Positions 1-64,000 of a stretch of DNA of 64,000 nucleotides are shown here, piece after piece. The stretch covers positions 1,178,001 through 1,242,000 of the forward strand of contig JAHCKM010000002.1 in NCBI GenBank assembly GCA_026125795.1. The letters run 5' to 3'. Both the position numbers and the translations under genes were made by a program. How positions within the stretch are numbered: the stretch's first letter is position 1; every line of letters begins with the position of its first letter. This DNA is from Burkholderiaceae bacterium. Its GTDB lineage: Bacteria; Pseudomonadota; Gammaproteobacteria; Burkholderiales; Burkholderiaceae_C. The notes beneath the pieces are model-generated. The model did not search any database and was not told the origin of the DNA. It worked only from the letters and a program-made list of their open reading frames with translations.

Positions 1-22
1 CGGGCATGACGCGCATGCCGCG

Positions 23-427
23 GTGGCCGAGCATCGCGAGAACGGTTCCGACCAGCTGTACGGCATCGGCGACCTGTGCGCCGAGTTCGGCGTCACCGCG
101 CGCGCGGTGCGCTTCTATGAAGACAAGGGCCTGCTCACGCCGCGCCGCATCAACAACACGCGCATCTACACGCGGCGCGACCGCACCCGCCTGGCGCTGA
201 TCCTGCGCAGCAAGGCCATCGGCGCACCGCTATCGGAGATCAAGACCTTTCTCGAGCTGTACGGCGCGCACGGCGAGGGCCGCGAGAAGCAGGCGCGCTG
301 GGTGCTGGCGCGCACCGACAAGGCCATTGCGCAGCTCGAAGCCAAGCGCGCGCACATCGATGCCACGCTGGCCGAGCTGCGCGTCATCAACGACGCGTGC
401 CGGCGCACGCTGCAAAGCAAATCATGA
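23..427 (+). CDS. MerR family transcriptional regulator
   Basis: A small MerR-type activator/repressor, about 134 aa. Residues 13-42 form the typical MerR winged helix-turn-helix (YGIGDLCAEFGV, then AVRFYEDKGLL), and the second half is a helical dimerisation segment. No conserved C-terminal metal-binding cysteines are seen, so a metal sensor is unlikely; one Cys near the end is isolated. The frame stays open to the left edge of the window, so the GTG at 23 may not be the true start and the gene could be slightly longer. Its stop overlaps the start of the acyl-CoA dehydrogenase by 4 nt (ATGA), so it probably controls and is co-transcribed with the catabolic genes that follow. Inferred role: sensing a fatty-acid- or aromatic-derived inducer. 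Confidence 0.85.
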   Translation: MAEHRENGSDQLYGIGDLCAEFGVTARAVRFYEDKGLLTPRRINNTRIYTRRDRTRLALILRSKAIGAPLSEIKTFLELYGAHGEGREKQARWVLARTDKAIAQLEAKRAHIDATLAELRVINDACRRTLQSKS

Positions 428-1578
428 GCCTCCCCAGTTTTCCGTCCACCTGGATGACCGACGAGCACCGCATGCTCGAGGACAGCGCCACGCGTTTCTT
501 CCGCGAGCGCTGGGTGCCGCATGCCACCAAGTGGCGTGAAGAGGGCCAGATGCCGCTGGAGACCTGGCGCGAGGCCGGCGCCAACGGGCTGCTGTGCACC
601 AGCACGCCGGCTGAGTACGGCGGCGCCGGCGGCGACTTTGGCCACGACGCGGTGGTGTTCATGGCTGCCACGCGCGCGGTGCTCAGCGGTTTTGGCGGCG
701 GGCTGCACACCAGCATCGTGGCGCCGTACTTCTTCCACTGCGGCACCGAGGAGCAGAAGCGCCGCTGGCTGCCCAAGATGGTGACCGGCGAGCTGGTGGG
801 CGCCATCGCGATGACCGAGCCCGGCACCGGCAGCGACCTGCAATCGGTGCGCACGAGCGCCGTGCGCGAGGGCGATCACTACGTCATCAACGGCAGCAAG
901 ACCTTCATCACCAACGGCCAGAACGCCAACCTGATCATCGTGGTGTGCAAGACCGACCGTTCGCTCGGCGCCAAGGGGACGTCATTGATCGTTGTCGAGA
1001 CTGACAACGCGCCGGGTTTCCGCCGCGGCCGCCGGCTCGACAAGGTGGGCCTCAAGGCGCAGGACACCAGCGAGCTCTTCTTCGACAACGTGCGCGTGCC
1101 GGCCGAGAACCTGATCGGCGGCCACGAAGGGCAGGGCTTCATCCAGCTGATGCAGCAGCTGCCGCAGGAGCGCTTGCAGATCTGCGCGCAAGGCGTGGCG
1201 GCGATGGAACGCGCGCTCGAGGAGACGCTGGCCTACGTGAAGGAGCGCAAGGCCTTCGGCAAGGCGATCTGGGATTTCCAGAACACGCGCTTCAAGCTCG
1301 CCGAAGTGCAGGCCACCGTGCTGGCCGCGCGCGCCTTCGTCGATGCCTGCATCGCGGCCCACCTCAAGGGCGAGCTCGACGCCGCGCGCGCCGCGCTGGC
1401 CAAGGCCTGGATCACCGAGCAGGAAGGCAAGGTGATGGACGAGTGCCTGCAGCTCTTTGGCGGCTATGGCTACATGCTGGAGTACCCGATCGCCGAGCTG
1501 TACGTCAACGCGCGCGTGCAGCGCATCTACGGCGGCACCAACGAGATCATGAAGGAGCTTGCCTCCCGTTCGATGTAG
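424..1578 (+). CDS. acyl-CoA dehydrogenase
   Basis: FAD-dependent acyl-CoA dehydrogenase of 384 aa, the usual family length, oxidising acyl-CoA to trans-2-enoyl-CoA. Visible motifs are the signature AMTEPGTGSD (about residues 130-139), the FAD-contact stretch YVINGSKTFITNG (about 153-165), the arginine-rich middle domain and the C-terminal QRIYGGTNEIMKEL. The ATG at 424 is preferred over an upstream in-frame start at 397 because it gives MSLPSFPS and the ATGA overlap with the MerR gene typical of translational coupling. It is followed 21 nt later by an aldehyde dehydrogenase. Substrate chain length cannot be told from sequence; the context suggests a medium or branched acyl-CoA. Confidence 0.93.
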   Translation: MSLPSFPSTWMTDEHRMLEDSATRFFRERWVPHATKWREEGQMPLETWREAGANGLLCTSTPAEYGGAGGDFGHDAVVFMAATRAVLSGFGGGLHTSIVAPYFFHCGTEEQKRRWLPKMVTGELVGAIAMTEPGTGSDLQSVRTSAVREGDHYVINGSKTFITNGQNANLIIVVCKTDRSLGAKGTSLIVVETDNAPGFRRGRRLDKVGLKAQDTSELFFDNVRVPAENLIGGHEGQGFIQLMQQLPQERLQICAQGVAAMERALEETLAYVKERKAFGKAIWDFQNTRFKLAEVQATVLAARAFVDACIAAHLKGELDAARAALAKAWITEQEGKVMDECLQLFGGYGYMLEYPIAELYVNARVQRIYGGTNEIMKELASRSM

Positions 1579-1599
1579 GCTCGATCCGAGGAGCCCACC

Positions 1600-3021
1600 A
1601 TGGACAGTTCTGACCTGCCCCTGACCGAGCGCCTGCAGGCCGCGCTGGCGCTGCAGCGCGCGGCCTACCACGCGCACCCGGTGCCCAGCTACGCCGATCG
1701 GCGCGACGACCTGGAGCGCCTGCGCTCGCTGCTGCGTGACCACCAGGAGGCGATTGCCGACGCGATCAGCGCCGACTACGGCCACCGCTCGCGCCACGAG
1801 ACGCGCTTGGCCGAGATCGCGCCGGCGGTTGATGGCATCGGCCACGCGCTGAAGCACCTCAAGTCATGGATGCGCGTGCAGCGCCGCGCGGTCGACTGGA
1901 TCAGCTTTCCGTTTGCGCGCAACCGCGTGATCCCGCAGCCGCTGGGCGTGGTGGGCGTGATCGTGCCGTGGAACTTTCCGATCAACCTGAGCTTCGTGCC
2001 GCTGACCGCGATCTTTGCGGCTGGCAACCGCGCGCTGGTGAAGCTCAGCGAGAACTCGCGCCACCTCGCCGCGCTGCTGATCGACAAGGTGCCGGCGTAC
2101 TTTCCCCCCGAGAAGCTGCAGTTCTTCGACGAGACCGGCGGCGTGGGCGTGGCGTTTTCGCAGCTGCCGTTTGATCACCTGCTGTTCACCGGCTCGGGCA
2201 CCACCGGCCGCGCGGTGATGGCCGCCGCCGCGAAGAACCTGTGCCCGGTGACGCTCGAGCTCGGCGGCAAGTCGCCGGCCATCGTGGCGCCGGACTATCC
2301 GCTGGCCACCGCGGCAGAGCGCATCCTGTTCGTCAAGTGCATGAACGCCGGCCAGATCTGCACCACGGTGGACCATGCGTGGCTGCCGGCCGACAAGGTG
2401 GACGAGTTCGTGCGCCTGGCGCAGCGGATCGTGCCGCGCATGTTCAAGTCGCTGGCCTCGCGCGACTACACGTCGATCATCGACCCCAAGTCGTTCGACC
2501 GGCTGCTCAGCGCGCTCGACGAGGCGCGCGAGCGCGGCGCGCGCGTGATCCCGCTGCTGCAAGGGCCGCCGTTCGACGCCGCCACGCGCAAGATTGCGCC
2601 GCACCTCGTGCTCGGCGCGCCGGCCGACAGCGCGCTGATGCAGCGCGAGATCTTCGGCCCCATCCTGCCGCTGCGGCCGTACCACACGCTCGACGACGTG
2701 ATCGCCACCATCAACGACGGCGACCGTCCGCTCGCGGTGTACCCGTTCAGCAAGGACGATGCCTTCGTGCAGCGCGTGCTTGACCAGGTGATGTCGGGCG
2801 GCGTGTCGGTGAACGACGCGCTGTTCCACGTGGCCCAGCACGATCTGCCGTTTGGCGGCGTGGGCCCCTCCGGCATGGGCCACTACCACGGCCGCGAAGG
2901 GTTCGAGACGTTCAGCAAGATGCGCCCGGTGTTCCGCCAGGCACCGGTGTCGGCGCTCAAGTTCTTCGGCCCGCCGTACGGCCGCAAGATGGACGCGCTG
3001 CTCAAGTTCCTGATCAAGTGA
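1600..3021 (+). CDS. coniferyl-aldehyde-dehydrogenase-like NAD(P)-dependent aldehyde dehydrogenase
   Basis: Aldehyde dehydrogenase of 473 aa oxidising an aldehyde to its acid. The catalytic Cys is C254 in NAGQICTTVDH and the general-base Glu is E220 in LELGGKSP; the Rossmann region has GVVGVIVPWNFP and FTGSGTTGR. Length, the NAGQICTTVDH context and the C-terminal FGPPYGRK resemble the short class containing coniferyl aldehyde dehydrogenase rather than the longer betaine/lactaldehyde class. The start ATG has GAGGAG about 7 nt upstream. Its TGA at 3019-3021 lies just before the next ATG. In this cluster it could turn a fatty or aryl aldehyde into the acid that is then CoA-activated and beta-oxidised; the actual aldehyde is unknown. 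Confidence 0.9.
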   Translation: MDSSDLPLTERLQAALALQRAAYHAHPVPSYADRRDDLERLRSLLRDHQEAIADAISADYGHRSRHETRLAEIAPAVDGIGHALKHLKSWMRVQRRAVDWISFPFARNRVIPQPLGVVGVIVPWNFPINLSFVPLTAIFAAGNRALVKLSENSRHLAALLIDKVPAYFPPEKLQFFDETGGVGVAFSQLPFDHLLFTGSGTTGRAVMAAAAKNLCPVTLELGGKSPAIVAPDYPLATAAERILFVKCMNAGQICTTVDHAWLPADKVDEFVRLAQRIVPRMFKSLASRDYTSIIDPKSFDRLLSALDEARERGARVIPLLQGPPFDAATRKIAPHLVLGAPADSALMQREIFGPILPLRPYHTLDDVIATINDGDRPLAVYPFSKDDAFVQRVLDQVMSGGVSVNDALFHVAQHDLPFGGVGPSGMGHYHGREGFETFSKMRPVFRQAPVSALKFFGPPYGRKMDALLKFLIK

Positions 3022-3029
3022 GGGCCGCC

Positions 3030-3869
3030 ATGCTGAAGCACAGCCTACCCGACACGCCGCTGCCGCAACTGCTGCAGCAGCTCGACACCGACGGCTACGT
3101 GATCCTGCCGCGGCTGATTCCACCGAGCCAGGTGCAGGCGATCAAGGATGCACTGGCGCCTTATCTGCAAGGCAAGCTCAAGGGTCGCAACGACTTCGAG
3201 GGCTACGACAGCGAGCGCGTGTACGCGCTGCTGGCCAAGAGCCCGGTGTTCGCCGAACTGGCCGCGCACCCGCTGGTGCTGGACGTGTGCGAGAAGATCC
3301 TCGGCCCCAACTTCATGCTCAGTGCATGCCTGGCGATCAACTCGCACCCCGGCGAGAACGCGCAGCCGCTGCACTTTGACGACAGCTTCTACAAGGTGCC
3401 GCGGCCGCGCCCGGCCTATGGCGTGAGCGCGTTCTGGGCCATCGACGAGTTCACCGACACCAACGGCGCCACCGAAATCATCCCCGGCAGCCACACCTGG
3501 GGCGACGACGCCGTGGCCGACGCGTACTTTGCCGAGACGTTCATGAACGGCAAGCGCGTGCCGGTGGTGGACCACCCCGGGCTGGAGAAAGTGGTGATGC
3601 CCGCGGGCTCGCTGATGCTCACCCCCGGCACGTTGTGGCACCGCGGCGGCGCCAACCGCAGCAACGCGTCGCGCCTGGCCATCACGCCGCAATACTGCGT
3701 GGCCTGGGGGCGGCAGATGGAGAGCATGCTGCTCTCGGTGCCGATGCACATCGTGGCCAAGTATCCCGAACGGGTGCAGCAGCTGCTCGGCTACAGCATC
3801 CACCCGCCGTTCATGGGTCACTCCAACGGCATGCACCCCGCAAGACTTCTGAAGGAGCTCCAGCAATGA
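3030..3869 (+). CDS. phytanoyl-CoA dioxygenase (PhyH) family protein
   Basis: Non-haem Fe(II)/2-oxoglutarate-dependent oxygenase-like protein of 279 aa. The iron-binding facial triad is visible as H115-x-D117 (LHFDD) and distal H204 (GTLWHRGG), and the double-stranded beta-helix core includes [15 protein letters not shown] and [16 protein letters not shown] at 3018 is in frame, but the ATG at 3030 (MLKHSLPD) lies closer to a usable ribosome site. Its stop overlaps the thiolase start (ATGA). PhyH relatives hydroxylate acyl chains or small metabolites; here it sits inside a beta-oxidation cluster, which fits alpha-hydroxylation of a branched substrate, but this is inference. Confidence 0.87.
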
Positions 3870-5071
3870 GCCACGCCTACATCTACGACCACCTGCGCAC
3901 GCCACGCGGCAAGGGCAAGAAGGACGGCGGCCTGCACCAGGCCACGCCGGTGTGGCTGCTGCGCACGCTGCTCAAAGAAATTGAGCGCCGAAACGACCTC
4001 GACACCAGCCTGGTGGACGACGTGGTGCTCGGCTGCGTCACGCCGGTGGGGGAGCAGGGCGCCGACATCGCGCGCACCGCGGTGCTCGACGCCGAGTGGG
4101 CCGAGACCTGCGCCGGCGTCACGCAAAGCCGCTTTTGCGCCAGCGGCCTGGAGAGCGTGAACCTCGCCGCCGCCAAGGTGGCCAGCGGCTTTGAAGACCT
4201 GGTGGTGGGCGGCGGCGTGGAGAGCATGAGCCGCTGGAAGATGGGCTCCGACGGCGGCGCGTGGGCGATGGACCCGCGCATCAACACCAAGCTCGGCTTC
4301 GTGCCGCAAGGTGTGGGCGCGGACCTGATCGCCACGATGGAAGGCTGGAACCGCAACGACGTGGACAGCTTTGCGCTGCACTCGCACAAGAAGGCGGCCC
4401 ACGCGCGCGAGGCGGGGTACTTCAAGCGCGCGGTGGTGCCGGTGGTGGACATCGCCGGCCTGCACATGCTCGACCGCGACGAGACCATCCGCGACAACGC
4501 CAGCCTGGAGGCGATGGCCAAGCTGGAGCCCAGCTTCAGCACCATCGGCGCGATGGGCTTCGATGCCACCGCGCTGCGCAAGTACACCACCGTGGAGAAG
4601 ATCAACCACGTGCACCACGCCGGCAACTCCAGCGGCATCGTGGACGGCGCGGCGCTGATGCTGGTGGGCAGCGAAGAGGGCGGCAAGAAGGCGGGCCTCA
4701 AACCCCGCGCGCGCATCCGCGCCGCCGCGGTGATCGGCTCCGAGCCCACCATCATGCTCACCGGCCCCACGCCGGCCTGCCGCAAGGCGCTGGCCAAGGC
4801 GGGCATGGACGCAAAGGACATCGACCTCTTCGAAATCAACGAGGCCTTTGCCGTGGTGCCGATGCAGACCGCGCGCAACCTCGGCGTGGAGCTCGACCGT
4901 GTGAACGTGAACGGCGGCGCCATCGCGATGGGCCACCCGCTCGGCGCCACCGGCTGCATCATCCTCGGCACGCTGCTCGACGAGCTGGAGCGCCGCAACC
5001 TCAACACCGGCCTCGCCACGCTGTGCGTGGGCGGCGGCATGGGGATCGCCACCATCATCGAGAGAGTTTGA
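3866..5071 (+). CDS. acetyl-CoA C-acyltransferase (thiolase)
   Basis: Thiolase of 401 aa that cleaves 3-ketoacyl-CoA with CoA. The nucleophile is C91 in [12 protein letters not shown]; the other catalytic residues are in EINEAFA, H357 in MGHPLGATG and C387 in LCVGGGMG. The true start is the ATG at 3866 ([15 protein letters not shown]), although the frame is open further upstream inside the PhyH gene; the 4-nt ATGA overlap supports this. Biochemically it supplies the last step of the pathway whose hydratase/dehydrogenase steps are encoded by the next gene. A hairpin-forming intergenic repeat separates it from that gene. Confidence 0.94.
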
Positions 5072-5088
5072 CCCACCCCCGATGCGGC

Positions 5089-5124
5089 CTGGCGGCCGCC
5101 TCCCCCTCAAGGGGGCGCCGCCAG
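5089..5124. repeat. Intergenic C5/G5 hairpin repeat
   Basis: Between thiolase and the FadJ-like gene lies a strong inverted repeat: an outer 8-bp stem (CTGGCGGC at 5089-5096 with GCCGCCAG at 5117-5124) and an inner CCCCC (5102-5106)/GGGGG (5111-5115) stem with a TCAA loop. A similar C5/G5 element occurs at 46751-46806. Such hairpins are widespread between genes in Burkholderiales; here it may attenuate or stabilise the operon mRNA. No T-run follows, so it is not a canonical intrinsic terminator. Confidence 0.6.
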
Positions 5125-5191
5125 CGGCCTGGCAGAGCCAGATCCGCGGCGGCCGCTTGGACCAGAGGCACTTGAACCGTTGGAGTATTGA

Positions 5192-7333
5192 ATGAGTGCA
5201 GTGAAACTTGAAGTGGGCAGCGACGGCATCCTGGTCGCGACGATGGACGTGCCCGGCCGCCCGATGAACGTGGTGGGCGACGCGCTGATGGAGGGCATCA
5301 ACGCCGCGGTGGAGAAGCTGGCTGAAACCAACGTGAAGGGCCTGATCCTCACCAGCAGCAAGGCCGACTTCTGCGCCGGCGGCGACCTGGACAACATCTC
5401 CAAGTGGACACGCCCTGCCCAGCCGTTTGACGCCAGCATGGCGATGAAGGCCGTGCTGCGCCGCATGGAGAAGCAAGGCAAGCCGGTGGTGGCCGCGATG
5501 AACGGCCACACGCTCGGCGGCGGACTGGAGATTGCGCTGGCGTGCCACGCGCGCATCGCCATCGACGACCCCAAGCTCAAGATCGGCCAGCCCGAGGTCA
5601 AGCTCGGCCTGCTGCCCGGCGGCGGCGGCACGCAGCGGCTGCCGCGCCTGCTGGGCATCCAGCAGGGCCTGCAGATCTGCGCCGAGGGCAACGACCTCGC
5701 GCCGGCCAAGGCGCTGAGCATCGGCCTGGTCACCGAGCTGGCGCGCGACCGCGCCGACATGATGACCAAGGCGCGCGAGTGGATCAGCAAGAATCCCAAG
5801 GCGCAGCAGCCGTGGGACAGCCCAAAGTTCCGCTGGCCCGGCGGCGACAGCCGCAGCGAGGGCGGCAAGCAGCTCTGGGCCATCGCACCCTCCATTGCCA
5901 ACGCCAAGAGCTTTGGCAACTACCCGGCCGTGCAGCACATCATGAGCGCCGTGTTCGAAGGCGGCCTGCTCGACTTTGACGCCGCGTGCGAGGTGGAGAG
6001 CCGCTACTTTGCTGCCTGCGTGATGAGCCAGGAGAGCAAGAACATCATCAACACGCTGTGGTACCAGCTCAACGCCATCAAGAAGGGCGCGTCGCGGCCC
6101 AAGGGCCCGGCACCGAGCAAGGTCAAGAAGCTCGGCATCCTCGGCGCCGGCATGATGGGCGGCGGCATCGCCTACGTCTCAGCCCGCGCGGGCATCGACG
6201 TGGTGCTGCTCGACAGCACGCAGGAGCTGGCGGACAAGGGCAAGGGCTACTCACAGGGCCTGCTCGACGCAGCGATCAAGAAGAACCGCAGCACGGTGGA
6301 AAAGCGCGACGCGCTGCTCAGCAAGATCAAAGCCACCACGAGCTACGACGACCTGAAAGGCTGCGACCTGATCATCGAAGCGGTGTTCGAAGACCGCGCC
6401 ATCAAGGCCGAGGTCACCAAGAAGGCCGAGGCGCAGCTTGGATCCAGCGCCACGTTTGCCAGCAACACCAGCACGCTGCCGATCACCGGCCTGGCCAAAG
6501 CGAGCGTGCGGCCCAAGAACTTCATCGGCCTGCACTTCTTCAGCCCGGTGGACAAGATGCAGCTGGTGGAGATCATCGTCGGCCAGGAGACCAGCGACGA
6601 GACGCTGGCCAAGGGCTTTGACTACGTGCTGCAGATCGGCAAGACGCCGATCGTGGTCAACGACTCGCGCGGCTTCTACACCAGCCGCGTGTTCGGCACC
6701 TACATCACCGAAGGCATCGCGATGCTCAAGGAGGGCGTGCACCCGCGCAGCATCGAGCAGGCGGGACTGCAAGCCGGCATGCCGATGCCGCCGCTGGCGC
6801 TGCAGGACGAAGTGAGCCTGTCACTGAGCCTGCACGTGCAGGAGCAGACGCGCAAAGACCTAGCCGCCGAAGGCAAGACCCTGCCCGAGCACCCGGGCGC
6901 GAGCGTGATCCGGCAGATGTGCGAGATCGGCCGCATCGGCAAGAAAGCGGGCAAGGGCTTCTACGACTGGGGCCAGGGCCCCGACGGCAAGGGCAAGCAA
7001 CTGTGGCCCGAGCTGACCAAGATGTATACGCCGAAGCCGGAGCAGCCGAGCCAGCAGGAGCTGATCGACCGCCTGTTGTTTGCCCAGGCCAACGAGGCCG
7101 CGCGCTGCTACGAAGAGAAGGTGGTGCGCTCGGTGGCCGACGCCAACATCGGCTCGATCTTCGGCTGGGGCTTCGCGCCGTTCCAGGGTGGGGCGCTGCA
7201 GTTCATCAACGCGTATGGGACTAAGCGGTTCGTGGAGCGCGGGCGGGAGTTGGCCAGGAAGTATGGGGCGCGGTTCGAGCCGGCGGGAGTGGTGGTGAGG
7301 ATGGCGGGGGAGGGGAAGGGGTTCGTTGATTGA
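5192..7333 (+). CDS. FadJ/FadB-type bifunctional enoyl-CoA hydratase / 3-hydroxyacyl-CoA dehydrogenase
   Basis: Multifunctional beta-oxidation protein of 713 aa. The N-terminal crotonase domain (about 1-200) has ADFCAGGDLDNI and GHTLGGGLEIALACHARIA. The NAD-binding dehydrogenase domain starts near 310 with KLGILGAGMMGGGIAYVSA and continues with NTSTLPIT and HFFSPVDKMQLVEII, and the C-terminal domain carries the second dehydrogenase helix bundle. It hydrates 2-enoyl-CoA and oxidises the 3-hydroxyacyl-CoA, feeding the upstream thiolase. The start ATG follows a GGAG motif. The composition is high-GC like its upstream neighbours, in contrast to the gene that follows. Confidence 0.93.
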   Translation: MSAVKLEVGSDGILVATMDVPGRPMNVVGDALMEGINAAVEKLAETNVKGLILTSSKADFCAGGDLDNISKWTRPAQPFDASMAMKAVLRRMEKQGKPVVAAMNGHTLGGGLEIALACHARIAIDDPKLKIGQPEVKLGLLPGGGGTQRLPRLLGIQQGLQICAEGNDLAPAKALSIGLVTELARDRADMMTKAREWISKNPKAQQPWDSPKFRWPGGDSRSEGGKQLWAIAPSIANAKSFGNYPAVQHIMSAVFEGGLLDFDAACEVESRYFAACVMSQESKNIINTLWYQLNAIKKGASRPKGPAPSKVKKLGILGAGMMGGGIAYVSARAGIDVVLLDSTQELADKGKGYSQGLLDAAIKKNRSTVEKRDALLSKIKATTSYDDLKGCDLIIEAVFEDRAIKAEVTKKAEAQLGSSATFASNTSTLPITGLAKASVRPKNFIGLHFFSPVDKMQLVEIIVGQETSDETLAKGFDYVLQIGKTPIVVNDSRGFYTSRVFGTYITEGIAMLKEGVHPRSIEQAGLQAGMPMPPLALQDEVSLSLSLHVQEQTRKDLAAEGKTLPEHPGASVIRQMCEIGRIGKKAGKGFYDWGQGPDGKGKQLWPELTKMYTPKPEQPSQQELIDRLLFAQANEAARCYEEKVVRSVADANIGSIFGWGFAPFQGGALQFINAYGTKRFVERGRELARKYGARFEPAGVVVRMAGEGKGFVD

Positions 7334-7471
7334 TCGCTTGCCCCATATCGGAGACTACGGTGAGGCGAGCAAGGGTGCGCAACCTTGGCACCCAAACGCA
7401 GAACTCAAACCCTCCAATACTGACTCGGGCCGCGTACGATTGGGTCTCCTCGGACCTAACGGTGCGACTCA

Positions 7472-10400
7472 ATGGACATACCCGACTATCTAGTCCAGCA
7501 GATCCGAGCCGGAAAGGCGATTCTGTTTCTGGGCGCCGGCGCGTCTCTTGGTGCGACGGCATCCACTCCCCCCACTTCACCTCCTACGGGCAAGCAGCTG
7601 GGAAAGCTGCTGTCTACGCAATTCCTTGGCGGCGATTCACAGGACAAGCCTCTCACGCTGATCAGCGAATACTGCATCGCAGAGTCGGATCTTCGAACCG
7701 TTCAGCAATACATCGCGGGACTGTTCAATCGCTTTAGCCCGAGCGCGGCACAAAAGTCCATCGCGGACTTCCGCTGGGCCGCTCTCGTCACGACAAACTA
7801 CGACCAACTCATCGAGAAAGCCTACGCCGAAAACAAGGATCGCCTACAAACCCCGGTGCCGATCCTAAGAAACACAGACCGCATCGACTATGAGCTCAGG
7901 GCGCCGGATGCCGTTCCCCTGCTCAAGTTGCATGGCTGCGTCTCGATGGCGGATGAAGTGGCCCACCCGCTCATCCTGACCATAGACCAGTACGTTAACC
8001 ACCGCATCGGCCGCGAGAAGCTCTTCAATCGGTTCACCGAATATGCCGGTGAGTACAGTGTTGTCTACGTCGGCTACCAAATCGAAGACAGCGACATTCG
8101 ATCGATCTTGCTTCAGCTAAATGACCCATCGATCTCGCGACCGATGCAGTATGTCGTTTCGCCGAATCCGTCAGCAAGAGACCAGAAGATCTGGGCTGAG
8201 AAAAGGATAACTACTCTTGCTGGCTCGTTCGACGAGTTCATGACCGAACTCCAAGCGAAGATCCCTCCAGGTCTCCGAGGCATCAGGTCCAGTACTCACA
8301 GCCATCCGATTGCCGGCAAGTTCGTCTCACACGCCGCGCCATCATCGGATCTGATGGCCTTTCTAGCGAACGACGCGACTTACGTGCACGCCGGCATGGT
8401 ACCGGAGACTTCCAGCGCTCGGACCTTCTTCCGAGGAGCTTCTTTGGGGTGGGGCGCAATCGCCGCCTCGTACGACGCAAAGCGAACGTTGTCCGACACT
8501 GTGTTGGCTGAGGTCATCCTCCTGGAAGAGGCAAAGCGGCCAAGACCAACCGACTTCTACCTGATCAAGGGTTACGCCGGCTCAGGGAAGACTGTTCTGC
8601 TCAAGCGCATCGCGCTCGAGACGGCAACTACCTTCAACAAGGTGGTCCTATACCTTCGATCGGATGCTCGGCTGGCTGATGCGCCCTTGGCAGAGCTCTG
8701 CACGCTCGTTGGTGAGCGACTCTTCGTGTTTGTCGATGGCGTGTCTAGAAGAGCCGCCGACCTGGAGGCCTTCATCCTGCTTGCACGCTCGAAGAAGCTC
8801 CCCATAACGATCATCGCAACGGAGAGAACCAACGAATGGAACGTGGACGGACAGGGACTGTCACCACTGCTCGACGGTGATCACGAACTACGCTCGCTCT
8901 CGCTTCCAGAGATTGACGCACTAATCGCGAAGCTGGAGGAGTTCAAGTGTCTCGGCGAGTTGGAGAAGAAGTCTAACGCTGAGAGAAGAGAAGCTTTCCT
9001 GGCCTATGCCAATCGGCAGTTGCTCGTGGCTCTCTACGAGATTACCAGCGGTGCTCCGTTTCAGGACATCGTTTTTGACGAGTACAAGCGAATACTTAGT
9101 GACCGAGCACGGCGCATCTATCTATACGTTTGTGCCCTCAATCGAATGAACGTGCCTGTGCGCGCGGGCCTGATCTATCGACTGACCGGTGTTTCATTCA
9201 AAGACTTCAAAAGAGACTTCTTCTCTCCATTGGAGGCTGTCGTACTCACCGAAGAGTACAAACCTGCGCTCGATATGGCCTACCGGGCGCGTCACCCTTG
9301 GGTCGCTCAGGTTGTGTTTGAGCGCGCCCTACCGGAAGAGCGAGATCGGTTTGATCTATACATCTCTATCCTGAAAGAGATCGATGTAGGCTACACGCCC
9401 GACCGCGCTGCGTTTAGAGAAACGATACGGGCGAAGAATCTACGAGAACTGTTCGCCGATCCGTTGCTTGTAGAAGAGATATTCAGAACCGCGGATCAGG
9501 CAAGTCACAACGATGGCTACGTCTACCAGCAGCACGCGATCTACGAGTTCAGGCGCCAGAACGGGAACTTGCGCCGCGCCAGTGAGCTGATTAGCTATGC
9601 GAAGGAGCTGCTGCCTCACGATCGCTCAATCGTTCACACGATGTCAGAGTTGGAGATTGTTCGAGCTAATGCAGCGAAGACTGAGGTAGAGCGCAAGCTG
9701 CACTTGGAGCAAGCTGGTCAGTACGCCGGTCGATTGACTGGTGCGAATGCCGACAGCGCACACGGCCATGTCACTTTGGTGAAGCTGGCGATGGGTCGTC
9801 TTCGGGATGTATTGGACACAGACGGTGCGGATGATGAGGACGTGACAGCCGCAGCGAAGCAGGTGGAGCAGGCGCTTGGCAATGGCCTTCAGCAGTTTCG
9901 AAGTGACGAGTATCTTCTCGCGGCTGAGGCTGAGTTTGCGGGCTTGTTGCATGACAGAGAGCGCGCAGTAAAGGCACTCAGCAAGGCCGTTGCCAAGAAC
10001 CCGGGGAGCACATTCGTTGCCAGGGCGCTGAGCAGAGTCTTGGAGTTGAATCACGACTTTGTCGGCGCAAGAAAAACGCTAGCGGATGCCCTGCGTATTG
10101 CCCCTGGGGACAAGTGGCTGAACGGATCACTAGCGAGGCTAATTGAGCTCCGGTTTCCTGAGGAGGGACGGGAGGCAGAGGCGTGTTGGCGCCGAGCGTT
10201 CACAGACGGAGATACCAACTACGCGTCGCAGTTTTGGTTCGCGCGTCGCCTGTACTTGAACGGCAAGGTGGATGAGGCCTACACAAGATTCGGTCGCTTG
10301 AAACTTGCGCGAGTAGCGTTTGAAACAAAGGTCGCCATCGCTGGTCGGATCCGAGAGGGTGGGTCGCTGAAGATCTTTGAGGGGATCATCTCCAAGTTGG

Positions 10401-10576
10401 AGAGCGACTATGGTTGGGTATTGCCGAATGGTCAGCAGCGCGCTATCTATCTTCACAGTTCTCAGTTGGATGCAGGTGGCTGGGCACGCCTTCGGCGAGG
10501 GGACGCACTGAAGTTCAGCATTGGTTTCAACTACATGGGTCCGGCTGTCACATTTCGAGGTGTCGGGGCACTGTAG
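7472..10576 (+). CDS. SIR2-like domain / P-loop NTPase / TPR / cold-shock-domain protein (candidate defence effector)
   Basis: Large protein of 1034 aa with an unusual domain order. Residues 15-260 are a SIR2-like NAD-binding domain: FLGAGAS (19-25), TTNYD (107-111), LHG with H154, and YVGYQIEDSDIR. A P-loop NTPase follows (GYAGSGKT, 367-374; hydrophobic strand ending FVFVDG), resembling STAND/NACHT-like switches. Residues about 680-950 are helical repeats of TPR type (KNPGSTFVARALSRV, ALRIAPGDKWL). The C-terminus (about 969-1030) reads as a cold-shock/OB fold: FEGIISKL, DYGWVLP, YLHSSQL, LRRGDALKFSIGFNYMGPAV. By analogy with SIR2 effectors of Thoeris, DSR and SIR2-STAND (Avs) systems it may deplete NAD+ on sensing phage; that is inference. 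It is a single gene with visibly lower GC and different codon use than the catabolic operon, suggesting acquisition. The role of a nucleic-acid-binding CSD as sensor is hypothetical. Confidence 0.85.
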   Translation: MDIPDYLVQQIRAGKAILFLGAGASLGATASTPPTSPPTGKQLGKLLSTQFLGGDSQDKPLTLISEYCIAESDLRTVQQYIAGLFNRFSPSAAQKSIADFRWAALVTTNYDQLIEKAYAENKDRLQTPVPILRNTDRIDYELRAPDAVPLLKLHGCVSMADEVAHPLILTIDQYVNHRIGREKLFNRFTEYAGEYSVVYVGYQIEDSDIRSILLQLNDPSISRPMQYVVSPNPSARDQKIWAEKRITTLAGSFDEFMTELQAKIPPGLRGIRSSTHSHPIAGKFVSHAAPSSDLMAFLANDATYVHAGMVPETSSARTFFRGASLGWGAIAASYDAKRTLSDTVLAEVILLEEAKRPRPTDFYLIKGYAGSGKTVLLKRIALETATTFNKVVLYLRSDARLADAPLAELCTLVGERLFVFVDGVSRRAADLEAFILLARSKKLPITIIATERTNEWNVDGQGLSPLLDGDHELRSLSLPEIDALIAKLEEFKCLGELEKKSNAERREAFLAYANRQLLVALYEITSGAPFQDIVFDEYKRILSDRARRIYLYVCALNRMNVPVRAGLIYRLTGVSFKDFKRDFFSPLEAVVLTEEYKPALDMAYRARHPWVAQVVFERALPEERDRFDLYISILKEIDVGYTPDRAAFRETIRAKNLRELFADPLLVEEIFRTADQASHNDGYVYQQHAIYEFRRQNGNLRRASELISYAKELLPHDRSIVHTMSELEIVRANAAKTEVERKLHLEQAGQYAGRLTGANADSAHGHVTLVKLAMGRLRDVLDTDGADDEDVTAAAKQVEQALGNGLQQFRSDEYLLAAEAEFAGLLHDRERAVKALSKAVAKNPGSTFVARALSRVLELNHDFVGARKTLADALRIAPGDKWLNGSLARLIELRFPEEGREAEACWRRAFTDGDTNYASQFWFARRLYLNGKVDEAYTRFGRLKLARVAFETKVAIAGRIREGGSLKIFEGIISKLESDYGWVLPNGQQRAIYLHSSQLDAGGWARLRRGDALKFSIGFNYMGPAVTFRGVGAL

Positions 10577-10636
10577 ATGGCGGGGAGCGCGAGCCGCTGT
10601 GCGCTATCGTCGCCAGCAGCAACCAGGAGCGCTCGC

Positions 10637-11563
10637 ATGACCACCATCGCCTTCCTCGGCACCGGCCTGATGGGCACGGGCTTCATTCAACGCGCGCGCA
10701 CCAACGGCCTCACCGTGCGCGCCTGGAACCGCAGTGCGGCTAAGGCGCAGGCGCTGGCCGCCAGCGACGCTGCGGGTGGCGTCACCGCCTGCGCCACCGT
10801 GGCGCAGGCCGTGCAAGGGGCCGAGCGCATCCACCTCTCGCTGTCCGACGACGCCTCGGTCGACGCCGTGCTCGAGCCGCTGGCCGGCGTGCTGCCGTCC
10901 AGCGCCTGGGTGGTGGACCACACCACCACGGCGGTGCGCCCCACCGCCGAGCGCGTGGCGCGCTGGGACGCGCGTGGCGTGCGGTTCGTGCATGCGCCGG
11001 TGTTCATGGCGCCGGCCAATTGCGCCGAGGGTACCGGCTGGATGTTGATCTCGGGCGACCTCGCGCGGCGTGAGCGCGCCGGGCCGCTCCCAAGCGCGAA
11101 CTCCGGAGTGCGCAGCACGGAGGTCGTCGATCCGGCGTTGCAGGGCGCGCTGCAGGCGATGACCGGCAAGGTGATCTACCTGGGCCCGCAGCCCGAGCGC
11201 GCGGCGGCGTTCAAGCTGTTCGGCAACCTCACGCTGCTGGGGCTGCTGGGCATCCTCGGCGATGTGGGCCGGCTGGCCGCCGCGGTGGGCATCGACATGA
11301 AAGACGCGTTCAGCCTGTTCGAGCACTTCAATCCTGGGCAGACGCTGCCGCAGCGCGCCAAGCGCATCTCATCGGGCCAATACGATCCGCCGTCGTTCGA
11401 GATGTCGATGGCGAGGAAGGACCTGCGGTTGATGGTGGAAGAGGCGGCGCGTGGGGGGCAGACGCTCCAGCTGATTCCGGCGTTGGCGAAGTTGCTGGAC
11501 CAAGGCATTGCACGGGGCGAAGGGCATCTCGATGTGGCGGCGGGGGTCAGGGTGCCGGAGTGA
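10637..11563 (+). CDS. NAD(P)-dependent 3-hydroxyisobutyrate-dehydrogenase-like / 6PGDH-family protein
   Basis: Beta-hydroxyacid dehydrogenase of 308 aa. The N-terminal Rossmann fold has GTGLMGTGF (7-15); the catalytic lysine is K193 in FKLFGNLTLLG; the C-terminal helical domain includes FEHFNPGQTLPQRAKRISSGQY. Family members are about 290 aa; the surplus is a low-complexity stretch (about 144-166, RRERAGPLPSANSGVRST) between the NAD domain and the conserved MTGKVIYLGPQ, so the gene seems to carry a small in-frame insertion. The start ATG has GGAGC upstream. This is the intact parent of a family of gene fragments scattered to 45.3 kb. The substrate is unknown. Confidence 0.88.
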   Translation: MTTIAFLGTGLMGTGFIQRARTNGLTVRAWNRSAAKAQALAASDAAGGVTACATVAQAVQGAERIHLSLSDDASVDAVLEPLAGVLPSSAWVVDHTTTAVRPTAERVARWDARGVRFVHAPVFMAPANCAEGTGWMLISGDLARRERAGPLPSANSGVRSTEVVDPALQGALQAMTGKVIYLGPQPERAAAFKLFGNLTLLGLLGILGDVGRLAAAVGIDMKDAFSLFEHFNPGQTLPQRAKRISSGQYDPPSFEMSMARKDLRLMVEEAARGGQTLQLIPALAKLLDQGIARGEGHLDVAAGVRVPE

Positions 11564-12787
11564 GGCCAATCGCAGAAGATCGCTTGCATGCAGCGCTGCG
11601 CGAAGCCGGCATGCTCGACGTGCCGGAGCGTTTCTCGGTCGCGCTCGTGCCTCAGGTCATCCCTCGCGCGCTTCTGGCCGCCATCGAGAGCTTCATCGGC
11701 GTCTTCGACCGAGTGACGACGCGCCCGGCCTGGCAAGAGGCGATGACGGCGAACGGCCCCGCGATTGCCCGGCGGCGGCGCGCGGAGGTCTGCTTCTTCA
11801 GCGCGTGGGATTTCCATCTCCCGCCGGAGAGCCCCGATCGCTTCCAGCTCATCGAGTGCAATGACAATGGCTCGGGGATGATGTTCGCGGCGATCATCAA
11901 TCGCCTGTACTACGAGCTCTCCGGGCTCGGCGAGCGTTTCGCGCCCGAGGCACCGCCGACCGTTGCGGCCTTCGGTCAACGCGTGCTCGGCATGATCCGA
12001 CGGGAAGTTCCGGCCCTCTGCGTGGGGCGCTCGCTCGATCTCGTGCTGATCCTCGACGACGCGGAGTCTCTCGGTGAGGGCAAATTCAGAGACGAGCACC
12101 TTCTGCTGTGCCGACTGTGTCGAAGTGCCGGCTGGCGGGCCGAGACCGGCTCGCCCGCGGAGACCACGTGGGAACGTGGACAGTTGCTCTGCCGTGGCGA
12201 GCGTGTCGCGTTCGTGATCAACCGCTCGACCGACTTCCTTTGGGAGGCGGACGCCTTTTCGGCCCTGCGATCCGCGTACGCGGAGGGCTGCGTGGTGGTG
12301 GAGCCCAATCCGTTCACCTACGCAACGCGCAGCGACAAGCGCTTGCTCGAGCCGCTCTCGCGGCCGATCAGTGACGTCGAGCTCGGCATCCGGCCAGACG
12401 AGCGGGCCCTGCTGAGCGCTCACGTGCCGGAGACCCGTCTGCTGCGGGCCGAGAACGTCGACGAGCTCAGCTCTCAGAAGGAGCAGTGGTTCTTCAAGCC
12501 GTGCCATGGGTTCGCGAGCCACGGCATTCTCACGGCCGCGCAGGTCGGCCGCACGCGCCTGCGTCGACTCGTCAACAAAGGCGTTCCCTATGTGGCGCAG
12601 CGCAGAGCGCCGAAGGCCCGCGTGGACGGGAGCGGGAGCGGTCCTCTGTGGACCGACCTCCGCGTCTGGGCTTACCGCGGCGAGCGCGTCGTTCTATCAA
12701 GGCCGGGCATCCCGTGATCCCGACAGCATCGATCTGTCGCCGCCCGGGGGTTGGATGCCGACCTACGGCACAGCGGCGAGGTGCTGA
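11560..12787 (+). pseudogene. Circularly permuted ATP-grasp-like protein, frameshifted near the 3' end
   Basis: The frame from GTG 11560 (overlapping the dehydrogenase stop by 4 nt) encodes 385 aa ending at 12717. Motifs resemble circularly permuted ATP-grasp/glutathionylspermidine-synthase-like proteins: FQLIECNDNGSGMMF, EPNPFTYATRSDK, WFFKPCHGFASHGI and DLRVWAYRGERVV. The protein then ends abruptly in LSRPGIP. In another frame the DNA continues with ASRDPDSIDLSPPGGWMPTYG, which reads like the expected C-terminus and stops at 12787. A single indel near 12690-12710 therefore probably separates the two. Either the gene is broken or the assembly has a base error there. The function is unknown; related proteins ligate peptides or amines using ATP. 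Confidence 0.7.
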
Positions 12788-12892
12788 CGCATCGGCGGGC
12801 TTGATCTTGCGCAAGCAACACGGCGCGTCGCAGCCGTAGCTTGGCATTTTCATTCGTCCAGTGCGAGGACGCTGTGAATTTGGAGGTGTGTC

Positions 12893-13402
12893 ATGAGCCA
12901 TCGTCGTTCACGTCCTCAAGAACCGCAGCGGGTCTCGAACCAGCACTTCGCTTGGCACGACGCCGTCTCGCTGGGCGCGTTGCTGCTGGAGACCTACCAG
13001 CCTCGCCGGGTGCTGGAGCTGTTTCGCTCGCACACCTACCTGCAGCTGCACAACCTCGAAAAGCGTTGGCGCATCGAGGTGGCCGAGCTCATCGAGAAGA
13101 CCGAACGGCCGGCCGAACTGCGCCGTCTGGCCCAGGAGCACCCCGATCACCATGTGGCGGAGCTCGTCTTGCTGTTTGCCATCATGGGGCAGGTGAGGAC
13201 CTGCCGCATCCTCGAGATGCGTGACCGCTATCGGACGGCGATGATGGATGGGGCAGACAGCCTGCTGGAGTGCGCCGATTGGTACGAAATGTCGTGCCAT
13301 GTCGCCGAACTGTTCGAGACCTACGAGTTTCCGTTCGAGGTCTTCGCGGCCAGCGATGCCCGCGTTGAGTGGGGCGAATCGAAGTGGTCAGACGAGGCAT
13401 AG
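12893..13402 (+). CDS. Hypothetical protein, helical
   Basis: A 169-aa protein with a clear ribosome site (GGAGGTGTGTC before ATG). I do not recognise the family. It starts with a basic stretch (SHRRSRPQEP), is rich in predicted helix (LLLETYQPRRVLELFRS, ELIEKTERPAELRRL) and ends with an acidic tail (EWGESKWSDEA). No signal peptide, membrane segment or catalytic motif is apparent. It stands alone between the broken ATP-grasp gene and a dehydrogenase gene fragment. Confidence 0.7.
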   Translation: MSHRRSRPQEPQRVSNQHFAWHDAVSLGALLLETYQPRRVLELFRSHTYLQLHNLEKRWRIEVAELIEKTERPAELRRLAQEHPDHHVAELVLLFAIMGQVRTCRILEMRDRYRTAMMDGADSLLECADWYEMSCHVAELFETYEFPFEVFAASDARVEWGESKWSDEA

Positions 13403-13479
13403 CCGACACTTCGTTGAGGACGGTGGCATCGAGTTGCTCTCGGTGGCGACTTCACTGAGGCCCGAGGACCTGTTGGCGC

Positions 13480-13640
13480 GCCTGTTCGAGCACTTCAACC
13501 CCGGCCAGACGCTGCCGCAGCGTGGCAAGCGCATCAGCGCCGGGCAATACACGCCGCCGTCGTTCGAGATGTCGATGGCGCGCAAGGATTTGCGGCTGAT
13601 GATCGCCGAGGCCGCGCGCGGCGGGCAGACGCTGGCCGCT
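13480..13640 (+). pseudogene. Dehydrogenase gene fragment F1
   Basis: About 160 bp that match the parent dehydrogenase at 11307-11467: it reads LFEHFNPGQTLPQRGKRIS, then PPSFEMSMARKDLRLM and ARGGQTLA. It has no 5' part, start or 3' end and sits between the hypothetical gene and the terminator-like hairpin of the BNR-repeat gene. It is on the same strand as the parent. It is one of eight clear fragments in the window. Confidence 0.85.
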
Positions 13641-13643
13641 GAA

Positions 13644-13670
13644 GGGTCGCCGGCTGCGCCCCGGCGACCC
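13644..13670 (-). terminator. Strong hairpin downstream of BNR-repeat gene
   Basis: A perfect 10-bp stem (GGGTCGCCGG at 13644-13653 with CCGGCGACCC at 13661-13670) and a 7-nt loop lies 7 nt beyond the stop of the minus-strand BNR-repeat gene. No U-tract follows, so it is terminator-like rather than a proven intrinsic terminator. Confidence 0.45.
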
Positions 13671-13677
13671 GATCACG

Positions 13678-15237
13678 CTATCTGACGAACAGGATGCTCT
13701 GGCGGTCGTTGGCGTCGACGAACGTGCCGTTGTTGTTCTGGGGAAAGACGACCGGCAGGCCGAGGTTGTTCGCGACCGTGAATGCCGCGACGAAGTCGGT
13801 GCCAACGCTGGAGAGTCCGACGTAGTCACCCGGGAAGTAGCCGCGCGCGCCGGTGATCACCATTTGCCGCATGTCGAACGACGATGGCGTCAGGCGGCGC
13901 TCCCCGAGATAGTTCAGCGCGGCGTCGAACGTCGACAGCCAGACGTCGGTGGTCAGCGTTTCGTCGCCGAGCACGTCGTTGCGGAAGTCATAGAACAGCA
14001 CACCCACGGTGCCCGCCGAGTTCACGGCGACGATCGGCAGAAACGCCTGCTCCGAGGCCGGCCTGGCTTGATTGACGCGCACCGGTGCTGACCACGTTGC
14101 GCCGCCGTCCACCGAGCGTGCGACGACCACGCTCACGAGCCCGTTGGTGTTGACGCCGGCGTCCTGCCACGCCATGTAGAGATGCCCGGTCGTGCGGTTG
14201 ACCGCGATGCTCGGAATCTCCTGCGCGTCGCGCACCGGAACGCCGAGCTCGGGGTCGACCGCGGTGGTGCTCGCGAACGACGCGACACGCGAGTCCACGC
14301 GCGTCCAATGACGCCCCTGGTCGGTGGAGCGCAACACGGCCTGCTCGTATGTGACCTGGCCCGTCGTGTTGTCGAACAGGATGCGGAAATACGCGTTGAC
14401 GAGCGAGCGGTCCGGCAGCACGACGATCTGCGCGCCCTGGCGGAACACGGCCTGCTCGCCCGGACCCGTGCGGCCCATCGTCGCGACCGGCTTCGCCGGG
14501 CCCCACGTCAGGCCGCCGTCAGTGGAGCGCGCCACCACCACCGACGTGATGCCGGTGCGGAACAGCGTCCAGGTGGCGTAGACGAGGCGCGAGTCGTATG
14601 GGTCGGCGGTGATCGTGTTCTTGTCGTGGAACAGCGAGCGCGCGGTGGGATCCTGCGCCGGGTTGCGCGCGATCACGATCGGCGTTGACCACGTGGCGCC
14701 GCCGTCGGTCGAGCGCGCGACCGTCATCGCGTTCTCGTTCACCGAGCGCTGGCTGACGAGCGCCATGTAGTGCGCAGTGCCGTTGGGGCTGAAGCTGATC
14801 CACGGATCGGAGCCCCGCTCAAAGTCGCCCGACGAGCCGGGCGTGCCGCCCGAGCAGCGGGTGAACGGAATCGTCACCTGGGTCCAGCTCGCGCCGCCGT
14901 TCGTCGTGTAGGCGGCGCCGAGGCTTTGCGCGCTGCCCGTGCTCCAGCGGTCCTGGTGCCAGCCTGCAATCATGTTGTTCGGATTGGCGGGATTGACCGC
15001 GATGTGCGGCTCGGTTTCGCTGTTGCGATAGACCACGCCGGTTTGCGGCGCGCCGTTGCACGCGGTCACGGCCTGCGGGTCGTCTGGATCGCCGCCGTCC
15101 GGATTGCTGCTCAATCCGCTGATGAAGACCGTCTGCGCGTGCACCGCGCCGGTCCCCACTGCGGCGACCAGCGCGGCACCGAGCACTGCAACGCGCGCGT
15201 GGGCCGAGCGCCCCTGAATCCGTTGCCGGTGTGACAT
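13678..15237 (-). CDS. Exported BNR/Asp-box repeat protein (sialidase-like beta-propeller)
   Basis: Secreted protein of 519 aa. The ATG at 15237 is preceded by AAGGAGA at ideal spacing and gives a signal peptide (basic start, hydrophobic VAVLGAALVAAVGTGAVHAQ). The mature part has at least five Asp-box/BNR motifs (TTNGGASW, STDGGATW, STDGGLTW, STDQGRHW, SVDGGATW), the mark of a six-bladed sialidase-type propeller. It also has repeated IAVNP/IAVN strands. I see no complete sialidase catalytic set, so it may be a binding propeller rather than a glycosidase. It is a single gene ending at a strong hairpin; no operon partner is evident. Confidence 0.85.
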   Translation of the reverse strand: MSHRQRIQGRSAHARVAVLGAALVAAVGTGAVHAQTVFISGLSSNPDGGDPDDPQAVTACNGAPQTGVVYRNSETEPHIAVNPANPNNMIAGWHQDRWSTGSAQSLGAAYTTNGGASWTQVTIPFTRCSGGTPGSSGDFERGSDPWISFSPNGTAHYMALVSQRSVNENAMTVARSTDGGATWSTPIVIARNPAQDPTARSLFHDKNTITADPYDSRLVYATWTLFRTGITSVVVARSTDGGLTWGPAKPVATMGRTGPGEQAVFRQGAQIVVLPDRSLVNAYFRILFDNTTGQVTYEQAVLRSTDQGRHWTRVDSRVASFASTTAVDPELGVPVRDAQEIPSIAVNRTTGHLYMAWQDAGVNTNGLVSVVVARSVDGGATWSAPVRVNQARPASEQAFLPIVAVNSAGTVGVLFYDFRNDVLGDETLTTDVWLSTFDAALNYLGERRLTPSSFDMRQMVITGARGYFPGDYVGLSSVGTDFVAAFTVANNLGLPVVFPQNNNGTFVDANDRQSILFVR

Positions 15238-15305
15238 GACCGATCTCCTTGCATGTGAAGGGCGGCCATCGTGCGCCTGCAGCGCAAGCGGTGAACCCCC
15301 AACTT

Positions 15306-15653
15306 CTAGGGAACGGCGGGCATCACGCTTGCCGGCGCCGAAGCGGGCGCAATGGTACCGGCGTTGACCGGCGGCATCGTGACCCAGTCTTGGGATCGCG
15401 TGCTGAAGACGCCGCGCAACGGCATCGTCTTGTCGTCTCGCGGGTGAACTTGCAGCACGCCTCGATCGGCGCGATCCAGCCACGTGAGCAGGAGCAACCT
15501 GTCACCGACCCGGATATCAACCAGCGCAGCCTGCATCGACTGCTCAAACACGAGCACAGCGGGCGGTGCACCTTCCTCGCCCTGCTTGGGTGCGTCTTCA
15601 CGCTTGCGCAGCGGTGACTCCACGCGTCCGATGGGCCTGACGGAGAACTCCAT
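15306..15653 (-). pseudogene. TrmO/TsaA-like (UPF0066) gene, 3'-truncated
   Basis: The first 90 residues match the TsaA/TrmO family, which methylates tRNA t6A: MEFSVRPIGRVESPL, DRLLLLTWLDRADRGVLQVHPRDD and LRGVFSTRSQD. The family motif should continue STRSPxRPNPIGL, but here it changes to WVTMPPVNAGTI and a low-complexity Ala/Pro tail that ends at 15306 (115 aa in total versus about 150). The catalytic motif is therefore interrupted, and no other frame restores it. The gene is most likely a remnant. It lies upstream of the BNR-repeat gene on the same strand. Confidence 0.65.
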
Positions 15654-15754
15654 GGCGACCTCGTCTATCGTCGTCTGTCTGGAAGCGTCACCAAAGCTGT
15701 GGCAGGTCAGCGTGGAGACGACTGCCTACTTTCGCGCGGTGCCGGAATGGCCCG

Positions 15755-15961
15755 CTACTGCAGTCGGATCTCGCCGTCGAAGGCAACTTCGAGCTGCAGC
15801 CCGGCGATGTGCAGCGTCATCTTGGCCGGCAGCGTCTCGGTGCCCGCGATGGCCTTGGCCTCGATGGCCCTCGCCACCGCCTGCTCGATCTCGCGCTGCG
15901 AGTTGACGCCTACCGTCTTGAGAAACTTGCGAAGGCTGATGTTGAAGGTTTCCTGGTCCAT
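15755..15961 (-). CDS. DUF6494 family small protein
   Basis: A 68-aa protein beginning MDQETFNISLRKFLKTVGV, then SQREIEQAVARAIEAK and LPAKMTLHIAGL, with an acidic end (DGEIRLQ). This matches the short conserved DUF6494 family as I recall it; its function is unknown. A signal peptide and cysteines are absent, so it is probably cytosolic. It has no close operon partner: the truncated TrmO-like gene lies 101 bp downstream. Confidence 0.75.
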   Translation of the reverse strand: MDQETFNISLRKFLKTVGVNSQREIEQAVARAIEAKAIAGTETLPAKMTLHIAGLQLEVAFDGEIRLQ

Positions 15962-16170
15962 GACGGTCCTTTCGAGATCGCTGCGCAGCGCGTGCCTGCC
16001 ACTCTAGTCCCATCGACGGGCGCAGTCGGCTTGCTGGTCTGCGTCCACAACCGGTGTGCGCCCTGTCGCCGCTCAACTGCGCCGGCGCGCGGCTCCGGCA
16101 CGTGGAGCCGGCGCCGCGAGCGCGGCGCGCTGCCGAGTTCAGAGCGCGCCGAGCTTTCGAACTGATCGTG

Positions 16171-16275
16171 CACCTCAACTCCGGCCAGACGCTGCCGCAG
16201 CGCGCCAAAGCGCATCCGCGCCCGGCGGCACAGCCCGCTGTTGTTCGAAATGCCGATGCGCGCAAGGCCAACGCG
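16171..16275 (+). pseudogene. Dehydrogenase gene fragment F2 (decayed)
   Basis: Within the 330-bp gap 15962-16291 this stretch begins like the parent (NSGQTLPQRAK for NPGQTLPQRAK). After a 1-nt shift it continues RIRARR...LLFEMPMRK against RISSGQ...SFEMSMARK. It corresponds to parent 11335-11430. It is the most degenerate of the clear copies, and again on the + strand. Nothing else recognisable lies in the gap. Confidence 0.7.
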
Positions 16276-16291
16276 GGTTAGCGTTCCCAGG

Positions 16292-18094
16292 CTACGAAGC
16301 TGTCTCGATAGATTGCTCGGAATCCACGAGCTCTCGTAGAGCGGAGATGCCCACCGGAGGCTGTGGCACCCACGGCACGAGATAGGTCCGCTTGGCAAGA
16401 CCTGCGATGCGAGCAAACTGCCTCCGCTCGCCGGCCAGCCGCGCAGACAGCACGGGGTCGCAGGTGCCGGATGACAACAGGCTCCGATTCACCACCCATG
16501 CAAAAGGCTCGACACGGGCACGCCGTAGATCGTCCTGCAGGCTGGCCGCCTCCGACACAGGCGTGACCTCGGGCAACGTGACGAGCACGATGCGGGTGTA
16601 GTTGGGGTCCTGCAGGCGCATCAACGGGGTGACCACGCGCGCGCCTGCCGCACCCTGGAACTCGCGTGTCATCTGACGGTGGTACGCACCCGTGGCGTCC
16701 ATCAGCAACAGCGTGTGTCCGGTGGGTGCCGTGTCTAGCACCACGAAGGCGCTGCGTGCCTCGCTCACGATGCGCGAGAAGGCATGGAACACCGCCACCT
16801 CCTCGGTGCACGGCGAACGCAGGTCCTCCAGCATCAGCGCGCGCGCCGGCGCGTCGAGATCGCGTCCGCGCGTGGCCAAGATCTTGTCGATGTAGCGCTG
16901 GGTTTCGGCCACCGGATCGATGCGATCCACCTGCAAGCCCGGCACGCCGCCCTCGAGCGTGGTGCTCAGATGTGCTGCCGGATCGGTGGTCGACAGGTGC
17001 ACGGTCCTGCCGCGCTGCGCGAGGGCCACCGCCAGCGCCACGGCAATGGTCGTCTTGCCGACGCCACCTTTGCCCATCACCATGATCAGGCCGCGATCCT
17101 TCTGGGCCAGCTCGTCGGCCAGCGCGTGCAATGACTGGGCACTGGGTGGTGCGCTCAATGTCTCCGCAGGCGTCGGTGGCGGCACGCTCGCGGGGTCGAG
17201 CAGGGCGCGCAACGACGGCAGGCCCACCATGTCGAACGGCCGCAGCGGCACGCGGTCCTGCGGCAGTTCCGCCAGGCCCGCCGGCATGGCGCCGAGCGCC
17301 TCGCGGCCCAACGACTCCAGCGCGCCGGCAACCGGGTCGTCTGTCTTCGTCGCCTGGAACACACCGTTGATCACGAGGCGCTGGTTGGTCAACTCTAGCT
17401 CCAGCAACTCGCGATGGGTGCGATCGGCCTCGCGCAGCGCGGCGCGGTCGGCGCGCGACACGAGCACGATCGCCGTGTGGCGCGGATCGGCCAGCGCGCG
17501 CAGGCCGTCGCGGAAGCGCTGCTCCTGCATCTTGAGGCCCGAGTGCGGCCCGAGGCACGAGGCGCCGCGATCGTTGCCTTCGAGAAAGCCTGTCCAGGCC
17601 TTGGGCAGGCTCAGCAGCCGCAGCGTGTGCCCCGTGGGCGCGGTGTCGAAGATCACGTGGTCGTGGCCGCCTGCGTCGCCAGCCAGCAAGCCGATGAACT
17701 CGTCGAACGCTGCGATCTCGGTGGTACAGGCGCCGGAGAGCTGCTCGCGCACCGTGCTGCGCTCGGTGTCGGTGCTGCCTGCAGGCATCTGCTCGATCAC
17801 CCGGCTTCGATAGGCGTCGGCTGCTGCTGCGGGGTCGATGTTGAGCGCTTCGAGGCGCGGCGCCCCGGGCACCGCGCTGGGCCGGTCGGACAAGTCGAGG
17901 CCCAGCATCTCGTCGAGGTTGGAGGCGGGGTCAGTGCTGACCAGCAGCACGCGCTGGCCGCGATCGGCCAGGGCCAGCGCGCAGGCACACGCCAGCGACG
18001 TCTTGCCGACACCTCCCTTGCCGGTGAAAAAGAGGAAGCGCGGCGGATCGCGCAGCAGCGATAGCGCGGCAGCGGCACCGGTGGCGCTGTTCAT
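16292..18094 (-). CDS. arsA: ArsA arsenical pump-driving ATPase
   Basis: Two-domain ArsA ATPase of 600 aa that energises arsenite efflux through ArsB. Both halves carry a deviant P-loop GKGGVGKT (residues 25-32, and again near 340) and the DTAPTGHTLxLL signature. The metalloid-binding cysteines appear conserved: C123 in GACTTEIAAFDEF, C180 in RGASCLGPH, and one in the second half in RSPCTEEVAVF. Its start lies 31 bp downstream of a DUF2703 gene on the same strand. No arsR, arsB, arsC or arsD is visible nearby, so a pump partner must be elsewhere or lost. Confidence 0.93.
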   Translation of the reverse strand: MNSATGAAAALSLLRDPPRFLFFTGKGGVGKTSLACACALALADRGQRVLLVSTDPASNLDEMLGLDLSDRPSAVPGAPRLEALNIDPAAAADAYRSRVIEQMPAGSTDTERSTVREQLSGACTTEIAAFDEFIGLLAGDAGGHDHVIFDTAPTGHTLRLLSLPKAWTGFLEGNDRGASCLGPHSGLKMQEQRFRDGLRALADPRHTAIVLVSRADRAALREADRTHRELLELELTNQRLVINGVFQATKTDDPVAGALESLGREALGAMPAGLAELPQDRVPLRPFDMVGLPSLRALLDPASVPPPTPAETLSAPPSAQSLHALADELAQKDRGLIMVMGKGGVGKTTIAVALAVALAQRGRTVHLSTTDPAAHLSTTLEGGVPGLQVDRIDPVAETQRYIDKILATRGRDLDAPARALMLEDLRSPCTEEVAVFHAFSRIVSEARSAFVVLDTAPTGHTLLLMDATGAYHRQMTREFQGAAGARVVTPLMRLQDPNYTRIVLVTLPEVTPVSEAASLQDDLRRARVEPFAWVVNRSLLSSGTCDPVLSARLAGERRQFARIAGLAKRTYLVPWVPQPPVGISALRELVDSEQSIETAS

Positions 18095-18125
18095 GTCGAC
18101 TGCACGGTGTTGTTGGCCGGCTCGA

Positions 18126-18611
18126 TCACCTGCAATTGCATCCGCTCGAGCAGCACGACGATGCCGACTGCGCGGGCGCGGCGCCGATCAACTGCGATGA
18201 CGCCAGCAGTGCCGCCTTGACGATCAAGTCTTCGGGGATGGCTTCATGGACCTGGCCGTCGACCTCCATCGTGCGGCACGGAAGGTCTCCGCACACGTCG
18301 CAGCAGGGGCTGTTGCCTTCACGCGCGCCCAGCCATTCTTCGATCGGCTTGCCGGCGATCCAGATGCGGTTGGACTCCGCTGGCGTGGCGCGGAAGGCGG
18401 CATCGTCGATGGCCTGCTTCTCCAGCACCGGCCTGATGCCGAGCGGACGCAGGGCCACGTCCAGCTTGGCCATCGCTCGGACAAGATTGCTCTCGGTGGA
18501 GCCGCAGCGCGGACAGGTCGCGCCGGCGTCGACGAGGCGCTTCCATGTGATGTGCAATGGCTTCAGCAGCGCTCGGGGCGCAGCGGCCGCCTGGGCAAGG
18601 GTGGGTGTCAT
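18126..18611 (-). CDS. DUF2703 domain protein (ars-linked, cysteine-rich)
   Basis: A 161-aa cytosolic protein. Motifs match DUF2703: LKPLHITWKRLV, ATCPRCGSTESN, RIWIAGKPIEEWLGA, SPCCDVCGDLPCRT and IPEDLIVKAALL. Many cysteines (CPRC, CC..CGD..C, and a C-terminal SSCCSSGCNC tail) suggest metal or metalloid binding. The tail resembles the vicinal Cys pairs of ArsD. As the gene sits where arsD usually lies, just upstream of arsA, it may deliver As(III) to ArsA; this is inference from context. The ribosome site is weak (GAAAGA). Confidence 0.8.
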   Translation of the reverse strand: MTPTLAQAAAAPRALLKPLHITWKRLVDAGATCPRCGSTESNLVRAMAKLDVALRPLGIRPVLEKQAIDDAAFRATPAESNRIWIAGKPIEEWLGAREGNSPCCDVCGDLPCRTMEVDGQVHEAIPEDLIVKAALLASSQLIGAAPAQSASSCCSSGCNCR

Positions 18612-18789
18612 GGGGTCTTTCGCGACCGATAAAAGCTAAGGCTTGCACCCCGATGCGTCCCGGGGGCTGCGCTGGATCAAGGCAGACCGCTGACGGTGGA
18701 AGTGGCCGCGGCGGGGATGAGGATGTCGTCGGCGTGATGCCGACCTTGCCAAGAGACCTAACGCGTCCCCAACGCAGCTGCAACGCACC

Positions 18790-19770
18790 TCACGGCCACA
18801 CCGACGCGCCCTCCAGGCCTGCCGTCTCCGGCAAGCCGCAGATCAGGTTGGCGTTCTGCACTGCCTGGCCGGCCGCACCTTTGCCGAGGTTGTCGACCAC
18901 ACCCATCGCGATCACGAGGTTGCGCGCCGGATCGGCGGCGTAGCTCACGAACGCGAGGTTCGACCCCGTCGCCCACTTGGTGTGCGGCGGCTTGTCCGTC
19001 ACGCGGATGAACGCGCGCCCGGCATAGAACCGCTTGGCGGCGTCGAGGCACTGCTCGGTGGTCGCTTGGCCGCGGCAATAGATCGTGGCGAGGATGCCGC
19101 GCGTCATCGGCACGAGGTGGGGCGTGAACACGAGGCCGCTCGAGCTGCCCCCGCCGCTCAGGCGCTCGATCGTTGTCGCGATCTCTGGCATGTGGGTGTG
19201 CTGGAGCAAGCCATAGGGCGCCAGGTCTTCGTTCACCTCGGCGTAGCCGAACTTGCTGTCGCCAACGCCCCGGCCGGTTCCGGAGACGCCGGTCTTGGCG
19301 TCGATCACGATGTTGTTTGGATCGACCAGCTTCTCGGCCAACAGCGGCGCCAGCGCGCTCAGCGCGGCCGCGGGAAAGCAGCCGGGGTTGGCGACGCGGG
19401 TCGCATCCTTGATCTGCGCGGGCCAGACGTCGGCCAAGCCGTATGCCCAACCATCCGCGTAGCGATGGTCGCCGCCGATGTCGACGATCTTCATGTGCTT
19501 CGGCACGCGCGCCAGCGCGTCGGCCGAGGTGCCGGTGGGCAGCGACGCGAACAGCACGTCGAGCTTCGGCAGGGCGGTGGGGTTCCACTTCTCGATCACC
19601 AGGTCTGCCAGCTTCGCCGGTGCACCGGGATACCGCTCAACCAGCCTGCTGCCGGCGCTGCCCTCGCCGGCGGCGTAGACCAGCTCGAACGACGGGTGGC
19701 CCGCCACGAGGCGCATCGCCTCGCCGCCGCCGTAGCCGCTGATGCCAACGATGCCAACGCGAATGGTCAT
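18790..19770 (-). CDS. argC: N-acetyl-gamma-glutamyl-phosphate reductase
   Basis: Arginine biosynthesis enzyme of 326 aa that reduces N-acetylglutamyl phosphate to the semialdehyde using NADPH. The N-terminal Rossmann motif is GIVGISGYGGGEAMRL, and the active-site cysteine lies in the family signature VANPGCFPAAALSAL. The C-terminal VVDNLGKGAAGQAVQNAN matches the family. No other arg gene is adjacent, which is common for argC in proteobacteria. A dehydrogenase fragment (F3) lies 88 bp upstream of its start. Confidence 0.95.
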   Translation of the reverse strand: MTIRVGIVGISGYGGGEAMRLVAGHPSFELVYAAGEGSAGSRLVERYPGAPAKLADLVIEKWNPTALPKLDVLFASLPTGTSADALARVPKHMKIVDIGGDHRYADGWAYGLADVWPAQIKDATRVANPGCFPAAALSALAPLLAEKLVDPNNIVIDAKTGVSGTGRGVGDSKFGYAEVNEDLAPYGLLQHTHMPEIATTIERLSGGGSSSGLVFTPHLVPMTRGILATIYCRGQATTEQCLDAAKRFYAGRAFIRVTDKPPHTKWATGSNLAFVSYAADPARNLVIAMGVVDNLGKGAAGQAVQNANLICGLPETAGLEGASVWP

Positions 19771-19857
19771 GTTGCCGTCCTGCTTCCGTGAGGCTCATGA
19801 ACGCGAGCCAGCGCCGAGATACTAGCGTTGAGTTGGTGTGGGCTTGCGGCGGCAGAG

Positions 19858-19928
19858 CCGTGACCTACCTGGGCCCGCAGCCCGAGCGCGCGGCGGGTTT
19901 GCGCTGCGCGCGAAAGGTCCGCCTTCGT
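19858..19928 (+). pseudogene. Dehydrogenase gene fragment F3 plus start of 90-bp element
   Basis: This stretch matches the parent around 11171-11208 (TYLGPQPERAAG) and then joins, at the same point as in fragment F5, the first ~30 nt of the 90-bp element (TTTGCGCTGCGCGCG...). It stops exactly against the stop codon of the minus-strand BTAD gene. The shared junction shows that F3 and F5 derive from the same interrupted copy. Confidence 0.75.
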
Positions 19929-21884
19929 TCAACGCGCGAGCGGCGACTCGAACTCGCAGTACACCTTGCCCTCGCCGAGCGCAAGGTGGCTCTTGACGCC
20001 GCGCCGCGGCATGGGGGTGAGGGCGGTCTCGCGCCCAGCGTCGAGATCGGCCAGCCGCTCGCGCGCGCCTTCCAGCGCCGCATGATCCTCGGTGAGATCG
20101 AACCACACGAGCGCTTCGTGCAACGCCGTTCGTGCCTCCACGCACTCACCGCGTCGCTGGTGAAGCGCCGCCAGGTCCACCAGGTCGTGGCCCAGCGCGT
20201 GCGCATAGCCGATGGACCTGTCGGTCTGGATCGCGCGGCGCAGCAGCGTCAGCGCGTCACCGAGCTCCGACTGCGCGGCGCTGTGCATCGCCAGCGCGTG
20301 AAGCGCGCGCGAGCGCATCGTGTGTTCGCCATGCTCCTCGCTCGATCGCAGTGCGGCCTTGTATTGCCGCATCGCCCCAAGCGCGTCGCCGGCCTGCTGC
20401 AGCGCGTTGGCCATGCCGAACCGGCTCAGAATCTCGCCGCGGTGGTTGCGCGCGGCCCAGTGCAGGCCAATGGCCTGTTCGTACCAGTGCAACGCCTGCC
20501 GAGGGCTGCCCAGGCCACGATGGATCTCGGCCAGGTTGTGCAGCGCGCTGGCCTCGCCCACGGCATCGCCGAGCTGGCGATGCAATGCCAACGCATCACG
20601 CGCGCACTGCAGCGCGGCAGCATGCTGCTCGGCGTGCCAGTGCGCGAAGCCGAGCTCGCGCAGCGCCTCGGCTTCGCCTGGCTGGTCGCCGAGCCTGCGA
20701 TACAGCAGCAGCGCGCGTTCGGCGCATCGGCAGGCTTGCGCATCGTCATCCAGATAGCTGCTGGCGCCAGCCTGGCGCAGCAGCACTGCCGCCGTGCGGG
20801 CGTCGTCGGCCAGCGCTTCGGCAGCCGACAACGCCTCGGCGATCGTCGACACCTGTTCGGCGCGGCGGCCGAGCCGCTCGAGTGCGGCCTCCTGCAGCAG
20901 CAGCAAGTCGACGCGCCGCGCCGCTGATGCGGCCGGTGTCTGCGCGAGTACCCGGAGAGCGCGTCCGTAGAGGTCGACTGCCTGGCTGAAGGCGTGCACG
21001 CCCTCCGCGGCGCGCGCCGCGCGCAGCAGCGCGTCAGGGTCAATGGCACGACGCGCACCTTGCCCGGGCGCAGCGTTGCCCGCACTCGGCACCGCGCCGC
21101 TGCCCGCGTCAGCGGTGGATGCGACCGCCTGCTCGCCACGCAGCCTGCGGTACAACTCTGAGCTCTCGCGCGATGGCTGCACGCCCAGATCCTGATGCAG
21201 GCGGGCCTGCAAGCGCTGCCACTCGGCGTCGAGCGCGCGCCAGTCCTGCGCCTCGGAATGAATGCGCAGCAGATGCCGCGCTGCCGGCTCGCTGGCGGGA
21301 TCGAGGTCGCGCAGCGCCCGCGCATGCTGCAACGCCGTGCTGCGGTCGGCACGGGCGTATGCGTCGAGCACCAGGCGGTCGAGGTTCTGCATAGCGAGTG
21401 CGTGCAGGCGCTCGCGCGCGGCGTCCAGCCAACTCTGGTAGGTCGGGCAGCCATCCAACTCCTTTCCGTCCAGCAGCGGAGCACGGTACAGCGCCGCCGC
21501 CTCGCGCCATGGTGCGTCGCCGGTGGCGTGCACGCACTCGAGGAAGCGCAACACGTCGATTTCGGCAGAGGCGGGTGGAACGAATCGGACCAACTCGGGG
21601 CTCGCGTCCACGCAGCCATGCGGCGTTGTGCCGGAAGAGGCCGTGCTCGGTGCGTTCAGCGCATGATTCAGCGAGTACAACGCCTGGCGCAGGCTCTGGC
21701 GCGCTGCAGCGTCGGATTGCTCTGCCCACAGCAGCGCGGCCAGCCGCTCGCGGCCATGCGCGCGCGGATGCTCGAGCGCCAGATAGGCAAGCAGCGCCAG
21801 CGTCTTGGCCGAGTGCAGGCGCACAGGCACGCCGTCGAGCAGAAGCTCACCGGGGCCGAGCAGCCGCAGGATCAGCCGCGCCAT
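19929..21884 (-). CDS. BTAD/SARP-like transcriptional activator with TPR repeats
   Basis: A 651-aa cytosolic regulator. Residues about 1-95 resemble an OmpR-type winged helix (RLLGPGELLLDGVPV, then ALLAYLALEHPRAHGRERLAALLW). A bacterial transcriptional activator domain follows (about 120-250: SWLDAARERLHALAM, DPASEPAARHLLRIH, DLGVQPSRESSELYRRL), then TPR-type helices to the end (ALHNLAEIHRGLGSPRQALHWY). No P-loop is present, unlike MalT-type relatives. It is divergent from an osmC gene, with 98 bp between them containing an 11-bp-spaced direct repeat, so it may control that gene; the inducer is unknown. Confidence 0.85.
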   Translation of the reverse strand: MARLILRLLGPGELLLDGVPVRLHSAKTLALLAYLALEHPRAHGRERLAALLWAEQSDAAARQSLRQALYSLNHALNAPSTASSGTTPHGCVDASPELVRFVPPASAEIDVLRFLECVHATGDAPWREAAALYRAPLLDGKELDGCPTYQSWLDAARERLHALAMQNLDRLVLDAYARADRSTALQHARALRDLDPASEPAARHLLRIHSEAQDWRALDAEWQRLQARLHQDLGVQPSRESSELYRRLRGEQAVASTADAGSGAVPSAGNAAPGQGARRAIDPDALLRAARAAEGVHAFSQAVDLYGRALRVLAQTPAASAARRVDLLLLQEAALERLGRRAEQVSTIAEALSAAEALADDARTAAVLLRQAGASSYLDDDAQACRCAERALLLYRRLGDQPGEAEALRELGFAHWHAEQHAAALQCARDALALHRQLGDAVGEASALHNLAEIHRGLGSPRQALHWYEQAIGLHWAARNHRGEILSRFGMANALQQAGDALGAMRQYKAALRSSEEHGEHTMRSRALHALAMHSAAQSELGDALTLLRRAIQTDRSIGYAHALGHDLVDLAALHQRRGECVEARTALHEALVWFDLTEDHAALEGARERLADLDAGRETALTPMPRRGVKSHLALGEGKVYCEFESPLAR

Positions 21885-21896
21885 CGATCCTCCCCT

Positions 21897-21913
21897 CGTG
21901 ACTGTCCCGTGAC
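21897..21913. promoter_or_regulatory. Direct repeat CGTGAC in divergent promoter region
   Basis: Two CGTGAC hexamers start at 21897 and 21908, one helical turn (11 bp) apart, in the short space between the divergent BTAD regulator and osmC. This spacing suits a winged-helix activator binding as a tandem dimer. Assignment as an operator is speculative. Confidence 0.25.
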
Positions 21914-21982
21914 GGACGCGGAATACGCTGGCCGGAGGCTATCGCAAACTCGACACATCGCCTATCAAAAGGAGCGCTCCCG

Positions 21983-22420
21983 ATGAACAACCCCCTTGCC
22001 ACGGCCAGCGCCAGTTGCCGCTTGTCCAACCAGGCCGGCCGCGCGCTGGTCACGCTGCGCGGACACCACGTGGTGACCGACTCGCCGCCCACACTCGGCG
22101 GGCCGAACGAAGCGCCGAATCCGGTCGAGCTGCTGCTGTCGGCATTGGCAGCCTGCGCGGTGTTCGTGTGCGAGCGCGCCGCGCACGAGATGGGCATCGC
22201 GCTGCAATCGATCGCCGTCACCGCGGCGGGCGACTTCGACCCGCGTGGCGTGTGCGGCGAGGCCATCGACCCACGCTTCCAGGCGTTCCGCGTGCGCTTG
22301 GCGATGGATGGACCCGATGCCGCACAGGCGCAGGCGCTGGTGCAGGCGTTCCGGACGCGCTGTCCGGTGTACACCACGCTGGCCCGCGCGGCGCCGGTGG
22401 AGATCACGCTCGCGCCGTGA
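21983..22420 (+). CDS. OsmC family protein
   Basis: A 145-aa OsmC/Ohr-fold protein. The two redox cysteines of the family are in SALAACAVFVCERAA and TRCPVYTTL, and PNPVELLLSALAAC is the typical helix. OsmC/Ohr proteins reduce organic hydroperoxides with thiol cofactors. The exact subclass is uncertain; the extra Cys in AVFVCER is unusual. AAAGGAGCG precedes the ATG. It is transcribed away from the BTAD regulator, and a small DUF1059 gene follows 56 bp later. Confidence 0.9.
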   Translation: MNNPLATASASCRLSNQAGRALVTLRGHHVVTDSPPTLGGPNEAPNPVELLLSALAACAVFVCERAAHEMGIALQSIAVTAAGDFDPRGVCGEAIDPRFQAFRVRLAMDGPDAAQAQALVQAFRTRCPVYTTLARAAPVEITLAP

Positions 22421-22476
22421 CGGCGCCGTGACGGCCAGGTGCTCCAGTGCCCACGTTTACACCAGGAGGAAAGTCG

Positions 22477-22683
22477 ATGTACGAGCTGCGTTGCAGAGAT
22501 GTGGGCTTCGATTGCGCAGGCGTGGTGCGCGGCGCGACGAAGGACGAGGTGTTGCAGCAGGCGGCCCAACACGCCGCGCAAGCGCATCAGACGACCGTCA
22601 CGCCGGATCTCGCGGCCAAGGTGTCGGCGCTGATCCGCGAGCTGCCCGACTCGGCCACCGGGGGGGCGGCTGCGCAAGGGTGA
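22477..22683 (+). CDS. DUF1059 family small protein
   Basis: A 68-aa protein starting MYELRCRDVGFDCAGVVRG, with EVLQQAAQHAAQAH and a helical end, matching the DUF1059 family of unknown function. The start is the ATG at 22477, preceded by AGGAGGAAAG; the frame is open upstream but lacks a ribosome site. The two cysteines could bind metal. Closely downstream of osmC, so it is probably co-transcribed with it. Confidence 0.8.
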   Translation: MYELRCRDVGFDCAGVVRGATKDEVLQQAAQHAAQAHQTTVTPDLAAKVSALIRELPDSATGGAAAQG

Positions 22684-22911
22684 CCCGGCCTCAACCGAGA
22701 GGGCGTCGACGTCCCTTCATGCAAACTGATGATTCGGCGGTCCGGCTTCGTGCCTGGCATCCGAATCGGCCAGGTGTTTACTAGCAAGTCCGCCTGAAGC
22801 TATCGAAGTTTTCGGTCATCCCTACGATGATCTAGCTGCAATAAGAGCAGTTCGTCCGGAGTTGCGGTATGCCCCCGATGGGTCACCGACGATCCACCGG
22901 GTCGCGCAACC
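22684..22911 (+). other. Low-GC stretch with possible coding remnant
   Basis: This part of the 444-bp gap before the peroxiredoxin gene is poorer in GC than its surroundings. From about 22786 one + frame is open and reads SPPEAIEVFGHPYDDL, then RAVRPELRYAPDGSP, running straight into fragment F4. It has no start or ribosome site. It could be the 3' end of a lost gene; I do not recognise it. Confidence 0.3.
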
Positions 22912-23034
22912 GCCAATTGCGCCGAGGGCGCCAGCTGGATGCTGATCTTGGTCGACCTCGCGCGGCGTGACCGCACCGGGCCGCTCCCAAGCGCGACCTC
23001 CGGAGTGCGAGGTCGTCGATCCGGCGCTGCGGGC
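22912..23034 (+). pseudogene. Dehydrogenase gene fragment F4
   Basis: About 120 bp similar to parent 11015-11143: NCAEGASWMLI, DLARRDRTGPLPSATSGV and then a small deletion. It contains the same GPLPSA insertion stretch as the parent gene, so the fragment was copied after that insertion entered the lineage. It lies on the + strand, immediately upstream of the peroxiredoxin gene. Confidence 0.8.
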
Positions 23035-23127
23035 AGGGAAAGGCGTTGCGGATTTGGTGCAACATGGCGCCACCGGCTGTTCGCGGCCCGGCCGCTTTGG
23101 CCGAGCCGAACAGCCCAAGGAGTTTCC

Positions 23128-23808
23128 ATGGCAGACCAGAAGCGCCCGCTGCAACCCGGCGACCCTGCATCGGCGTTCACGCTGCCCGCAGCCAACCGCG
23201 AAGGCCTGGTTTCCCTCTCTGACCTGCGCGGTCAGCCGTTCTTGATTGGCTTCTTTCGTGGGCTGCACTGCCCGTTTTGCCGCCGCCAGCTCGTGCAGCT
23301 GGGGGCCATTCAGCCGGCCCTGCGCGCCCTTGGGGTCGAGACGCTGGCGGTGATCAACACGCCGGTGGAGCGCGCCCGCATGTACTACCGCCATCGGCCC
23401 ACGCCGGTCACGCTGTTGAGCGACCCCGATTGCGTCTCGCATCGGGCCTTCGGTGTGCCGCACATCGAGTTCCTGCCCGAAGGCAGCACTGAAACCCCCC
23501 GGTGGCCGTACAAGGCCACCATGGATCAGTTCATGGCGGCACGCGTCAACCCCACGGGTGAACTGCCCGCGCCCACGCAGCCGATGGAGGCCAACCCGGT
23601 GCTCAACGCCAAAGACGGCTTCGTGATGGAAGAGATCGATCATGCGATCTTGGCAACCCACGGCACACAGCTCGCCGGGCATTTTCTCGTCGATGCGGAG
23701 GGCATCGTCCGTTGGGCTCACATCGAGGCGCTCGACGACCCGAATCAAATCGCCACCTCTCCCAACCCGGCGGAGCTGCTCGCCGCCGCGAGCAGCCTCG
23801 CGCGCTGA
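23128..23808 (+). CDS. Peroxiredoxin-like AhpC/TSA family protein
   Basis: Thioredoxin-fold protein of 226 aa. The active site is a CxxC, C48-P-F-C51 (FRGLHCPFCRRQL), as in the peroxiredoxin-like/AhpC-TSA2 subgroup that has two vicinal cysteines. It presumably reduces peroxides with thioredoxin or glutathione. The ATG at 23128 follows AAGGAG at good spacing; the frame is open upstream through fragment F4, but that is not part of the gene. An insertion-like segment (about 115-170) is longer than in classical AhpC. It is convergent with the large cyclase gene, 9 bp away. Confidence 0.87.
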   Translation: MADQKRPLQPGDPASAFTLPAANREGLVSLSDLRGQPFLIGFFRGLHCPFCRRQLVQLGAIQPALRALGVETLAVINTPVERARMYYRHRPTPVTLLSDPDCVSHRAFGVPHIEFLPEGSTETPRWPYKATMDQFMAARVNPTGELPAPTQPMEANPVLNAKDGFVMEEIDHAILATHGTQLAGHFLVDAEGIVRWAHIEALDDPNQIATSPNPAELLAAASSLAR

Positions 23809-23817
23809 TGCGCACGC

Positions 23818-26800
23818 TCAGCACAGAAACGGCAACACCACCAGCGAATCGCGATCCACCCCGGCCTTTGCGCACACCTCGTCGGCGCGAATGAAGTACG
23901 ACTCGGCGCGGGCGTCGTCGCCTTGGTCGAGAAACAAGGTGGCCATGCCCTCGATGCACGGAAAGATGAGCTGGGGCTCGCCCATTTCTTCTGCCAGTGC
24001 CAGCGCCTCTTCGTAATAGCGCAGCGCCTTGTCGGCATGGCCATGGCACTGGTGGATCTGCCCGAGCACGATCAGCGGGATGGCCAGGTGGTCCAGCAGG
24101 CCGAGTTGTCGATCGAGATCGATCGCGGATTGCGCCGCTTGCAGCCCCTCGTCGTCACAGCGTTGGGTGAGGGCGCAGAAGGCCACCGCCAGATTCGCAT
24201 AGAGGCGGGACTGGAACGCGAGATCGCCGATCTTCCTGGCGGTATCGAGCCCGATCTGGCATGTCTGAACGGCGCGCCCCGGATCGAGCGTTGCATACAG
24301 CACGCCGAGATTGGCGTAGCTGCGGCAAGCGGCCTGCTGCAAGCCCGCGGCCAGCGCCACGGTGACACTGCGCTCGATGCTCTCCACGGCTTCGGCGGAG
24401 CGCCCAAGCCGGGCGAGTGCGGCGCCGATCGTGTTGAGTGAATGCGAGATGGCCAGTGCGGCCGCTCGGCTCGTGATGGGGTCGTCGCGTCCGCGCTCCG
24501 CCGCAACCTCGGCCTGCAGCAAGGCGCGCCGGGCCCACACATCGGCGCCTTTGCTGTCGCCGGTGCGAAACGCGTGCCGGCCGATCTCATGGAAGATGTG
24601 CGCGAGTTCGATGTCGGCATCGATGTCGCTGCCGACAGCCTCAACGCGGCACTCGAGGAGCCGCAAGCCCTCGCGCAGGCACTCGAAGCTGGTCTCGCGC
24701 TCGCCTGCGTCCCAGTGCAGGCCGGCCAGCTTGCGCTGCACACGCCCCTCGCGCACGGGATCCTCGGCGGCACGGGCCCACTCCAACACGGCGCCGAACT
24801 GCACGTGCGCCTCGTCGCGACGACCGATGGTGCCCAGCAGATCGCCCATGTGCTCGCGGATGCTCGCAATGCCCTGACCATCGGGTGGCACAACGTTGCG
24901 CAGAATGGCCAGGGCTCGTGCGTAGTAGCGCAGGGCATCTTCGTTGGCATAGATGCCGCCCGCCCAGTCGCCTGCCGCCACCAGGTAGCGCGCGCCGCGC
25001 GCCCGATCCTCTCCCAGGCTGAAGTGGTGACACAGCGCATCCAGGTCTTCGAGGCGCGTCGGGTGGGTGCCGTGCAGACCTTCCAGGGCCACGCCGGCGC
25101 GTTGATGCAACTCGGTGCGCCGGCGCAGCAGCAGGTTCTGGTAGACCACCTCGTGCGCCAGCGTGCTGGCAAAGCGGTAGCGTGGCGCCGCGTGCGGCAT
25201 GGCTTGCGTGCCCGGCATGCCGGCGGGCCGCACCGGCACCAGCCACTCGGTATCGCACAGCACGCTGAGCATGGCCAGGTCGCCGGTCAGCGGGTCTATA
25301 GCGGGCAGCAGCGCGGAGTCGAACTCCGAGCCCAGGATGGCAGCACTCTGCAGCGTGCGCCGAGCCGGTACCGGCAAGCGATCCACCCGCGAGAGCAGGA
25401 GACCTTCGATCGACGAGGGCACCTCCACCGTGCCGGCGGCAGGCACACAGCGCCATCCGTTGGCGTGGCGTGTCAAGACGCCGTCGGAGATCAGCGTGCG
25501 CACGATCTCCTCGAGATACAACGGGTTGCCGCCGGCCTGGCGAACGATGCGCTCGTGCAGTGCGCGCTCCATGGGATACGCGGCGGCCGCGCCGAACAAG
25601 GCGACGAGTTGCGCCTCGATCGCATCATCGGCAAGAGGCGCCAGCCGCACCACGGTGTGTGCGACGCGCCCGAAGTCCAAGCCATCGGGATCGAACGGCG
25701 GGCGTCCGCTGAGCACGACCAGCAGGGGCCGCTCGCACAGCCAGTCAGACAGCGTGTGCAGGCCCTCGATCGACGCGGCATCGCCCCACTGCAAGTCCTC
25801 GATCGCCAACACCAGCGGCCCCTGCGTGAGGCGGCGCTCGAGCACCGTGCGCAAGGTCATGAAGATCTGGCGCTTCAGTCGCTCGGGTTCGACCTCGTGC
25901 GATCGATCAAGCGACTGCAGGCCGAGGATGTAGCCGATGACCGGCACCACCAGGGCGAGCTCCACGTCCTCGGCGCCGATCGCGCGCATGACGTCTGCGA
26001 CCTTGCGGCGCGCTTCTTCCAGCGAGTCGGCCGGTGCGATGCCGTAGGCCTCGCGGAACAGGCCGGCCGTGACGCCGTAGGGTCGCTGGCCGAAGGGCGA
26101 GCACACCACGCGGCGCACCGGCGCCTGGGCGAAGCCGGCGACGGACCCGAGCCGCTCGAGCAACGCGTCGACCAGCCGCGTCTTGCCCACACCGGCCTGC
26201 CCGACGAGGCTGACGACCTGCGCACGGCCATCCGGCACGCGTGTGGCGGCAGCCAGCATGTGCGCGATTTCGGCGTCGCGTCCGATGAGCGGAGCCGCAA
26301 GCCCGTGCATCGCGAGGCCGCGCAGGGCTTGCGGCCGGTCATCGATACCCAGCAGCCGATAGACCGCCAACGGTTCGGCCTTGCCCTTCAGTGCCAACGT
26401 TCCGCACGACTCGAACGCGAACCCGCGCTGCGTGAGCTCGAACGTGGCGCGACTCACCAGCGTCTGCCCCGCCTGCGCCGCAGCCTGCAGGCGCGCCGCC
26501 GTGTTCACGGCGTCGCCGGTCACCGCGTAGGCCGCGTCGGCCGATGATCCAAGATTGCCTGCGACCACCCGACCGGAGTTGATGCCGATGTGCAGTGCGA
26601 GCGGGTGGCCGAGTCGATCGCGCCAACGTTCACTGAGCACCGCCACGCACGCATGCATCTCGAGCGCCGCGTGCAACGCGCGCTGCGGGTCGTCCTCGTG
26701 CGCCAATGGCGCGCCGAAGACCGCCATTACCGCATCACCGACGAACTTCTCGACGAAGGCGTCGAACCGTTCGACCACTCCGCGCAGCGCCACGAACAAG

Positions 26801-27015
26801 TCGGTCTGCAGGGCACGCACGTCCTCGGGATCCAACCCCTCGGAGATCGTCGTGAATCCGGACAAGTCGGCGAACAGTACGGTGGCCGATCGGCGATCGG
26901 CCTCGGCTGCGACGGGACCTGCGGGTGTGGCCGTCGCCGTGGCCAGCTTGTTGCCGCAGCGCGGACAAAATGCGAAGTCGACGGACGCGTCGAGTTGGCA
27001 GCGCTGGCACTTCAC
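23818..27015 (-). CDS. Zinc-ribbon class III adenylyl/guanylyl cyclase with ATPase and TPR domains
   Basis: A 1065-aa cytosolic signalling protein. Residues 3-20 are a zinc ribbon (C3xxC6, C17xxC20). The class III cyclase domain (about 42-215) keeps both metal-binding aspartates, D50 in VLFADLSGFT and D94 in KFVGDAVMAVFG. An AAA/STAND-like ATPase follows (Walker A GQAGVGKT near 270; ALVLAIEDLQWGD as Walker B), then TPR repeats to the C-terminus (ALRYYARALAIL, CRSYANLGVLYATLDP). Such proteins couple a ligand-sensing ATPase/TPR part to cyclic-nucleotide output. The start is a GTG without a good ribosome site. The gene stands alone between two gene fragments. A related cyclase gene begins at 63207. 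Confidence 0.9.
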   Translation of the reverse strand: MKCQRCQLDASVDFAFCPRCGNKLATATATPAGPVAAEADRRSATVLFADLSGFTTISEGLDPEDVRALQTDLFVALRGVVERFDAFVEKFVGDAVMAVFGAPLAHEDDPQRALHAALEMHACVAVLSERWRDRLGHPLALHIGINSGRVVAGNLGSSADAAYAVTGDAVNTAARLQAAAQAGQTLVSRATFELTQRGFAFESCGTLALKGKAEPLAVYRLLGIDDRPQALRGLAMHGLAAPLIGRDAEIAHMLAAATRVPDGRAQVVSLVGQAGVGKTRLVDALLERLGSVAGFAQAPVRRVVCSPFGQRPYGVTAGLFREAYGIAPADSLEEARRKVADVMRAIGAEDVELALVVPVIGYILGLQSLDRSHEVEPERLKRQIFMTLRTVLERRLTQGPLVLAIEDLQWGDAASIEGLHTLSDWLCERPLLVVLSGRPPFDPDGLDFGRVAHTVVRLAPLADDAIEAQLVALFGAAAAYPMERALHERIVRQAGGNPLYLEEIVRTLISDGVLTRHANGWRCVPAAGTVEVPSSIEGLLLSRVDRLPVPARRTLQSAAILGSEFDSALLPAIDPLTGDLAMLSVLCDTEWLVPVRPAGMPGTQAMPHAAPRYRFASTLAHEVVYQNLLLRRRTELHQRAGVALEGLHGTHPTRLEDLDALCHHFSLGEDRARGARYLVAAGDWAGGIYANEDALRYYARALAILRNVVPPDGQGIASIREHMGDLLGTIGRRDEAHVQFGAVLEWARAAEDPVREGRVQRKLAGLHWDAGERETSFECLREGLRLLECRVEAVGSDIDADIELAHIFHEIGRHAFRTGDSKGADVWARRALLQAEVAAERGRDDPITSRAAALAISHSLNTIGAALARLGRSAEAVESIERSVTVALAAGLQQAACRSYANLGVLYATLDPGRAVQTCQIGLDTARKIGDLAFQSRLYANLAVAFCALTQRCDDEGLQAAQSAIDLDRQLGLLDHLAIPLIVLGQIHQCHGHADKALRYYEEALALAEEMGEPQLIFPCIEGMATLFLDQGDDARAESYFIRADEVCAKAGVDRDSLVVLPFLC

Positions 27016-27077
27016 CTACACATACTATCCGTAGACCGTTTGGCGAGTTCGAGCGCAAGCGGTTCAGCGACACAGTG

Positions 27078-27600
27078 TCCGATGTGCGCAGCACGGAGCT
27101 GGTCGATCCGGCGCTGCAGGGCGCGCTCCAGTTGATGACCGGCAAGGTGATCTACCTGGGCCCGCAGCCCGAGCGCGCGGCGGCTTTGCGCTGCGCGCGA
27201 AAGGTCCGCCTTCGCCGCTGCGCGGCTCAGCCCCTGCGGGTCGATGAGCCCTTCGGTCTCATCGGCGTCCCTTTTCAAGCTGTTTGGCAAACTCACGCTG
27301 CTGGGCATCCTGGGCATCCTCGGCGACGTGGGTCGGCTGGCCGTTGCGGTGGGCATCGACATGAAAGACGCGTTCGGCCTGTTCGAGCACTTCAACCCTG
27401 GCCAGACGCTGCCGCAGCGCGCCAAGCGCATCAGCTCAGGCCAGTACGACCCGCCGTCGTTTGAGATGTCGATGGCGCGCAAGGATTTGAGGTTGATGGT
27501 GGAAGAGGCGGCGCGTGGGGGGCAGACGCTGGCGATGGTGCCGGCGCTGGCGAAACTGCTGGACGAGAGGATCGCGCGCGGGGAGGGCACCTGGATGTGG
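27078..27600 (+). pseudogene. Dehydrogenase gene fragment F5, interrupted by the 90-bp element
   Basis: The longest copy: it matches parent 11107-11550 (VDPALQGALQLMTGKVIYLG, then FKLFGKLTLLGILGILGDVG and FEHFNPGQTLPQRAKRISS), but a ~90-bp element (27184-27273) sits between ERAA and FKLFG and shifts the reading frame. The 5' half of the gene is missing. It fills most of the 753-bp gap between the cyclase and the next regulator; its downstream frame runs open into the regulator but is not its start. Confidence 0.88.
27184..27273 (+). repeat. 90-bp hairpin element, copy in F5
   Basis: A short repeat also present at 30042-30132 and, in part, at 19896-19928. It contains a 7-bp stem, CGATGAG (27242-27248) with CTCATCG (27258-27264), loop CCCTTCGGT. 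The second full copy has TGACGAG/CTCGTCA: two paired positions changed together while pairing is kept. No coding capacity and no target-site duplication is evident. Confidence 0.7.
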
Positions 27601-27607
27601 CAGCGTC

Positions 27608-27754
27608 GTGGTGTCTGCGGATGCTGCGCGACCCGTCACCTGGTCCTTGCTCGACTTCGTCGGCGCGCTCGTGCTACCGTTTGCCTGTGTCGCAGCCGGC
27701 GAGTTTCCGGCCCTCGTGATGATCGTTGTGTGCGTCGTCGCGTTGCTCGTCTGA
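27608..27754 (+). CDS. Possible small hydrophobic protein
   Basis: A 48-aa frame starting at GTG 27608, mostly hydrophobic (WSLLDFVGALVLPF, then ALVMIVVCVVALLV), directly follows fragment F5 and ends 15 bp before the next gene. It would be a one- or two-helix membrane peptide. There is no good ribosome site, and it may simply be leftover sequence. Low confidence. Confidence 0.25.
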   Translation: MVSADAARPVTWSLLDFVGALVLPFACVAAGEFPALVMIVVCVVALLV

Positions 27755-27768
27755 ACGACGGAGGGGAC

Positions 27769-29322
27769 ATGGGCGATTCGGAACGCGGTGCTTACCGGTT
27801 CGGCCGCGTCGAAGTCATTCCCGCGGCGCGCGAGGCGCGGGTCGACGGGCGGCCGGTTGCGCTCGGTGCACGCGCCTTCGATGTCCTGATGGCCCTGATC
27901 GAGCATCGCGACCGCGTGATGCCCAAGAGCGAGCTGCTCGACCTCGTCTGGCCCGGCTTCGTGGTGGAGGAAGCCAACCTGCATGTGCAGGTGTCGATGC
28001 TGCGCAAACTGCTCGGGCCGCAGATCATTGCCACGGTCCCCGGGCGCGGCTATCGATTCGTGTCCACGGTCACCACGGCAGCAACGCCGCAGGCCGAACG
28101 CACTGCCGACGCCTACCCCGCGCTACCGGATCGTCCGTCGATCGCCGTGCTGCCCTTCGCCAACCTGAGCGGCGATCCCGAGCAGGAGTACTTCGCGGAC
28201 GGCATGGTGGACGACGTCCTCACGGCCCTGTCGCACGTGCGCTGGCTGTTCGTGATCGCCCGCCAGTCTAGCTTCGTCTACAAGGTGCGGCTCGCCGATG
28301 TGCAGCAGATCAGCCGCGAGCTCGGCGTGCGCTACGTGGTCGAGGGCAGCGTGCGCAAAGCCGGCGCCCGCGTGCGCATCGCCGCCCAGCTGATCGAGGC
28401 CGAGTCCGGAGCCCACCTCTGGGCCGACCGCTACGACGGGGACTTGAGGGACATCTTCGCCCTGCAGGACGAGATCACGGCGCGGATCGTCTCTTCCGTG
28501 GAAGAAAACGTGCGCAACGCAGAGATCCGGCGCGCCCGCGCCAAGCCCACCGAGAGTCTGAGCGCCTACGACCTCTACCTGCGCGCGCTGTCGGCGTGGC
28601 ACGGGCAAACCGAGGTCGAGTACCAGCGCACCCAGGCGTTGTTGGGCCAGGCGCTCGAGGCCGACCCCGAGTATGCGGAGGCGCTCGGCATCCTGACAGA
28701 CAGTGTCTGCACACGCACCATCCAGGGGTGGCACGAGAGCTGGTCATGCGGCGTCGACGAGGCCTTTCGGCTCGCCGATCGGGCTCTGGCGACAGGGCCA
28801 GAAAACAGCACCTGCCTTGCGAGCGCGGCGTTCGCCTATAGCGTTTTGTCCAACCGATTCGACGAAGGGTTCGAGCTGGCCCATCGGGCGGTGCTGGTGC
28901 ATCCGAACTCCGTCTTCGTCTGCAACCGGGCCGCCGCCGTGTACAGCATCTGCGGCGAGAGCGACGAGGCGATCGCACTGTGCGAAGCGGCCTGCCGCAT
29001 GAACCCGCTCGACAGCAAGAAGGCAGCAACCTCCACCTACACAGTCCTGTCGTTCGCACTTCACATGGCGCTGCGCTACGAGGAGTCCATCCGCGCCGGC
29101 AGGCGCGCATTGGCACTCGCGCCGCAGTCGAACATCGCCCGCAAGTACGTGGCCATGTCCCTCGCCCAGCTTGGCCGCACCGAAGAAGCGCGGGCCGAGA
29201 TCGCCGAGCTTCTCAAGTACCAACCCGGCGCTTCGCTCGCGGTCTTCCAGTTGCAGCCTTTCCGCCACAAGTGGATGCAAGAGCTTCACATGGAGGGCCT
29301 GCGCAAGGCGGGGTTGCGGTAG
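27769..29322 (+). CDS. CadC/OmpR-type winged-helix regulator with TolB-like and TPR domains
   Basis: A 517-aa protein. The N-terminal winged helix (about 8-100) shows VALGARAFDVLMALIEHRD, ELLDLVWPG, and the wing VPGRGYRFV typical of OmpR-type DNA-binding domains. A TolB-N/adenylate-cyclase-associated domain follows: PSIAVLPFANLSGDPEQEYF, DDVLTALSHV, VRYVVEGSVRKAG. TPR helices occupy the C-terminus. The ATG at 27769 is preceded by GGAGGGGAC; a longer open frame extends upstream only through a pseudogene fragment. There is no transmembrane helix, unlike CadC, so it is probably a cytosolic transcription factor. The target genes are unknown. Confidence 0.87.
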   Translation: MGDSERGAYRFGRVEVIPAAREARVDGRPVALGARAFDVLMALIEHRDRVMPKSELLDLVWPGFVVEEANLHVQVSMLRKLLGPQIIATVPGRGYRFVSTVTTAATPQAERTADAYPALPDRPSIAVLPFANLSGDPEQEYFADGMVDDVLTALSHVRWLFVIARQSSFVYKVRLADVQQISRELGVRYVVEGSVRKAGARVRIAAQLIEAESGAHLWADRYDGDLRDIFALQDEITARIVSSVEENVRNAEIRRARAKPTESLSAYDLYLRALSAWHGQTEVEYQRTQALLGQALEADPEYAEALGILTDSVCTRTIQGWHESWSCGVDEAFRLADRALATGPENSTCLASAAFAYSVLSNRFDEGFELAHRAVLVHPNSVFVCNRAAAVYSICGESDEAIALCEAACRMNPLDSKKAATSTYTVLSFALHMALRYEESIRAGRRALALAPQSNIARKYVAMSLAQLGRTEEARAEIAELLKYQPGASLAVFQLQPFRHKWMQELHMEGLRKAGLR

Positions 29323-29349
29323 GAGCAGAGCAACCGCGGTCCAGGCGCC

Positions 29350-29544
29350 TCACGCGCCGAGCTGTTGGCCGGCGGCGGTGTCGATCGAATCGACCACCAC
29401 CGGCGTCGTGACGTCAGCCCCGCGCGGCAGCGCCGTAAGCAGCCAGGCGGCGAGGACGACGATCACGGGGACCATCGGCACCAGCAGCCAGCGCGGCGGA
29501 TACTCGGCCCGCGCACGGAGCTCAGACAGCTGTTGTGAATGCAT
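29350..29544 (-). CDS. Small single-pass membrane protein
   Basis: A 64-aa protein from ATG 29544 (GGGAGG ribosome site 6 nt upstream). One helix, WLLVPMVPVIVVLAAWLLTAL, spans about residues 20-40; the N-terminus is basic and the tail acidic. The family is not recognised. A similar small membrane protein is encoded 103 bp upstream on the same strand (29648-29932), so the two may form a unit. It is convergent with the winged-helix regulator. Confidence 0.6.
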   Translation of the reverse strand: MHSQQLSELRARAEYPPRWLLVPMVPVIVVLAAWLLTALPRGADVTTPVVVDSIDTAAGQQLGA

Positions 29545-29647
29545 GGAAGCCTCCCAAGGGTGTGAAAGAGCCGTCGACCGTCGAAAGTTCGGGCGCTGAT
29601 CTGGAAGCGCGCGCCGGCGAAAGCCAGCCAGGCGATCGAGTACCGCC

Positions 29648-29932
29648 TCACGGTGACGAGAAGGCTGCGATGGCCAGGCCCGGAACCTCGGGCTCATCGG
29701 GGAGGTCTTGCGTCAGAACGACCGAGTGGTCGTAGAGAAGCGGCGCTCCATGGGTCGTCGAACTCTGGGCTGCGTCTTCGGTGTAGGGGGCCGGATTCGA
29801 TTGCGCGAGTAGCGAGTAGCTCGCCCATGCAGCGACCATGCTAAGAGTGACGGTGACGCCCATCATCCACCCGACGGGCCGCCGGCCTCCGGCGGCATCG
29901 CTTGGTGACGGTTGGGTTGAAGGCCTGTTCAT
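29648..29932 (-). CDS. Small membrane-anchored hypothetical protein
   Basis: A 94-aa protein with one transmembrane segment (VGWMMGVTVTLSMVAAWASYSLL, about 20-42) and a polar C-terminal region that would lie in the periplasm (HGAPLLYDHSVVLTQDLPDEP). The ATG at 29932 follows an AGGACAGT sequence, a weak ribosome site. It is not recognised. Possibly co-transcribed with the small membrane protein at 29350. Confidence 0.55.
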   Translation of the reverse strand: MNRPSTQPSPSDAAGGRRPVGWMMGVTVTLSMVAAWASYSLLAQSNPAPYTEDAAQSSTTHGAPLLYDHSVVLTQDLPDEPEVPGLAIAAFSSP

Positions 29933-30029
29933 GGACTGTCCTCCGGCGGGTGATCGAGGACACGACTGTTCCGCGGTACCCGGGCGGATGTCCTTAAGCG
30001 GTCTAAGACGTTCGAAAAGTCAGGCGACC

Positions 30030-30480
30030 CCGCGCGGCGGCCTTGCGCTTCACGCGAAGGGTCCGCCTTTGCCGCTGCGCGGCTCAGCCCCTGCGGGGTT
30101 TGACGAGCCCTGCGGTCTCGTCAGCGTCCCTTTTCAAGCTGTTCGGCAGCCTCACGCTGCTGGGCATCCTGGGCATCCTGGGCGACGTGGGCCGGCTGGC
30201 CGCCGCGGTGGGCATCGACATGAAAGACGCGTTCAGCCTGTTCGAGCACTTCAACCCCGGCCAGACGCTGCCGCAGCGCGCCAAGCGCATCAGCGCCGGC
30301 CAGTACACCCCGCCGTCGTTCGAGATGTCGATGGCGCGCAAAGATCTGCGGCTGATGGTGGAAGAGGCCGAGCGTGGAGGGTAGGCGTTGGTGATGGTGC
30401 CGGCGCTGGCCAAGTTGTTGGCTGAGGGGATTGCGCGTGGGGAGGGGCAGTTGGTGTGGCGGCGGGGTTGGGGATGCCAA
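30030..30480 (+). pseudogene. Dehydrogenase gene fragment F6 with 90-bp element
   Basis: Begins with the tail of the ERAA codons and the second full 90-bp element, then FKLFGSLTLLGILGILGDVG through FEHFNPGQTLPQRAKRISA and MARKDLRLMVEEAE, where an in-frame TAG (30382) interrupts. The reading frame continues to parent-like sequence ending near 30480. It corresponds to parent 11205-11550, + strand, and fills most of the 29933-30578 gap. Confidence 0.88.
30042..30132 (+). repeat. 90-bp hairpin element, copy in F6
   Basis: Second full copy of the element seen at 27184-27273, inserted at the same point of the dehydrogenase sequence. Its stem is TGACGAG (30101-30107) with CTCGTCA (30117-30123), loop CCCTGCGGT. 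Compared with the other copy, two base pairs differ by compensatory change. Confidence 0.7.
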
Positions 30481-30578
30481 GATGAGCTACAGCGCCCACC
30501 GCTTCAACCCGTCGGTCAAGGTCAAGCCGAGCTTTGAGCGCACCGGGCGCAGCGCCGCGATCACTACACTGCTCCCCC

Positions 30579-31076
30579 ATGACCCCCGGCGCGCCTCCAC
30601 CCATCGGCCCCGAGCACGCCGCGCTGATGGCCCGTGGCGTGTCCATCATGGTCGGCAGCCGCGATGCCAACCTGCGTCCGCACCTGATGCGGGCCGTGGG
30701 CTGCAGGCTCTCGGCCGACTGGCGCCGGGCCACGCTGCTGATGCCGCAAGGCGGCGGCAGCGAGGTGCTGAGCGATCTGCGCGACAACGGCCGGATCGCG
30801 GTGGTGTTCAGCGAGCCTTCGAGCAACCGCACGCTGCAGCTGAAAGGCCACGACGCGACCGTTGCGCCCTGTGGTCCGGACGATGCAGCGCTGGCCGAGC
30901 GCTACGTGCAGGGCTTCGTGGCCGAGATCGGCAAGCTCGGCTTCGCCGAGGACCTGGCGCGCACCATCCTCAGCCGCGATGACGCCGTGGTGGCAGTGCA
31001 TTTCACGATCGCCGAGGCTTTCGAGCAGACGCCCGGCCCAGGGGCCGGCGAGCCGCTGGCTCGGACGGCGCGCTGA
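30579..31076 (+). CDS. Pyridoxamine 5'-phosphate oxidase family (flavin-binding split barrel) protein
   Basis: A 165-aa protein of the PNPOx-like FMN-binding split-barrel fold: GVSIMVGSRDANLRPHLM, LLMPQGGGSEVL, RIAVVFSEPSSNRTLQLKG. The PNPOx residues needed for vitamin B6 synthesis are not evident, so it is probably a flavin or haem binder of general redox role. The ATG at 30579 is used because the frame upstream lies in a gene fragment. The stop overlaps the start of the next gene by 1 nt (TGATG), giving tight coupling to a second PNPOx-domain protein. Confidence 0.8.
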   Translation: MTPGAPPPIGPEHAALMARGVSIMVGSRDANLRPHLMRAVGCRLSADWRRATLLMPQGGGSEVLSDLRDNGRIAVVFSEPSSNRTLQLKGHDATVAPCGPDDAALAERYVQGFVAEIGKLGFAEDLARTILSRDDAVVAVHFTIAEAFEQTPGPGAGEPLARTAR

Positions 31077-32452
31077 TGCACCCCATGGCGGCGGACGCGC
31101 TGGACCTCGATGCGATCAGGCCCTGCCTGGAAGGCGCGATTCCCGGCGTGATGGCCACCTGTGCCACCGACGGCACGCCGAACGTCACCTACATCTCGCA
31201 GGTGGAATACGTCGATGCGCGTCACCTCGCGCTGTCGTTCCAGTTCTTCAACAAGACGCGGCGCAACGTGCTGGCCAACCCGCTGGCCGAGCTGCTGGTG
31301 ATCCACCCGGCGCACGGCGCGATGTACCGCATCAACGCGCGCTACCTGCGCACCGAGACCGAGGGCGCGCTGTTCGAGAGCATGAAGGCCAAGCTGGCCG
31401 GCATCGCGTCGCACACCGGCATGAGCGGCGTGTTCCGCCTGCGCGGCGCCGACCTCTACGCCGTGGAGCGCGTCGAGCAGGTGGTAGCGCCGAGCCGTGC
31501 CGAGCCGCGCGGTGAGCTCAACCGCCTGTCGGCGCTGCGCCGCGCGTCGCAGCGCGTTGCCGGCAGCCCCGACCTAGACGCGCTCTTCGAGCGCACGCTC
31601 GAGGCGGTGGCCGGTGAGTTCGGCATCCGGCATGCGATGCTGCTGATGCTCGACGCGACGGCGCAGCGCCTGTACACCGTGGCCAGCCGCGGCTATGGAC
31701 GCTCGGGTGCCGGCTCCGAGATCCCGCTCGGCGAGGGCGTGGTCGGCGTCGCGGCGCGCATGGCCACGCCGATCCGCATCAACCACGCGACGCTCGAGTA
31801 CGCCTACAGCCGCACGATGCGCGAGGGGCTGGCCGGTCACGTCGTGCTGGAACGCGAGATCCCGTTCCCGGGCCTGTCGGAGCCCGGCAGCCAGCTCGCG
31901 GTGCCGCTGGTGTGTGGCGGCCAGGTGCTGGGCGTGCTGTTCGTGGAGAGTGCGCAGGACATGCGGTTCAGCTGGGACGATGAAGACGCGCTGGTCGCGC
32001 TGGCCGCGCAGGTGGCCGCCCAGCAGACGGTGCTCGCGCGCTCCACGCAGGCGCTGGCCGAAGCATGCGACGACGACACGCCGTCGGCATCGGCGAGCGT
32101 GCCCCCATCCCCCTCGCTGCAGGTGCCGTCGCTGCGCGTGCGCCACTACGACGCCGATGACAGCGTGTTCCTGGGCGACGACTACCTGATCAAGGGCGTG
32201 GCCGGCGCGGTGTTGTGGAAACTGCTGTGCGACCACGCGCAGCACGGCCGCACCGAGTTCACCAACCGCGAGTTGCGGCTGGCACCCGACATCCGCCTGC
32301 CCGAGGTCGGCGACAACCTTGAGGCACGGCTGGTGCTGCTGACCCGGCGGCTGATCGACCGCCAGGCGTGCGTTCGGCTGGAGAAGACGGGCCGCGGGCG
32401 CTTTCGCTTGTGCGTGGCGCGGCCGCTGCAGTTGCTCAACGTGCCGCGCTGA
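31076..32452 (+). CDS. PNPOx-domain / GAF-domain fusion protein with C-terminal winged-helix-like region
   Basis: A 458-aa protein. Residues about 1-150 form a PNPOx-like split barrel (GVMATCATDGTPNVTYISQV, FNKTRRNVLANPLAELLV). Residues about 165-345 are a GAF domain (LDALFERTLEAVAGEFGI, RHAMLLMLDATAQRLYTVAS, LAVPLVCGGQVLGVLFVES). The C-terminal 100 residues (VRHYDADDSVFLGDDYLIKG, FTNRELRLAPDI) look like a compact helical/winged domain that may bind DNA. A flavin- or haem-binding sensor with GAF input is plausible. It is translationally coupled to the single-domain PNPOx protein; the next gene, convergent, is a hemerythrin, hinting at oxygen or NO sensing. Confidence 0.8.
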   Translation: MHPMAADALDLDAIRPCLEGAIPGVMATCATDGTPNVTYISQVEYVDARHLALSFQFFNKTRRNVLANPLAELLVIHPAHGAMYRINARYLRTETEGALFESMKAKLAGIASHTGMSGVFRLRGADLYAVERVEQVVAPSRAEPRGELNRLSALRRASQRVAGSPDLDALFERTLEAVAGEFGIRHAMLLMLDATAQRLYTVASRGYGRSGAGSEIPLGEGVVGVAARMATPIRINHATLEYAYSRTMREGLAGHVVLEREIPFPGLSEPGSQLAVPLVCGGQVLGVLFVESAQDMRFSWDDEDALVALAAQVAAQQTVLARSTQALAEACDDDTPSASASVPPSPSLQVPSLRVRHYDADDSVFLGDDYLIKGVAGAVLWKLLCDHAQHGRTEFTNRELRLAPDIRLPEVGDNLEARLVLLTRRLIDRQACVRLEKTGRGRFRLCVARPLQLLNVPR

Positions 32453-32463
32453 AGCGCAGGCTT

Positions 32464-33198
32464 TCAGGCGGCCACGGGCTCGGGCAGGCCGAGATCGCGC
32501 AGCAGCCGTGCGTGGTCGTGCGCAGACAGCGTGCGCTGCGCGATCCCGAGCACGGCGCGGAACGCCTCGGGCGGCATGCCCTGCTTCATCCCGCCCAGCA
32601 TGCCCGCGCGCTCGGGCGCACTGAGCGCCGGCAGGAACCACTGCAACACCTCGAACATCGTGGCCGGCGGGATCGACGCCACCAGCGCGTGCTCGATGGC
32701 GTCGAGCTCCTCGTCGGTGTACGCCGCCCACAGCACCGCGTTGTGCGCGGTTTCCTCCACGTGCATGTGCTGGAAGTTGTCGGCGACGAACAGTGCCAGC
32801 GTGCGGTACAGCCGGCCCAGCGCCGCGGCGCGGGCGCCCGCCGGGCTGTCGGCCACCAGTGCGGCCAGGTCGCGCAGGTCGGCAATGGCTTCCTGGTGGT
32901 GCTCGTGCTCGCCCGCGACGCGCGCTGCGCTGCCGGTGCGCGCTCGCTCGAGCGCTGGATGGATGAACTCGTTCTCGTGCTTCAGGTGCGACTCGCACAG
33001 CGCGAGCAGCCGCTCCAGCATGTCGAGCGCGGCGCGCACGTCTTGGGCAGCGGCGGGGTCGGTGCTGCCCACCGTGCACAGCGTGCGCGTCATGAACAAC
33101 CGCAAAGCCTTGTGGATGGGCGCGTAGAAGTCGCGGCGCTCGGTGGCCGCGAAACGGGCGCTCCGATCGGGCGCGGTGGTGGTGTTCGTCGTCTCCAT
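32464..33198 (-). CDS. Hemerythrin HHE-domain protein
   Basis: A 244-aa protein with hemerythrin-type di-iron ligands: H in FYAPIHKALRLFM, the cluster CESHLKHENEFIHPAL, the EHEHHQEAI helix and HMHVEETAHN. These bind O2, NO or iron in the cytosol. There is a second helical half (about 150-244) without obvious ligands. No signal peptide. It faces the PNPOx/GAF gene tail to tail with an 11-bp gap. Upstream of its start lies a stretch with two direct repeats. Confidence 0.85.
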   Translation of the reverse strand: METTNTTTAPDRSARFAATERRDFYAPIHKALRLFMTRTLCTVGSTDPAAAQDVRAALDMLERLLALCESHLKHENEFIHPALERARTGSAARVAGEHEHHQEAIADLRDLAALVADSPAGARAAALGRLYRTLALFVADNFQHMHVEETAHNAVLWAAYTDEELDAIEHALVASIPPATMFEVLQWFLPALSAPERAGMLGGMKQGMPPEAFRAVLGIAQRTLSAHDHARLLRDLGLPEPVAA

Positions 33199-33640
33199 GT
33201 CGATCCTCGTCGTGTGGGTTGGCCGCGAGTGATTCGTGGCGTGGCGCCACTGTAGGAAGCTCGACGTTGGGCGGCTCTTAAGACTTCAGTCAGCGGACCT
33301 TAAAAACTTCGTCACCCACATTGCGGCTGAAATGGAGCTGCAGACACGCTCGCCGCCCGCTTGTGTGACATCGACGTTCTAGGGATGCGCACAACACCCA
33401 GGTGAGCTCATAGTGAGCCTCGCGCTTCCTCGACGCCAACACCGAAAAGGCGACCGTTGGTCTGGCACGTTCATCGCTCCGCCTTTCGGCGGCGCGCGCT
33501 GGCTGGCGCTCGAAGTCGAGCTTGGCCTACGGCGTGGTCAGACCACGGCACATCAGCTTAGGGACAAGGGCAGCAGAGCGCTCCTGGTGGTCGATGTCCC
33601 ATGCCAAGATCAACCGCGCGGCCATGACCGGGGGAAAAGC
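33199..33640. other. Intergenic region between divergent hemerythrin and RCC1 lipoprotein genes
   Basis: About 440 bp without a convincing gene. A frame open from 33413 continues into the lipoprotein but lacks a ribosome site and any family motif; its translation looks noncoding. The stretch is AT-richer at 33276-33345, where two near-identical repeats lie. A short hairpin (CCGCC/GGCGG) lies near 33480. It should contain the promoters of both divergent genes. Confidence 0.5.
33277..33314. promoter_or_regulatory. 22-bp-spaced direct repeat, possible regulator site
   Basis: CTTAAGACTTCAGTCA (33277-33292) and CTTAAAAACTTCGTCA (33299-33314) match at most positions and start 22 bp apart, two helical turns. 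The spacing resembles tandem sites of OmpR-type response regulators. A looser match (TCTAAGACGTTC...GTCA) lies near 30002, upstream of another gene. Speculative. Confidence 0.35.
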
Positions 33641-36600
33641 ATGAGCCAGGCGACTTTGACGCGGCTGAGGTGGGTAGTCGGGCCGACGACGTCGACGATA
33701 GCGATCCTTGGCTCGCTTGCGCTGATCAGCTGCGGTGGGGGCGGAGGTCCCCCGGACCCAACCCCCGCGTCCGATTGCACCGCCAGCGTGACACCAGGCT
33801 TTACCGGGACGCTCGATTGGGCCGCCGGCGCGTCGGGCGTTGGCGCGGGTGCTGACGGCCAGGGTGGCGTTGGAATTCAGCCGGCACTTGGCGCGTCGCC
33901 GATTGTCGGGGCGCGAGTGACGGTGCGCCGTGCCGACGGCAGCGTCATCGGTCGTGCGGACACCGGCGCCGACGGGCGCGTCACGCTCAAAGCCTGCGAT
34001 GCAGAAGGCCCGTTCCTGATCGAGGCCGAGGGTGCGGCGTCGGCCAGCTACTTCGACGCTGCCAAAGGTGCGGCTGGCGCCAGCGCCCCATTCGGCGACG
34101 GTGAGGTCTTGCGCGTAGCGGTGACGGCGCTCACGGCCAACATCGGTGTCACGGCGGCAACAGAGGCTGTGGTGCACCGCTTGCTGGGCCCTGCGTCGTC
34201 CAACGCTTCGCGCAACTTGCCATCGACTGCCGCCATCGGCGACGCGAATCGCCTTGTGCTCGATGGCGCATGGGGCCCTCTGTGGCCGCAGGCGTTCGCG
34301 TTGGATAGCCTGACGCTGATGCCGGGCCAGGCCCAGGCGCCAACTCTGGGTGACAAGCCCTCCGATCGTTATGCGCTGGCGCTTTCCGCGCTGGGGTACG
34401 GTGCTGCGCAGTTCAACGCGACGCTCGTGGCGCCCAGCTTGGCCGCCGCGCGCCAGTTCGCCGCGGATGCGGCGGACGGCAGGATCGATGGTCGCGACCC
34501 CAACGGGGCTCTCGTGGCCGCAGCGGCAGACACTGCCTACGACCCGGGGCAAATGCGCATCGCGCTCGATGCGGCGCTGACCGTCGCTGCTCGCACCTAC
34601 GCCGACTCGGCGTTGCGCACGCGCGTGCCGGCCGTGCTGGCCCTGGGCGCGATGGCGGCACCCAATGGAGGCGGGGGCTACACGACTCAAGTGGTTCGCC
34701 TCGGCAGCGACGGCACTGTTGTATTGCTCAACTCAGACGGCAGTGCTGGCACGACGCTGGCCACCGATGTCGTCTCCCTGGCCTCAGCCTCGCAGCCGCC
34801 GGCCAGCGCGCTTTTCATGAAACGCGTCGATGGCTCGGTATGGGCGGCGGGCACGGGTGGCGCACCTGGGTTGCTGGGCCTTGGAGCCAATCAGGACCGC
34901 GCGACGGCGGCAGAAGTCACTGCACTGCGCGGAGCGAGCGCAATCTCCGTCGGTTTGGCTCACGCGTTGGCGCGGGTGGGCGATGGCTCGGTGCTCGGCT
35001 GGGGTGATGGCACACGCGGACAACTGATCGGCGGAGTCTCGAGCGTCCAGCCGACTGCCCAGGCAGGGGTGTCGTCGGCACTGGCGGTGCTTGCGCTGAA
35101 CGATCTTTCGTTCGCACTGCGACAGGACGGCCGTGTGCTGTCCTGGGGTACCGGCGCAGACGCGCTGGGCACGGGCGACGGCACCCGGCGGCTGCAAGCA
35201 CAAGCGCAAGCCGTATTGACCGGTCCCAACGCGCCTCTCGATCAAGTGCTGGCCATCGCGGGCTTCGCCGGCTCGTCCGACGCGACACTCGCGGCGCTGC
35301 GTACCGACGGCAGCGTGTGGACCTGGGGCGAGAACACCCATGGCGGTCTGGGCACAACCGGGGCAGCGCGCGCAGTGGCCGCGGCGGTCACCGGCGTCGC
35401 AAACATCGTCGGCCTGGCCGCGACAGATCGTGGGTTCATCGCTGTCGACACCCGCGGCGCGCTCTTCTTCTGGGGCTCGGTGCCGGTGAGCGGCTCGGGC
35501 ACGGCCACCACCTACTCAGATCCGATCGCGCCGCAGCAGCTCGATGGCTTGACAGGCGTGCGTGACGTGTTATCGGCCTTTCCCGGGCTGTACCAGGCAC
35601 GCGTGCTCACGGCCGGGGGCGAGCGGTGGCGCACCGATGGCTCCAGTGCTCGCCAGGTCACGCCGGACACCGAGCTCGACACGCGCCCCATCGCGGCCGG
35701 CATCCTGACGATCGCGCCTGTATCCGGTGACGACCTCGTCAATGCCGCAGAGCGCAACGCCGGCGTAACGGTCAGTGGGTCGATTTCCGAAGCCGACCGG
35801 CCGGTCGCCGTGGACATCGGGTCGAGCCCCATCGCAGCGCAGGTTAGCGGCAAAAGCTGGACTGCCGTGCTACCAACCGCCGGCTTGCCGACGGGCGGCC
35901 AAGTGACCTTGAATGCCACCTTCGTGACGGTGGGCGGGATTTCCTCGTCGTCGAGCCGTACGTTCACCGTTGATGCAGTCGCGCCGACCGTCACCGTCAC
36001 CGACAACGTGCCCGGTACGGCCAACGCAACCGTGACATTCACCTTCACTTGGAGCGAGCCCCCTGTCGCATTCGGTCCGGACTCGGTCTCCGTGAGCGGC
36101 GGTACCAAGGGCACGTTTGCTCAGACGTCGGCGACCACGTTTACTTTGCCGGTGACACCGCCCGCCAACTCGGTTGGGGAAGTCGCGGTGACGGTCGGCC
36201 AGGGCGTCGTGCGTGACGCTGCCGGCAATCCGAGCGCCGGGCCTGTGACGGCGAGTCAGTCATACAAGACCGACACCACTGCGCCGACGGTGGCGATCAA
36301 CGTTCCCGCCGGCTTGGTCACCGGGCCCGTGACCGTGGGCTTTGTCTGGAGCGAGGCGATCTCGGGTTTCACGGCCGACGATGTGAGCGTCACGAACGCC
36401 TCGAAAGGTGCGCTTGTGCAGGTCGATTCGCTCAACTTCACGATCGAGCTCACGCCGCCTGCGTCAAACAGCGGCGTGCTGACGGTGGCGGTGCCTGCAG
36501 GGGCGGCGCGCGATGCGGCCGACAACGCTTCGGTGGCGGCACAAACTGTCTCCCGCGACTTCGACACGACGATCGTCCGCTACGACTACAGTGGAGCTGG

Positions 36601-37408
36601 GGGCGGCGAAGGCGGTAGCAGTGACGGCGCGGCCGGCGATGGGGGCGCACCCGGCACGCTGCCAGGCTGGTTCCCTCCGAACATCACAGCCGCCACCGAG
36701 AACGCACACCTGCGCATTACGTGGGACCGACATCCCTGGAACCCCAGTGGTGACCCCAATCACGACCCCAACGCCGACGTCGCGTACTACCTGGTGCTGC
36801 GACGGGCCGACGAGAACAGCCCGCTGACCAAGTTTGCCAACGCGATCCCGGTGACTGCCGCGACGCCGAGCAATGCGCGCTTCAGTGTTCTGTTGGACAG
36901 GGGCAGCACGGTCAGCTATCGGATCCGCGCCTGCAACAAGGGATCCGGAAACCCAGAGCTCAACGGCGGAGGCGGCTTGCCGGGCCAGAACTGGTGCTCC
37001 GACTCGCCCGAGTTCCGCAGCGACGGCACGACGTATCCGCCCGAGCATTTTTATCCCGACACCCCGCTGGATCGGGAGGACGTAGAGCAAAACGGTGCCA
37101 GGCTGAGCGTGTCGATCGGCCAACCAAGCGGCGTCCAAACCGCGCCGTTCAATGTCACCTTCTTCTGGAACACCCCAGTCGGCGAGTTCCGTGCCGACGA
37201 TGTCTCGGTCGACCGAGGCACGATCAGCAACTTTGCGGGCAGCGGCAGAAGCTACTCTGTCCTTGTGACGCCGCCTCGGGGGTCGTCCGGCACGCTCGTG
37301 CTCAGCGTGCGTGCGGGCGCTGTGCGCAGCGTCGTTCCGCTGCCCGACGGCACAGCTCACGAGAGCGAGTTGACCACAGCGCAGTTTTCAATCAACACCC
37401 CGCCTTGA
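33641..37408 (+). CDS. Lipoprotein with RCC1-like propeller and bacterial Ig-like domains
   Basis: A 1255-aa exported lipoprotein. The ATG at 33641 (after GGGGAAAAGC) gives a signal peptide with lipobox LISC, lipidated at C31, followed by a Gly-rich linker. The middle (about 340-690) has RCC1-like motifs (GWGDGTRGQL, SWGTGADALGTGDG, TWGENTHGGLG), indicating a beta-propeller. The C-terminal half contains three Ig-like repeats with WSE/FWN cores (APTVTVTDNVPG, APTVAINVPAG, ARLSVSIGQPSG) typical of bacterial surface proteins. It ends 7 bp before the WD40-caspase gene, so the two are one transcript. Likely anchored in the outer membrane facing periplasm or surface. Confidence 0.87.
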   Translation: MSQATLTRLRWVVGPTTSTIAILGSLALISCGGGGGPPDPTPASDCTASVTPGFTGTLDWAAGASGVGAGADGQGGVGIQPALGASPIVGARVTVRRADGSVIGRADTGADGRVTLKACDAEGPFLIEAEGAASASYFDAAKGAAGASAPFGDGEVLRVAVTALTANIGVTAATEAVVHRLLGPASSNASRNLPSTAAIGDANRLVLDGAWGPLWPQAFALDSLTLMPGQAQAPTLGDKPSDRYALALSALGYGAAQFNATLVAPSLAAARQFAADAADGRIDGRDPNGALVAAAADTAYDPGQMRIALDAALTVAARTYADSALRTRVPAVLALGAMAAPNGGGGYTTQVVRLGSDGTVVLLNSDGSAGTTLATDVVSLASASQPPASALFMKRVDGSVWAAGTGGAPGLLGLGANQDRATAAEVTALRGASAISVGLAHALARVGDGSVLGWGDGTRGQLIGGVSSVQPTAQAGVSSALAVLALNDLSFALRQDGRVLSWGTGADALGTGDGTRRLQAQAQAVLTGPNAPLDQVLAIAGFAGSSDATLAALRTDGSVWTWGENTHGGLGTTGAARAVAAAVTGVANIVGLAATDRGFIAVDTRGALFFWGSVPVSGSGTATTYSDPIAPQQLDGLTGVRDVLSAFPGLYQARVLTAGGERWRTDGSSARQVTPDTELDTRPIAAGILTIAPVSGDDLVNAAERNAGVTVSGSISEADRPVAVDIGSSPIAAQVSGKSWTAVLPTAGLPTGGQVTLNATFVTVGGISSSSSRTFTVDAVAPTVTVTDNVPGTANATVTFTFTWSEPPVAFGPDSVSVSGGTKGTFAQTSATTFTLPVTPPANSVGEVAVTVGQGVVRDAAGNPSAGPVTASQSYKTDTTAPTVAINVPAGLVTGPVTVGFVWSEAISGFTADDVSVTNASKGALVQVDSLNFTIELTPPASNSGVLTVAVPAGAARDAADNASVAAQTVSRDFDTTIVRYDYSGAGGGEGGSSDGAAGDGGAPGTLPGWFPPNITAATENAHLRITWDRHPWNPSGDPNHDPNADVAYYLVLRRADENSPLTKFANAIPVTAATPSNARFSVLLDRGSTVSYRIRACNKGSGNPELNGGGGLPGQNWCSDSPEFRSDGTTYPPEHFYPDTPLDREDVEQNGARLSVSIGQPSGVQTAPFNVTFFWNTPVGEFRADDVSVDRGTISNFAGSGRSYSVLVTPPRGSSGTLVLSVRAGAVRSVVPLPDGTAHESELTTAQFSINTPP

Positions 37409-37415
37409 CGGCACC

Positions 37416-40400
37416 ATGAGCCGAATGCTCTGGCTCGTCGCCCAAGTGGTTGCGGCCGCAACCACTTGGGTGGTCGCGATTCAGGAAGCCCGGGGAGCGA
37501 CCTGGTTGCAGACCAACACGGTCGGCCACTCCGCACCGATCATGCGAGTGGCCGCCGATGCGGCGCGCGACGTGGTCGTGACCGTGTCGGACGACAAGAC
37601 CGCTCGCGTGTGGGCGCTTTCCGATGGTCGCGCAATCGCCACGCTACGGCCCCCGGTGGGGCCGGCGCGTGTGGGGCGTCTCTTTGCCGTGGCCTTGCAT
37701 CCGCACGACAACGTCGTGGCGGTCGCAGGCAGCGGCAGCGCGGCCGTGGCGCCAGGGCCCTCGATCTGGCTCTTTAGCACCGCCAACGGGCAATTCGTCA
37801 ATCGCCTCGATGCCCGAGGCGAGCACGTCCGGCGCTTGCGGTGGTCAAGCGATGGGCGTCTGTTGCTGGCGTGTTTTGCCGAACCCGGGGCACTGCGCGC
37901 GTTCGAGGTCGCGACAGGCCGGATGGTGTACGAAGAGTCCTTCGGCGGCGACTGTCTGGCTGCCGCAGTGCGCGGCGAGCGCGTTGCCATTGGTGCTCGT
38001 GATGGCTCGGTGGCGATCTATCGCGCGGAACCTTCGGCGCTCGTGCCGCTGACGCGGTTTCGTGCCGCCGGCGACATCCTCTCGCTGGACTTCTCGCCCG
38101 ACGCGCGTCGCCTCGCCATCGGCTTCTACACCGTGGGCCTCGGGGCCGCCATCGTGTCCGCCGAGACGGGAGCGGTGGAACACGCGCTGCGGACTTCGCT
38201 TGACGTGCAGCAGCCCGGACCCGCGCAGCCGGTCAGCGTGACACAGGCCGTGCTGTGGAGCAGCGACGGCCGCGTGGTGACGACCGCCGGCATGACCGAC
38301 CACCGGCCGCGCGTGGAAGGACGAATTCAGCGCTTCGATGCGGCAACGGGACGACTGCTGCACTCGTCGGCGGTGGCCGAAGACACGATCCTCGACCTTG
38401 CGTCCGCGACGATCAGCAGCAAAGACGCGTTGGCCGGCGAGGCCGTCGTGTGGGCCAGCTTTGCGGGTACCTGGGGCGTATTTACCGCGCACACCGGGAG
38501 CGAACCGGTGGCAACCGTGCGCTCCAGGCCTGAGATCAATTTTCTGATCCGACAGGGCGCGCGCGAGTTGCTGGTTTCGCCAGATGCGCGCATCGTGCGC
38601 TGGGCGCAAGGGGTCGAGCGCGTTCCGATCTCGTTCGAGGTTGGTGCGCGTCGGGTCGGCGCCGGTCGAACCGATGGGCTCGTCACGCCGCGCGCGCGGC
38701 GCGGCCTCATCGACGCGGCACAGGACTTCGAGAACCATTTTCATCCGCGCGTTCGCGGACAAGCCATCGCCCTGCGCGTCGGTGAAGTGTCTCGCGCGCT
38801 CACCTACGTGGGTGACGATGGCGATGTGGTCCTGGCCACCAGCGAAGGGCTGCGGCGGCTGGACCGGTCCCTGCGGGTTGCATGGGACATGCGCACGGCG
38901 ACAGAAGTCCGCGCGGTCAATGCCACACCAGACGGCCGCCTCATCGTCACGACCATGAGTGACGGCACCGTGCGCTGGTGGCGGGCTCGCGACGGCGAGC
39001 TGCTGCTGTCTGCCCTCGTCATGCGCGACGGCTGGGTGCTGTGGATGCCCAGCGGGCACTATGACGCGAGCCATGGCGTGGAGTCGCGTGTCGGCTGGCT
39101 CATCGACCGAACCGATGGGCCATTGCCCGACTTCTTCACCGTGGGCCGCTTCCGCGACCGCTTCTATCGCCCAGATGTGATCGACCGCGTGCTCGAGACG
39201 GCCGACACGGGCCTCGCCATCCAGCAGGCCGATGCGGCGCGGGCTGCAAGTGCTCCGGGCGCGACAGCTTCGGCCCCACGGCAGTCGCCGGCTCCACCGA
39301 TTGCACCTGCGCCGACCATTGGCGCTGCCGCGGCCGTTGACCAGATTCAAGCGCCGGTCGACTTGCAGACGCCACCGGTTCTGACGCCGGTTGAGTCTCT
39401 GCGTCTCGATGACCGTGGCACCGGACCCGTCACGTTGCGATTTGCTTTGCGTCAGGGTCGTGCCGCAGGCGGCGTTCAACTGGAGGCGCGCCTCGACGGA
39501 CGCCTGGTGGACCCGATGAGCGTGCGCTTGCCCGTCACGCTGGACGGTCAGCAGGCTGGTGAGATCAGCTTAACCGTCGGCAGCGAGATTCACGTCGTGC
39601 AGTTGGTCGCACGCGTGGGCGAGCTTGCCTCCGAGCCAGTGCGTTTTCAGGTTGATCGATCGGGCGTGCGCTCGCTCGAACCGAACGGCCCGACGGGCAC
39701 GCTGTTCCTGGTGTCGATCGGCATCAGCAAATACGCCGAGCCAAGCATCCGGCTCCTGATGCCGGCCAAGGATGCGGTGGACTTCGTCGAAGTGATGAAG
39801 CGTCAGCGAGGTCAACTCTACGAGGCGGTCGAGGCCACGATACTGCTCGACGCTCAAGCCACGCGGCCCGCGATCGAAGGTGCGATGCGATGGCTTCGGG
39901 AGAAGGTCAAGGCCGGTGATATCGGGGTGATCTTCGTTGCCGGCCATGGCACGAACAACTCGAAAGGTGAATACCACTTCGTGCCGTACGAGTTCGAGCT
40001 TTCGCGGCCGGACGACACGACCGTCCCGGGTCGTGTCTTCTCTGATGCGCTGACGCATCTGCGGGGGCGGCCGCTGCTGTTCCTGGATACTTGTTTTGCG
40101 GGTGGGGTGCTGGGCGGAGCCACGGTGCAGACAGCTGGTTTCGCGAACGCGATTTCGGCACCTGAGAACTCGGTGATCGTGTTCGCATCCAGCACCGACA
40201 AGCAGGAATCCTTGGAGCGTCGTTCTTGGGGCAATGGCGCCTTCACCAAGGTGTTGGTAATGGGGTTGAACGGCGCGGCGAGCTTACCTTCGACGCCTGC
40301 CGTGACGACACGCAGCTTGAGGCCGTTTGTTCTCGACGGAGTGAACCGCCTGACCGAAGGCCAGCAAAGCCCGGTGGCAATCATCCCGGACGCTGTGCCG

Positions 40401-40436
40401 GAGCGAATACTGTCCGTGCCGCAGCGTGGGCCGTAG
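37416..40436 (+). CDS. Exported WD40-repeat / caspase (peptidase C14) protein
   Basis: A 1006-aa protein. Residues 1-28 look like a signal peptide (MLWLVAQVVAAATTWVVAI, then EARGATW). WD40-like blades occupy about 40-560 (DVVVTVSDDKTARVWALSDG, RLIVTTMSDGTVRWWRARDG). An Ala/Pro linker follows (about 610-650), then a beta-sandwich segment. The C-terminus is a caspase-type protease: H844 in FVAGHGTN and C893 in LFLDTCFAGG form the dyad. It would act outside the cytoplasm, unlike most bacterial caspases. It follows a lipoprotein gene by 7 bp and may be its protease partner. A perfect 30-bp palindrome covers 37441-37470, inside the signal-peptide region. Substrate unknown; a P1 Arg/Lys preference is likely for prokaryotic C14 members. 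Confidence 0.9.
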   Translation: MSRMLWLVAQVVAAATTWVVAIQEARGATWLQTNTVGHSAPIMRVAADAARDVVVTVSDDKTARVWALSDGRAIATLRPPVGPARVGRLFAVALHPHDNVVAVAGSGSAAVAPGPSIWLFSTANGQFVNRLDARGEHVRRLRWSSDGRLLLACFAEPGALRAFEVATGRMVYEESFGGDCLAAAVRGERVAIGARDGSVAIYRAEPSALVPLTRFRAAGDILSLDFSPDARRLAIGFYTVGLGAAIVSAETGAVEHALRTSLDVQQPGPAQPVSVTQAVLWSSDGRVVTTAGMTDHRPRVEGRIQRFDAATGRLLHSSAVAEDTILDLASATISSKDALAGEAVVWASFAGTWGVFTAHTGSEPVATVRSRPEINFLIRQGARELLVSPDARIVRWAQGVERVPISFEVGARRVGAGRTDGLVTPRARRGLIDAAQDFENHFHPRVRGQAIALRVGEVSRALTYVGDDGDVVLATSEGLRRLDRSLRVAWDMRTATEVRAVNATPDGRLIVTTMSDGTVRWWRARDGELLLSALVMRDGWVLWMPSGHYDASHGVESRVGWLIDRTDGPLPDFFTVGRFRDRFYRPDVIDRVLETADTGLAIQQADAARAASAPGATASAPRQSPAPPIAPAPTIGAAAAVDQIQAPVDLQTPPVLTPVESLRLDDRGTGPVTLRFALRQGRAAGGVQLEARLDGRLVDPMSVRLPVTLDGQQAGEISLTVGSEIHVVQLVARVGELASEPVRFQVDRSGVRSLEPNGPTGTLFLVSIGISKYAEPSIRLLMPAKDAVDFVEVMKRQRGQLYEAVEATILLDAQATRPAIEGAMRWLREKVKAGDIGVIFVAGHGTNNSKGEYHFVPYEFELSRPDDTTVPGRVFSDALTHLRGRPLLFLDTCFAGGVLGGATVQTAGFANAISAPENSVIVFASSTDKQESLERRSWGNGAFTKVLVMGLNGAASLPSTPAVTTRSLRPFVLDGVNRLTEGQQSPVAIIPDAVPERILSVPQRGP
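37441..37470. repeat. Perfect 30-bp palindrome within caspase 5' coding region
   Basis: Left arm CCCAAGTGGTTGCGG is exactly mirrored by CCGCAACCACTTGGG, with a GCGGCCGC centre. It begins 25 nt after the caspase start codon and encodes the hydrophobic part of the signal peptide. As RNA it could form a 13- to 15-bp hairpin that would impede translation; as DNA it could be a dimeric-protein site. A perfect 15-bp arm is very unlikely by chance. Confidence 0.85.
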
Positions 40437-40451
40437 GCGGCGTACGCCGCC
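40436..40451. repeat. 16-bp perfect palindrome after caspase stop
   Basis: GGCGGCGTACGCCGCC begins at the last base of the caspase stop codon. It can form an 8-bp cruciform or hairpin with no loop spacer and may take part in transcript 3'-end formation, though no T-run follows. Confidence 0.4.
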
Positions 40452-40570
40452 GAATTCAAGCAGACGGAGACAGCAGCCCTCTGTCCAGTCGGTACAGCGC
40501 GGTCTGCTCGGGGCGGTGGCGCTCGTAATGAACAGGGGAACAGGGGCGCCATCCGGCGCCTTGCGCCGGT

Positions 40571-40625
40571 GAGCCCGCAGCCCGAGCGCGCGGCAGCATT
40601 CAAGCTGTTCGAGCACTTCAACCAG
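40571..40625 (+). pseudogene. Dehydrogenase gene fragment F7 (internal deletion)
   Basis: In the 328-bp gap 40437-40764, this short piece matches parent 11190-11222 (PQPERAAAFKLF) joined directly to parent about 11316-11333 (FEHFN). The junction falls in a short near-repeat (AAGCTGTTCG versus AGCCTGTTCG) found at both ends of the missing part. Nothing else recognisable lies in the gap. Same strand as the parent. Confidence 0.75.
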
Positions 40626-40764
40626 CGGCCGGACGCCGGGTACCTGGGTGAGGGCCCTGAGGTAGGTCCCGCGAGCCACTTCATGCCATCGCGTTGATGA
40701 TCCTCAACGCGAGGTGACCGCTCCTCGGCTACGTTGAGCAGGTCAGCATTCCCGGAACCTCGCC

Positions 40765-43071
40765 ATGCTCTCACGACGAATCGCGCCATTGTGGGTCTGG
40801 GTATCGACGGCTTTCTTGGTGTCATGCGGAGGTGGCGGCGGAGGCGATGGCGGCGACGGCGGTAGTACCGTGCAGCCCGTCCTCTACACCGGCAACACCA
40901 GCGCGGCGAGCATCACGACGCTCAATGCGTCCAAACTGGTTGCCAACCTGCTCGGCAACGAGCAGGCGGCCACGACCATCGTCGGGCCGACTGGCACCTC
41001 CGGGGACGCCGCCCGATCTGCTGGGCGCAGAGTGGACCGCATGTCGCTCTGGCTCGGTCGCCGGGTGCGTGAGCGGTCGCAGTCGGCCAGCGGGGAGCGT
41101 GTCTCGCCGCAGGACACTGTCGACGAGACCGCCCCCTGTGACAACGGCGTGGGTTCTATTCACACGACCGGCACGGTCAGCAACACCGACTACACCGGGA
41201 CGCTGACACTCGTCTTCAGCGGCTGCCTGGTCGACACCAGCACGCTGGACGGCACGGCCACGTTGCGCGTGGATGCATTCGATCTGGGCTTCGGAGTGCC
41301 CACGGACTTCACGCTGAGCTTCGTGAGGCTCGCGATCCGCGGAACCGGGCTGAGCGTGGACAGCGGTGGAAGCCTTCGCATGCAGGTTGACTTGGCCGGC
41401 AAAACCGAGACGCTGACGTCGAACCTCGTGTCGATCGACAACCTGGCGGCGCGACAGTCGAAGACCGAGAACCTCGTCCTGGCGAGCCGCTACGACAACG
41501 GGGTGTCGCCCAATTCGTTCACCGCGATCGTCAGCGGGCGGATCTATGACCAGGTGCATGGCTATGTGGATGCCGCCACGCCCGTGCCCTTGGCTTTTGC
41601 GACGCCGAATCAGCTCTTCCCCGACCGCGGGCAGATCGTGTTGACGGGCCAATCGCAGCACCGCATCCGTGCCACGGCGCTGTCGACCGCGGTGGTCAGG
41701 CTGGAGCTCGACCTCGGCGGTGGCTATCCGATCGGCGAGTTCGCCGTCGTCGGATGGACGCAGCTCGCCGGTCCAGCGGGCGCCGACATCGGCGACGACG
41801 ACAACGATGGCCTGCACAACAGCTGGGAGGCCGCCAACGGGCTCGACCCGAACAGCGCGAGCGATGCGGCAACCGACAGCGACGCCGATGGCAACAGCAA
41901 CATCCGCGAGTACTACGCGGGAGCCGACCCGCGCAGCGCGGGGCCTGTCGTGGTGCCCGATGCCACGGTCGAGGCGGCGCCCTTCTTCGCTGCCGCGACG
42001 GGTTACCCCGCCGGCACGGCTTCTACGGCCATCGCCGTGGGCGACTTCAACGGCGATGGACAGCCCGATCTGGTGCTGTCGCACTGGAGTGACGCCAGCG
42101 TTTCGCTCATGCTCGGCAACGGCGCGGGCGCCTTCGGTGCACCCGCCGCGTTCCCGGTGGGGGCCAATCCCTGGGCGTTGGCCACCGGTGACTTCAACGC
42201 CGACGGCAAGCTCGACCTCGCCGTAGCCAATTTTGGCGGGCCGAGCGTTTCGATCCTGCTCGGCAACGGTTCGGGCGGCTTCGGCGCACCAGCCGACATT
42301 GCGTTGGCAGGCCAACTGAATCCCACGGCGATCGCGGTGGGTGACTTCAACAACGACGGCACGCCGGATCTCGCCGTGACCATGGCCTACGGCTTCAGCA
42401 ACACCACGCCCGGTCATGTCGCGATCCTGCTGGGCAACGGGGCGGGTGGCTTCGGTGCACCTGCGAACTCTGCGGTGGGCGGCACACCGGCCTGGGTGGC
42501 CACGGGCGACTTCAATGGCGACGGCAAGCTCGATCTGGCGGTCGCCAACATGCTGGTCGGCACCGTGTCGGTTCTGCTCGGTGACGGCGCGGGCAGCTTT
42601 GTGGCCGCCCCTGATCTGGTCATTGATGGGCGGCCGGGTGCCGTGGTGGTCGGAGACTTCAATGGTGACGGCAAGACCGATCTTGCGGTGATGGTCAACT
42701 CGAGCGTGCTCAACGCAGCCGGCGTTGCCGTCTTCTCTGGCAGTGGCACGGGGACATTCGGCTCGGCCACGACCCTGGTGCTCGATCGCGCGAATGGAGC
42801 CTTTCTCACCGGCCTGGCGCTCGTCGACTTCAATGCGGATGGCAGGCTCGATCTTGCAGTCAGCGATCAGCGAGAGAACCGCGCGTTCGTCCTCCTCGGT
42901 GACGGGGCCGGCTCCTTCGGCATGACCAATTACGACGTTAGCCTGGCCGGAGCCCCCGATGGGCTGGCTGCCGGCGACTTCAACGGCGATGGCAGGCCCG
43001 ATCTGGTGGCCGCGACAGGCGACGGCACCAACGCAGCGACCGCGTCGGTCTCCCTCAACACCTTGCCGTAG
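40765..43071 (+). CDS. FG-GAP/VCBS repeat lipoprotein
   Basis: A 768-aa lipoprotein: signal peptide with lipobox LVSC, Cys21, and a Gly-rich linker. A calcium-binding thrombospondin-3-like stretch (DDDNDGLHNSWE, DSDADGNSN, near 350-385) leads into seven FG-GAP/VCBS repeats with the DFNGDGxPDL pattern (for example DFNGDGQPDLVLS, DFNADGKLDLAVA, DFNNDGTPDLAV), which fold as a Ca2+-binding beta-propeller. The N-terminal 330 residues are not recognised. It is probably an outer-membrane or surface protein. No operon partner is evident; it converges on three small lipoprotein genes. Confidence 0.88.
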   Translation: MLSRRIAPLWVWVSTAFLVSCGGGGGGDGGDGGSTVQPVLYTGNTSAASITTLNASKLVANLLGNEQAATTIVGPTGTSGDAARSAGRRVDRMSLWLGRRVRERSQSASGERVSPQDTVDETAPCDNGVGSIHTTGTVSNTDYTGTLTLVFSGCLVDTSTLDGTATLRVDAFDLGFGVPTDFTLSFVRLAIRGTGLSVDSGGSLRMQVDLAGKTETLTSNLVSIDNLAARQSKTENLVLASRYDNGVSPNSFTAIVSGRIYDQVHGYVDAATPVPLAFATPNQLFPDRGQIVLTGQSQHRIRATALSTAVVRLELDLGGGYPIGEFAVVGWTQLAGPAGADIGDDDNDGLHNSWEAANGLDPNSASDAATDSDADGNSNIREYYAGADPRSAGPVVVPDATVEAAPFFAAATGYPAGTASTAIAVGDFNGDGQPDLVLSHWSDASVSLMLGNGAGAFGAPAAFPVGANPWALATGDFNADGKLDLAVANFGGPSVSILLGNGSGGFGAPADIALAGQLNPTAIAVGDFNNDGTPDLAVTMAYGFSNTTPGHVAILLGNGAGGFGAPANSAVGGTPAWVATGDFNGDGKLDLAVANMLVGTVSVLLGDGAGSFVAAPDLVIDGRPGAVVVGDFNGDGKTDLAVMVNSSVLNAAGVAVFSGSGTGTFGSATTLVLDRANGAFLTGLALVDFNADGRLDLAVSDQRENRAFVLLGDGAGSFGMTNYDVSLAGAPDGLAAGDFNGDGRPDLVAATGDGTNAATASVSLNTLP

Positions 43072-43075
43072 GTGG

Positions 43076-43120
43076 TGGGACGAGGGGATCGCGTGCATGC
43101 AGGGGCGGCTGCAGCGGCGG
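43076..43120 (+). pseudogene. Possible dehydrogenase gene fragment F9
   Basis: In the short space after the FG-GAP gene, the run GGACGAGGGGATCGCG matches fragment F8 exactly (codons DEGIAR) and corresponds to parent about 11500-11515, with weak similarity for 30 nt beyond. The fragment is too short to be sure. If real, it is a ninth copy, again on the + strand. Confidence 0.35.
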
Positions 43121-43143
43121 GCCACGCCGCGGCCGCGACGCGA

Positions 43144-43686
43144 TCAATCGCCCCGCTGCCGATAAAGGTGCCAGGTCCGGAACGACGCGTACATCGGCAC
43201 CACGATGACAACGCCGCCGCCCCGATCGCTTTCCTCGACCACCAGATCTCCGCGGGTGGTGCGCGCCAGCCGCGCCACGCGACGGTGCACCACGCCCAGC
43301 AGCGTGAGCTCGGGTTGTCGCCGTTCGAGCCATCCGCCGTTGCACTCGTAGTCGGTGCCTTCGCGCAGCTCGCGTTGCAGCAACGCGATGCCCTTGTCGT
43401 CGAGCAGACGCAGCAGCAGAACGCCCGCAGCGGGGCCGGTCAGTTGGACGCGGTGCACCACCTGAAGCGAGTCGGCGGTCTGCAGCAGCCACTTGGCCAG
43501 CGGCACCGGCTGCGCCTCGTCGACGTCGCGATTGTCGAACGAGCCTGTCAGGCCGGGGCAGCCGGCCCCTGAAACCTGCAGCGCCGGCCAATAGCGAGGG
43601 TACTCGTCGGTCTTGACCGAGACGCAACCCATCGCCAGCGCAACAAAACCCCCGAGGGTCAACAGGGTCGCGCAAGCGCGTCTCAT
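43144..43686 (-). CDS. Lipoprotein, hypothetical (third of three)
   Basis: A 180-aa lipoprotein: MRRACATLLTLGGFVALAMGC with lipidation at Cys21. A beta-rich body with PALQVSGAGCPGLTGSFDNR and a terminal WHLYRQRGD. The family is not recognised. The ATG at 43686 overlaps the stop of the preceding gene (ATGA), so translation is coupled. It shares with its neighbour the pattern CPxxxGxxxN, suggesting paralogy. Confidence 0.7.
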   Translation of the reverse strand: MRRACATLLTLGGFVALAMGCVSVKTDEYPRYWPALQVSGAGCPGLTGSFDNRDVDEAQPVPLAKWLLQTADSLQVVHRVQLTGPAAGVLLLRLLDDKGIALLQRELREGTDYECNGGWLERRQPELTLLGVVHRRVARLARTTRGDLVVEESDRGGGVVIVVPMYASFRTWHLYRQRGD

Positions 43687-44333
43687 GGCGTGGGTGCCGA
43701 AGCAGTCGGCGCCGGCGCAGGGGCGGCGCGCCAGCGCAGGTGATTGGTCATGGTGCCCGACATGCCCACCACCAAGTGGTACCCGACCATGCGTTGTCGC
43801 ACGGTCATCACCAGCTCGCCGGCCGTGTTGCGCGCGAACGCCCTCGAATGGTGGTTGGCACCACCGGACAGCATCAGGATGCCGAGCGCCGTCATGCCGG
43901 GGTTGCCGAGCATCGATCGCGTGTCGCTGAGATAGAGCGATTCCGCGTCGCACTGGAAGTCGCGCCCTCTGTGCAACTGCCGCACAGTGCCGGGTGCGCC
44001 GCTGGCATCGGTGACGCTGACGGTGAGCGTGTCTCCATCGGGTTGCGCGAGCGAGGCCATGGCCCCGTCCTCAGCGAGGCCGAGGTTGTTCGTCAGGCGC
44101 AGGCTGCAGTCCCACAGCCCTCTCTCGGGCGCGCCGGTCGCCGGACACGCTGCGCCAGCTTCGAGGTGCATTTGCCCCAGGTTGACGTACCTGCCCGAGA
44201 TCACCGGGCAGACGCCGATTCGCTCGGCCGCGGGTGCAGGCCAATCCAGCGGGTAGGGCGGATTTTGCGAGACCGCAATGCAGCCGGCGAGCGGCGCCAG
44301 CAGCAGGGCAAGCCCCGGGCCGGTCAACCTCAA
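43683..44333 (-). CDS. Lipoprotein, hypothetical (second of three)
   Basis: A 216-aa lipoprotein starting at TTG 44333 (overlap TTGA with the gene before), giving MRLTGPGLALLLAPLAGC with Cys18 as lipidation site. A longer frame upstream lacks a signal peptide at its start, so TTG is preferred. The mature part has AERIGVCPVISGRYVNLGQ, similar in style to the CPGLTGSFDN of the next gene, and a second Cys pair. It ends with an Ala/Pro-rich tail. Function unknown; probably one operon of envelope proteins. Confidence 0.6.
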   Translation of the reverse strand: MRLTGPGLALLLAPLAGCIAVSQNPPYPLDWPAPAAERIGVCPVISGRYVNLGQMHLEAGAACPATGAPERGLWDCSLRLTNNLGLAEDGAMASLAQPDGDTLTVSVTDASGAPGTVRQLHRGRDFQCDAESLYLSDTRSMLGNPGMTALGILMLSGGANHHSRAFARNTAGELVMTVRQRMVGYHLVVGMSGTMTNHLRWRAAPAPAPTASAPTP

Positions 44334-45028
44334 GGAGCGACCTTCTGGGCGAACACCACGACGCGCATCGGGACGGGCCACTCGCGGCTGAGCGCGAGGA
44401 TGCGATCGACGATCTGCCGGGCCACGCCATTCAGCGCGCTCTCTTCGGTATCGGTGGTCGTGTACAAGCGGGCCAGCATCAGCGGCGTGTCCGGAACCCA
44501 ACCGTCCTTTTCCTCGCCCACCGCGGTGGCGATGACCTTGATGCGCTCCGGCTCGGGCGTTGCGATGCCGACCAACACGGCTTCCCGTGTCGTCTCCTCA
44601 GTCCACTTGGAGTAGAAAGCCGCGACTTCCTTCACCTGTTTGCGCACCGGCTTCGATTCAGGTCCCAACACGACGATGAAGCGCACGCCCGGATCAGCCA
44701 CGCCCGCACCCGAGCGTGCCGCCAGAACCTGGCTCAACCTGGCCTCGGTGCCCTGCTCGGCGAAAGCGGCCTTCCACATATCGTCCGGTTCGACGAATTC
44801 GATCTTGTCCGACTGCTGGCGCATCGCTGTCTTGAACTTGTAGGCGAATGCCAGGTGGACGTCGGGCCCGATCATCGGGTCCCACTGCGCGTCGACCGGC
44901 TCCGACCGCACCGTGGGCGTGACGTGCTGCTCCCCCACGCGGATGGGGATGCAGGCCACCAGCAGTGAGGCCACGGCGATGAACGTCCAGCCAGCCCGCC
45001 ATGGGCGGATCGAACCGATGACTTGCAC
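44330..45028 (-). CDS. Lipoprotein, hypothetical (first of three)
   Basis: A 232-aa protein from GTG 45028, which has AAAGGA just upstream and gives a signal peptide ending LLVAC (Cys26). An in-frame start at 45100 would add 24 residues without a ribosome site. The mature region has VRFIVVLGPESKPVRKQVKEV and a helical C-terminus (ALNGVARQIVDRILAL). Not recognised. First of three consecutive, overlapping lipoprotein genes. Confidence 0.6.
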   Translation of the reverse strand: MQVIGSIRPWRAGWTFIAVASLLVACIPIRVGEQHVTPTVRSEPVDAQWDPMIGPDVHLAFAYKFKTAMRQQSDKIEFVEPDDMWKAAFAEQGTEARLSQVLAARSGAGVADPGVRFIVVLGPESKPVRKQVKEVAAFYSKWTEETTREAVLVGIATPEPERIKVIATAVGEEKDGWVPDTPLMLARLYTTTDTEESALNGVARQIVDRILALSREWPVPMRVVVFAQKVAP

Positions 45029-45127
45029 AAGGTCCTTTCGCAGGGGTCGCAACCGCTTGATCGTGCCAGCCCTCACTGGACGCCCCTTGCCCGAGATCAA
45101 AGGTGGGCCGAGGCATCGTCCGGCTGG

Positions 45128-45321
45128 TGGTCGAGCGGGAGCTGCAGAGCGCGCTGCAGGCGATGACCGGCCGGGTGATCTACCTGGGCCCGCAGCCCGA
45201 ACGCGCGGCCGGGCAGACGCTGGCGATGGTGCCGGCGCTGGCCAGGCTGTTGGACGAGGGGATCGCGCGGGGGGACGGGCAGCTGGATGTGGCGGCAGGG
45301 GTGAGGGTGCCGACCGCCTGA
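45128..45321 (+). pseudogene. Dehydrogenase gene fragment F8 (internal deletion)
   Basis: Reads ALQAMTGRVIYLGPQPERAA, then jumps to GQTLAMVPALARLLDEGIARG and ends VAAGVRVP before a stop, so it keeps the parent's own 3' end (parent 11130-11212 joined to 11455-11563). About 240 bp are missing, with the join in a GCGCGxx repeat. It is the last clear fragment and lies between the lipoprotein operon and the selenium-binding-protein gene. Confidence 0.82.
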
Positions 45322-45382
45322 GGAACTGCTACCCTGACCGGGTGTCACGGCGTGACCGGACACGCGAGCAGGAGGTGCCACG

Positions 45383-46747
45383 ATGGCTGAGCACAGCGGA
45401 TCGCACTGCTGCGGACCCGGGTACGCGTCTCCGGCCGAGGCGATGAAGGCGCCTCGCGAGAAGATCCTGTACACGGTGGCTCTGTACATCGGCACCGGCA
45501 TCCAGAAGCCGGACTACCTGGCAACCATTGACGCGGACCCGGACAGCCCGACCTACAGCCAGGTCATCAGCCGGCTGGAGATGCCGGGCATCGGCGACGA
45601 GCTGCACCACATGGGCTGGAACGCCTGCTCGTCGTGCCACCACGATGCCACCAAGCAGCGGCGCTACCTCATCGTGCCCGGCGTGCGCTCGTCCAACCTG
45701 CACATCGTCGACTGCGGCATCGACGCCAAGGCACCGCGCCTGCACAAGGTGATCGAGGGCGCGCAGATCAAGGCCAAGACCAATCTGTCGGCCCCGCACA
45801 CCGTGCACTGCCTCGGCTCCGACATCATCATCTCGATGCTCGGCGACGCACGCGGCAACGCGCCCGGCGGCTTCCTGCACCTGAACGAGAACTTCGACAT
45901 CGTGGGGCGCTGGGAGAACGACCTCGGGAAGATGAAGTTCAACTACGACTTCTGGTACCAGCCGCGCCACAACGTGATGGTGTCGTCGGAGTGGGCTGCA
46001 CCCAATACGTTCATGCCGGGCTTCGACCTCGAGGAGGTGGGCCAGCTCAAGTACGGCCGCGAGATCCACTTCTGGGACTTTGCCAACAAGCGCGTCGAGA
46101 ACAGCGTCTACCTCGGTGAAGAGGGGCTGGTGCCGCTCGAGGTGCGCTTTCATCACAACCCCGAGTCGAGCCACGGCTTCGTCGGCGCCGCGCTGTCGTC
46201 GAACATCATCCATTGGTACAAGCACGACGGCCGCTGGATCTGGGAAAAGATCATCGACGTCGAGAACGAGCGCCACCCGGAGTGGCCGATTCCGCTGCCC
46301 GGGCTGATCAGCGTGATCCTGGTGTCGATGGACGATCGTTTCCTGTACTTCTGCAATTGGCTGCACGGCGACATCCGGCAGTACGACATCTCGGATCCGT
46401 CGCACCCCAGGTTCACCGGCCAGGTCTGGATGGGCGGCCTGCTGAACAAGGCCCCGGTCGTCAACGGCCGGCGCATCACCGGCGGACCGCAGATGATTCA
46501 GCTGTCGCTCGACGGCAAGCGGCTGTACGTGACGACGTCGCTGTTCTCCACGTGGGACAACCAGTTCTACCCCGAGATCCGGCACAACGGCGGTTGCATG
46601 CTGATGGTCGACTGCGACACCGAGCGCGGCGGCATGTCGATCAACCCCCGCTTCTTCGTCGACTTCGGCAAGGAGCCGAACGGCCCCGCGCGTTGCCACG
46701 AGACCCGGTACCCGGGCGGCGACTGCACCTCGGACATCTGGTTGTGA
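45383..46747 (+). CDS. Selenium-binding protein / methanethiol oxidase (SBP56 family)
   Basis: A 454-aa SBP56-family protein. The N-terminal HCCGPGYASPAEAM and NACSSCHHD segments and the C-terminal GGDCTSDIW are family landmarks. Members oxidise methanethiol to H2S, formaldehyde and H2O2 using copper, and the fold is a beta-propeller. The ATG at 45383 has AGGAGG upstream. No signal peptide is evident here, although some methanethiol oxidases are periplasmic. It is followed at 46836 by a 2Fe-2S ferredoxin and then a CoA-binding protein on the same strand, likely one operon. Methanethiol oxidation is inferred from family; substrate specificity is unproven. Confidence 0.9.
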   Translation: MAEHSGSHCCGPGYASPAEAMKAPREKILYTVALYIGTGIQKPDYLATIDADPDSPTYSQVISRLEMPGIGDELHHMGWNACSSCHHDATKQRRYLIVPGVRSSNLHIVDCGIDAKAPRLHKVIEGAQIKAKTNLSAPHTVHCLGSDIIISMLGDARGNAPGGFLHLNENFDIVGRWENDLGKMKFNYDFWYQPRHNVMVSSEWAAPNTFMPGFDLEEVGQLKYGREIHFWDFANKRVENSVYLGEEGLVPLEVRFHHNPESSHGFVGAALSSNIIHWYKHDGRWIWEKIIDVENERHPEWPIPLPGLISVILVSMDDRFLYFCNWLHGDIRQYDISDPSHPRFTGQVWMGGLLNKAPVVNGRRITGGPQMIQLSLDGKRLYVTTSLFSTWDNQFYPEIRHNGGCMLMVDCDTERGGMSINPRFFVDFGKEPNGPARCHETRYPGGDCTSDIWL

Positions 46748-46750
46748 CAT

Positions 46751-46806
46751 GAAGCCTCCACGCTCGCTGCGCTCGCTGCCCCCCGAGGGGGTGCTCAGTG
46801 GCTTCG
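46751..46806. repeat. Intergenic C5/G5 hairpin repeat
   Basis: GAAGCC (46751-46756) pairs with GGCTTC (46800-46805), and the centre holds CCCCCC/GGGGG around GA, with the stretch CGCTCGCTGCGCTCGCTG in between. It is related to the 5089-5124 element and of a type common in Burkholderiales. It lies between methanethiol oxidase and ferredoxin, so a longer annotated ferredoxin starting at 46749 would be wrong. Confidence 0.65.
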
Positions 46807-46835
46807 GACGGCCGGGTGCCACTGAGACGCAAGCA

Positions 46836-47195
46836 GTGACGATCACGCTCGCCAACCGCAGCGGCGCAACGTTCCGGGTCGATCGCCGCAGGCCGCTGCT
46901 CGACGCGCTGGAGGCGCAGGGCGTGTCGCTGCCCTATGGCTGTCGCTACGGCGGCTGCATCTCGTGCGCTGCGAAACTGCTCGCGGGTGAGATCGACCAG
47001 CGCGCCGGCGTCGCGCTCAACGGTCGGCAGCTGGCCGACGGCTACGTCTTGCTGTGCGTGGCCCTGCCGTTGAGCGACTGCACGTTCGACGTCGGTGTCG
47101 AGAGCCACGACCGGCTTTACCGCAACCCTTTCGCCAGCCCGTTGGCGCCGCACGAGCTGAAACCCGCGGCGCGGCTGCAGGAGGATGTGCTGTGA
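46836..47195 (+). CDS. 2Fe-2S ferredoxin
   Basis: A 119-aa plant-type ferredoxin. The iron-sulfur ligands are C36, C41, C44 and C74 (CX4CX2CX29C, LPYGCRYGGCISC and GYVLLC). The GTG at 46836 is chosen because upstream codons lie in the intergenic repeat. An extended C-terminal tail (about 90-119) is less usual. The stop overlaps the next gene (GTGA). As partner of methanethiol oxidase it may pass electrons, or support a separate oxygenase; the partner is not shown by the sequence. Confidence 0.85.
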   Translation: MTITLANRSGATFRVDRRRPLLDALEAQGVSLPYGCRYGGCISCAAKLLAGEIDQRAGVALNGRQLADGYVLLCVALPLSDCTFDVGVESHDRLYRNPFASPLAPHELKPAARLQEDVL

Positions 47196-47659
47196 CCACC
47201 ATCACCCACATGGACCACGACCAGGACTACCCGGCCGCGTATCTCGCCACCATCCTGAAAGAGGTGAAAACCATCGCCATGGTCGGCGCCAGCTCGGACC
47301 CGACGAAGTTCAGCTATGGCGTGCTCAGGGTCCTGCACGAAACCGGGTACGACATGGTGCCCGTCAATCCCAACGAGGCCGGTGGCGAGATCCGCGGGCT
47401 GCGCGTCTACGAGTCGCTGGCCGCGATCGACCGCCCGGTGGACATGGTGCAGGTGTTTCGCAACTCCGACGCGCTACCCGAGATCGCACGCGAGGCCATC
47501 CACATCGGCGCCAAGGTGCTGTGGACGCAGCTCGGCGTGCGCAATGACGAGGCCGCCCGATTGGCGGAGGACGCGGGGCTGAAGGTCGTGATGAACCGGT
47601 GTCCGAAGATCGAGCTGTTCCGCCCGTTCTGGAAGCCGCGTCTGAACCAGGGCATTTAG
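47192..47659 (+). CDS. CoA-binding domain protein (YccU-like)
   Basis: A 155-aa protein with the CoA-binding Rossmann fold: IAMVGASSDPTKFSYGVLRVL, VPVNPNEAGGEI, KVLWTQLGVRNDEAARLAEDAG and VVMNRCPKIELFR. It starts at GTG 47192, with GGAGGATG upstream and a 4-nt overlap with the ferredoxin stop; a longer frame upstream has no ribosome site. Family members are short, soluble and of unclear role. It probably belongs to the methanethiol-oxidase operon. Confidence 0.88.
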   Translation: MTTITHMDHDQDYPAAYLATILKEVKTIAMVGASSDPTKFSYGVLRVLHETGYDMVPVNPNEAGGEIRGLRVYESLAAIDRPVDMVQVFRNSDALPEIAREAIHIGAKVLWTQLGVRNDEAARLAEDAGLKVVMNRCPKIELFRPFWKPRLNQGI

Positions 47660-47733
47660 CAGAGCCAACAGGCGGCCTCGGCCGTCGAAGGCAGGCGAGT
47701 TTCGCTTGGCCTCGAACGCGAGGCCTGCGATCG

Positions 47734-49545
47734 TCAGAGCCTGCCCGGATCCGGCCCCTTCTGCGGACCGAACCATGCATTGGCAAACCGACGGCGCGCA
47801 TCGGCCTGCGCCTTGGCGTCGCCCTTGCGTCGGTACACCTCGGCCAATCCAGCCAACGCCCAGCCGTTGCTGCGCACCCGCGCCAGTGAATCCCGAAACG
47901 CCTGCTCCGCATCGTCGAGCCGGCCCTGCTGCAAGCGCACGCTGCCGAGCGATTGGCGCACCGGGTAGTACCAGAACGGCGGCTCGGTGTACGGCAGCGC
48001 GTCTTCGATCGCGATCGCTTCCTCGTACGCCTTGGCCGCGCCATCAAGGTCGCCGCGTGCGGCGGCGAGGCGGCCGGTGGCCACCGCCTTGGCGGTCTGC
48101 ATGATCGGCTTGGCCGGCACCTGCCAGGTGTCGAACGGCTTGAAGTCGGTGCCGGTGATGAGCTTGTCGACGGCGTCGATCTCCTGTTGCGCCGCACCGG
48201 CCTCCTTCTTGGCGGCAAACGCCACCGCGCGCGCGTAGTGGTACATCGTGCGCACCAGCGCCAGCTCGGCCGGCGGCGCGGACAGGCGCAGGATGGTGTC
48301 GGCATCGGCGAACTGCGCGTGCGTGGTGTAAGGCGCGGCCTTCACCGGCTCCAGGATCGAGAACTGCTTGGCCACTTCGACTGCGATCGAGGCGTCGAGC
48401 TTGGCCGCGGCCTGCAGCGCGGTGCGCCCGTCGCCGCCCATCTGCGCCGACACCATCACGAAGTGGATGTTGTGCGGGTAGTAGGCCGACTTGTACAGCG
48501 GATCCGACGGCGACGTCTTGAAGTAGCGCTCGTCCACCGCGATGGCCGTCTTGTTGGCGGCCAGAGAATCGCGGTACAGCCCCACGCGGTAGTAGATGTG
48601 CGCCGGCATGTGCACCAGGTGCCCGGCGCCGGGCACCAGCGCGCCCAGGCGCCGCGCGTACGGCAGCGCGCGCTCGGGCGTGGTCGACGCCTCCACGGCG
48701 TGGATGTAGAGATGGATCGCGCCAGGGTGCGTGGGATTGCGCTTGAGCACCTTCTCCAGCGCATCGACGATGTCCTGCGTGCGGCCCTTGGGCGTGACTG
48801 CATCGGCCTCCCAGTAGTCCCACGGCTGCGTGTCCATCGCGCTCTCGGCAAACATCGTGAGCACGGTGTCGTCGTCGCCGAAGCGCACCGCCACCTCGCG
48901 CATCGCGTCGGCAAACGCCGCGTCGAGCGGCGCGCGCGACTCCGGCGGCTGTTGTGCATAGCGTTGGGCCAGCGCGTTGATCAGCGCGCGCTCCTTGGGC
49001 GTGGCGCGCTCCTTGAGCCCTTGCGCCCGCATGAGCGCGGCCCAGGCCGGCGCCACCGCCTCGGGCATCATCGGCGCGTTGATGTTGGGGCCGAGCACCC
49101 ACGCTTCGCCCCAGGCGCACATGGCGCAATCGGGGTCGAGCTTCTGTGCGGCCTGGAACGCGCGCTGCGCCTCGGCGTGGTTGAAGCCGAAGGCCAGCCG
49201 GATGCCCTGGTTCACGTAGGCCTGCGCCTTCGCACTCTTCGTGGTGACCTTGAATTGCAGGTTGCCGAGGTTGGGGTACAGCGGCACCGCACCCGCGGCC
49301 GCCTGCATTGGCGCCGCCTGAAACGGCTGCGTCTCGGTCTTGGCCACCAGCACCAGCCCGCGCAGCAGCGCCGGCGGAGCACCGGGGATGCTGCGGCAAA
49401 TGACGCGTGCATCGAGCGTGGGATCGAACGACACCGCGGACGGCGAGCCCGCCGTCAAGCCCTGCGGTGCGCATGCCGCGCCGACTGCAGCCAGGGCCGC
49501 GATCGAACGGTGACTGTAGAGCCGGAGTCCGGAGCGTGTCGGCAT
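47734..49545 (-). CDS. Exported TPR-repeat protein
   Basis: A 603-aa protein from ATG 49545 (GGAGGGGAC upstream). An N-terminal signal-like stretch (SIAALAAVGAACAPQ) precedes a domain with QAYVNQGIRLAFGFNHAEAQRAF, DPDCAMCAWGEAWVLGPNIN and VHMPAHIYYRVG, followed by TPR helices (WALAGLAEVYRRKGDAKAQ) near the end. A CAMCAWG motif could bind metal. I know related sequences only as large TPR proteins of unknown function in proteobacteria. Convergent with the CoA-binding gene (75 bp gap). Confidence 0.8.
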   Translation of the reverse strand: MPTRSGLRLYSHRSIAALAAVGAACAPQGLTAGSPSAVSFDPTLDARVICRSIPGAPPALLRGLVLVAKTETQPFQAAPMQAAAGAVPLYPNLGNLQFKVTTKSAKAQAYVNQGIRLAFGFNHAEAQRAFQAAQKLDPDCAMCAWGEAWVLGPNINAPMMPEAVAPAWAALMRAQGLKERATPKERALINALAQRYAQQPPESRAPLDAAFADAMREVAVRFGDDDTVLTMFAESAMDTQPWDYWEADAVTPKGRTQDIVDALEKVLKRNPTHPGAIHLYIHAVEASTTPERALPYARRLGALVPGAGHLVHMPAHIYYRVGLYRDSLAANKTAIAVDERYFKTSPSDPLYKSAYYPHNIHFVMVSAQMGGDGRTALQAAAKLDASIAVEVAKQFSILEPVKAAPYTTHAQFADADTILRLSAPPAELALVRTMYHYARAVAFAAKKEAGAAQQEIDAVDKLITGTDFKPFDTWQVPAKPIMQTAKAVATGRLAAARGDLDGAAKAYEEAIAIEDALPYTEPPFWYYPVRQSLGSVRLQQGRLDDAEQAFRDSLARVRSNGWALAGLAEVYRRKGDAKAQADARRRFANAWFGPQKGPDPGRL

Positions 49546-49857
49546 GTCCCCTCCGATGCGACGGTTGAGTGGCTGCATTCTGTCGCTCGGGTCGAGGCGA
49601 GCCAAGTGCCCTGAAGAAATTGAACAGAGCGCTGTTCACGACCGGACCCGTGCCCTCTGGTGCGCGGCGCTTGGGCGGCCCTACACCACGCCCGTCAGTG
49701 CCACCAGTCGCACCACGCCGCGGGAGTGTGATGGCGCGAGCCGATCGCACCATTCAGTGACCCGGTGCAGTCACGCTGTGGGCGTCGAGGGCACTTTGAA
49801 CCCTCTCGGGGGCCGCCGCAACACAGCGGGCCGATGTCTCAGCCGGAGGAGTTCAGC

Positions 49858-50127
49858 ATGAAACGAGCACTTGTCGCGGCACTGATCCTGTCGCTTGGAA
49901 ATGTCCCCGCTGCTGTCTGGGCGCAATCCAAGGATGAGTGCGACGGAAAGGTCATGGCGGCTATCAAGATGCTCCAGATCAGGTCGGCGATGACGCGCAC
50001 GGAGCAGAAGCATGGCGACCTTTCGGTCGCTGACATCGAACGGCTGCAGAAGTCCAAGGGAAGCTGCGTCGCGGCGATGGAGATTGACAAGCGCACGCAG
50101 AACGGGGCCAAGCTGGGCTTTTTCTGA
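49858..50127 (+). CDS. Small secreted hypothetical protein
   Basis: An 89-aa protein. MKRALVAALILSLGNVPAAVWA is a clear signal peptide, leaving a ~67-residue mature protein with two cysteines (DECDGKV and KGSCVAAM) that could form a disulfide. GGAGGA precedes the ATG. The mature part is charged and helical. Not recognised. Its neighbours are convergent or divergent, so it is a single-gene unit. Confidence 0.65.
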   Translation: MKRALVAALILSLGNVPAAVWAQSKDECDGKVMAAIKMLQIRSAMTRTEQKHGDLSVADIERLQKSKGSCVAAMEIDKRTQNGAKLGFF

Positions 50128-50150
50128 GGCTGTTGCCCGCTGCCGAGCTG

Positions 50151-50750
50151 CTACGCCTTGACTTCGATGTGATACGTCGCCCACGGGCAGCTGCCAAAGC
50201 GCTCGTTCACCGGCTTGGCGGCCATGTCGGCAAAGCGGTCGGCGTCGTACACCACCCACAGCGGACCCAGGCCGCCCAGCGCCAAGGGCCGCCCATCGAG
50301 ATGCGTGGCCACGATGAAGCGCCGCCGCGTGGCCTCGGCCGCCGGCAGGTGCGCTGCATAGCCGTCGACCGCGCGCACGACGAACGCCGTCTTGTCGCTG
50401 ATCTTCACGCCGCAGGCGCTCATCACGTCCATCAGTGCCGGGCCTTTCAGCGTGTGCGCCTGGTTGTCATACTCGAGCGTGGGCCTGATGGTGCGCGCAG
50501 GCAGTGCGGCGAGCGCTGCAAAGTCCCACACGTGGGCGCGCGTGAAGACGATCTTCTGCTTGACCATCATCTGGTCCAGCGCGCCGTCGATGGCACCGCG
50601 GTTGCCGCGGCCGATGGGTCCGCTCACGGTGAGCAGCACCGGGCCACGCAACGTGGGCGGGCCGTGCTGCGCGGCCACGCGCTGCGGGCTCGCCGCCAGG
50701 GCGGTGACTGTGCCGCTCGCGGCGGCTTGAATGAAGCGGCGCTTGTGCAT
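50151..50750 (-). CDS. Molybdopterin-dependent oxidoreductase-like exported protein
   Basis: A 199-aa protein. The start HKRRFIQAAASGTVTALAAS resembles a twin-arginine signal. The mature part matches the oxidoreductase-molybdopterin-binding domain: VLLTVSGPIGRGN, DFAALAALPARTI, GPALMDVMSACGV and LGPLWVVYDAD. It lacks the length of full sulfite oxidases (~400 aa), matching a short, poorly characterised family. Whether it binds Mo is unknown; no catalytic Cys in the usual place is apparent. Confidence 0.75.
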   Translation of the reverse strand: MHKRRFIQAAASGTVTALAASPQRVAAQHGPPTLRGPVLLTVSGPIGRGNRGAIDGALDQMMVKQKIVFTRAHVWDFAALAALPARTIRPTLEYDNQAHTLKGPALMDVMSACGVKISDKTAFVVRAVDGYAAHLPAAEATRRRFIVATHLDGRPLALGGLGPLWVVYDADRFADMAAKPVNERFGSCPWATYHIEVKA

Positions 50751-50872
50751 GGTGGCTCTTGGTGCTGCGTTGGTCGCCGACTATGCCTGCCACCAGCCCA
50801 TTCCATCGCGGCGGGAGGGCCCCGCCAGGCGAGCAGCGCGGCCGCCGCTCGCCCATGGCATCGGGCCAGCGC

Positions 50873-51148
50873 TCAGCGCTTGCCGAGCGACGCCATCACG
50901 GCGCCGGCGTCTTCGTCTTCCACGCAGGGAGTGACCGTGATCGGCAGCAGGTCGCCCCACTGCGCCTGCCACAGGTACATGGCCTTCGGGTCGTTGGACT
51001 CACTGATCGCAAAGCCCTGGCCGTTCATGCCGTGCCAGCGCCCCAGCATCTTCACGCCGGCAGGCGGCGCGCCGCCCGTCTCGAGAAAGCGCTTGACGGC
51101 GGCATTGAAGGAACCCTGGGGCACTGTCCAGCTGCTGATGAACTTCAT
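50873..51148 (-). CDS. DUF3303 family protein
   Basis: A 91-aa protein from ATG 51148 (GGAGA upstream): MKFISSWTVPQGSFNAAVKRFLETG, GVKMLGRWHGMNGQGFAISE and YLWQAQWGDLLPITVTPCVED. These match DUF3303, small ferredoxin-fold (dimeric alpha/beta-barrel-like) proteins of unknown function. A longer frame to 51370 runs into the degenerate end of the HepT gene and is not used. Cytosolic. Confidence 0.72.
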   Translation of the reverse strand: MKFISSWTVPQGSFNAAVKRFLETGGAPPAGVKMLGRWHGMNGQGFAISESNDPKAMYLWQAQWGDLLPITVTPCVEDEDAGAVMASLGKR

Positions 51149-51369
51149 GCGAGTCTCCAGAACTGTTGACACCGGGCGCGGCGGCGTGTTGCTTGCGCAA
51201 TAGGCCTCGTCGTGCTCTGGAACCCATGGACCTGCCTGGGGGGTGGCGCAGCCTACGCCCGAAAGAGAGGGAATGGAAGCAGGCAAGGCGTGTCCGGCGG
51301 TTGGAAGCGCGAACCAGCGATGAACCTCGCGCACTGTTTGGGTCGCAGGCGGCGTCAACCAGCGAGTCA

Positions 51370-51558
51370 TCAGAATTGCCGATGGGGCGCGAGTCGGAAC
51401 GTCGACTCGATGTTGCGCAATGTCGCGTCGCAGCGCATGGGGTCGGAGCCGAACGTCGAACGGTCGAGGCCGTTTGTGTAGGCGAGCGCCTTATCCCAGA
51501 ACGAGATCATGTCGTTGACGTAGAAGCGCCATTCGCGCGGCGCTGCGGCGTCAGACAT
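51370..51558 (-). pseudogene. HepT-like toxin gene, 3'-truncated
   Basis: The first ~52 residues match HepT/DUF86 (MSDAAAPREWRFYVNDMISFWDKA, RCDATLRNIE). The helix that should follow (normally carrying RxxxxxH, the RNase motif) is replaced by STFRLAPHRQF and a stop: 62 aa instead of ~115. It overlaps the upstream antitoxin by 8 nt, the standard layout. Probably an inactive toxin remnant, so the locus is no longer a working toxin-antitoxin pair. Confidence 0.75.
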
Positions 51559-51841
51559 GGACCGCATCGCGTTCGATGAATGGGCGCAACTGCGGCCGCA
51601 GCGCCTTGGTGGTCACGAGATCGACCGGCGCGCTGAGAAGGTCTTCAAGGAAGAACTGCAGACCAAAGTAACGTGCTGATGTGGCCGCGCCATCGAACTC
51701 GACCAGGATGTCGATGTCGCTGTCCGGCCTTGCTTCTTCGCGGGCGCGCGAGCCGAACAGCGCCACGCTGCGCACGCCGAAGAGGCGTTGCATCTCAGGC
51801 TTGTGGCGGCTCAACAGGGCCACGGTCTCTGCTCGAGTCAT
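51551..51841 (-). CDS. MntA-type nucleotidyltransferase antitoxin
   Basis: A 96-aa minimal nucleotidyltransferase. The signature GSRAREEARPDSDIDILVEF carries G30-S31 and the metal-binding D42 and D44. MntA antitoxins transfer AMP to a tyrosine of HepT and so silence it. The stop lies within the start of hepT (8-nt overlap). The nucleotidyltransferase core looks intact, although its partner is truncated. Confidence 0.85.
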   Translation of the reverse strand: MTRAETVALLSRHKPEMQRLFGVRSVALFGSRAREEARPDSDIDILVEFDGAATSARYFGLQFFLEDLLSAPVDLVTTKALRPQLRPFIERDAVHV

Positions 51842-51981
51842 GGGGCGAACGATGCCCGAAGTGCCGCTGACGGTGTAGAACGCGCTATAGATGATGGCCG
51901 GCTCGCTTGCCTGCCTTGGCCCCGTCGCCGAACGGGAGCGGCGTCTGGGTATTGCTCTTTGCGACACCGCGCGGCACTGCC

Positions 51982-52608
51982 CTACCGGCGATAAATCAGC
52001 ATCACATTGTTCGCCGGCATCTCCACCAGCCGCGTGCGTGCGAAACCGCGTGCGAGGGCGGCTGCATCCAGATCCTCCACCCGCCGCAGCCCCCAGCGCG
52101 GATCGCGCGCCTTGAGCGAAGCGTCGAACGCTTCGTTCGACGGCGCGGTCTGCACGCCCTCGCGGCGCCACGGGCCGTAGAGGATCAGCGGCGCGCCCTT
52201 GGCCAGCAGCCGCTGTGCGCCCGCTACCAGCCCGAGCGTCGCTTGCCACGGGCTGATGTGTGCCATGTTGATGCACAGCACCGCATCGGCGGCATCCACC
52301 GGCCAATGCGCTGCCGTGGCGTCGAGCGCGAGCGGCGGCAACACGCTGTGGAGCCCCGCGCACCAGCTCGCGATCGAGCCGAGCGCACCCGGGTCCGGAT
52401 CGGTCGGCTGCCAGACATGGACGGGGAAGAGCTCCGCGAAGAAAGCGCAATGTTCGCCCGATCCGCTCGCCACTTCGAGCACCTTGCCGGTGACGGGCAA
52501 TTCCGCCTGCAGCACCGCGGCGATCGGCTCGCGGTTGCGCAAGGTGGCCGGCGCATGCTTGCGCTGCGCGCGATCGTCACCGGGCATCCAGGGCGTGGGA
52601 CTTTGCAC
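51982..52608 (-). CDS. DUF938 SAM-dependent methyltransferase-like protein
   Basis: A 208-aa protein of the DUF938 family. SAM-binding motif I is VLEVASGSGEHCAFF, followed by WQPTDPDP, AVLCINMAHISPW and LILYGPWRREG. It begins with KHAPATLRNREPI, typical of the family. The target is unknown. Start at ATG 52608, with MPGDDR a few residues later as an alternative. It is followed on the same strand, 41 bp away, by nothing coding; upstream is a protease gene in the same direction. Confidence 0.87.
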   Translation of the reverse strand: MQSPTPWMPGDDRAQRKHAPATLRNREPIAAVLQAELPVTGKVLEVASGSGEHCAFFAELFPVHVWQPTDPDPGALGSIASWCAGLHSVLPPLALDATAAHWPVDAADAVLCINMAHISPWQATLGLVAGAQRLLAKGAPLILYGPWRREGVQTAPSNEAFDASLKARDPRWGLRRVEDLDAAALARGFARTRLVEMPANNVMLIYRR

Positions 52609-52650
52609 TTCGGCCTCGCGAGAAGGTTTCGCGGTGGGGGACCGGCTCCT

Positions 52651-53403
52651 TCACTCCGACGTCTCGGCAGCGCGGGGTTCGGTGAGCGTCATCAGGATGT
52701 CGGCATACCAGGCGCAGTTGAGGCCCAGCGATTCATCCTGCTGCAGATCGCGCGTGGCCATGTCCATGCGCGCCGAGTGCACGCCCAGCAGCTTCCAGGG
52801 CAGCGTTTCGTCGCTGCGCTCCGACTCCGGCGTGCGCATCACCACCGGCGCGCCGCTGGTGCCGCGATGGGTGCGCGCATCGGTGAGGAAGTAGCCCTGG
52901 CCCTGAAACCGCACGCCAAACGACGACGCGATGGTGGCCTGCCGCACCACCGGCAGGTGGTGCACCGTGTCGTGGAACCCGAGCGGAAAGCCCACGATCA
53001 GCAGCGAAGAACCCACTTCAACGGCGTCGAGCACGTGCTCCAGGCTCGCCGGCGTGAATGCAAGCAAGGTGGCCGAACTCGGCAGGGCGCTGCGATCGAG
53101 CTCGATCACGGCCACGTCGATGTCACCGCCCGAATCCCGCCCCTGACGCCAGATGGCCTGGCCCTCGTGGTACAGCAGCACCGAGAAGCCGGTTGACTGC
53201 GTGAGGTCGAGTTCGTCGGTGTGCACCTCGATCTCGATGCGATCGGGGTGGTGCGCGCTTGGTGCGTCGATCACCACGTGCCGGCTGGTCACGAGATACA
53301 GGCGCTCGTCGCGCTCGAAGAAGAACCCGCTCGCTTTGGTGAGCAGTTGCTGGCCAAGGAACGTGGAGACCTGCGTCGCCGTGCGCAGAAGCGGTTCGGT
53401 CAT
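52651..53403 (-). CDS. Trypsin-like serine protease family protein
   Basis: A 250-aa chymotrypsin-fold protein without a signal peptide. The triad reads H42 (LVTSRHVV), D96 (GGDIDVAVIEL) and S183 (GTSGAPVV). The ATG at 53403 is chosen; an upstream in-frame start has no ribosome site. A role in intracellular proteolysis or as an effector is possible, since trypsin-like domains without export occur in defence and regulatory systems. It overlaps nothing and stands 42 bp upstream of the methyltransferase start on the same strand. Confidence 0.82.
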   Translation of the reverse strand: MTEPLLRTATQVSTFLGQQLLTKASGFFFERDERLYLVTSRHVVIDAPSAHHPDRIEIEVHTDELDLTQSTGFSVLLYHEGQAIWRQGRDSGGDIDVAVIELDRSALPSSATLLAFTPASLEHVLDAVEVGSSLLIVGFPLGFHDTVHHLPVVRQATIASSFGVRFQGQGYFLTDARTHRGTSGAPVVMRTPESERSDETLPWKLLGVHSARMDMATRDLQQDESLGLNCAWYADILMTLTEPRAAETSE

Positions 53404-53493
53404 GGATGGTTCGGTGCGATCGCAGGCATTGTCGAGGAGAACTGCAGACCGTTGTCGCGGCTCGAACGCCGGGCCCGTTTGCAGAGGAGGTCG

Positions 53494-54816
53494 ATGCCGC
53501 ATGGACAATCGCCCCCCGTGAACACCTCAGAACTCTCCCGAGATCCCGTCCTCATCGCCGGCGGCGGCATCGGCGGCATGGCCGTCGCGCTCACGTTGCA
53601 CCAGATCGGCGTGCCGTGCGTGGTGCTGGAAACCGTGCCCGAGCTGCAGCCGCTGGGCGTGGGCATCAACCTGCAGCCCAACGCCGTGCGCGAGCTGTTC
53701 GACCTCGGCCTCAACGCCGAGGTGCTCGACGCCGTGGGCATCACAACGCGCGAGTGGGCGCTGGTGGGCCGCAACGGCAACGACATCTACAGCGAGCCGC
53801 GCGGCCTGCTGGCCGGCTACCGCTGGCCGCAGTACTCGGTGCACCGCGGGCAGTTGCAGATGCTGATGTATCGCACAGTGCGCGAGCGGTTGGGTCCCAA
53901 CGCCGTGCGCCTGGGCCAGCGCGTGGCCGGGTATCGCGCCGTGGAAGGCGGCGTGATCGCGCTGGTGGAATCGCGCGACGGCTCGCGCAGCGAGCAACGC
54001 GGCCGGCTGCTGGTGGCGGCCGACGGGCTGCACTCGGCGGTGCGGGCGCAGATGCATCCCGGCCAGCCGCCCATCCAGTGGGGCGGCGCCATCATGTGGC
54101 GCGGCGTCACGCCGGGCGTGCCCATCCGCAGCGGCGCGTCGTTCGTCGGCGTGGGCTCGGCGCGGCACCGCGTGGTGCTGTATCCCATCTCGTTGCCTGA
54201 TCGGGCGAGCGGCCTGGCCGCGATCAACTGGATCGCCGAGATCACGGTGGACAACGCCGGCGGCTGGACGCAGGGCGACTGGAACCGCCGCGTCGCCATC
54301 GACGAGTTCATCGGCCACTTCGAGGGCTGGAACTACCGCTGGCTCGACGTGCCGGCGATGCTGCGCGGCGCGCGCGAGGTCTTCGAGTACCCGATGATCG
54401 ACCGCGACCCGGTGCCCACCTGGGTCGACGGCCGAGTGGCGCTGCTGGGCGACGCCGCCCACGTGATGTACCCCACCGGCTCCAACGGCGCGAGCCAGGC
54501 CATCGTCGATGCGCGCGTGCTGGGCGCGATGATGCTGCGCCACGGCGTCACGCCCGAGGCGCTGCGCGCCTACGACGAGCGGCTGTGCAAGGACGTCTCG
54601 GCGCTGGTGCTGCGCAACCGCGGCGCCGGCCCGTTCGGCCTGCTCAACCTGGTGGACGAGCGCTGCGGCGGCGTGTTCGACCACATCGACACCGTGGTGT
54701 CGCCGGCCGAGCGCGAGGCTTTCATGGCGCGCTACAAGGCGGCCGCAGGCCTGGCCATCGAGGCGTTGAACTCGGCGCCACCCACCATCGCGCCGGGGGC
54801 GCGGGTTCACGGCTGA
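53494..54816 (+). CDS. FAD-dependent monooxygenase
   Basis: A 440-aa flavoprotein monooxygenase of the p-hydroxybenzoate-hydroxylase class. The N-terminal FAD motif is VLIAGGGIGGMAVAL, the DG motif VAADGLHSAV, and the FAD ribose motif GDAAHVMYPTGSNGAS. Such enzymes hydroxylate aromatics with NAD(P)H and O2. AGGAGG lies 3 nt before ATG 53494, giving MPHGQSPPV. An in-frame GTG (53518) is a possible alternative. No catabolic partners flank it; the substrate is unknown. Confidence 0.92.
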   Translation: MPHGQSPPVNTSELSRDPVLIAGGGIGGMAVALTLHQIGVPCVVLETVPELQPLGVGINLQPNAVRELFDLGLNAEVLDAVGITTREWALVGRNGNDIYSEPRGLLAGYRWPQYSVHRGQLQMLMYRTVRERLGPNAVRLGQRVAGYRAVEGGVIALVESRDGSRSEQRGRLLVAADGLHSAVRAQMHPGQPPIQWGGAIMWRGVTPGVPIRSGASFVGVGSARHRVVLYPISLPDRASGLAAINWIAEITVDNAGGWTQGDWNRRVAIDEFIGHFEGWNYRWLDVPAMLRGAREVFEYPMIDRDPVPTWVDGRVALLGDAAHVMYPTGSNGASQAIVDARVLGAMMLRHGVTPEALRAYDERLCKDVSALVLRNRGAGPFGLLNLVDERCGGVFDHIDTVVSPAEREAFMARYKAAAGLAIEALNSAPPTIAPGARVHG

Positions 54817-55026
54817 CAACAGACGGGCTCCGGGCAGCCGGCGTGCCCGATGCGGGCAACGCCCGCGCCGGAGTGTCTCGTGCAGCGTCAAGCGCAGCGC
54901 CGCGCCGCCCTATGCGGGTAAACGGGGCCACGCGTTCGCACGCCGGGTCGGCGGCGTGGCCCGCAAGAGCGTAGACTAAATGTGTGAAGATCACAGAGCC
55001 GCGGTTCCAGGCCGCGGGAGTGGTGG

Positions 55027-57486
55027 GTGAAGCACGTTTCATCATCGTCGACGCCGCGCGAGCAGTGGCGTGCAGCCTTCGATGCCGAGGCGCCCGTCTT
55101 GGTGCGTGCGTTGCGCGAAGAGCGGCTCACCGTGCTGGTGGGTGCCCCGGGCGTCGGCAAGAGCGCCTTGCTGGCCTCGGGCGTGCTGCCCCTGCTGCGG
55201 CGTCGCGCCAGCGACCAGCACCCGCTGCCAGGCGGCGCGCCACAGGTGGTGGTGCCGTTCCCTGACCGGCGCCAGCGCGCCCACGGCGGCAACCAGACTG
55301 AACTGCTGCGCTGCGTCGACCATTGGGACGCGGGCTCGCTGGATATGCTCGCGCGCTCGCTCGACGAGCTGCCCGAGCCCGCGCGCGCGCCTTTGGGTCT
55401 TGGCGCGGCCCTGTCGCCCACGCACCTGTCGGCCCTGAGCCAACGGCATGGCGGCGCGCGCCTGCTGTTTGTGTTCGATCATTTCGAGCAGTTGCTCGAG
55501 GGCGCGCAACGCGTCCCCGAGCTGCGTCGATTCGTCGAGGCTTGGGCCGCCGTGCTGCGGGCGTCCACGGTCGACGCGCACTTTCTGGTGGCCCTCGACG
55601 AGCAGGCCTGGCCCCGCATGCAGGCGCTGCGCGCCCGCATTCCGCGAGTGGAGCTGCGTGCTTTTCGACTGCAGACGCGCTCCGGCGGGCGGGTGCTGGA
55701 AGCGCTGCCGGACGGCCCGCCGCGCATCAGCGTGCCAAGGCGAAGAATCTCCGATGCCGACTTCAAGGCTTCGCTCAATGCCGTGGTGTCGGGCGCGGCA
55801 AAGTCGGTGCGCGATGCCAAGCACGAGCAGCGCAACTTCGAGGCCTCGCTGGGCACGCTGATCAACGGTCTGGGCGCGCGCGTGCTGCGTGCCGTGCCTC
55901 CCACGCAGCAAGCCGCGCCACCGCTGAAGGCACCCGCCGCGGCCGAACGCCGGGCCGATCAAAAGCCGCCGGTGGACCCGGGGCGGCAGGAAGCCGAGGC
56001 CGCGCAACGGGCCGATGCGCATCGGCTGGCGCAGGCGCTCGCCGCCGCCGAGGCCAAGGTGGCGCAGGAGATCCAGGCGCGCCAGGCGGCCGAGGCCGCA
56101 GCGAAGGCGGCCGAGGCGCAGCAGCGCGCCGAGGCCGCGCGCCGCGCTGAGGCCGAACGCAACGCTCAAGCTGCCCGGCAGATTGAGGCCGCACGAGAGG
56201 CCGAGGCCCGGCGCCGCGCGCAGGCCCTTGCTGAAGCCGAGGCAGCAGCGGTCCGCGAGGCGCAGGCGCGCCAGGCCGCCGAAGCGGAAGCGGCGGAAGC
56301 GGCTGAAGCGGCCGAAGCGGCCGAAGCGGCCGAAGCGGCTGAAGCTGAAGCGGCGCGCACCGGAGCGAATTCGCACGCCCTTGCTGCCGCCGCGCGGCCG
56401 CCGCGGACGAGCTGGGTCTGGAGCGCGGTGCTGCTGTTGGTCGCCACGGCCGCCTTGTTGTGGTTCCCTGGAGAACCCACGCCGCCTGTCGCGCCGGTGG
56501 CCGCGCCGCCCGTGGCGATTGCACCCGCGTCGCCCGCACCCGCCGCCGCGCCGGCCAACTTGCCGGGCGACGCACCGGTCGCTGCGCCTGCCACCGCCCC
56601 TGCGGCGGCGTTGCCCGCAACGCCCACAAGCGGGCGCTACCAGGTGCTGGCGGCCAGCACCGATGGCAGCCATGGACGCATCACGCACGAGCTGGCCGGC
56701 GTGCTGTCCGCCGACGGCGCCGGCATGCGCGTGGAGCCCCTGGCCGCCGGCGCCGACCCGCTCACCTGGCTGCAGACGCCCGGCCGTCTGGGCATCGCGC
56801 GCCTGGACGCTCTGCGCGCGGCCAGCCACGGCGCGGCGCCGCCGCTGCGCGTGTTGACGCCGTTGTTCTCGGAGGCCGTGTTGTTCGTGGTGAGCGCCGA
56901 TTCGCCGCTGAAGTACATCCACGACTTGCGCGGCCGGCGCTTGAGCATCGGCCCGCTGCAAAGCGATGCGTCGCACACGGTGCGCGAGATCTATCGGCAA
57001 CTCTTCGGCGCGGAGATGGCGGCGCCCGCGCGGCTCGACACCGATCAGGCGCTGGCCGAGCTGGTGGCGTTTGGTTCGATCGATGCAATGGCCGTCGTCG
57101 AGGCACAGCCGCTGGCCTGGTGGGCTGGGCTCGATCCCGCAATCGCGCGCCGCCTGCGTCTGTTGACTCTGGACCCGCGCCACCCGGCGGACCGCAGGCT
57201 GTTGCACTCGCTTGGCACGCCGGTGGCGCGCATCCGGGCCGGTACCAAGGGCGCGGCCACGACAACGCCGGCTGTGATGTCTTATCTGGTGGCATCCGGT
57301 GAGAGCAGCGATGGCGATGCCGAGCAGCTGGCGGCGATGGCACGCGCGTTGTGTCGCGAACTGCCGCGGCTGCGTGCGAGTGGGCATCCAAAGTGGCGCG
57401 AGCTGCAGCCGCTGGCGCAGCTGGACACGGGCTGGCCGGTGGTGCGGCCGTTCCAGGCGACGGTGACCCGCTGCGTGCAGCGGTGA
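55027..57486 (+). CDS. STAND-like ATPase / coiled coil / membrane helix / TAXI solute-binding-domain fusion
   Basis: An 819-aa protein with a novel-looking domain order. Residues 20-260 are a P-loop ATPase resembling novel STAND NTPases: Walker A GAPGVGKS (39-46) with LLASGVLPLL after it, and Walker B LLFVFDHFEQLL (D151). Residues about 320-450 are an Ala/Glu/Arg coiled coil, ending in AAE tandem repeats. A membrane helix (about 461-480, WSAVLLLVATAALLWF) follows. The periplasmic C-terminal domain (about 537-819) resembles TAXI-type TRAP-transporter solute-binding proteins (YQVLAASTDGSHGRITHEL, LKYIHDLRGRRLSIGPLQSD). Inside-out sensing of a ligand with ATPase output is plausible but unproven. 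No TRAP permease is nearby. GTG start with GGGAG upstream. Confidence 0.82.
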   Translation: MKHVSSSSTPREQWRAAFDAEAPVLVRALREERLTVLVGAPGVGKSALLASGVLPLLRRRASDQHPLPGGAPQVVVPFPDRRQRAHGGNQTELLRCVDHWDAGSLDMLARSLDELPEPARAPLGLGAALSPTHLSALSQRHGGARLLFVFDHFEQLLEGAQRVPELRRFVEAWAAVLRASTVDAHFLVALDEQAWPRMQALRARIPRVELRAFRLQTRSGGRVLEALPDGPPRISVPRRRISDADFKASLNAVVSGAAKSVRDAKHEQRNFEASLGTLINGLGARVLRAVPPTQQAAPPLKAPAAAERRADQKPPVDPGRQEAEAAQRADAHRLAQALAAAEAKVAQEIQARQAAEAAAKAAEAQQRAEAARRAEAERNAQAARQIEAAREAEARRRAQALAEAEAAAVREAQARQAAEAEAAEAAEAAEAAEAAEAAEAEAARTGANSHALAAAARPPRTSWVWSAVLLLVATAALLWFPGEPTPPVAPVAAPPVAIAPASPAPAAAPANLPGDAPVAAPATAPAAALPATPTSGRYQVLAASTDGSHGRITHELAGVLSADGAGMRVEPLAAGADPLTWLQTPGRLGIARLDALRAASHGAAPPLRVLTPLFSEAVLFVVSADSPLKYIHDLRGRRLSIGPLQSDASHTVREIYRQLFGAEMAAPARLDTDQALAELVAFGSIDAMAVVEAQPLAWWAGLDPAIARRLRLLTLDPRHPADRRLLHSLGTPVARIRAGTKGAATTTPAVMSYLVASGESSDGDAEQLAAMARALCRELPRLRASGHPKWRELQPLAQLDTGWPVVRPFQATVTRCVQR
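56275..56355 (+). repeat. 9-bp tandem repeat (GCGGCCGAA) in coiled-coil region
   Basis: A run of about eight near-identical 9-nt units encodes AAE repeats just before the membrane helix. Unit count is prone to replication slippage, and because the unit is 9 nt a change alters coiled-coil length without a frameshift. Some units vary at wobble positions. Confidence 0.7.
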
Positions 57487-57543
57487 GTGCTGGGTCTCGT
57501 CCAATCGCCGGGCAAGAGGCTCCGCAGCCCGCCGGCATCGGTC

Positions 57544-58524
57544 TCAGGGGCGGACAGCGGGAAGCACCTCGGTGGCCCGCAACAGCAGGGCCTGCGGCAG
57601 CGCGATGCCAAGCGCCCTGGCCGTCTGCAGGTTGATCGTCAGCTCGAACTCGGTCGGCTGCTGCACCGGCAGGTCGCTGGGACGCGCGCCGCGCAGGATC
57701 TTGTCGACGAACCCGGCGGCGGCCCGGAAGTGCCACTCGTACGACGAGTTGTAGTGCATGAGTCCGCCGGCAGCCACCAAGTCGCGTGCGCCGAACATCG
57801 TCGGCAAGCGCAGGCGCAGCGCGGTGTCGGCAATGTGTGCCGCACGCGAGTTGAACATCGGGTCGCCGAGCACGATCAGCGACTGCACGCCCGACGCGCC
57901 GAGCGCCGGTCCGATCTCCGAAGGCTTGGCAACCTCGATGCGCACGGCCTGCAGCGCCAGTTGGCGAGCGCGCTCGGCGAGCACGCGGTGGAAGAAGTCG
58001 TTGGCCGGATTGGCCGCGTTCATCAGCCACCCCACCCGCTGGCTGCGCGGCGCTGCCTCGTGCAGCAGTTCAAGCTGCTTGGTCAAGACCTCCTCACCCG
58101 CGGCGGAGGTGCCGGTCAGCCTGCCGCCGGGGCGGCTCAGACTCTGCACGAAGCCGGCGCCCACGGGATCACCGGCGTTGATCATCACGATCGGGATGTC
58201 CGGCGCCCCATCGCGGGCGGCGCGGATGGCGGTGGTGCCGGAGGCGGCGATCAGCTCGACCTTCCGCACACGCAACATGGCGACCGCTTCGGCCAACGCG
58301 GTCTCGGTCGACGACGCGCGCACGATCTCCACACTGCTGCCTTCGGCCCAGCCGTGCTCGAGCAGCGCCGCACGGAACGCCTCGTGGAGACGGGGATGGG
58401 GCGATATCAATCCAACCCGCCGCACCCGCGCCGCGTCTTGGGCCGCGACGCCGCACGGCAGACCCAAGGCCGCCGCCAGCGCCACAGCGAACCCACGACG
58501 GCCTACCGACGCCGAATCGATCAC
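57544..58524 (-). CDS. ABC transporter substrate-binding protein (ABC_sub_bind family)
   Basis: A 326-aa exported protein. The start GTG 58524 gives an N-terminal IDSASVGRRGFAVALAAALGL resembling a Tat or Sec signal; AGGG lies upstream. The mature part has VRRVGLISPHPRLHEAFRAAL, GDPVGAGFVQSLSRPGGRLTGTS and the end LLLRATEVLPAVRP. These match the tryptophan/tyrosine-type ABC substrate-binding family. No permease or ATPase gene is adjacent, so it is an orphan receptor. A related gene lies at 60336 on the other strand. Confidence 0.88.
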   Translation of the reverse strand: MIDSASVGRRGFAVALAAALGLPCGVAAQDAARVRRVGLISPHPRLHEAFRAALLEHGWAEGSSVEIVRASSTETALAEAVAMLRVRKVELIAASGTTAIRAARDGAPDIPIVMINAGDPVGAGFVQSLSRPGGRLTGTSAAGEEVLTKQLELLHEAAPRSQRVGWLMNAANPANDFFHRVLAERARQLALQAVRIEVAKPSEIGPALGASGVQSLIVLGDPMFNSRAAHIADTALRLRLPTMFGARDLVAAGGLMHYNSSYEWHFRAAAGFVDKILRGARPSDLPVQQPTEFELTINLQTARALGIALPQALLLRATEVLPAVRP

Positions 58525-58807
58525 TCGATCACCCTCGCTGGTTGGCGCAACCGTCGATCGCCACCAAGGAGCATCGGCTCGCATGGCCGCGATTGGAACA
58601 CTTCAGCGTGCGCCCGTGCGGCCTGGCGCGGCGTACCGCTGAACGTTCGGCCGTTCAATAGTGAACAGGGGTTGCGCTCGTGGCCGAACACGATCGGCTC
58701 GGCGGATCGATCGCGTTCCGGCGAGGTTGCCTTGACGTTGCTCAACTGGGCCGGCGCACGGTGCCGGCACAGTGGCGGCGCCGGGATGTCCCGGCCAGGA
58801 GCAAGTC

Positions 58808-59119
58808 ATGACCGATCACGTGGGTGACATCAAGAAGTACACCGCCGAAGTGAACGAAGCCGCGGTGGCCGCGATCGTCAAGTATTGCGGCGTCGCGCTG
58901 CAGCGCGCCGATTCGTCGCTGGTCTCGGCGACCGATCCCAACGAATTGGCAACCATTCGCGATGGTTTCGCGGCCAAGAAGCTGGGGCTGGCGGCCGACG
59001 CGGCCAACATCGGCATCAAGGCCGCCGCCGACAAGATGAAGGCCGATGCGCGCAAGAGCAGGGTGACCTTCTACTACCTTTTGGCCGAGGCCACCGGCAC
59101 GCTGAACAAGCTGGCCTGA
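58808..59119 (+). CDS. DUF2853 family protein
   Basis: A 103-aa soluble helical protein: MTDHVGDIKKYTAEVNEAAVAAIVKYCGVALQ, DPNELATIRDGFAAKKLG, and KSRVTFYYLLAEATGTLNKL. This matches the DUF2853 family of unknown function. AGGAGCAAGTC precedes the ATG. It stands alone, convergent with the DUF481 gene. The lone cysteine is not conserved as a known site. Confidence 0.85.
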   Translation: MTDHVGDIKKYTAEVNEAAVAAIVKYCGVALQRADSSLVSATDPNELATIRDGFAAKKLGLAADAANIGIKAAADKMKADARKSRVTFYYLLAEATGTLNKLA

Positions 59120-59189
59120 CGCGCGTTGGCCGCGGCACGAGCCGCGGCCGCGAAAGCCCGTGCCACCAGCACGGCGCGCGCTGCCGCGA

Positions 59190-59969
59190 TCAGAGCGCGC
59201 CGTGCTTGACGCTCACGCCTGTGAATAGGCCGACGTCGTTCTTCTTCAGGCCGGCGGGCGGCTTGCTGTTGTACGTGTCGATCAGGCCGACCGTGAGGCT
59301 GAGCGTGCTGCTCATCGCGACACCCAGTCCGGCGTTGAACTTGGCGATCACGGCCTTGTCGCCGCTCAACCCCGGGTAGACCTCGAGCCGCTGCTTGAAC
59401 GTCGTGGTCTGCGAAAGCTGGTGCGACGATTCCTCGCCGAGCAGCAGTGCGAAGCGATCGAAGCGCGTGTCGGTCTCGCCGCCGATCGTCTGCGGCACCC
59501 GGTACTTGTCCGTGATGTAGGCCAGGCCGCCAAACACGTCGAACGTGGTCTCGGGCGTCTGGATCAGGTGATAGCCGGCGCCGCTGGCGAGCGAGGTGCG
59601 CAGGCTCAACTCGACCAGGCGGTCGGCCTCGAGGCCGAGCTTGCCGAACACGAAGACGCGCGCAGTCAGGTTGTAGTCGTACTGCCCGTTGGCCGCCCAC
59701 TTGTTCGCCGTGGTCTGGCTGACGCCGGCGGCGTCTTCGCTCTTCGCGTAGTTGATCATCCCGCCCAGCGTGATCTTGTCCCTTTCGGTGGCGCGCGCCA
59801 TGTCCACGTTGAGCAGGAGCGCGCGCGAATCGGTGTTGCCCGAGTTGATCGACAGCGATGCGCCGCCCAGGCCGCGCCATTGGCCGTCGGCCTTGACCTG
59901 GGCGATCGCAAGCGGCGCCAGCGCAGCACCGAACACGACAGCGCCCAGCTTGACGAAGCAGTGGTTCAT
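59190..59969 (-). CDS. DUF481 family outer-membrane beta-barrel-like protein
   Basis: A 259-aa exported protein. The ATG at 59969 has AAGGAGAAAAG upstream and gives a signal peptide (HCFVKLGAVVFGAALAPLAIAQ). The mature part has alternating amphipathic strands (LSINSGNTDSRALLLNVDM, GQYDYNLTARVFVFGKLGLEADRL) and a terminal SVKHGAL. DUF481 members are predicted outer-membrane barrels of unknown function, often described as salt-induced. Single gene. Confidence 0.85.
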   Translation of the reverse strand: MNHCFVKLGAVVFGAALAPLAIAQVKADGQWRGLGGASLSINSGNTDSRALLLNVDMARATERDKITLGGMINYAKSEDAAGVSQTTANKWAANGQYDYNLTARVFVFGKLGLEADRLVELSLRTSLASGAGYHLIQTPETTFDVFGGLAYITDKYRVPQTIGGETDTRFDRFALLLGEESSHQLSQTTTFKQRLEVYPGLSGDKAVIAKFNAGLGVAMSSTLSLTVGLIDTYNSKPPAGLKKNDVGLFTGVSVKHGAL

Positions 59970-60335
59970 CTTTTCTCCTTCAGCTGACTGCAACGATGCC
60001 CGGTCGCACGGGCGACCAGACGCGCCGACTCTAGGGCCGCGCACGCCGCGGTCCTTGGATCCAGCTCAAGGGCCGGCAAGGATCGGCCACCACGCGAGCC
60101 TGGTGACCGGCACTCAGGTGCGCGCAGCGGGCAGCACCTCGGTGGCTCGCGCGGACCCGCCATCGCGGCGGGGGAGCTGGCTGCTTGATACCTGCATTGA
60201 CTTGCCTGGCCCCCGCCATACGATGGGGCCGTCAGATGGAGGAGGGCTCCCCAGATGAAGCAACGCAGCGGACGATCGCCTCGCCCGTAAGCTGTGGTTT
60301 GCGTTCTGTGTCGGTGGCATGCCGGCGAGGTGACC
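59970..60335 (-). other. Intergenic region with vestige of an ABC substrate-binding gene
   Basis: About 366 bp without an intact gene. On the minus strand, 60120-60150 reads ARATEVLPAA, matching the C-terminal LLRATEVLPA of the gene at 57544 (about 26 of 30 nt identical). No other part of that gene is found, so it is a tail remnant of a third copy. The rest holds nothing recognisable and should include the promoter of the + strand binding protein. Confidence 0.5.
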
Positions 60336-61304
60336 GTGAAGCGTCGAGACCTGTTGCGCATCGGTGTGTGCGTTCCCGTGCCCGGGCGGTTGCTCGCGGC
60401 CGGCCCGCGCATCGGTTTTCTCAGCGCCGGCACGCCCGAAGGCACTGAGCGGGTGCTGTCGGGCTTGCGCACCGGCTTGCGCGAGCACGGCTATGCCGAA
60501 GGGCCGGGCATCGCGATCGAGACCCGTTATGCGCACGGCAAGTTCGAGCGTCTTCCCGAGCTGGCGCGCGAGCTGGTCGGCTTGCGGGTCGACGTGCTGG
60601 TGGCGCTGGTCACGCAGGCCTCCATCGCGGCGAAGGACAGCACCAGGACCGTTCCGATCGTGATGGTCGGCGTGTCGGACCCGGAGGCTACCGGACTCGT
60701 CAGCAATCTCTCGCGGCCGGGTGGCAACGTCACCGGTACGTCGGCGATGAATGCCGAGACGGCGGGCAAGTGGATGGAGCTGCTCAAGGAGTCGGTTCCC
60801 GGCATTCAGCGCGTGGCCGTGCTGTGGAACCCGGCCAATCGTGTCTTCCAGACGCAGTTGCTTCGGCAGACCGAGGCCGCTGCGCGGTCACTGGGCCTCG
60901 AGATCCGATTGTTCGAAGCCCAAGACCTGCCGTCGATCGAAAAGGCATTCACGGCCATCGCGAAGGCACGGGTTGCGGGTGTGAACATCCTGACCGATCC
61001 GACGTTCGTGGCTCATGTCGGCCGGATCGCGGCATTGGCGCAGAAGGCGAGCCTGCCGTCCGTCAGCGGGTACGAGGGATACGCCGACGCGGGCGGGCTC
61101 ATCGCCTACGGCCCGAGCTATTTCGAGCTGGCACGCTCGGCCGCCGGTCATGTCGTCAAGATCCTCAAGGGCGAGAAACCGGGCAACCTGCCCGTGGAGC
61201 GGCCGACCAAGTTCCAGCTCGTGATCAATATGCGGACCGCAAGGCAACTCGGCCTGCAGCTGCCCAGTTCGCTGCTGCTTCGGGCTGATCGCGCCATCGA
61301 GTAG
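60336..61304 (+). CDS. ABC transporter substrate-binding protein (ABC_sub_bind family)
   Basis: A 322-aa exported binding protein. GTG 60336 gives VKRRDLLRIGVCVPVPGRLL, a twin-arginine-like signal. The mature part has RIGFLSAGTPEGTERVLSGL, VMVGVSDPEATGLVSNLSRPGGNVTG and ends QLGLQLPSSLLLRADRAIE. It is a paralogue of the 57544 product, again without permease or ATPase genes. A second GTG at 60330 is in frame. The ligand is unknown. Confidence 0.88.
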   Translation: MKRRDLLRIGVCVPVPGRLLAAGPRIGFLSAGTPEGTERVLSGLRTGLREHGYAEGPGIAIETRYAHGKFERLPELARELVGLRVDVLVALVTQASIAAKDSTRTVPIVMVGVSDPEATGLVSNLSRPGGNVTGTSAMNAETAGKWMELLKESVPGIQRVAVLWNPANRVFQTQLLRQTEAAARSLGLEIRLFEAQDLPSIEKAFTAIAKARVAGVNILTDPTFVAHVGRIAALAQKASLPSVSGYEGYADAGGLIAYGPSYFELARSAAGHVVKILKGEKPGNLPVERPTKFQLVINMRTARQLGLQLPSSLLLRADRAIE

Positions 61305-61537
61305 TACGCGACCCTGTCGTTCGACAAGGCGCGCAAGAACGCCATGTCGACACGGCGCAAGCGCAACGCAAGCCACTGGCGCACGGCGCCTGCCCGGGTG
61401 AGGGTTGGGCCAGGCCGAAGTTCGCGGCGCCGCTGCCAAGCGGCTCGCCGGTCTTTAGGTATCCGCCCTAGGACGGCCCACGCGCGCAGCGCCTTACCTT
61501 CGCGTCACCAGCGCCAATCTGAGATCGGAGGCCGGTG

Positions 61538-63058
61538 ATGCTCAACTCGCTCGGGCAGGTACTGCCCACCGCCGCGCGGCGTTTCGGTGACAAGGTGGCC
61601 CTGGTGGCCGGCGGCCGCACGTTCAGCTTCCGCCAGCTGGACCAACTCTCGAGCACGCTGGCGGCCCATCTGGTCCGGCTCGGGGTGCACCCGGGTGACC
61701 GTGTGACGCTCTACGCGCCCAACTCGTGGGAGTGGATCGTCAGCTACTACGGCGCGCTCAAGGCCGGCGCCGTGATCAATCCCATCAATGTCATGCTGAC
61801 GCCGCCCGAGGTGGCCTACGTCACGCGCGACTGTGGCGCCAAGGTACTGATCGGCAGCCCGGAGAAGGTGAAGCCGGCGCTCGACGCCGGCGTCTCGGGC
61901 CTGACCGCAGTGGTGTTCGGGCGCGACGCCATCGCCGGCACCACGGCCTTTGATGAACTGCTCGCCCAGCCGGCCGATTTCGAGCCCGTTGCCGTCGAGC
62001 CGCATGCGCTCTCGACCATCGGCTACACGTCGGGGACCACCGGGCATCCGAAGGGAGCGATGCAGTCGCACCGCGCGGTCCTGCTCAACGGGGCCATGAC
62101 GGCGCAGATGCACCTCAAGTCGCCGCTGGACACGGTGGTCACGGCGCTGCCTTGTCCGCACGTCTACGGCAGCGTCGTCTTCAACGGGGCGCTGCTCTAC
62201 GGCCTGAAGCTGGTGCTTCACGCGCGTTTCGATCCGCTGGATACGCTCACGAGCATCCAGGAACACCGGGCCACGATGTTCGAGGGCGTGCCCACCATGT
62301 ACATGGTCATGCTGGCGCACCCGGAGCTCCCGCGCTTCGATCTGTCCTCGCTGACCCGCTGCACCGTCGGCGGGCAGACGATGCCGGTCATCAAGATGCA
62401 GGAGGTGGAGAAGCGCTTCGGTTGTCCGCTGATCGAGCTCTGGGGCATGACCGAGCTGGCCGGGCTGGGCACGACATTTCCGTCCAACGGCCCGCACAAG
62501 CTCGGCTCGATCGGCATCGCGCTGCCGCACGTGGAGGCACGCATCGCCGACGTGAAGGATGCCACCAGGACCATGCCGCGCGGCGAGGTGGGCGAGCTGA
62601 TGATCCGCGGCCCGATCGTGATGCAGGGCTACTACGGCAACGAGAAGGCGACCCGCGAAACCATCGAGCCCGACGGCTGGCTGCACACCGGCGATCTGGC
62701 CCAAATGGACGACGACGGCACCATCTTCATCGTGGACCGCAAGAAAGACATGATCAACACCGCCGGCTTCAAGGTGTTCCCGGCCGAGATCGAGCGCGTG
62801 GTGGCGCAGCATCCGAGCGTGGCCATGGTGGCCGTGGGCCCCCAGCCCGACGAGCTCAAGGGCGAGATCGCCAAGGCCTATGTCGTGCTGAAGCCCGGCG
62901 CCACGCCCGACGCGGACGCAATCCTTGCGTTATGCCGGGAACAGCTGGCCGCGTACAAGGCGCCGCGGGCCGTGCAGTTCGTGGCCGACCTGCCGAAGAC
63001 TTCCACCGGCAAGATCATGCGCCGCGAACTCAAGACGCTCGACGCCGGCACGAGATAG
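61538..63058 (+). CDS. AMP-dependent acyl-CoA synthetase/ligase
   Basis: A 506-aa adenylate-forming ligase that activates a carboxylic acid to its CoA thioester. Motifs: A3 YTSGTTGHPKGAM, A5 WGMTE, A7 GWLHTGDLAQMDDDGTIFI, A8 RKKDMINTAGFKVFPAEIE and A10 PKTSTGKIMRREL, whose lysine catalyses adenylation. GGAG lies 7 nt before ATG 61538. The substrate is likely a fatty or aryl acid. It is not linked to the catabolic cluster at the left end in this window. Confidence 0.93.
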   Translation: MLNSLGQVLPTAARRFGDKVALVAGGRTFSFRQLDQLSSTLAAHLVRLGVHPGDRVTLYAPNSWEWIVSYYGALKAGAVINPINVMLTPPEVAYVTRDCGAKVLIGSPEKVKPALDAGVSGLTAVVFGRDAIAGTTAFDELLAQPADFEPVAVEPHALSTIGYTSGTTGHPKGAMQSHRAVLLNGAMTAQMHLKSPLDTVVTALPCPHVYGSVVFNGALLYGLKLVLHARFDPLDTLTSIQEHRATMFEGVPTMYMVMLAHPELPRFDLSSLTRCTVGGQTMPVIKMQEVEKRFGCPLIELWGMTELAGLGTTFPSNGPHKLGSIGIALPHVEARIADVKDATRTMPRGEVGELMIRGPIVMQGYYGNEKATRETIEPDGWLHTGDLAQMDDDGTIFIVDRKKDMINTAGFKVFPAEIERVVAQHPSVAMVAVGPQPDELKGEIAKAYVVLKPGATPDADAILALCREQLAAYKAPRAVQFVADLPKTSTGKIMRRELKTLDAGTR

Positions 63059-63206
63059 GCCAAACGGGTGATGGACCTCGAGGTCGCTGCGATGCAGCCA
63101 TGACCCTGTCGCTCGCGGTTGCGGTTGATCGAATGTCCGAGTGCGGTGTGACCGCCGAGCAGGGCACGCGAGCCCGCGGGACGCGGGCGCAGAAATAATC
63201 CGCCCC

Positions 63207-64000
63207 ATGGCCGACAGTGCGCTGCTCTTCACCGACGTGGTGGACAGCACGCTGCGCGTGGAGCAGATCGGCGACACGGCTGCGGCACAACTCTGGACCG
63301 AGCACGATCGGCGCGCGCGCGACCTGCTGGCGCGTCATCACGGGCGCGAGATCGATCGCACCGACGGCTTCTTCCTGCTGTTCGACGCACCGCTCGATGC
63401 GCTGCGTTATGCGCTGGACTATCACGCCGCGCTCGCCGAGCTGCAGCTGCGCGCCCGCGTCGGCCTGCACGTGGGCCCGGTCGTGCTGCGCGAGAACCGC
63501 GCGCAGGACATCGCCCGCGGCGCCAAGCCGGTCGAGGTCGAGGGTCTGGCCAAGCCGTTCGCCGCGCGCGTGATGGCGCTCGCGGCGGGCGGGCAGACGC
63601 TGCTCAGCGCCGCGGCGCGCACCGCGCTCGGCGACGCACTGCCCGACGGCACCGTGGTAGAGAGCCATGGGCACTATCGCGTCAAGGGCGTGGAGGCGCC
63701 GATCGAGATCTTCGAGGTCGGCGTGCAGGGTTTCAGCGGTTTCGCGCCGCCGCCCGACACCGACAAGGCGTACCGCGTGGTGCAGCTGGGTGACCACTGG
63801 TCGCCGCTGCGCGCGATCCGCAACAACCTGCCGGGCGAGCCCGATGCCTTCGTCGGCCGCGCGTCGGAGTTGCGCATGGTGGCGCAGCGGCTCGATGCCG
63901 GCGCGCGGCTGCTCACGGTTCTCGGCCCGGGCGGCACCGGCAAGACGCGCCTGGTGCGCCGCTACGGCCTCACCTGGCTGGGCGACTGGCCGGGCGGGGT
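63207..64000 (+). CDS. Class III adenylyl cyclase / ATPase regulator (3' end beyond window)
   Basis: Only the first 264 codons are in the window. The N-terminal cyclase domain has both metal-binding aspartates, D10 (LLFTDVVDST) and D53 (EIDRTDGFFLLFD). A P-loop (GPGGTGKT, 240-247) with the preceding FVGRASELRMVAQRL suggests an NB-ARC/AAA-type ATPase like LuxR-family or cyclase-AAA regulators, perhaps followed by TPRs. It has no obvious ribosome site before ATG 63207. It is a relative of the zinc-ribbon cyclase at 23818 but has no zinc ribbon. Confidence 0.85.
   Translation, partial: MADSALLFTDVVDSTLRVEQIGDTAAAQLWTEHDRRARDLLARHHGREIDRTDGFFLLFDAPLDALRYALDYHAALAELQLRARVGLHVGPVVLRENRAQDIARGAKPVEVEGLAKPFAARVMALAAGGQTLLSAAARTALGDALPDGTVVESHGHYRVKGVEAPIEIFEVGVQGFSGFAPPPDTDKAYRVVQLGDHWSPLRAIRNNLPGEPDAFVGRASELRMVAQRLDAGARLLTVLGPGGTGKTRLVRRYGLTWLGDWPGG

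What the first reader, a model, noticed from the sequence alone, without database searches (positions are those of the whole stretch)
10637..45321. Eight same-orientation fragments of one dehydrogenase gene scattered over 35 kb
Fragments F1-F8 (13480, 16171, 19858, 22912, 27078, 30030, 40571 and 45128) all come from the 3' half of the gene at 10637 (parent 11015-11563), none from the 5' half, and all are on the + strand. They lie between gene blocks, never in an intact gene. A ninth, short match is at 43076. Random gene decay would not give this. It could reflect repeated insertion of cassettes by homology to this gene's end, or a duplication mechanism that spreads it.
Basis: seen in the sequence. 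Interest (0 to 1): 0.85.

Follow-up and report, generated by a model that had tools for sequence, protein, structure and literature searches.

The report
Gene-end scars mark repeated DNA insertions
Next to one intact dehydrogenase gene this bacterium carries eight broken copies of that gene's second half, all pointing the same way and separated by unrelated genes, which looks like a fossil record of foreign DNA being inserted again and again by matching this gene's end.

Summary
Confirmed: eight fragments of the dehydrogenase gene at 10637-11563, all on the + strand, all from gene nt 379 onward, lie at 13480-45312. A whole-genome search found no other beyond a REP-like insert the gene carries and four weak matches; it scored 40 of 558 candidates. 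The ninth match (43076) is chance.

The place is a cassette hotspot. In sister G005 the gene ends 127 bp before the ortholog of window 51965-52628; in other sisters fragments lie downstream or upstream of the gene, in gene orientation. Cargo differs by species. No Phage_integrase match lies in the hotspot and no Resolvase match in the genome. Intact orthologs are mosaic, with a breakpoint at nt 561-616, where several fragments have a junction (571/574).

Best reading: repeated insertion-duplication by homologous recombination (Campbell-like, or one-sided entry of DNA linked to this gene's 3' part), each event leaving a direct, 5'-truncated copy that later recombines and erodes. Array, orientation, mosaicism and missing recombinases are shown; the mechanism is inferred. 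New variant of a known kind.

The parts
10637..11563 (+). intact parent gene, NAD(P)-dependent dehydrogenase of the 6PGDH/HIBADH kind, 308 aa
   Evidence: Pfam NAD_binding_2 1.1e-23, NAD_binding_11 1.2e-6 just under its cut-off; orthologs in 4 of 5 sister genomes
11066..11123 (+). REP-like repeat inserted in frame in the parent (gene nt 430-487); absent from G001, G004, G005, present in G002 and F4 (end of it in F5)
   Evidence: 20 other matches of the own genome to this stretch; alignment
13480..13633 (+). fragment F1, gene nt 677-830
   Evidence: E 2.1e-41; 92.6% over 149 bp to the G004 gene
16162..16267 (+). fragment F2, gene nt 679-about 786
   Evidence: E 5.4e-11; 85% to the G004 gene
19860..19927 (+). 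fragment F3, gene nt 535-571 followed by the start of element x
   Evidence: E 1.5e-11; 97% over 68 bp to F5
22912..23033 (+). fragment F4, gene nt 379-508, carries the REP-like insert
   Evidence: E 1.1e-38
27078..27605 (+). fragment F5, gene nt 466-575, element x, nt 574-906
   Evidence: E 2.6e-40 and 2.0e-111
27188..27273 (+). element x in F5 (about 86 bp, hairpin-rich repeat)
   Evidence: F5 and F6 are the 2 own-genome matches at E 0.01, 40 of 54 candidates scored; tandem x-like copies in G121; fold
30020..30478 (+). fragment F6: stub of gene nt 415-434, element x, nt 574-920
   Evidence: E 1.9e-105; 91% to the G004 gene
40570..40621 (+). fragment F7: gene nt 545-586 joined to nt 670-695 through a CTGTTCG repeat
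45126..45312 (+). fragment F8: gene nt 486-569 joined to nt 820-921
   Evidence: E 3.4e-26 and 1.4e-18
11560..13402 (+). cassette 0: two + strand ORFs without Pfam match
13678..15961 (-). cassette 1: BNR-repeat protein, DUF6494; two pieces are 92-93% identical to two separate own-genome places on contig C1
16292..19770 (-). cassette 2: ArsA ATPase, DUF2703, argC-like semialdehyde dehydrogenase
   Evidence: argC stretch 84 and 81% identical to a Methylobacterium and a Roseomonas plasmid, ArsA 74% to an Ideonella dechloratans plasmid
19929..22683 (.). cassette 3: BTAD/TPR regulator (-), OsmC (+), DUF1059 (+)
22939..27015 (.). cassette 4: AhpC-type peroxiredoxin (+), guanylate cyclase-AAA-TPR protein (-)
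27606..29322 (+). cassette 5: Trans_reg_C-TPR regulator
30534..40436 (.). cassette 6: ORF without Pfam match, PNPOx-GAF protein, hemerythrin, RCC1/Ig-like protein, WD40-caspase protein
40765..45100 (.). cassette 7: FG-GAP repeat protein (+) and two - strand ORFs without Pfam match
45383..51900 (.). block after the last fragment, beginning with SBP56 selenium-binding protein
51965..52628 (-). stretch whose ortholog lies 127 bp downstream of the intact gene in sister G005
   Evidence: 87.8% over 664 bp; positions
5192..7333 (+). conserved left flank (3-hydroxyacyl-CoA dehydrogenase), syntenic in the 4 sisters that have the gene
7472..10576 (+). SIR2-nSTAND gene in the variable slot between left flank and parent
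   Evidence: Pfam; weak PADLOC ThsA match 8.3e-13

Best explanation
A chromosomal gene-acquisition hotspot that grows by homologous insertion-duplication. DNA that carries the 3' part of this dehydrogenase next to foreign genes enters, pairs with the resident gene (or with an older fragment) and inserts, so that one whole gene is kept and the other copy remains as a direct, same-strand, 5'-truncated fragment behind the new genes. Repetition gives gene - cassette - fragment - cassette - fragment. Fragments go on recombining with the intact gene (3' block exchange starting near nt 574, where element x interrupts several fragments) and decay by deletion and mutation. Shown: the array, orientation, 3' bias, species-specific cargo, mosaic gene, no Phage_integrase match in the hotspot and no Resolvase match in the genome. 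Inferred: that entry was RecA-dependent, whether the donor was circular (Campbell) or linear with one homologous end, and the order of events.
For: Eight fragments, one strand, none from nt 1-378, none found elsewhere in the genome. Similar pattern in other genus members: G004 two fragments, G001 one (marginal, 43 bp, E 7e-6, 47 bits against 43 in controls), G002 at least one, in gene orientation and from nt 377 onward. In G005 the gene is followed after 127 bp by the ortholog of window 51965-52628. G002 contig C250 reads gene 3' end - one 1143-aa gene - fragment (nt 377 to stop), with 96.4% identity between the two 3' ends over 169 bp; contig C390 stops inside the gene at nt 626 and C250 starts at about nt 759, so the first is probably the intact gene's own end. 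By eye, copies that reach the gene's end show unrelated sequence from about the stop codon on. Quartet sites in the four intact orthologs that span the gene switch from own+G005 (14 of 20 before nt 590) to own+G004 (22 of 25 after); best breakpoint nt 561-616, Fisher 1.9e-6, permutation 5e-5. At nt 831 and 832 all six copies read there (F1, F5, F6, F8 and both G002 3' ends) carry the G005/G001 state and differ from the own and G004 genes, as expected if fragments keep an older 3' end. In the long fragments F5, F6 and the G002 one, 50-60% of differences from the own or G004 gene are at third codon positions except F5 and the G002 fragment against G004 (about half), while changes found in no intact gene are 3-4%: they were functional alleles until fairly lately. 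Cassette G+C 0.66-0.70 is that of the window (0.676). None of the 11 Phage_integrase matches of the genome lies in the hotspot; no Resolvase match; the gene was not found in the plasmid, phage or viral collections.
Against: Recombination is common here anyway: the neighbouring 3HCDH gene is also mosaic (PHI p 0.0055 with four, 0.0005 with five species), and a PHI test with fragments included over nt 578-890 was not significant (p 0.18). At other sites of nt 616-747 the fragments mostly carry the own state, so the older-3'-end signal is confined to about nt 780-861 and mixed (own:other states F5 13:8, F6 13:5, F1 4:8, F8 3:6). F2 (15 of 108) and F4 (4 of 57) have more changes of their own, not at third positions. 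Divergence of fragments does not rise with distance from the gene. Upstream fragments in G004 and G001 need an extra deletion step. F4 and the G002 fragment share the left edge (nt 377-379) beside unrelated genes, which a purely random joint would not predict. Cassette genes have plasmid relatives (13 plasmid records match the 24.9 kb searched), so an unseen plasmid step is possible. No closely related strain with and without one cassette was available; only 6 genomes of the genus are held.
Confidence: 0.55

Rival explanations
1. Site-specific integration into the gene with restoration of its 3' end, as recalled for elements in icd or tRNA genes: each element brings its own nt 380-to-stop and displaces the resident 3' end downstream.
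For: Explains one strand, 3' part only, fragments ending near the stop codon; F4 and the G002 fragment share the left edge nt 377-379.
Against: No Phage_integrase match in the hotspot, no Resolvase match in the genome, no integrase among the 31 of 46 picked window ORFs scanned with Pfam; other left edges are 415, 466, 486, 535, 545, 677, 679, though erosion could move them; fragments lie upstream of the gene in G004 and, marginally, G001.
Confidence: 0.13
2. Old tandem duplication: one partial copy arose once in the genus ancestor, was amplified in place by unequal crossing-over, and foreign genes then landed between the copies by unrelated means.
For: Element x sits at nt 571/574 in F3, F5, F6 and the G002 fragment and precedes the upstream G004 fragment, so some fragments share ancestry.
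Against: Cassettes share no sequence with each other, as amplification of a unit would predict; most fragments show few changes of their own; the G002 fragment is closest to its own species' gene where that gene is known (96.1% over 51 nt; nt 377-415).
Confidence: 0.17
3. One-time duplication followed by ordinary decay, the 3' bias and orientation being chance.
For: Only eight fragments; F2, F3 and F7 match over 55, 37 and 42 bp.
Against: Chance of the 3' bias alone about 2e-4 (limit taken from the data) and of one strand 2^-7 in the own genome; repeated in sister species.
Confidence: 0.05

Closest known systems
[quoted passage not shown] 2017, PMC5635113; abstract and passages seen)
   Same: Variable genes next to conserved flanks, no integrase, recombination in the bordering gene.
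   Different: [quoted passage not shown] here one gene is the anchor and leaves direct partial copies behind each block.
Merodiploid formation by transformation through repeats in Streptococcus pneumoniae (PMC3784515; abstract and passages seen)
   Same: Homologous entry of DNA partly repeated in the chromosome creates direct duplications.
   Different: There tandem duplications of about 100-900 kb at truncated IS repeats; here foreign cassettes of a few kb at a metabolic gene.
Homology-facilitated illegitimate recombination (PMC3240628; start of abstract seen in the listing)
   Same: One homologous end and one illegitimate end could explain variable left edges.
   Different: What I saw does not describe a repeated process that builds an array.
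maf genomic islands of Neisseria with silent 3' cassettes (PMC4287609; passages seen)
   Same: Full-length gene accompanied by start-less copies of its 3' part.
   Different: There the copies are alternative toxin ends; here homology runs to the stop codon of a dehydrogenase and the new genes begin after it.
Islands integrated in the 3' end of coding genes, such as e14 in icd (recalled; one search found no paper on it)
   Same: Displaced 3' gene fragments in gene orientation.
   Different: No integrase, no constant core.

Membership tests
Homologous-recombination hotspot (PMC5635113) | variable gene content between conserved flanks | tested here: met
   left flank syntenic in the 4 sisters that have the gene; cargo differs; right-hand shared sequence found from own C2:1252641 on, partly rearranged
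Homologous-recombination hotspot (PMC5635113) | no mobile-element integrase | tested here: met
   Pfam scans of 31 of 46 picked window ORFs
Homologous-recombination hotspot (PMC5635113) | recombination in the bordering conserved gene | tested here: met
   quartet breakpoint nt 561-616; 3HCDH also mosaic; rate against the rest of the genome not tested
Homologous-recombination hotspot (PMC5635113) | natural transformability of the host | not tested
   no competence genes were searched
Site-specific island in a coding gene's 3' end | tyrosine or serine recombinase in the element | tested here: not met
Site-specific island in a coding gene's 3' end | constant core at the left edge of displaced fragments | tested here: inconclusive
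   edges 377-379 (two), 415, 466, 486, 535, 545, 677, 679; erosion may have moved some
Integron / cassette array | integron integrase nearby | tested here: not met
   no Phage_integrase match in the hotspot
Integron / cassette array | attC sites between cassettes | not tested
   no attC model was run; Rfam at gathering threshold found nothing in the window
Polymorphic-toxin locus with silent 3' cassettes | parent is a secreted toxin with exchangeable C-terminus | tested here: not met
   parent is a dehydrogenase; copies keep the same 3' end
IS-flanked translocatable units | insertion sequences as the repeats | tested here: not met
   repeats are gene fragments; no transposase in Pfam scans 12-14, 45 (IstB_IS21 appears only as one of many P-loop matches of the ArsA protein)

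The most novel reading that the evidence does not exclude
The truncated gene ends are working address tags: cassettes flanked by direct copies of one gene's 3' half move by the cell's own homologous recombination (excision as a circle of cassette plus one fragment, re-entry at any copy), a recombinase-free counterpart of an integron with the intact dehydrogenase as the landing site. Cargo around the gene in the genus includes toxin-antitoxin (HigB-like, Phd/PIN), SIR2-STAND, cyclase-AAA and caspase-type genes.
Probability: 0.12. Interest if true: 0.75.

Novelty: new variant of a known kind. Interest (0 to 1): 0.5.

Why it matters
Accessory-gene hotspots without integrases rarely leave a trace of how genes got in (my judgement, not from a call). 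Here partial gene copies look like oriented scars of single insertion events, so the entry mechanism of a hotspot without integrases could be read and tested strain by strain. It also shows how a metabolic gene can serve as a repeated docking site while staying intact.

Tried and rejected
Ninth fragment at 43076: chance (E 3.9). REP-like insert in the parent as cause of the fragments: rejected, since it is a dispersed repeat with 20 matches elsewhere and only F4 and the edge of F5 contain it. Element x as recombination site: kept only as a boundary; at E 0.01 a 105-bp query around it matched F5 and F6 alone in the own genome (the 31-bp piece in F3 was seen by eye), 24 of 200 family genomes incl. 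the own gave matches, nearly all weak, x-like tandem copies stand at the end of another gene in G121 (smpB is my reading of the translation, no call named it), and F7 has an uninterrupted junction there. Further repeats shared by cassettes: none found. Plasmid, phage or viral carriers of the gene: none. RNA families in the window: none at gathering threshold. Mosaic tests: fragments included p 0.18; five intact genes over nt 1-431 p 0.93 and nt 1-626 p 0.77; four intact genes over nt 1-890 p 0.0005 (my own PHI script). Age order by distance from the gene: not seen. The first alignment had G001 wrongly trimmed and unmasked ends; its pairwise table was replaced. Two quartet sites at the edges of the REP insert (nt 432, 498) were dropped before the counts. 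Literature: searches listed no paper on arrays of one gene's 3' fragments between cassettes; I saw titles and abstract starts of listed papers only (15 of 1,652, 12 of 21, 6 of 9), and 3 of 10 searches were unused, so this is no proof of absence.
Full report
Observation. The gene at 10637-11563 encodes a 308-aa NAD(P)-dependent dehydrogenase of the 6PGDH/HIBADH kind. Against the whole own genome (6.57 Mb, 6 contigs; window = contig C2:1178001-1242000) the gene gives 36 matches (40 of 558 first-look candidates scored): itself, 10 HSPs that make up 8 fragments at window 13480-45312, one short inverted match inside the gene, 20 matches to a REP-like element carried by the gene at nt 430-487, and 4 weak ones (E 6.6e-5 to 8e-4). 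All 8 fragments are on the + strand; the leftmost gene base covered is nt 379. The ninth match is chance (E 3.9). Eight control stretches of 7-20 kb give nothing above 42.8 bits; the best HSPs of the 8 fragments have 60 to 395 bits.

Surroundings. Between the fragments lie one to five genes each, on both strands: BNR and DUF6494; ArsA, DUF2703 and an argC-like gene; a BTAD regulator, OsmC, DUF1059; a peroxiredoxin and a cyclase-AAA-TPR protein; a regulator; PNPOx-GAF, hemerythrin, RCC1 and WD40-caspase proteins; an FG-GAP protein; then SBP56. Cassette G+C is 0.66-0.70, the left flank 0.676; the SIR2-STAND gene upstream of the parent is lower, 0.563. Apart from the gene and what it carries, no sequence recurs among different cassettes of the array (wider search, which also showed a direct duplication further right, see below). 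At E 1e-20 few cassette genes have DNA matches in the five sister genomes (40 candidates scored per genome). Of plasmid records, 13 match the 24.9 kb searched, none over most of it: the argC stretch is 84 and 81% identical to a Methylobacterium and a Roseomonas plasmid, ArsA 74% to an Ideonella dechloratans plasmid; argC is 83% identical to sister G001 on a contig other than that of the gene. Two pieces of cassette 1 are 92-93% identical to two separate places on own contig C1.

Relatives. Six genomes of the genus are held, this one included. The fifth, G003 (82% complete), matched only the REP-like element. The left flank (3HCDH and genes before it) is syntenic in the other four. In G005 the gene is followed after 127 bp by the ortholog of window 51965-52628, with no fragment between the 3HCDH gene and that ortholog. 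Sequence right of the G005 and G004 hotspots matches the own genome from C2:1252641 on, partly rearranged, so the own variable region is about 63 kb against at most about 8 kb in G004 and 11-20 kb in G005. G004 has a fragment upstream of the intact gene, next to a HigB-like toxin gene (E 4.6e-13), and one 1.2 kb downstream (77 bits); four further clusters there are at control level. G001 has a marginal 43-bp fragment upstream, next to a Phd/PIN pair. G002 contig C250 begins with the gene's last 169 bases, then a 1143-aa SAM-cyclase-AAA gene, then a fragment from nt 377 to the stop; the two 3' ends are 96.4% identical. Contig C390 ends inside the G002 gene at nt 626, so the first copy is probably the gene's own end; this was not proved. 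All these sister fragments run in gene orientation.

Anatomy of the fragments. Left edges are nt 377-379 (F4 and the G002 fragment), 415, 466, 486, 535, 545, 677, 679. Element x, about 86 bp and rich in hairpins (fold z about -2), sits at nt 571/574 in F3 (its start only), F5, F6 and the G002 fragment, and stands before the upstream G004 fragment, there joined to nt 673. F7 has an internal deletion between CTGTTCG repeats. By eye, copies that reach the gene's end are followed by unrelated sequence from about the stop codon on.

History. F1 and F6 are closer to the G004 gene (88.7 and 91.7%) than to the own gene (80.5 and 85.0%); F5 is closest to G002 (89.5% over 124 nt) and the own gene (88.1%). 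In F5, F6 and the G002 fragment third codon positions hold the largest share of differences from the intact genes, and changes found in no intact gene are 13 of 385, 10 of 313 and 15 of 347; F2 (15 of 108) and F4 (4 of 57) are more decayed. The long fragments thus look like working alleles until fairly lately. In the four intact orthologs that span the gene, quartet sites support own+G005 before nt 590 (14 B, 3 A, 3 C) and own+G004 after (22 A, 2 B, 1 C); best breakpoint nt 561-616, Fisher 1.9e-6, permutation 5e-5; PHI p 0.0005. At nt 831 and 832 own and G004 genes share one state and all six other copies read there (F1, F5, F6, F8 and both G002 3' ends) carry the G005/G001 state; at nt 833 five of six do. 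At nt 616-747, by contrast, fragments mostly carry the own state. So the 3' block of the own intact gene differs in history from its 5' part, and its last part (about nt 780-861) also from the fragments. As a caution, the neighbouring 3HCDH gene is mosaic too (PHI p 0.0055 with four and 0.0005 with five species); the ORF at 3835-5071 (thiolase is my label) is not clearly so (0.27 and 0.053), and a test with fragments included over nt 578-890 was not significant (p 0.18).

Mechanism. The pattern fits insertion-duplication by homologous pairing with the gene's 3' part. Donor DNA with that part joined to foreign genes inserts so that the whole gene is kept and a 5'-truncated copy stays behind the new genes. 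A circle entering by one crossover, or a linear piece with one homologous and one illegitimate end, would both do; the varied left edges favour the second, the shared edge of F4 and the G002 fragment favours re-use of a ready-made unit. Element x would bar the left part of a fragment from restoring a working gene, so that exchanges seen in intact genes start just after it; this last point is inference. Site-specific integration is less likely because the 11 Phage_integrase matches of the genome all lie outside the hotspot, there is no Resolvase match, and edges vary.

Novelty. Hotspots without integrases, fed by homologous recombination in bordering genes, are known (PMC5635113, abstract and passages), and so are transformation-made duplications through repeats (PMC3784515, abstract and passages). 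What I did not find in the listings is an array in which one gene's 3' half recurs behind successive cassettes. I file it as a new variant of a known kind.

Noticed in passing
L024 2329-3060 and 16494-17234 (about 66329 and 80494 on the window scale): A second direct duplication in or beside the same variable region: a 750-bp stretch with a small infA-like gene, 81% identical, 14 kb apart, same orientation. The gene name is my reading of the translation.
   Followed up: partly
window 15384-15678 and 15754-16040: Pieces of cassette 1 are 92-93% identical to two different places on own contig C1, the second 1.3 kb from a Phage_integrase match.
   Followed up: partly
window 11066-11123: REP-like element inserted in frame in the dehydrogenase, shared with G002 but not G001, G004, G005.
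   Followed up: partly
L124 around 1440-1580: Tandem copies of an x-like hairpin repeat at the end of another gene in a different genus of the family.
   Followed up: no
slot between the 3HCDH gene and the dehydrogenase in own, G001, G002, G004: Different presumed defence or toxin-antitoxin genes in each: SIR2-nSTAND, Phd/PIN, DUF2971, HigB-like; G005 has other genes there.
   Followed up: partly
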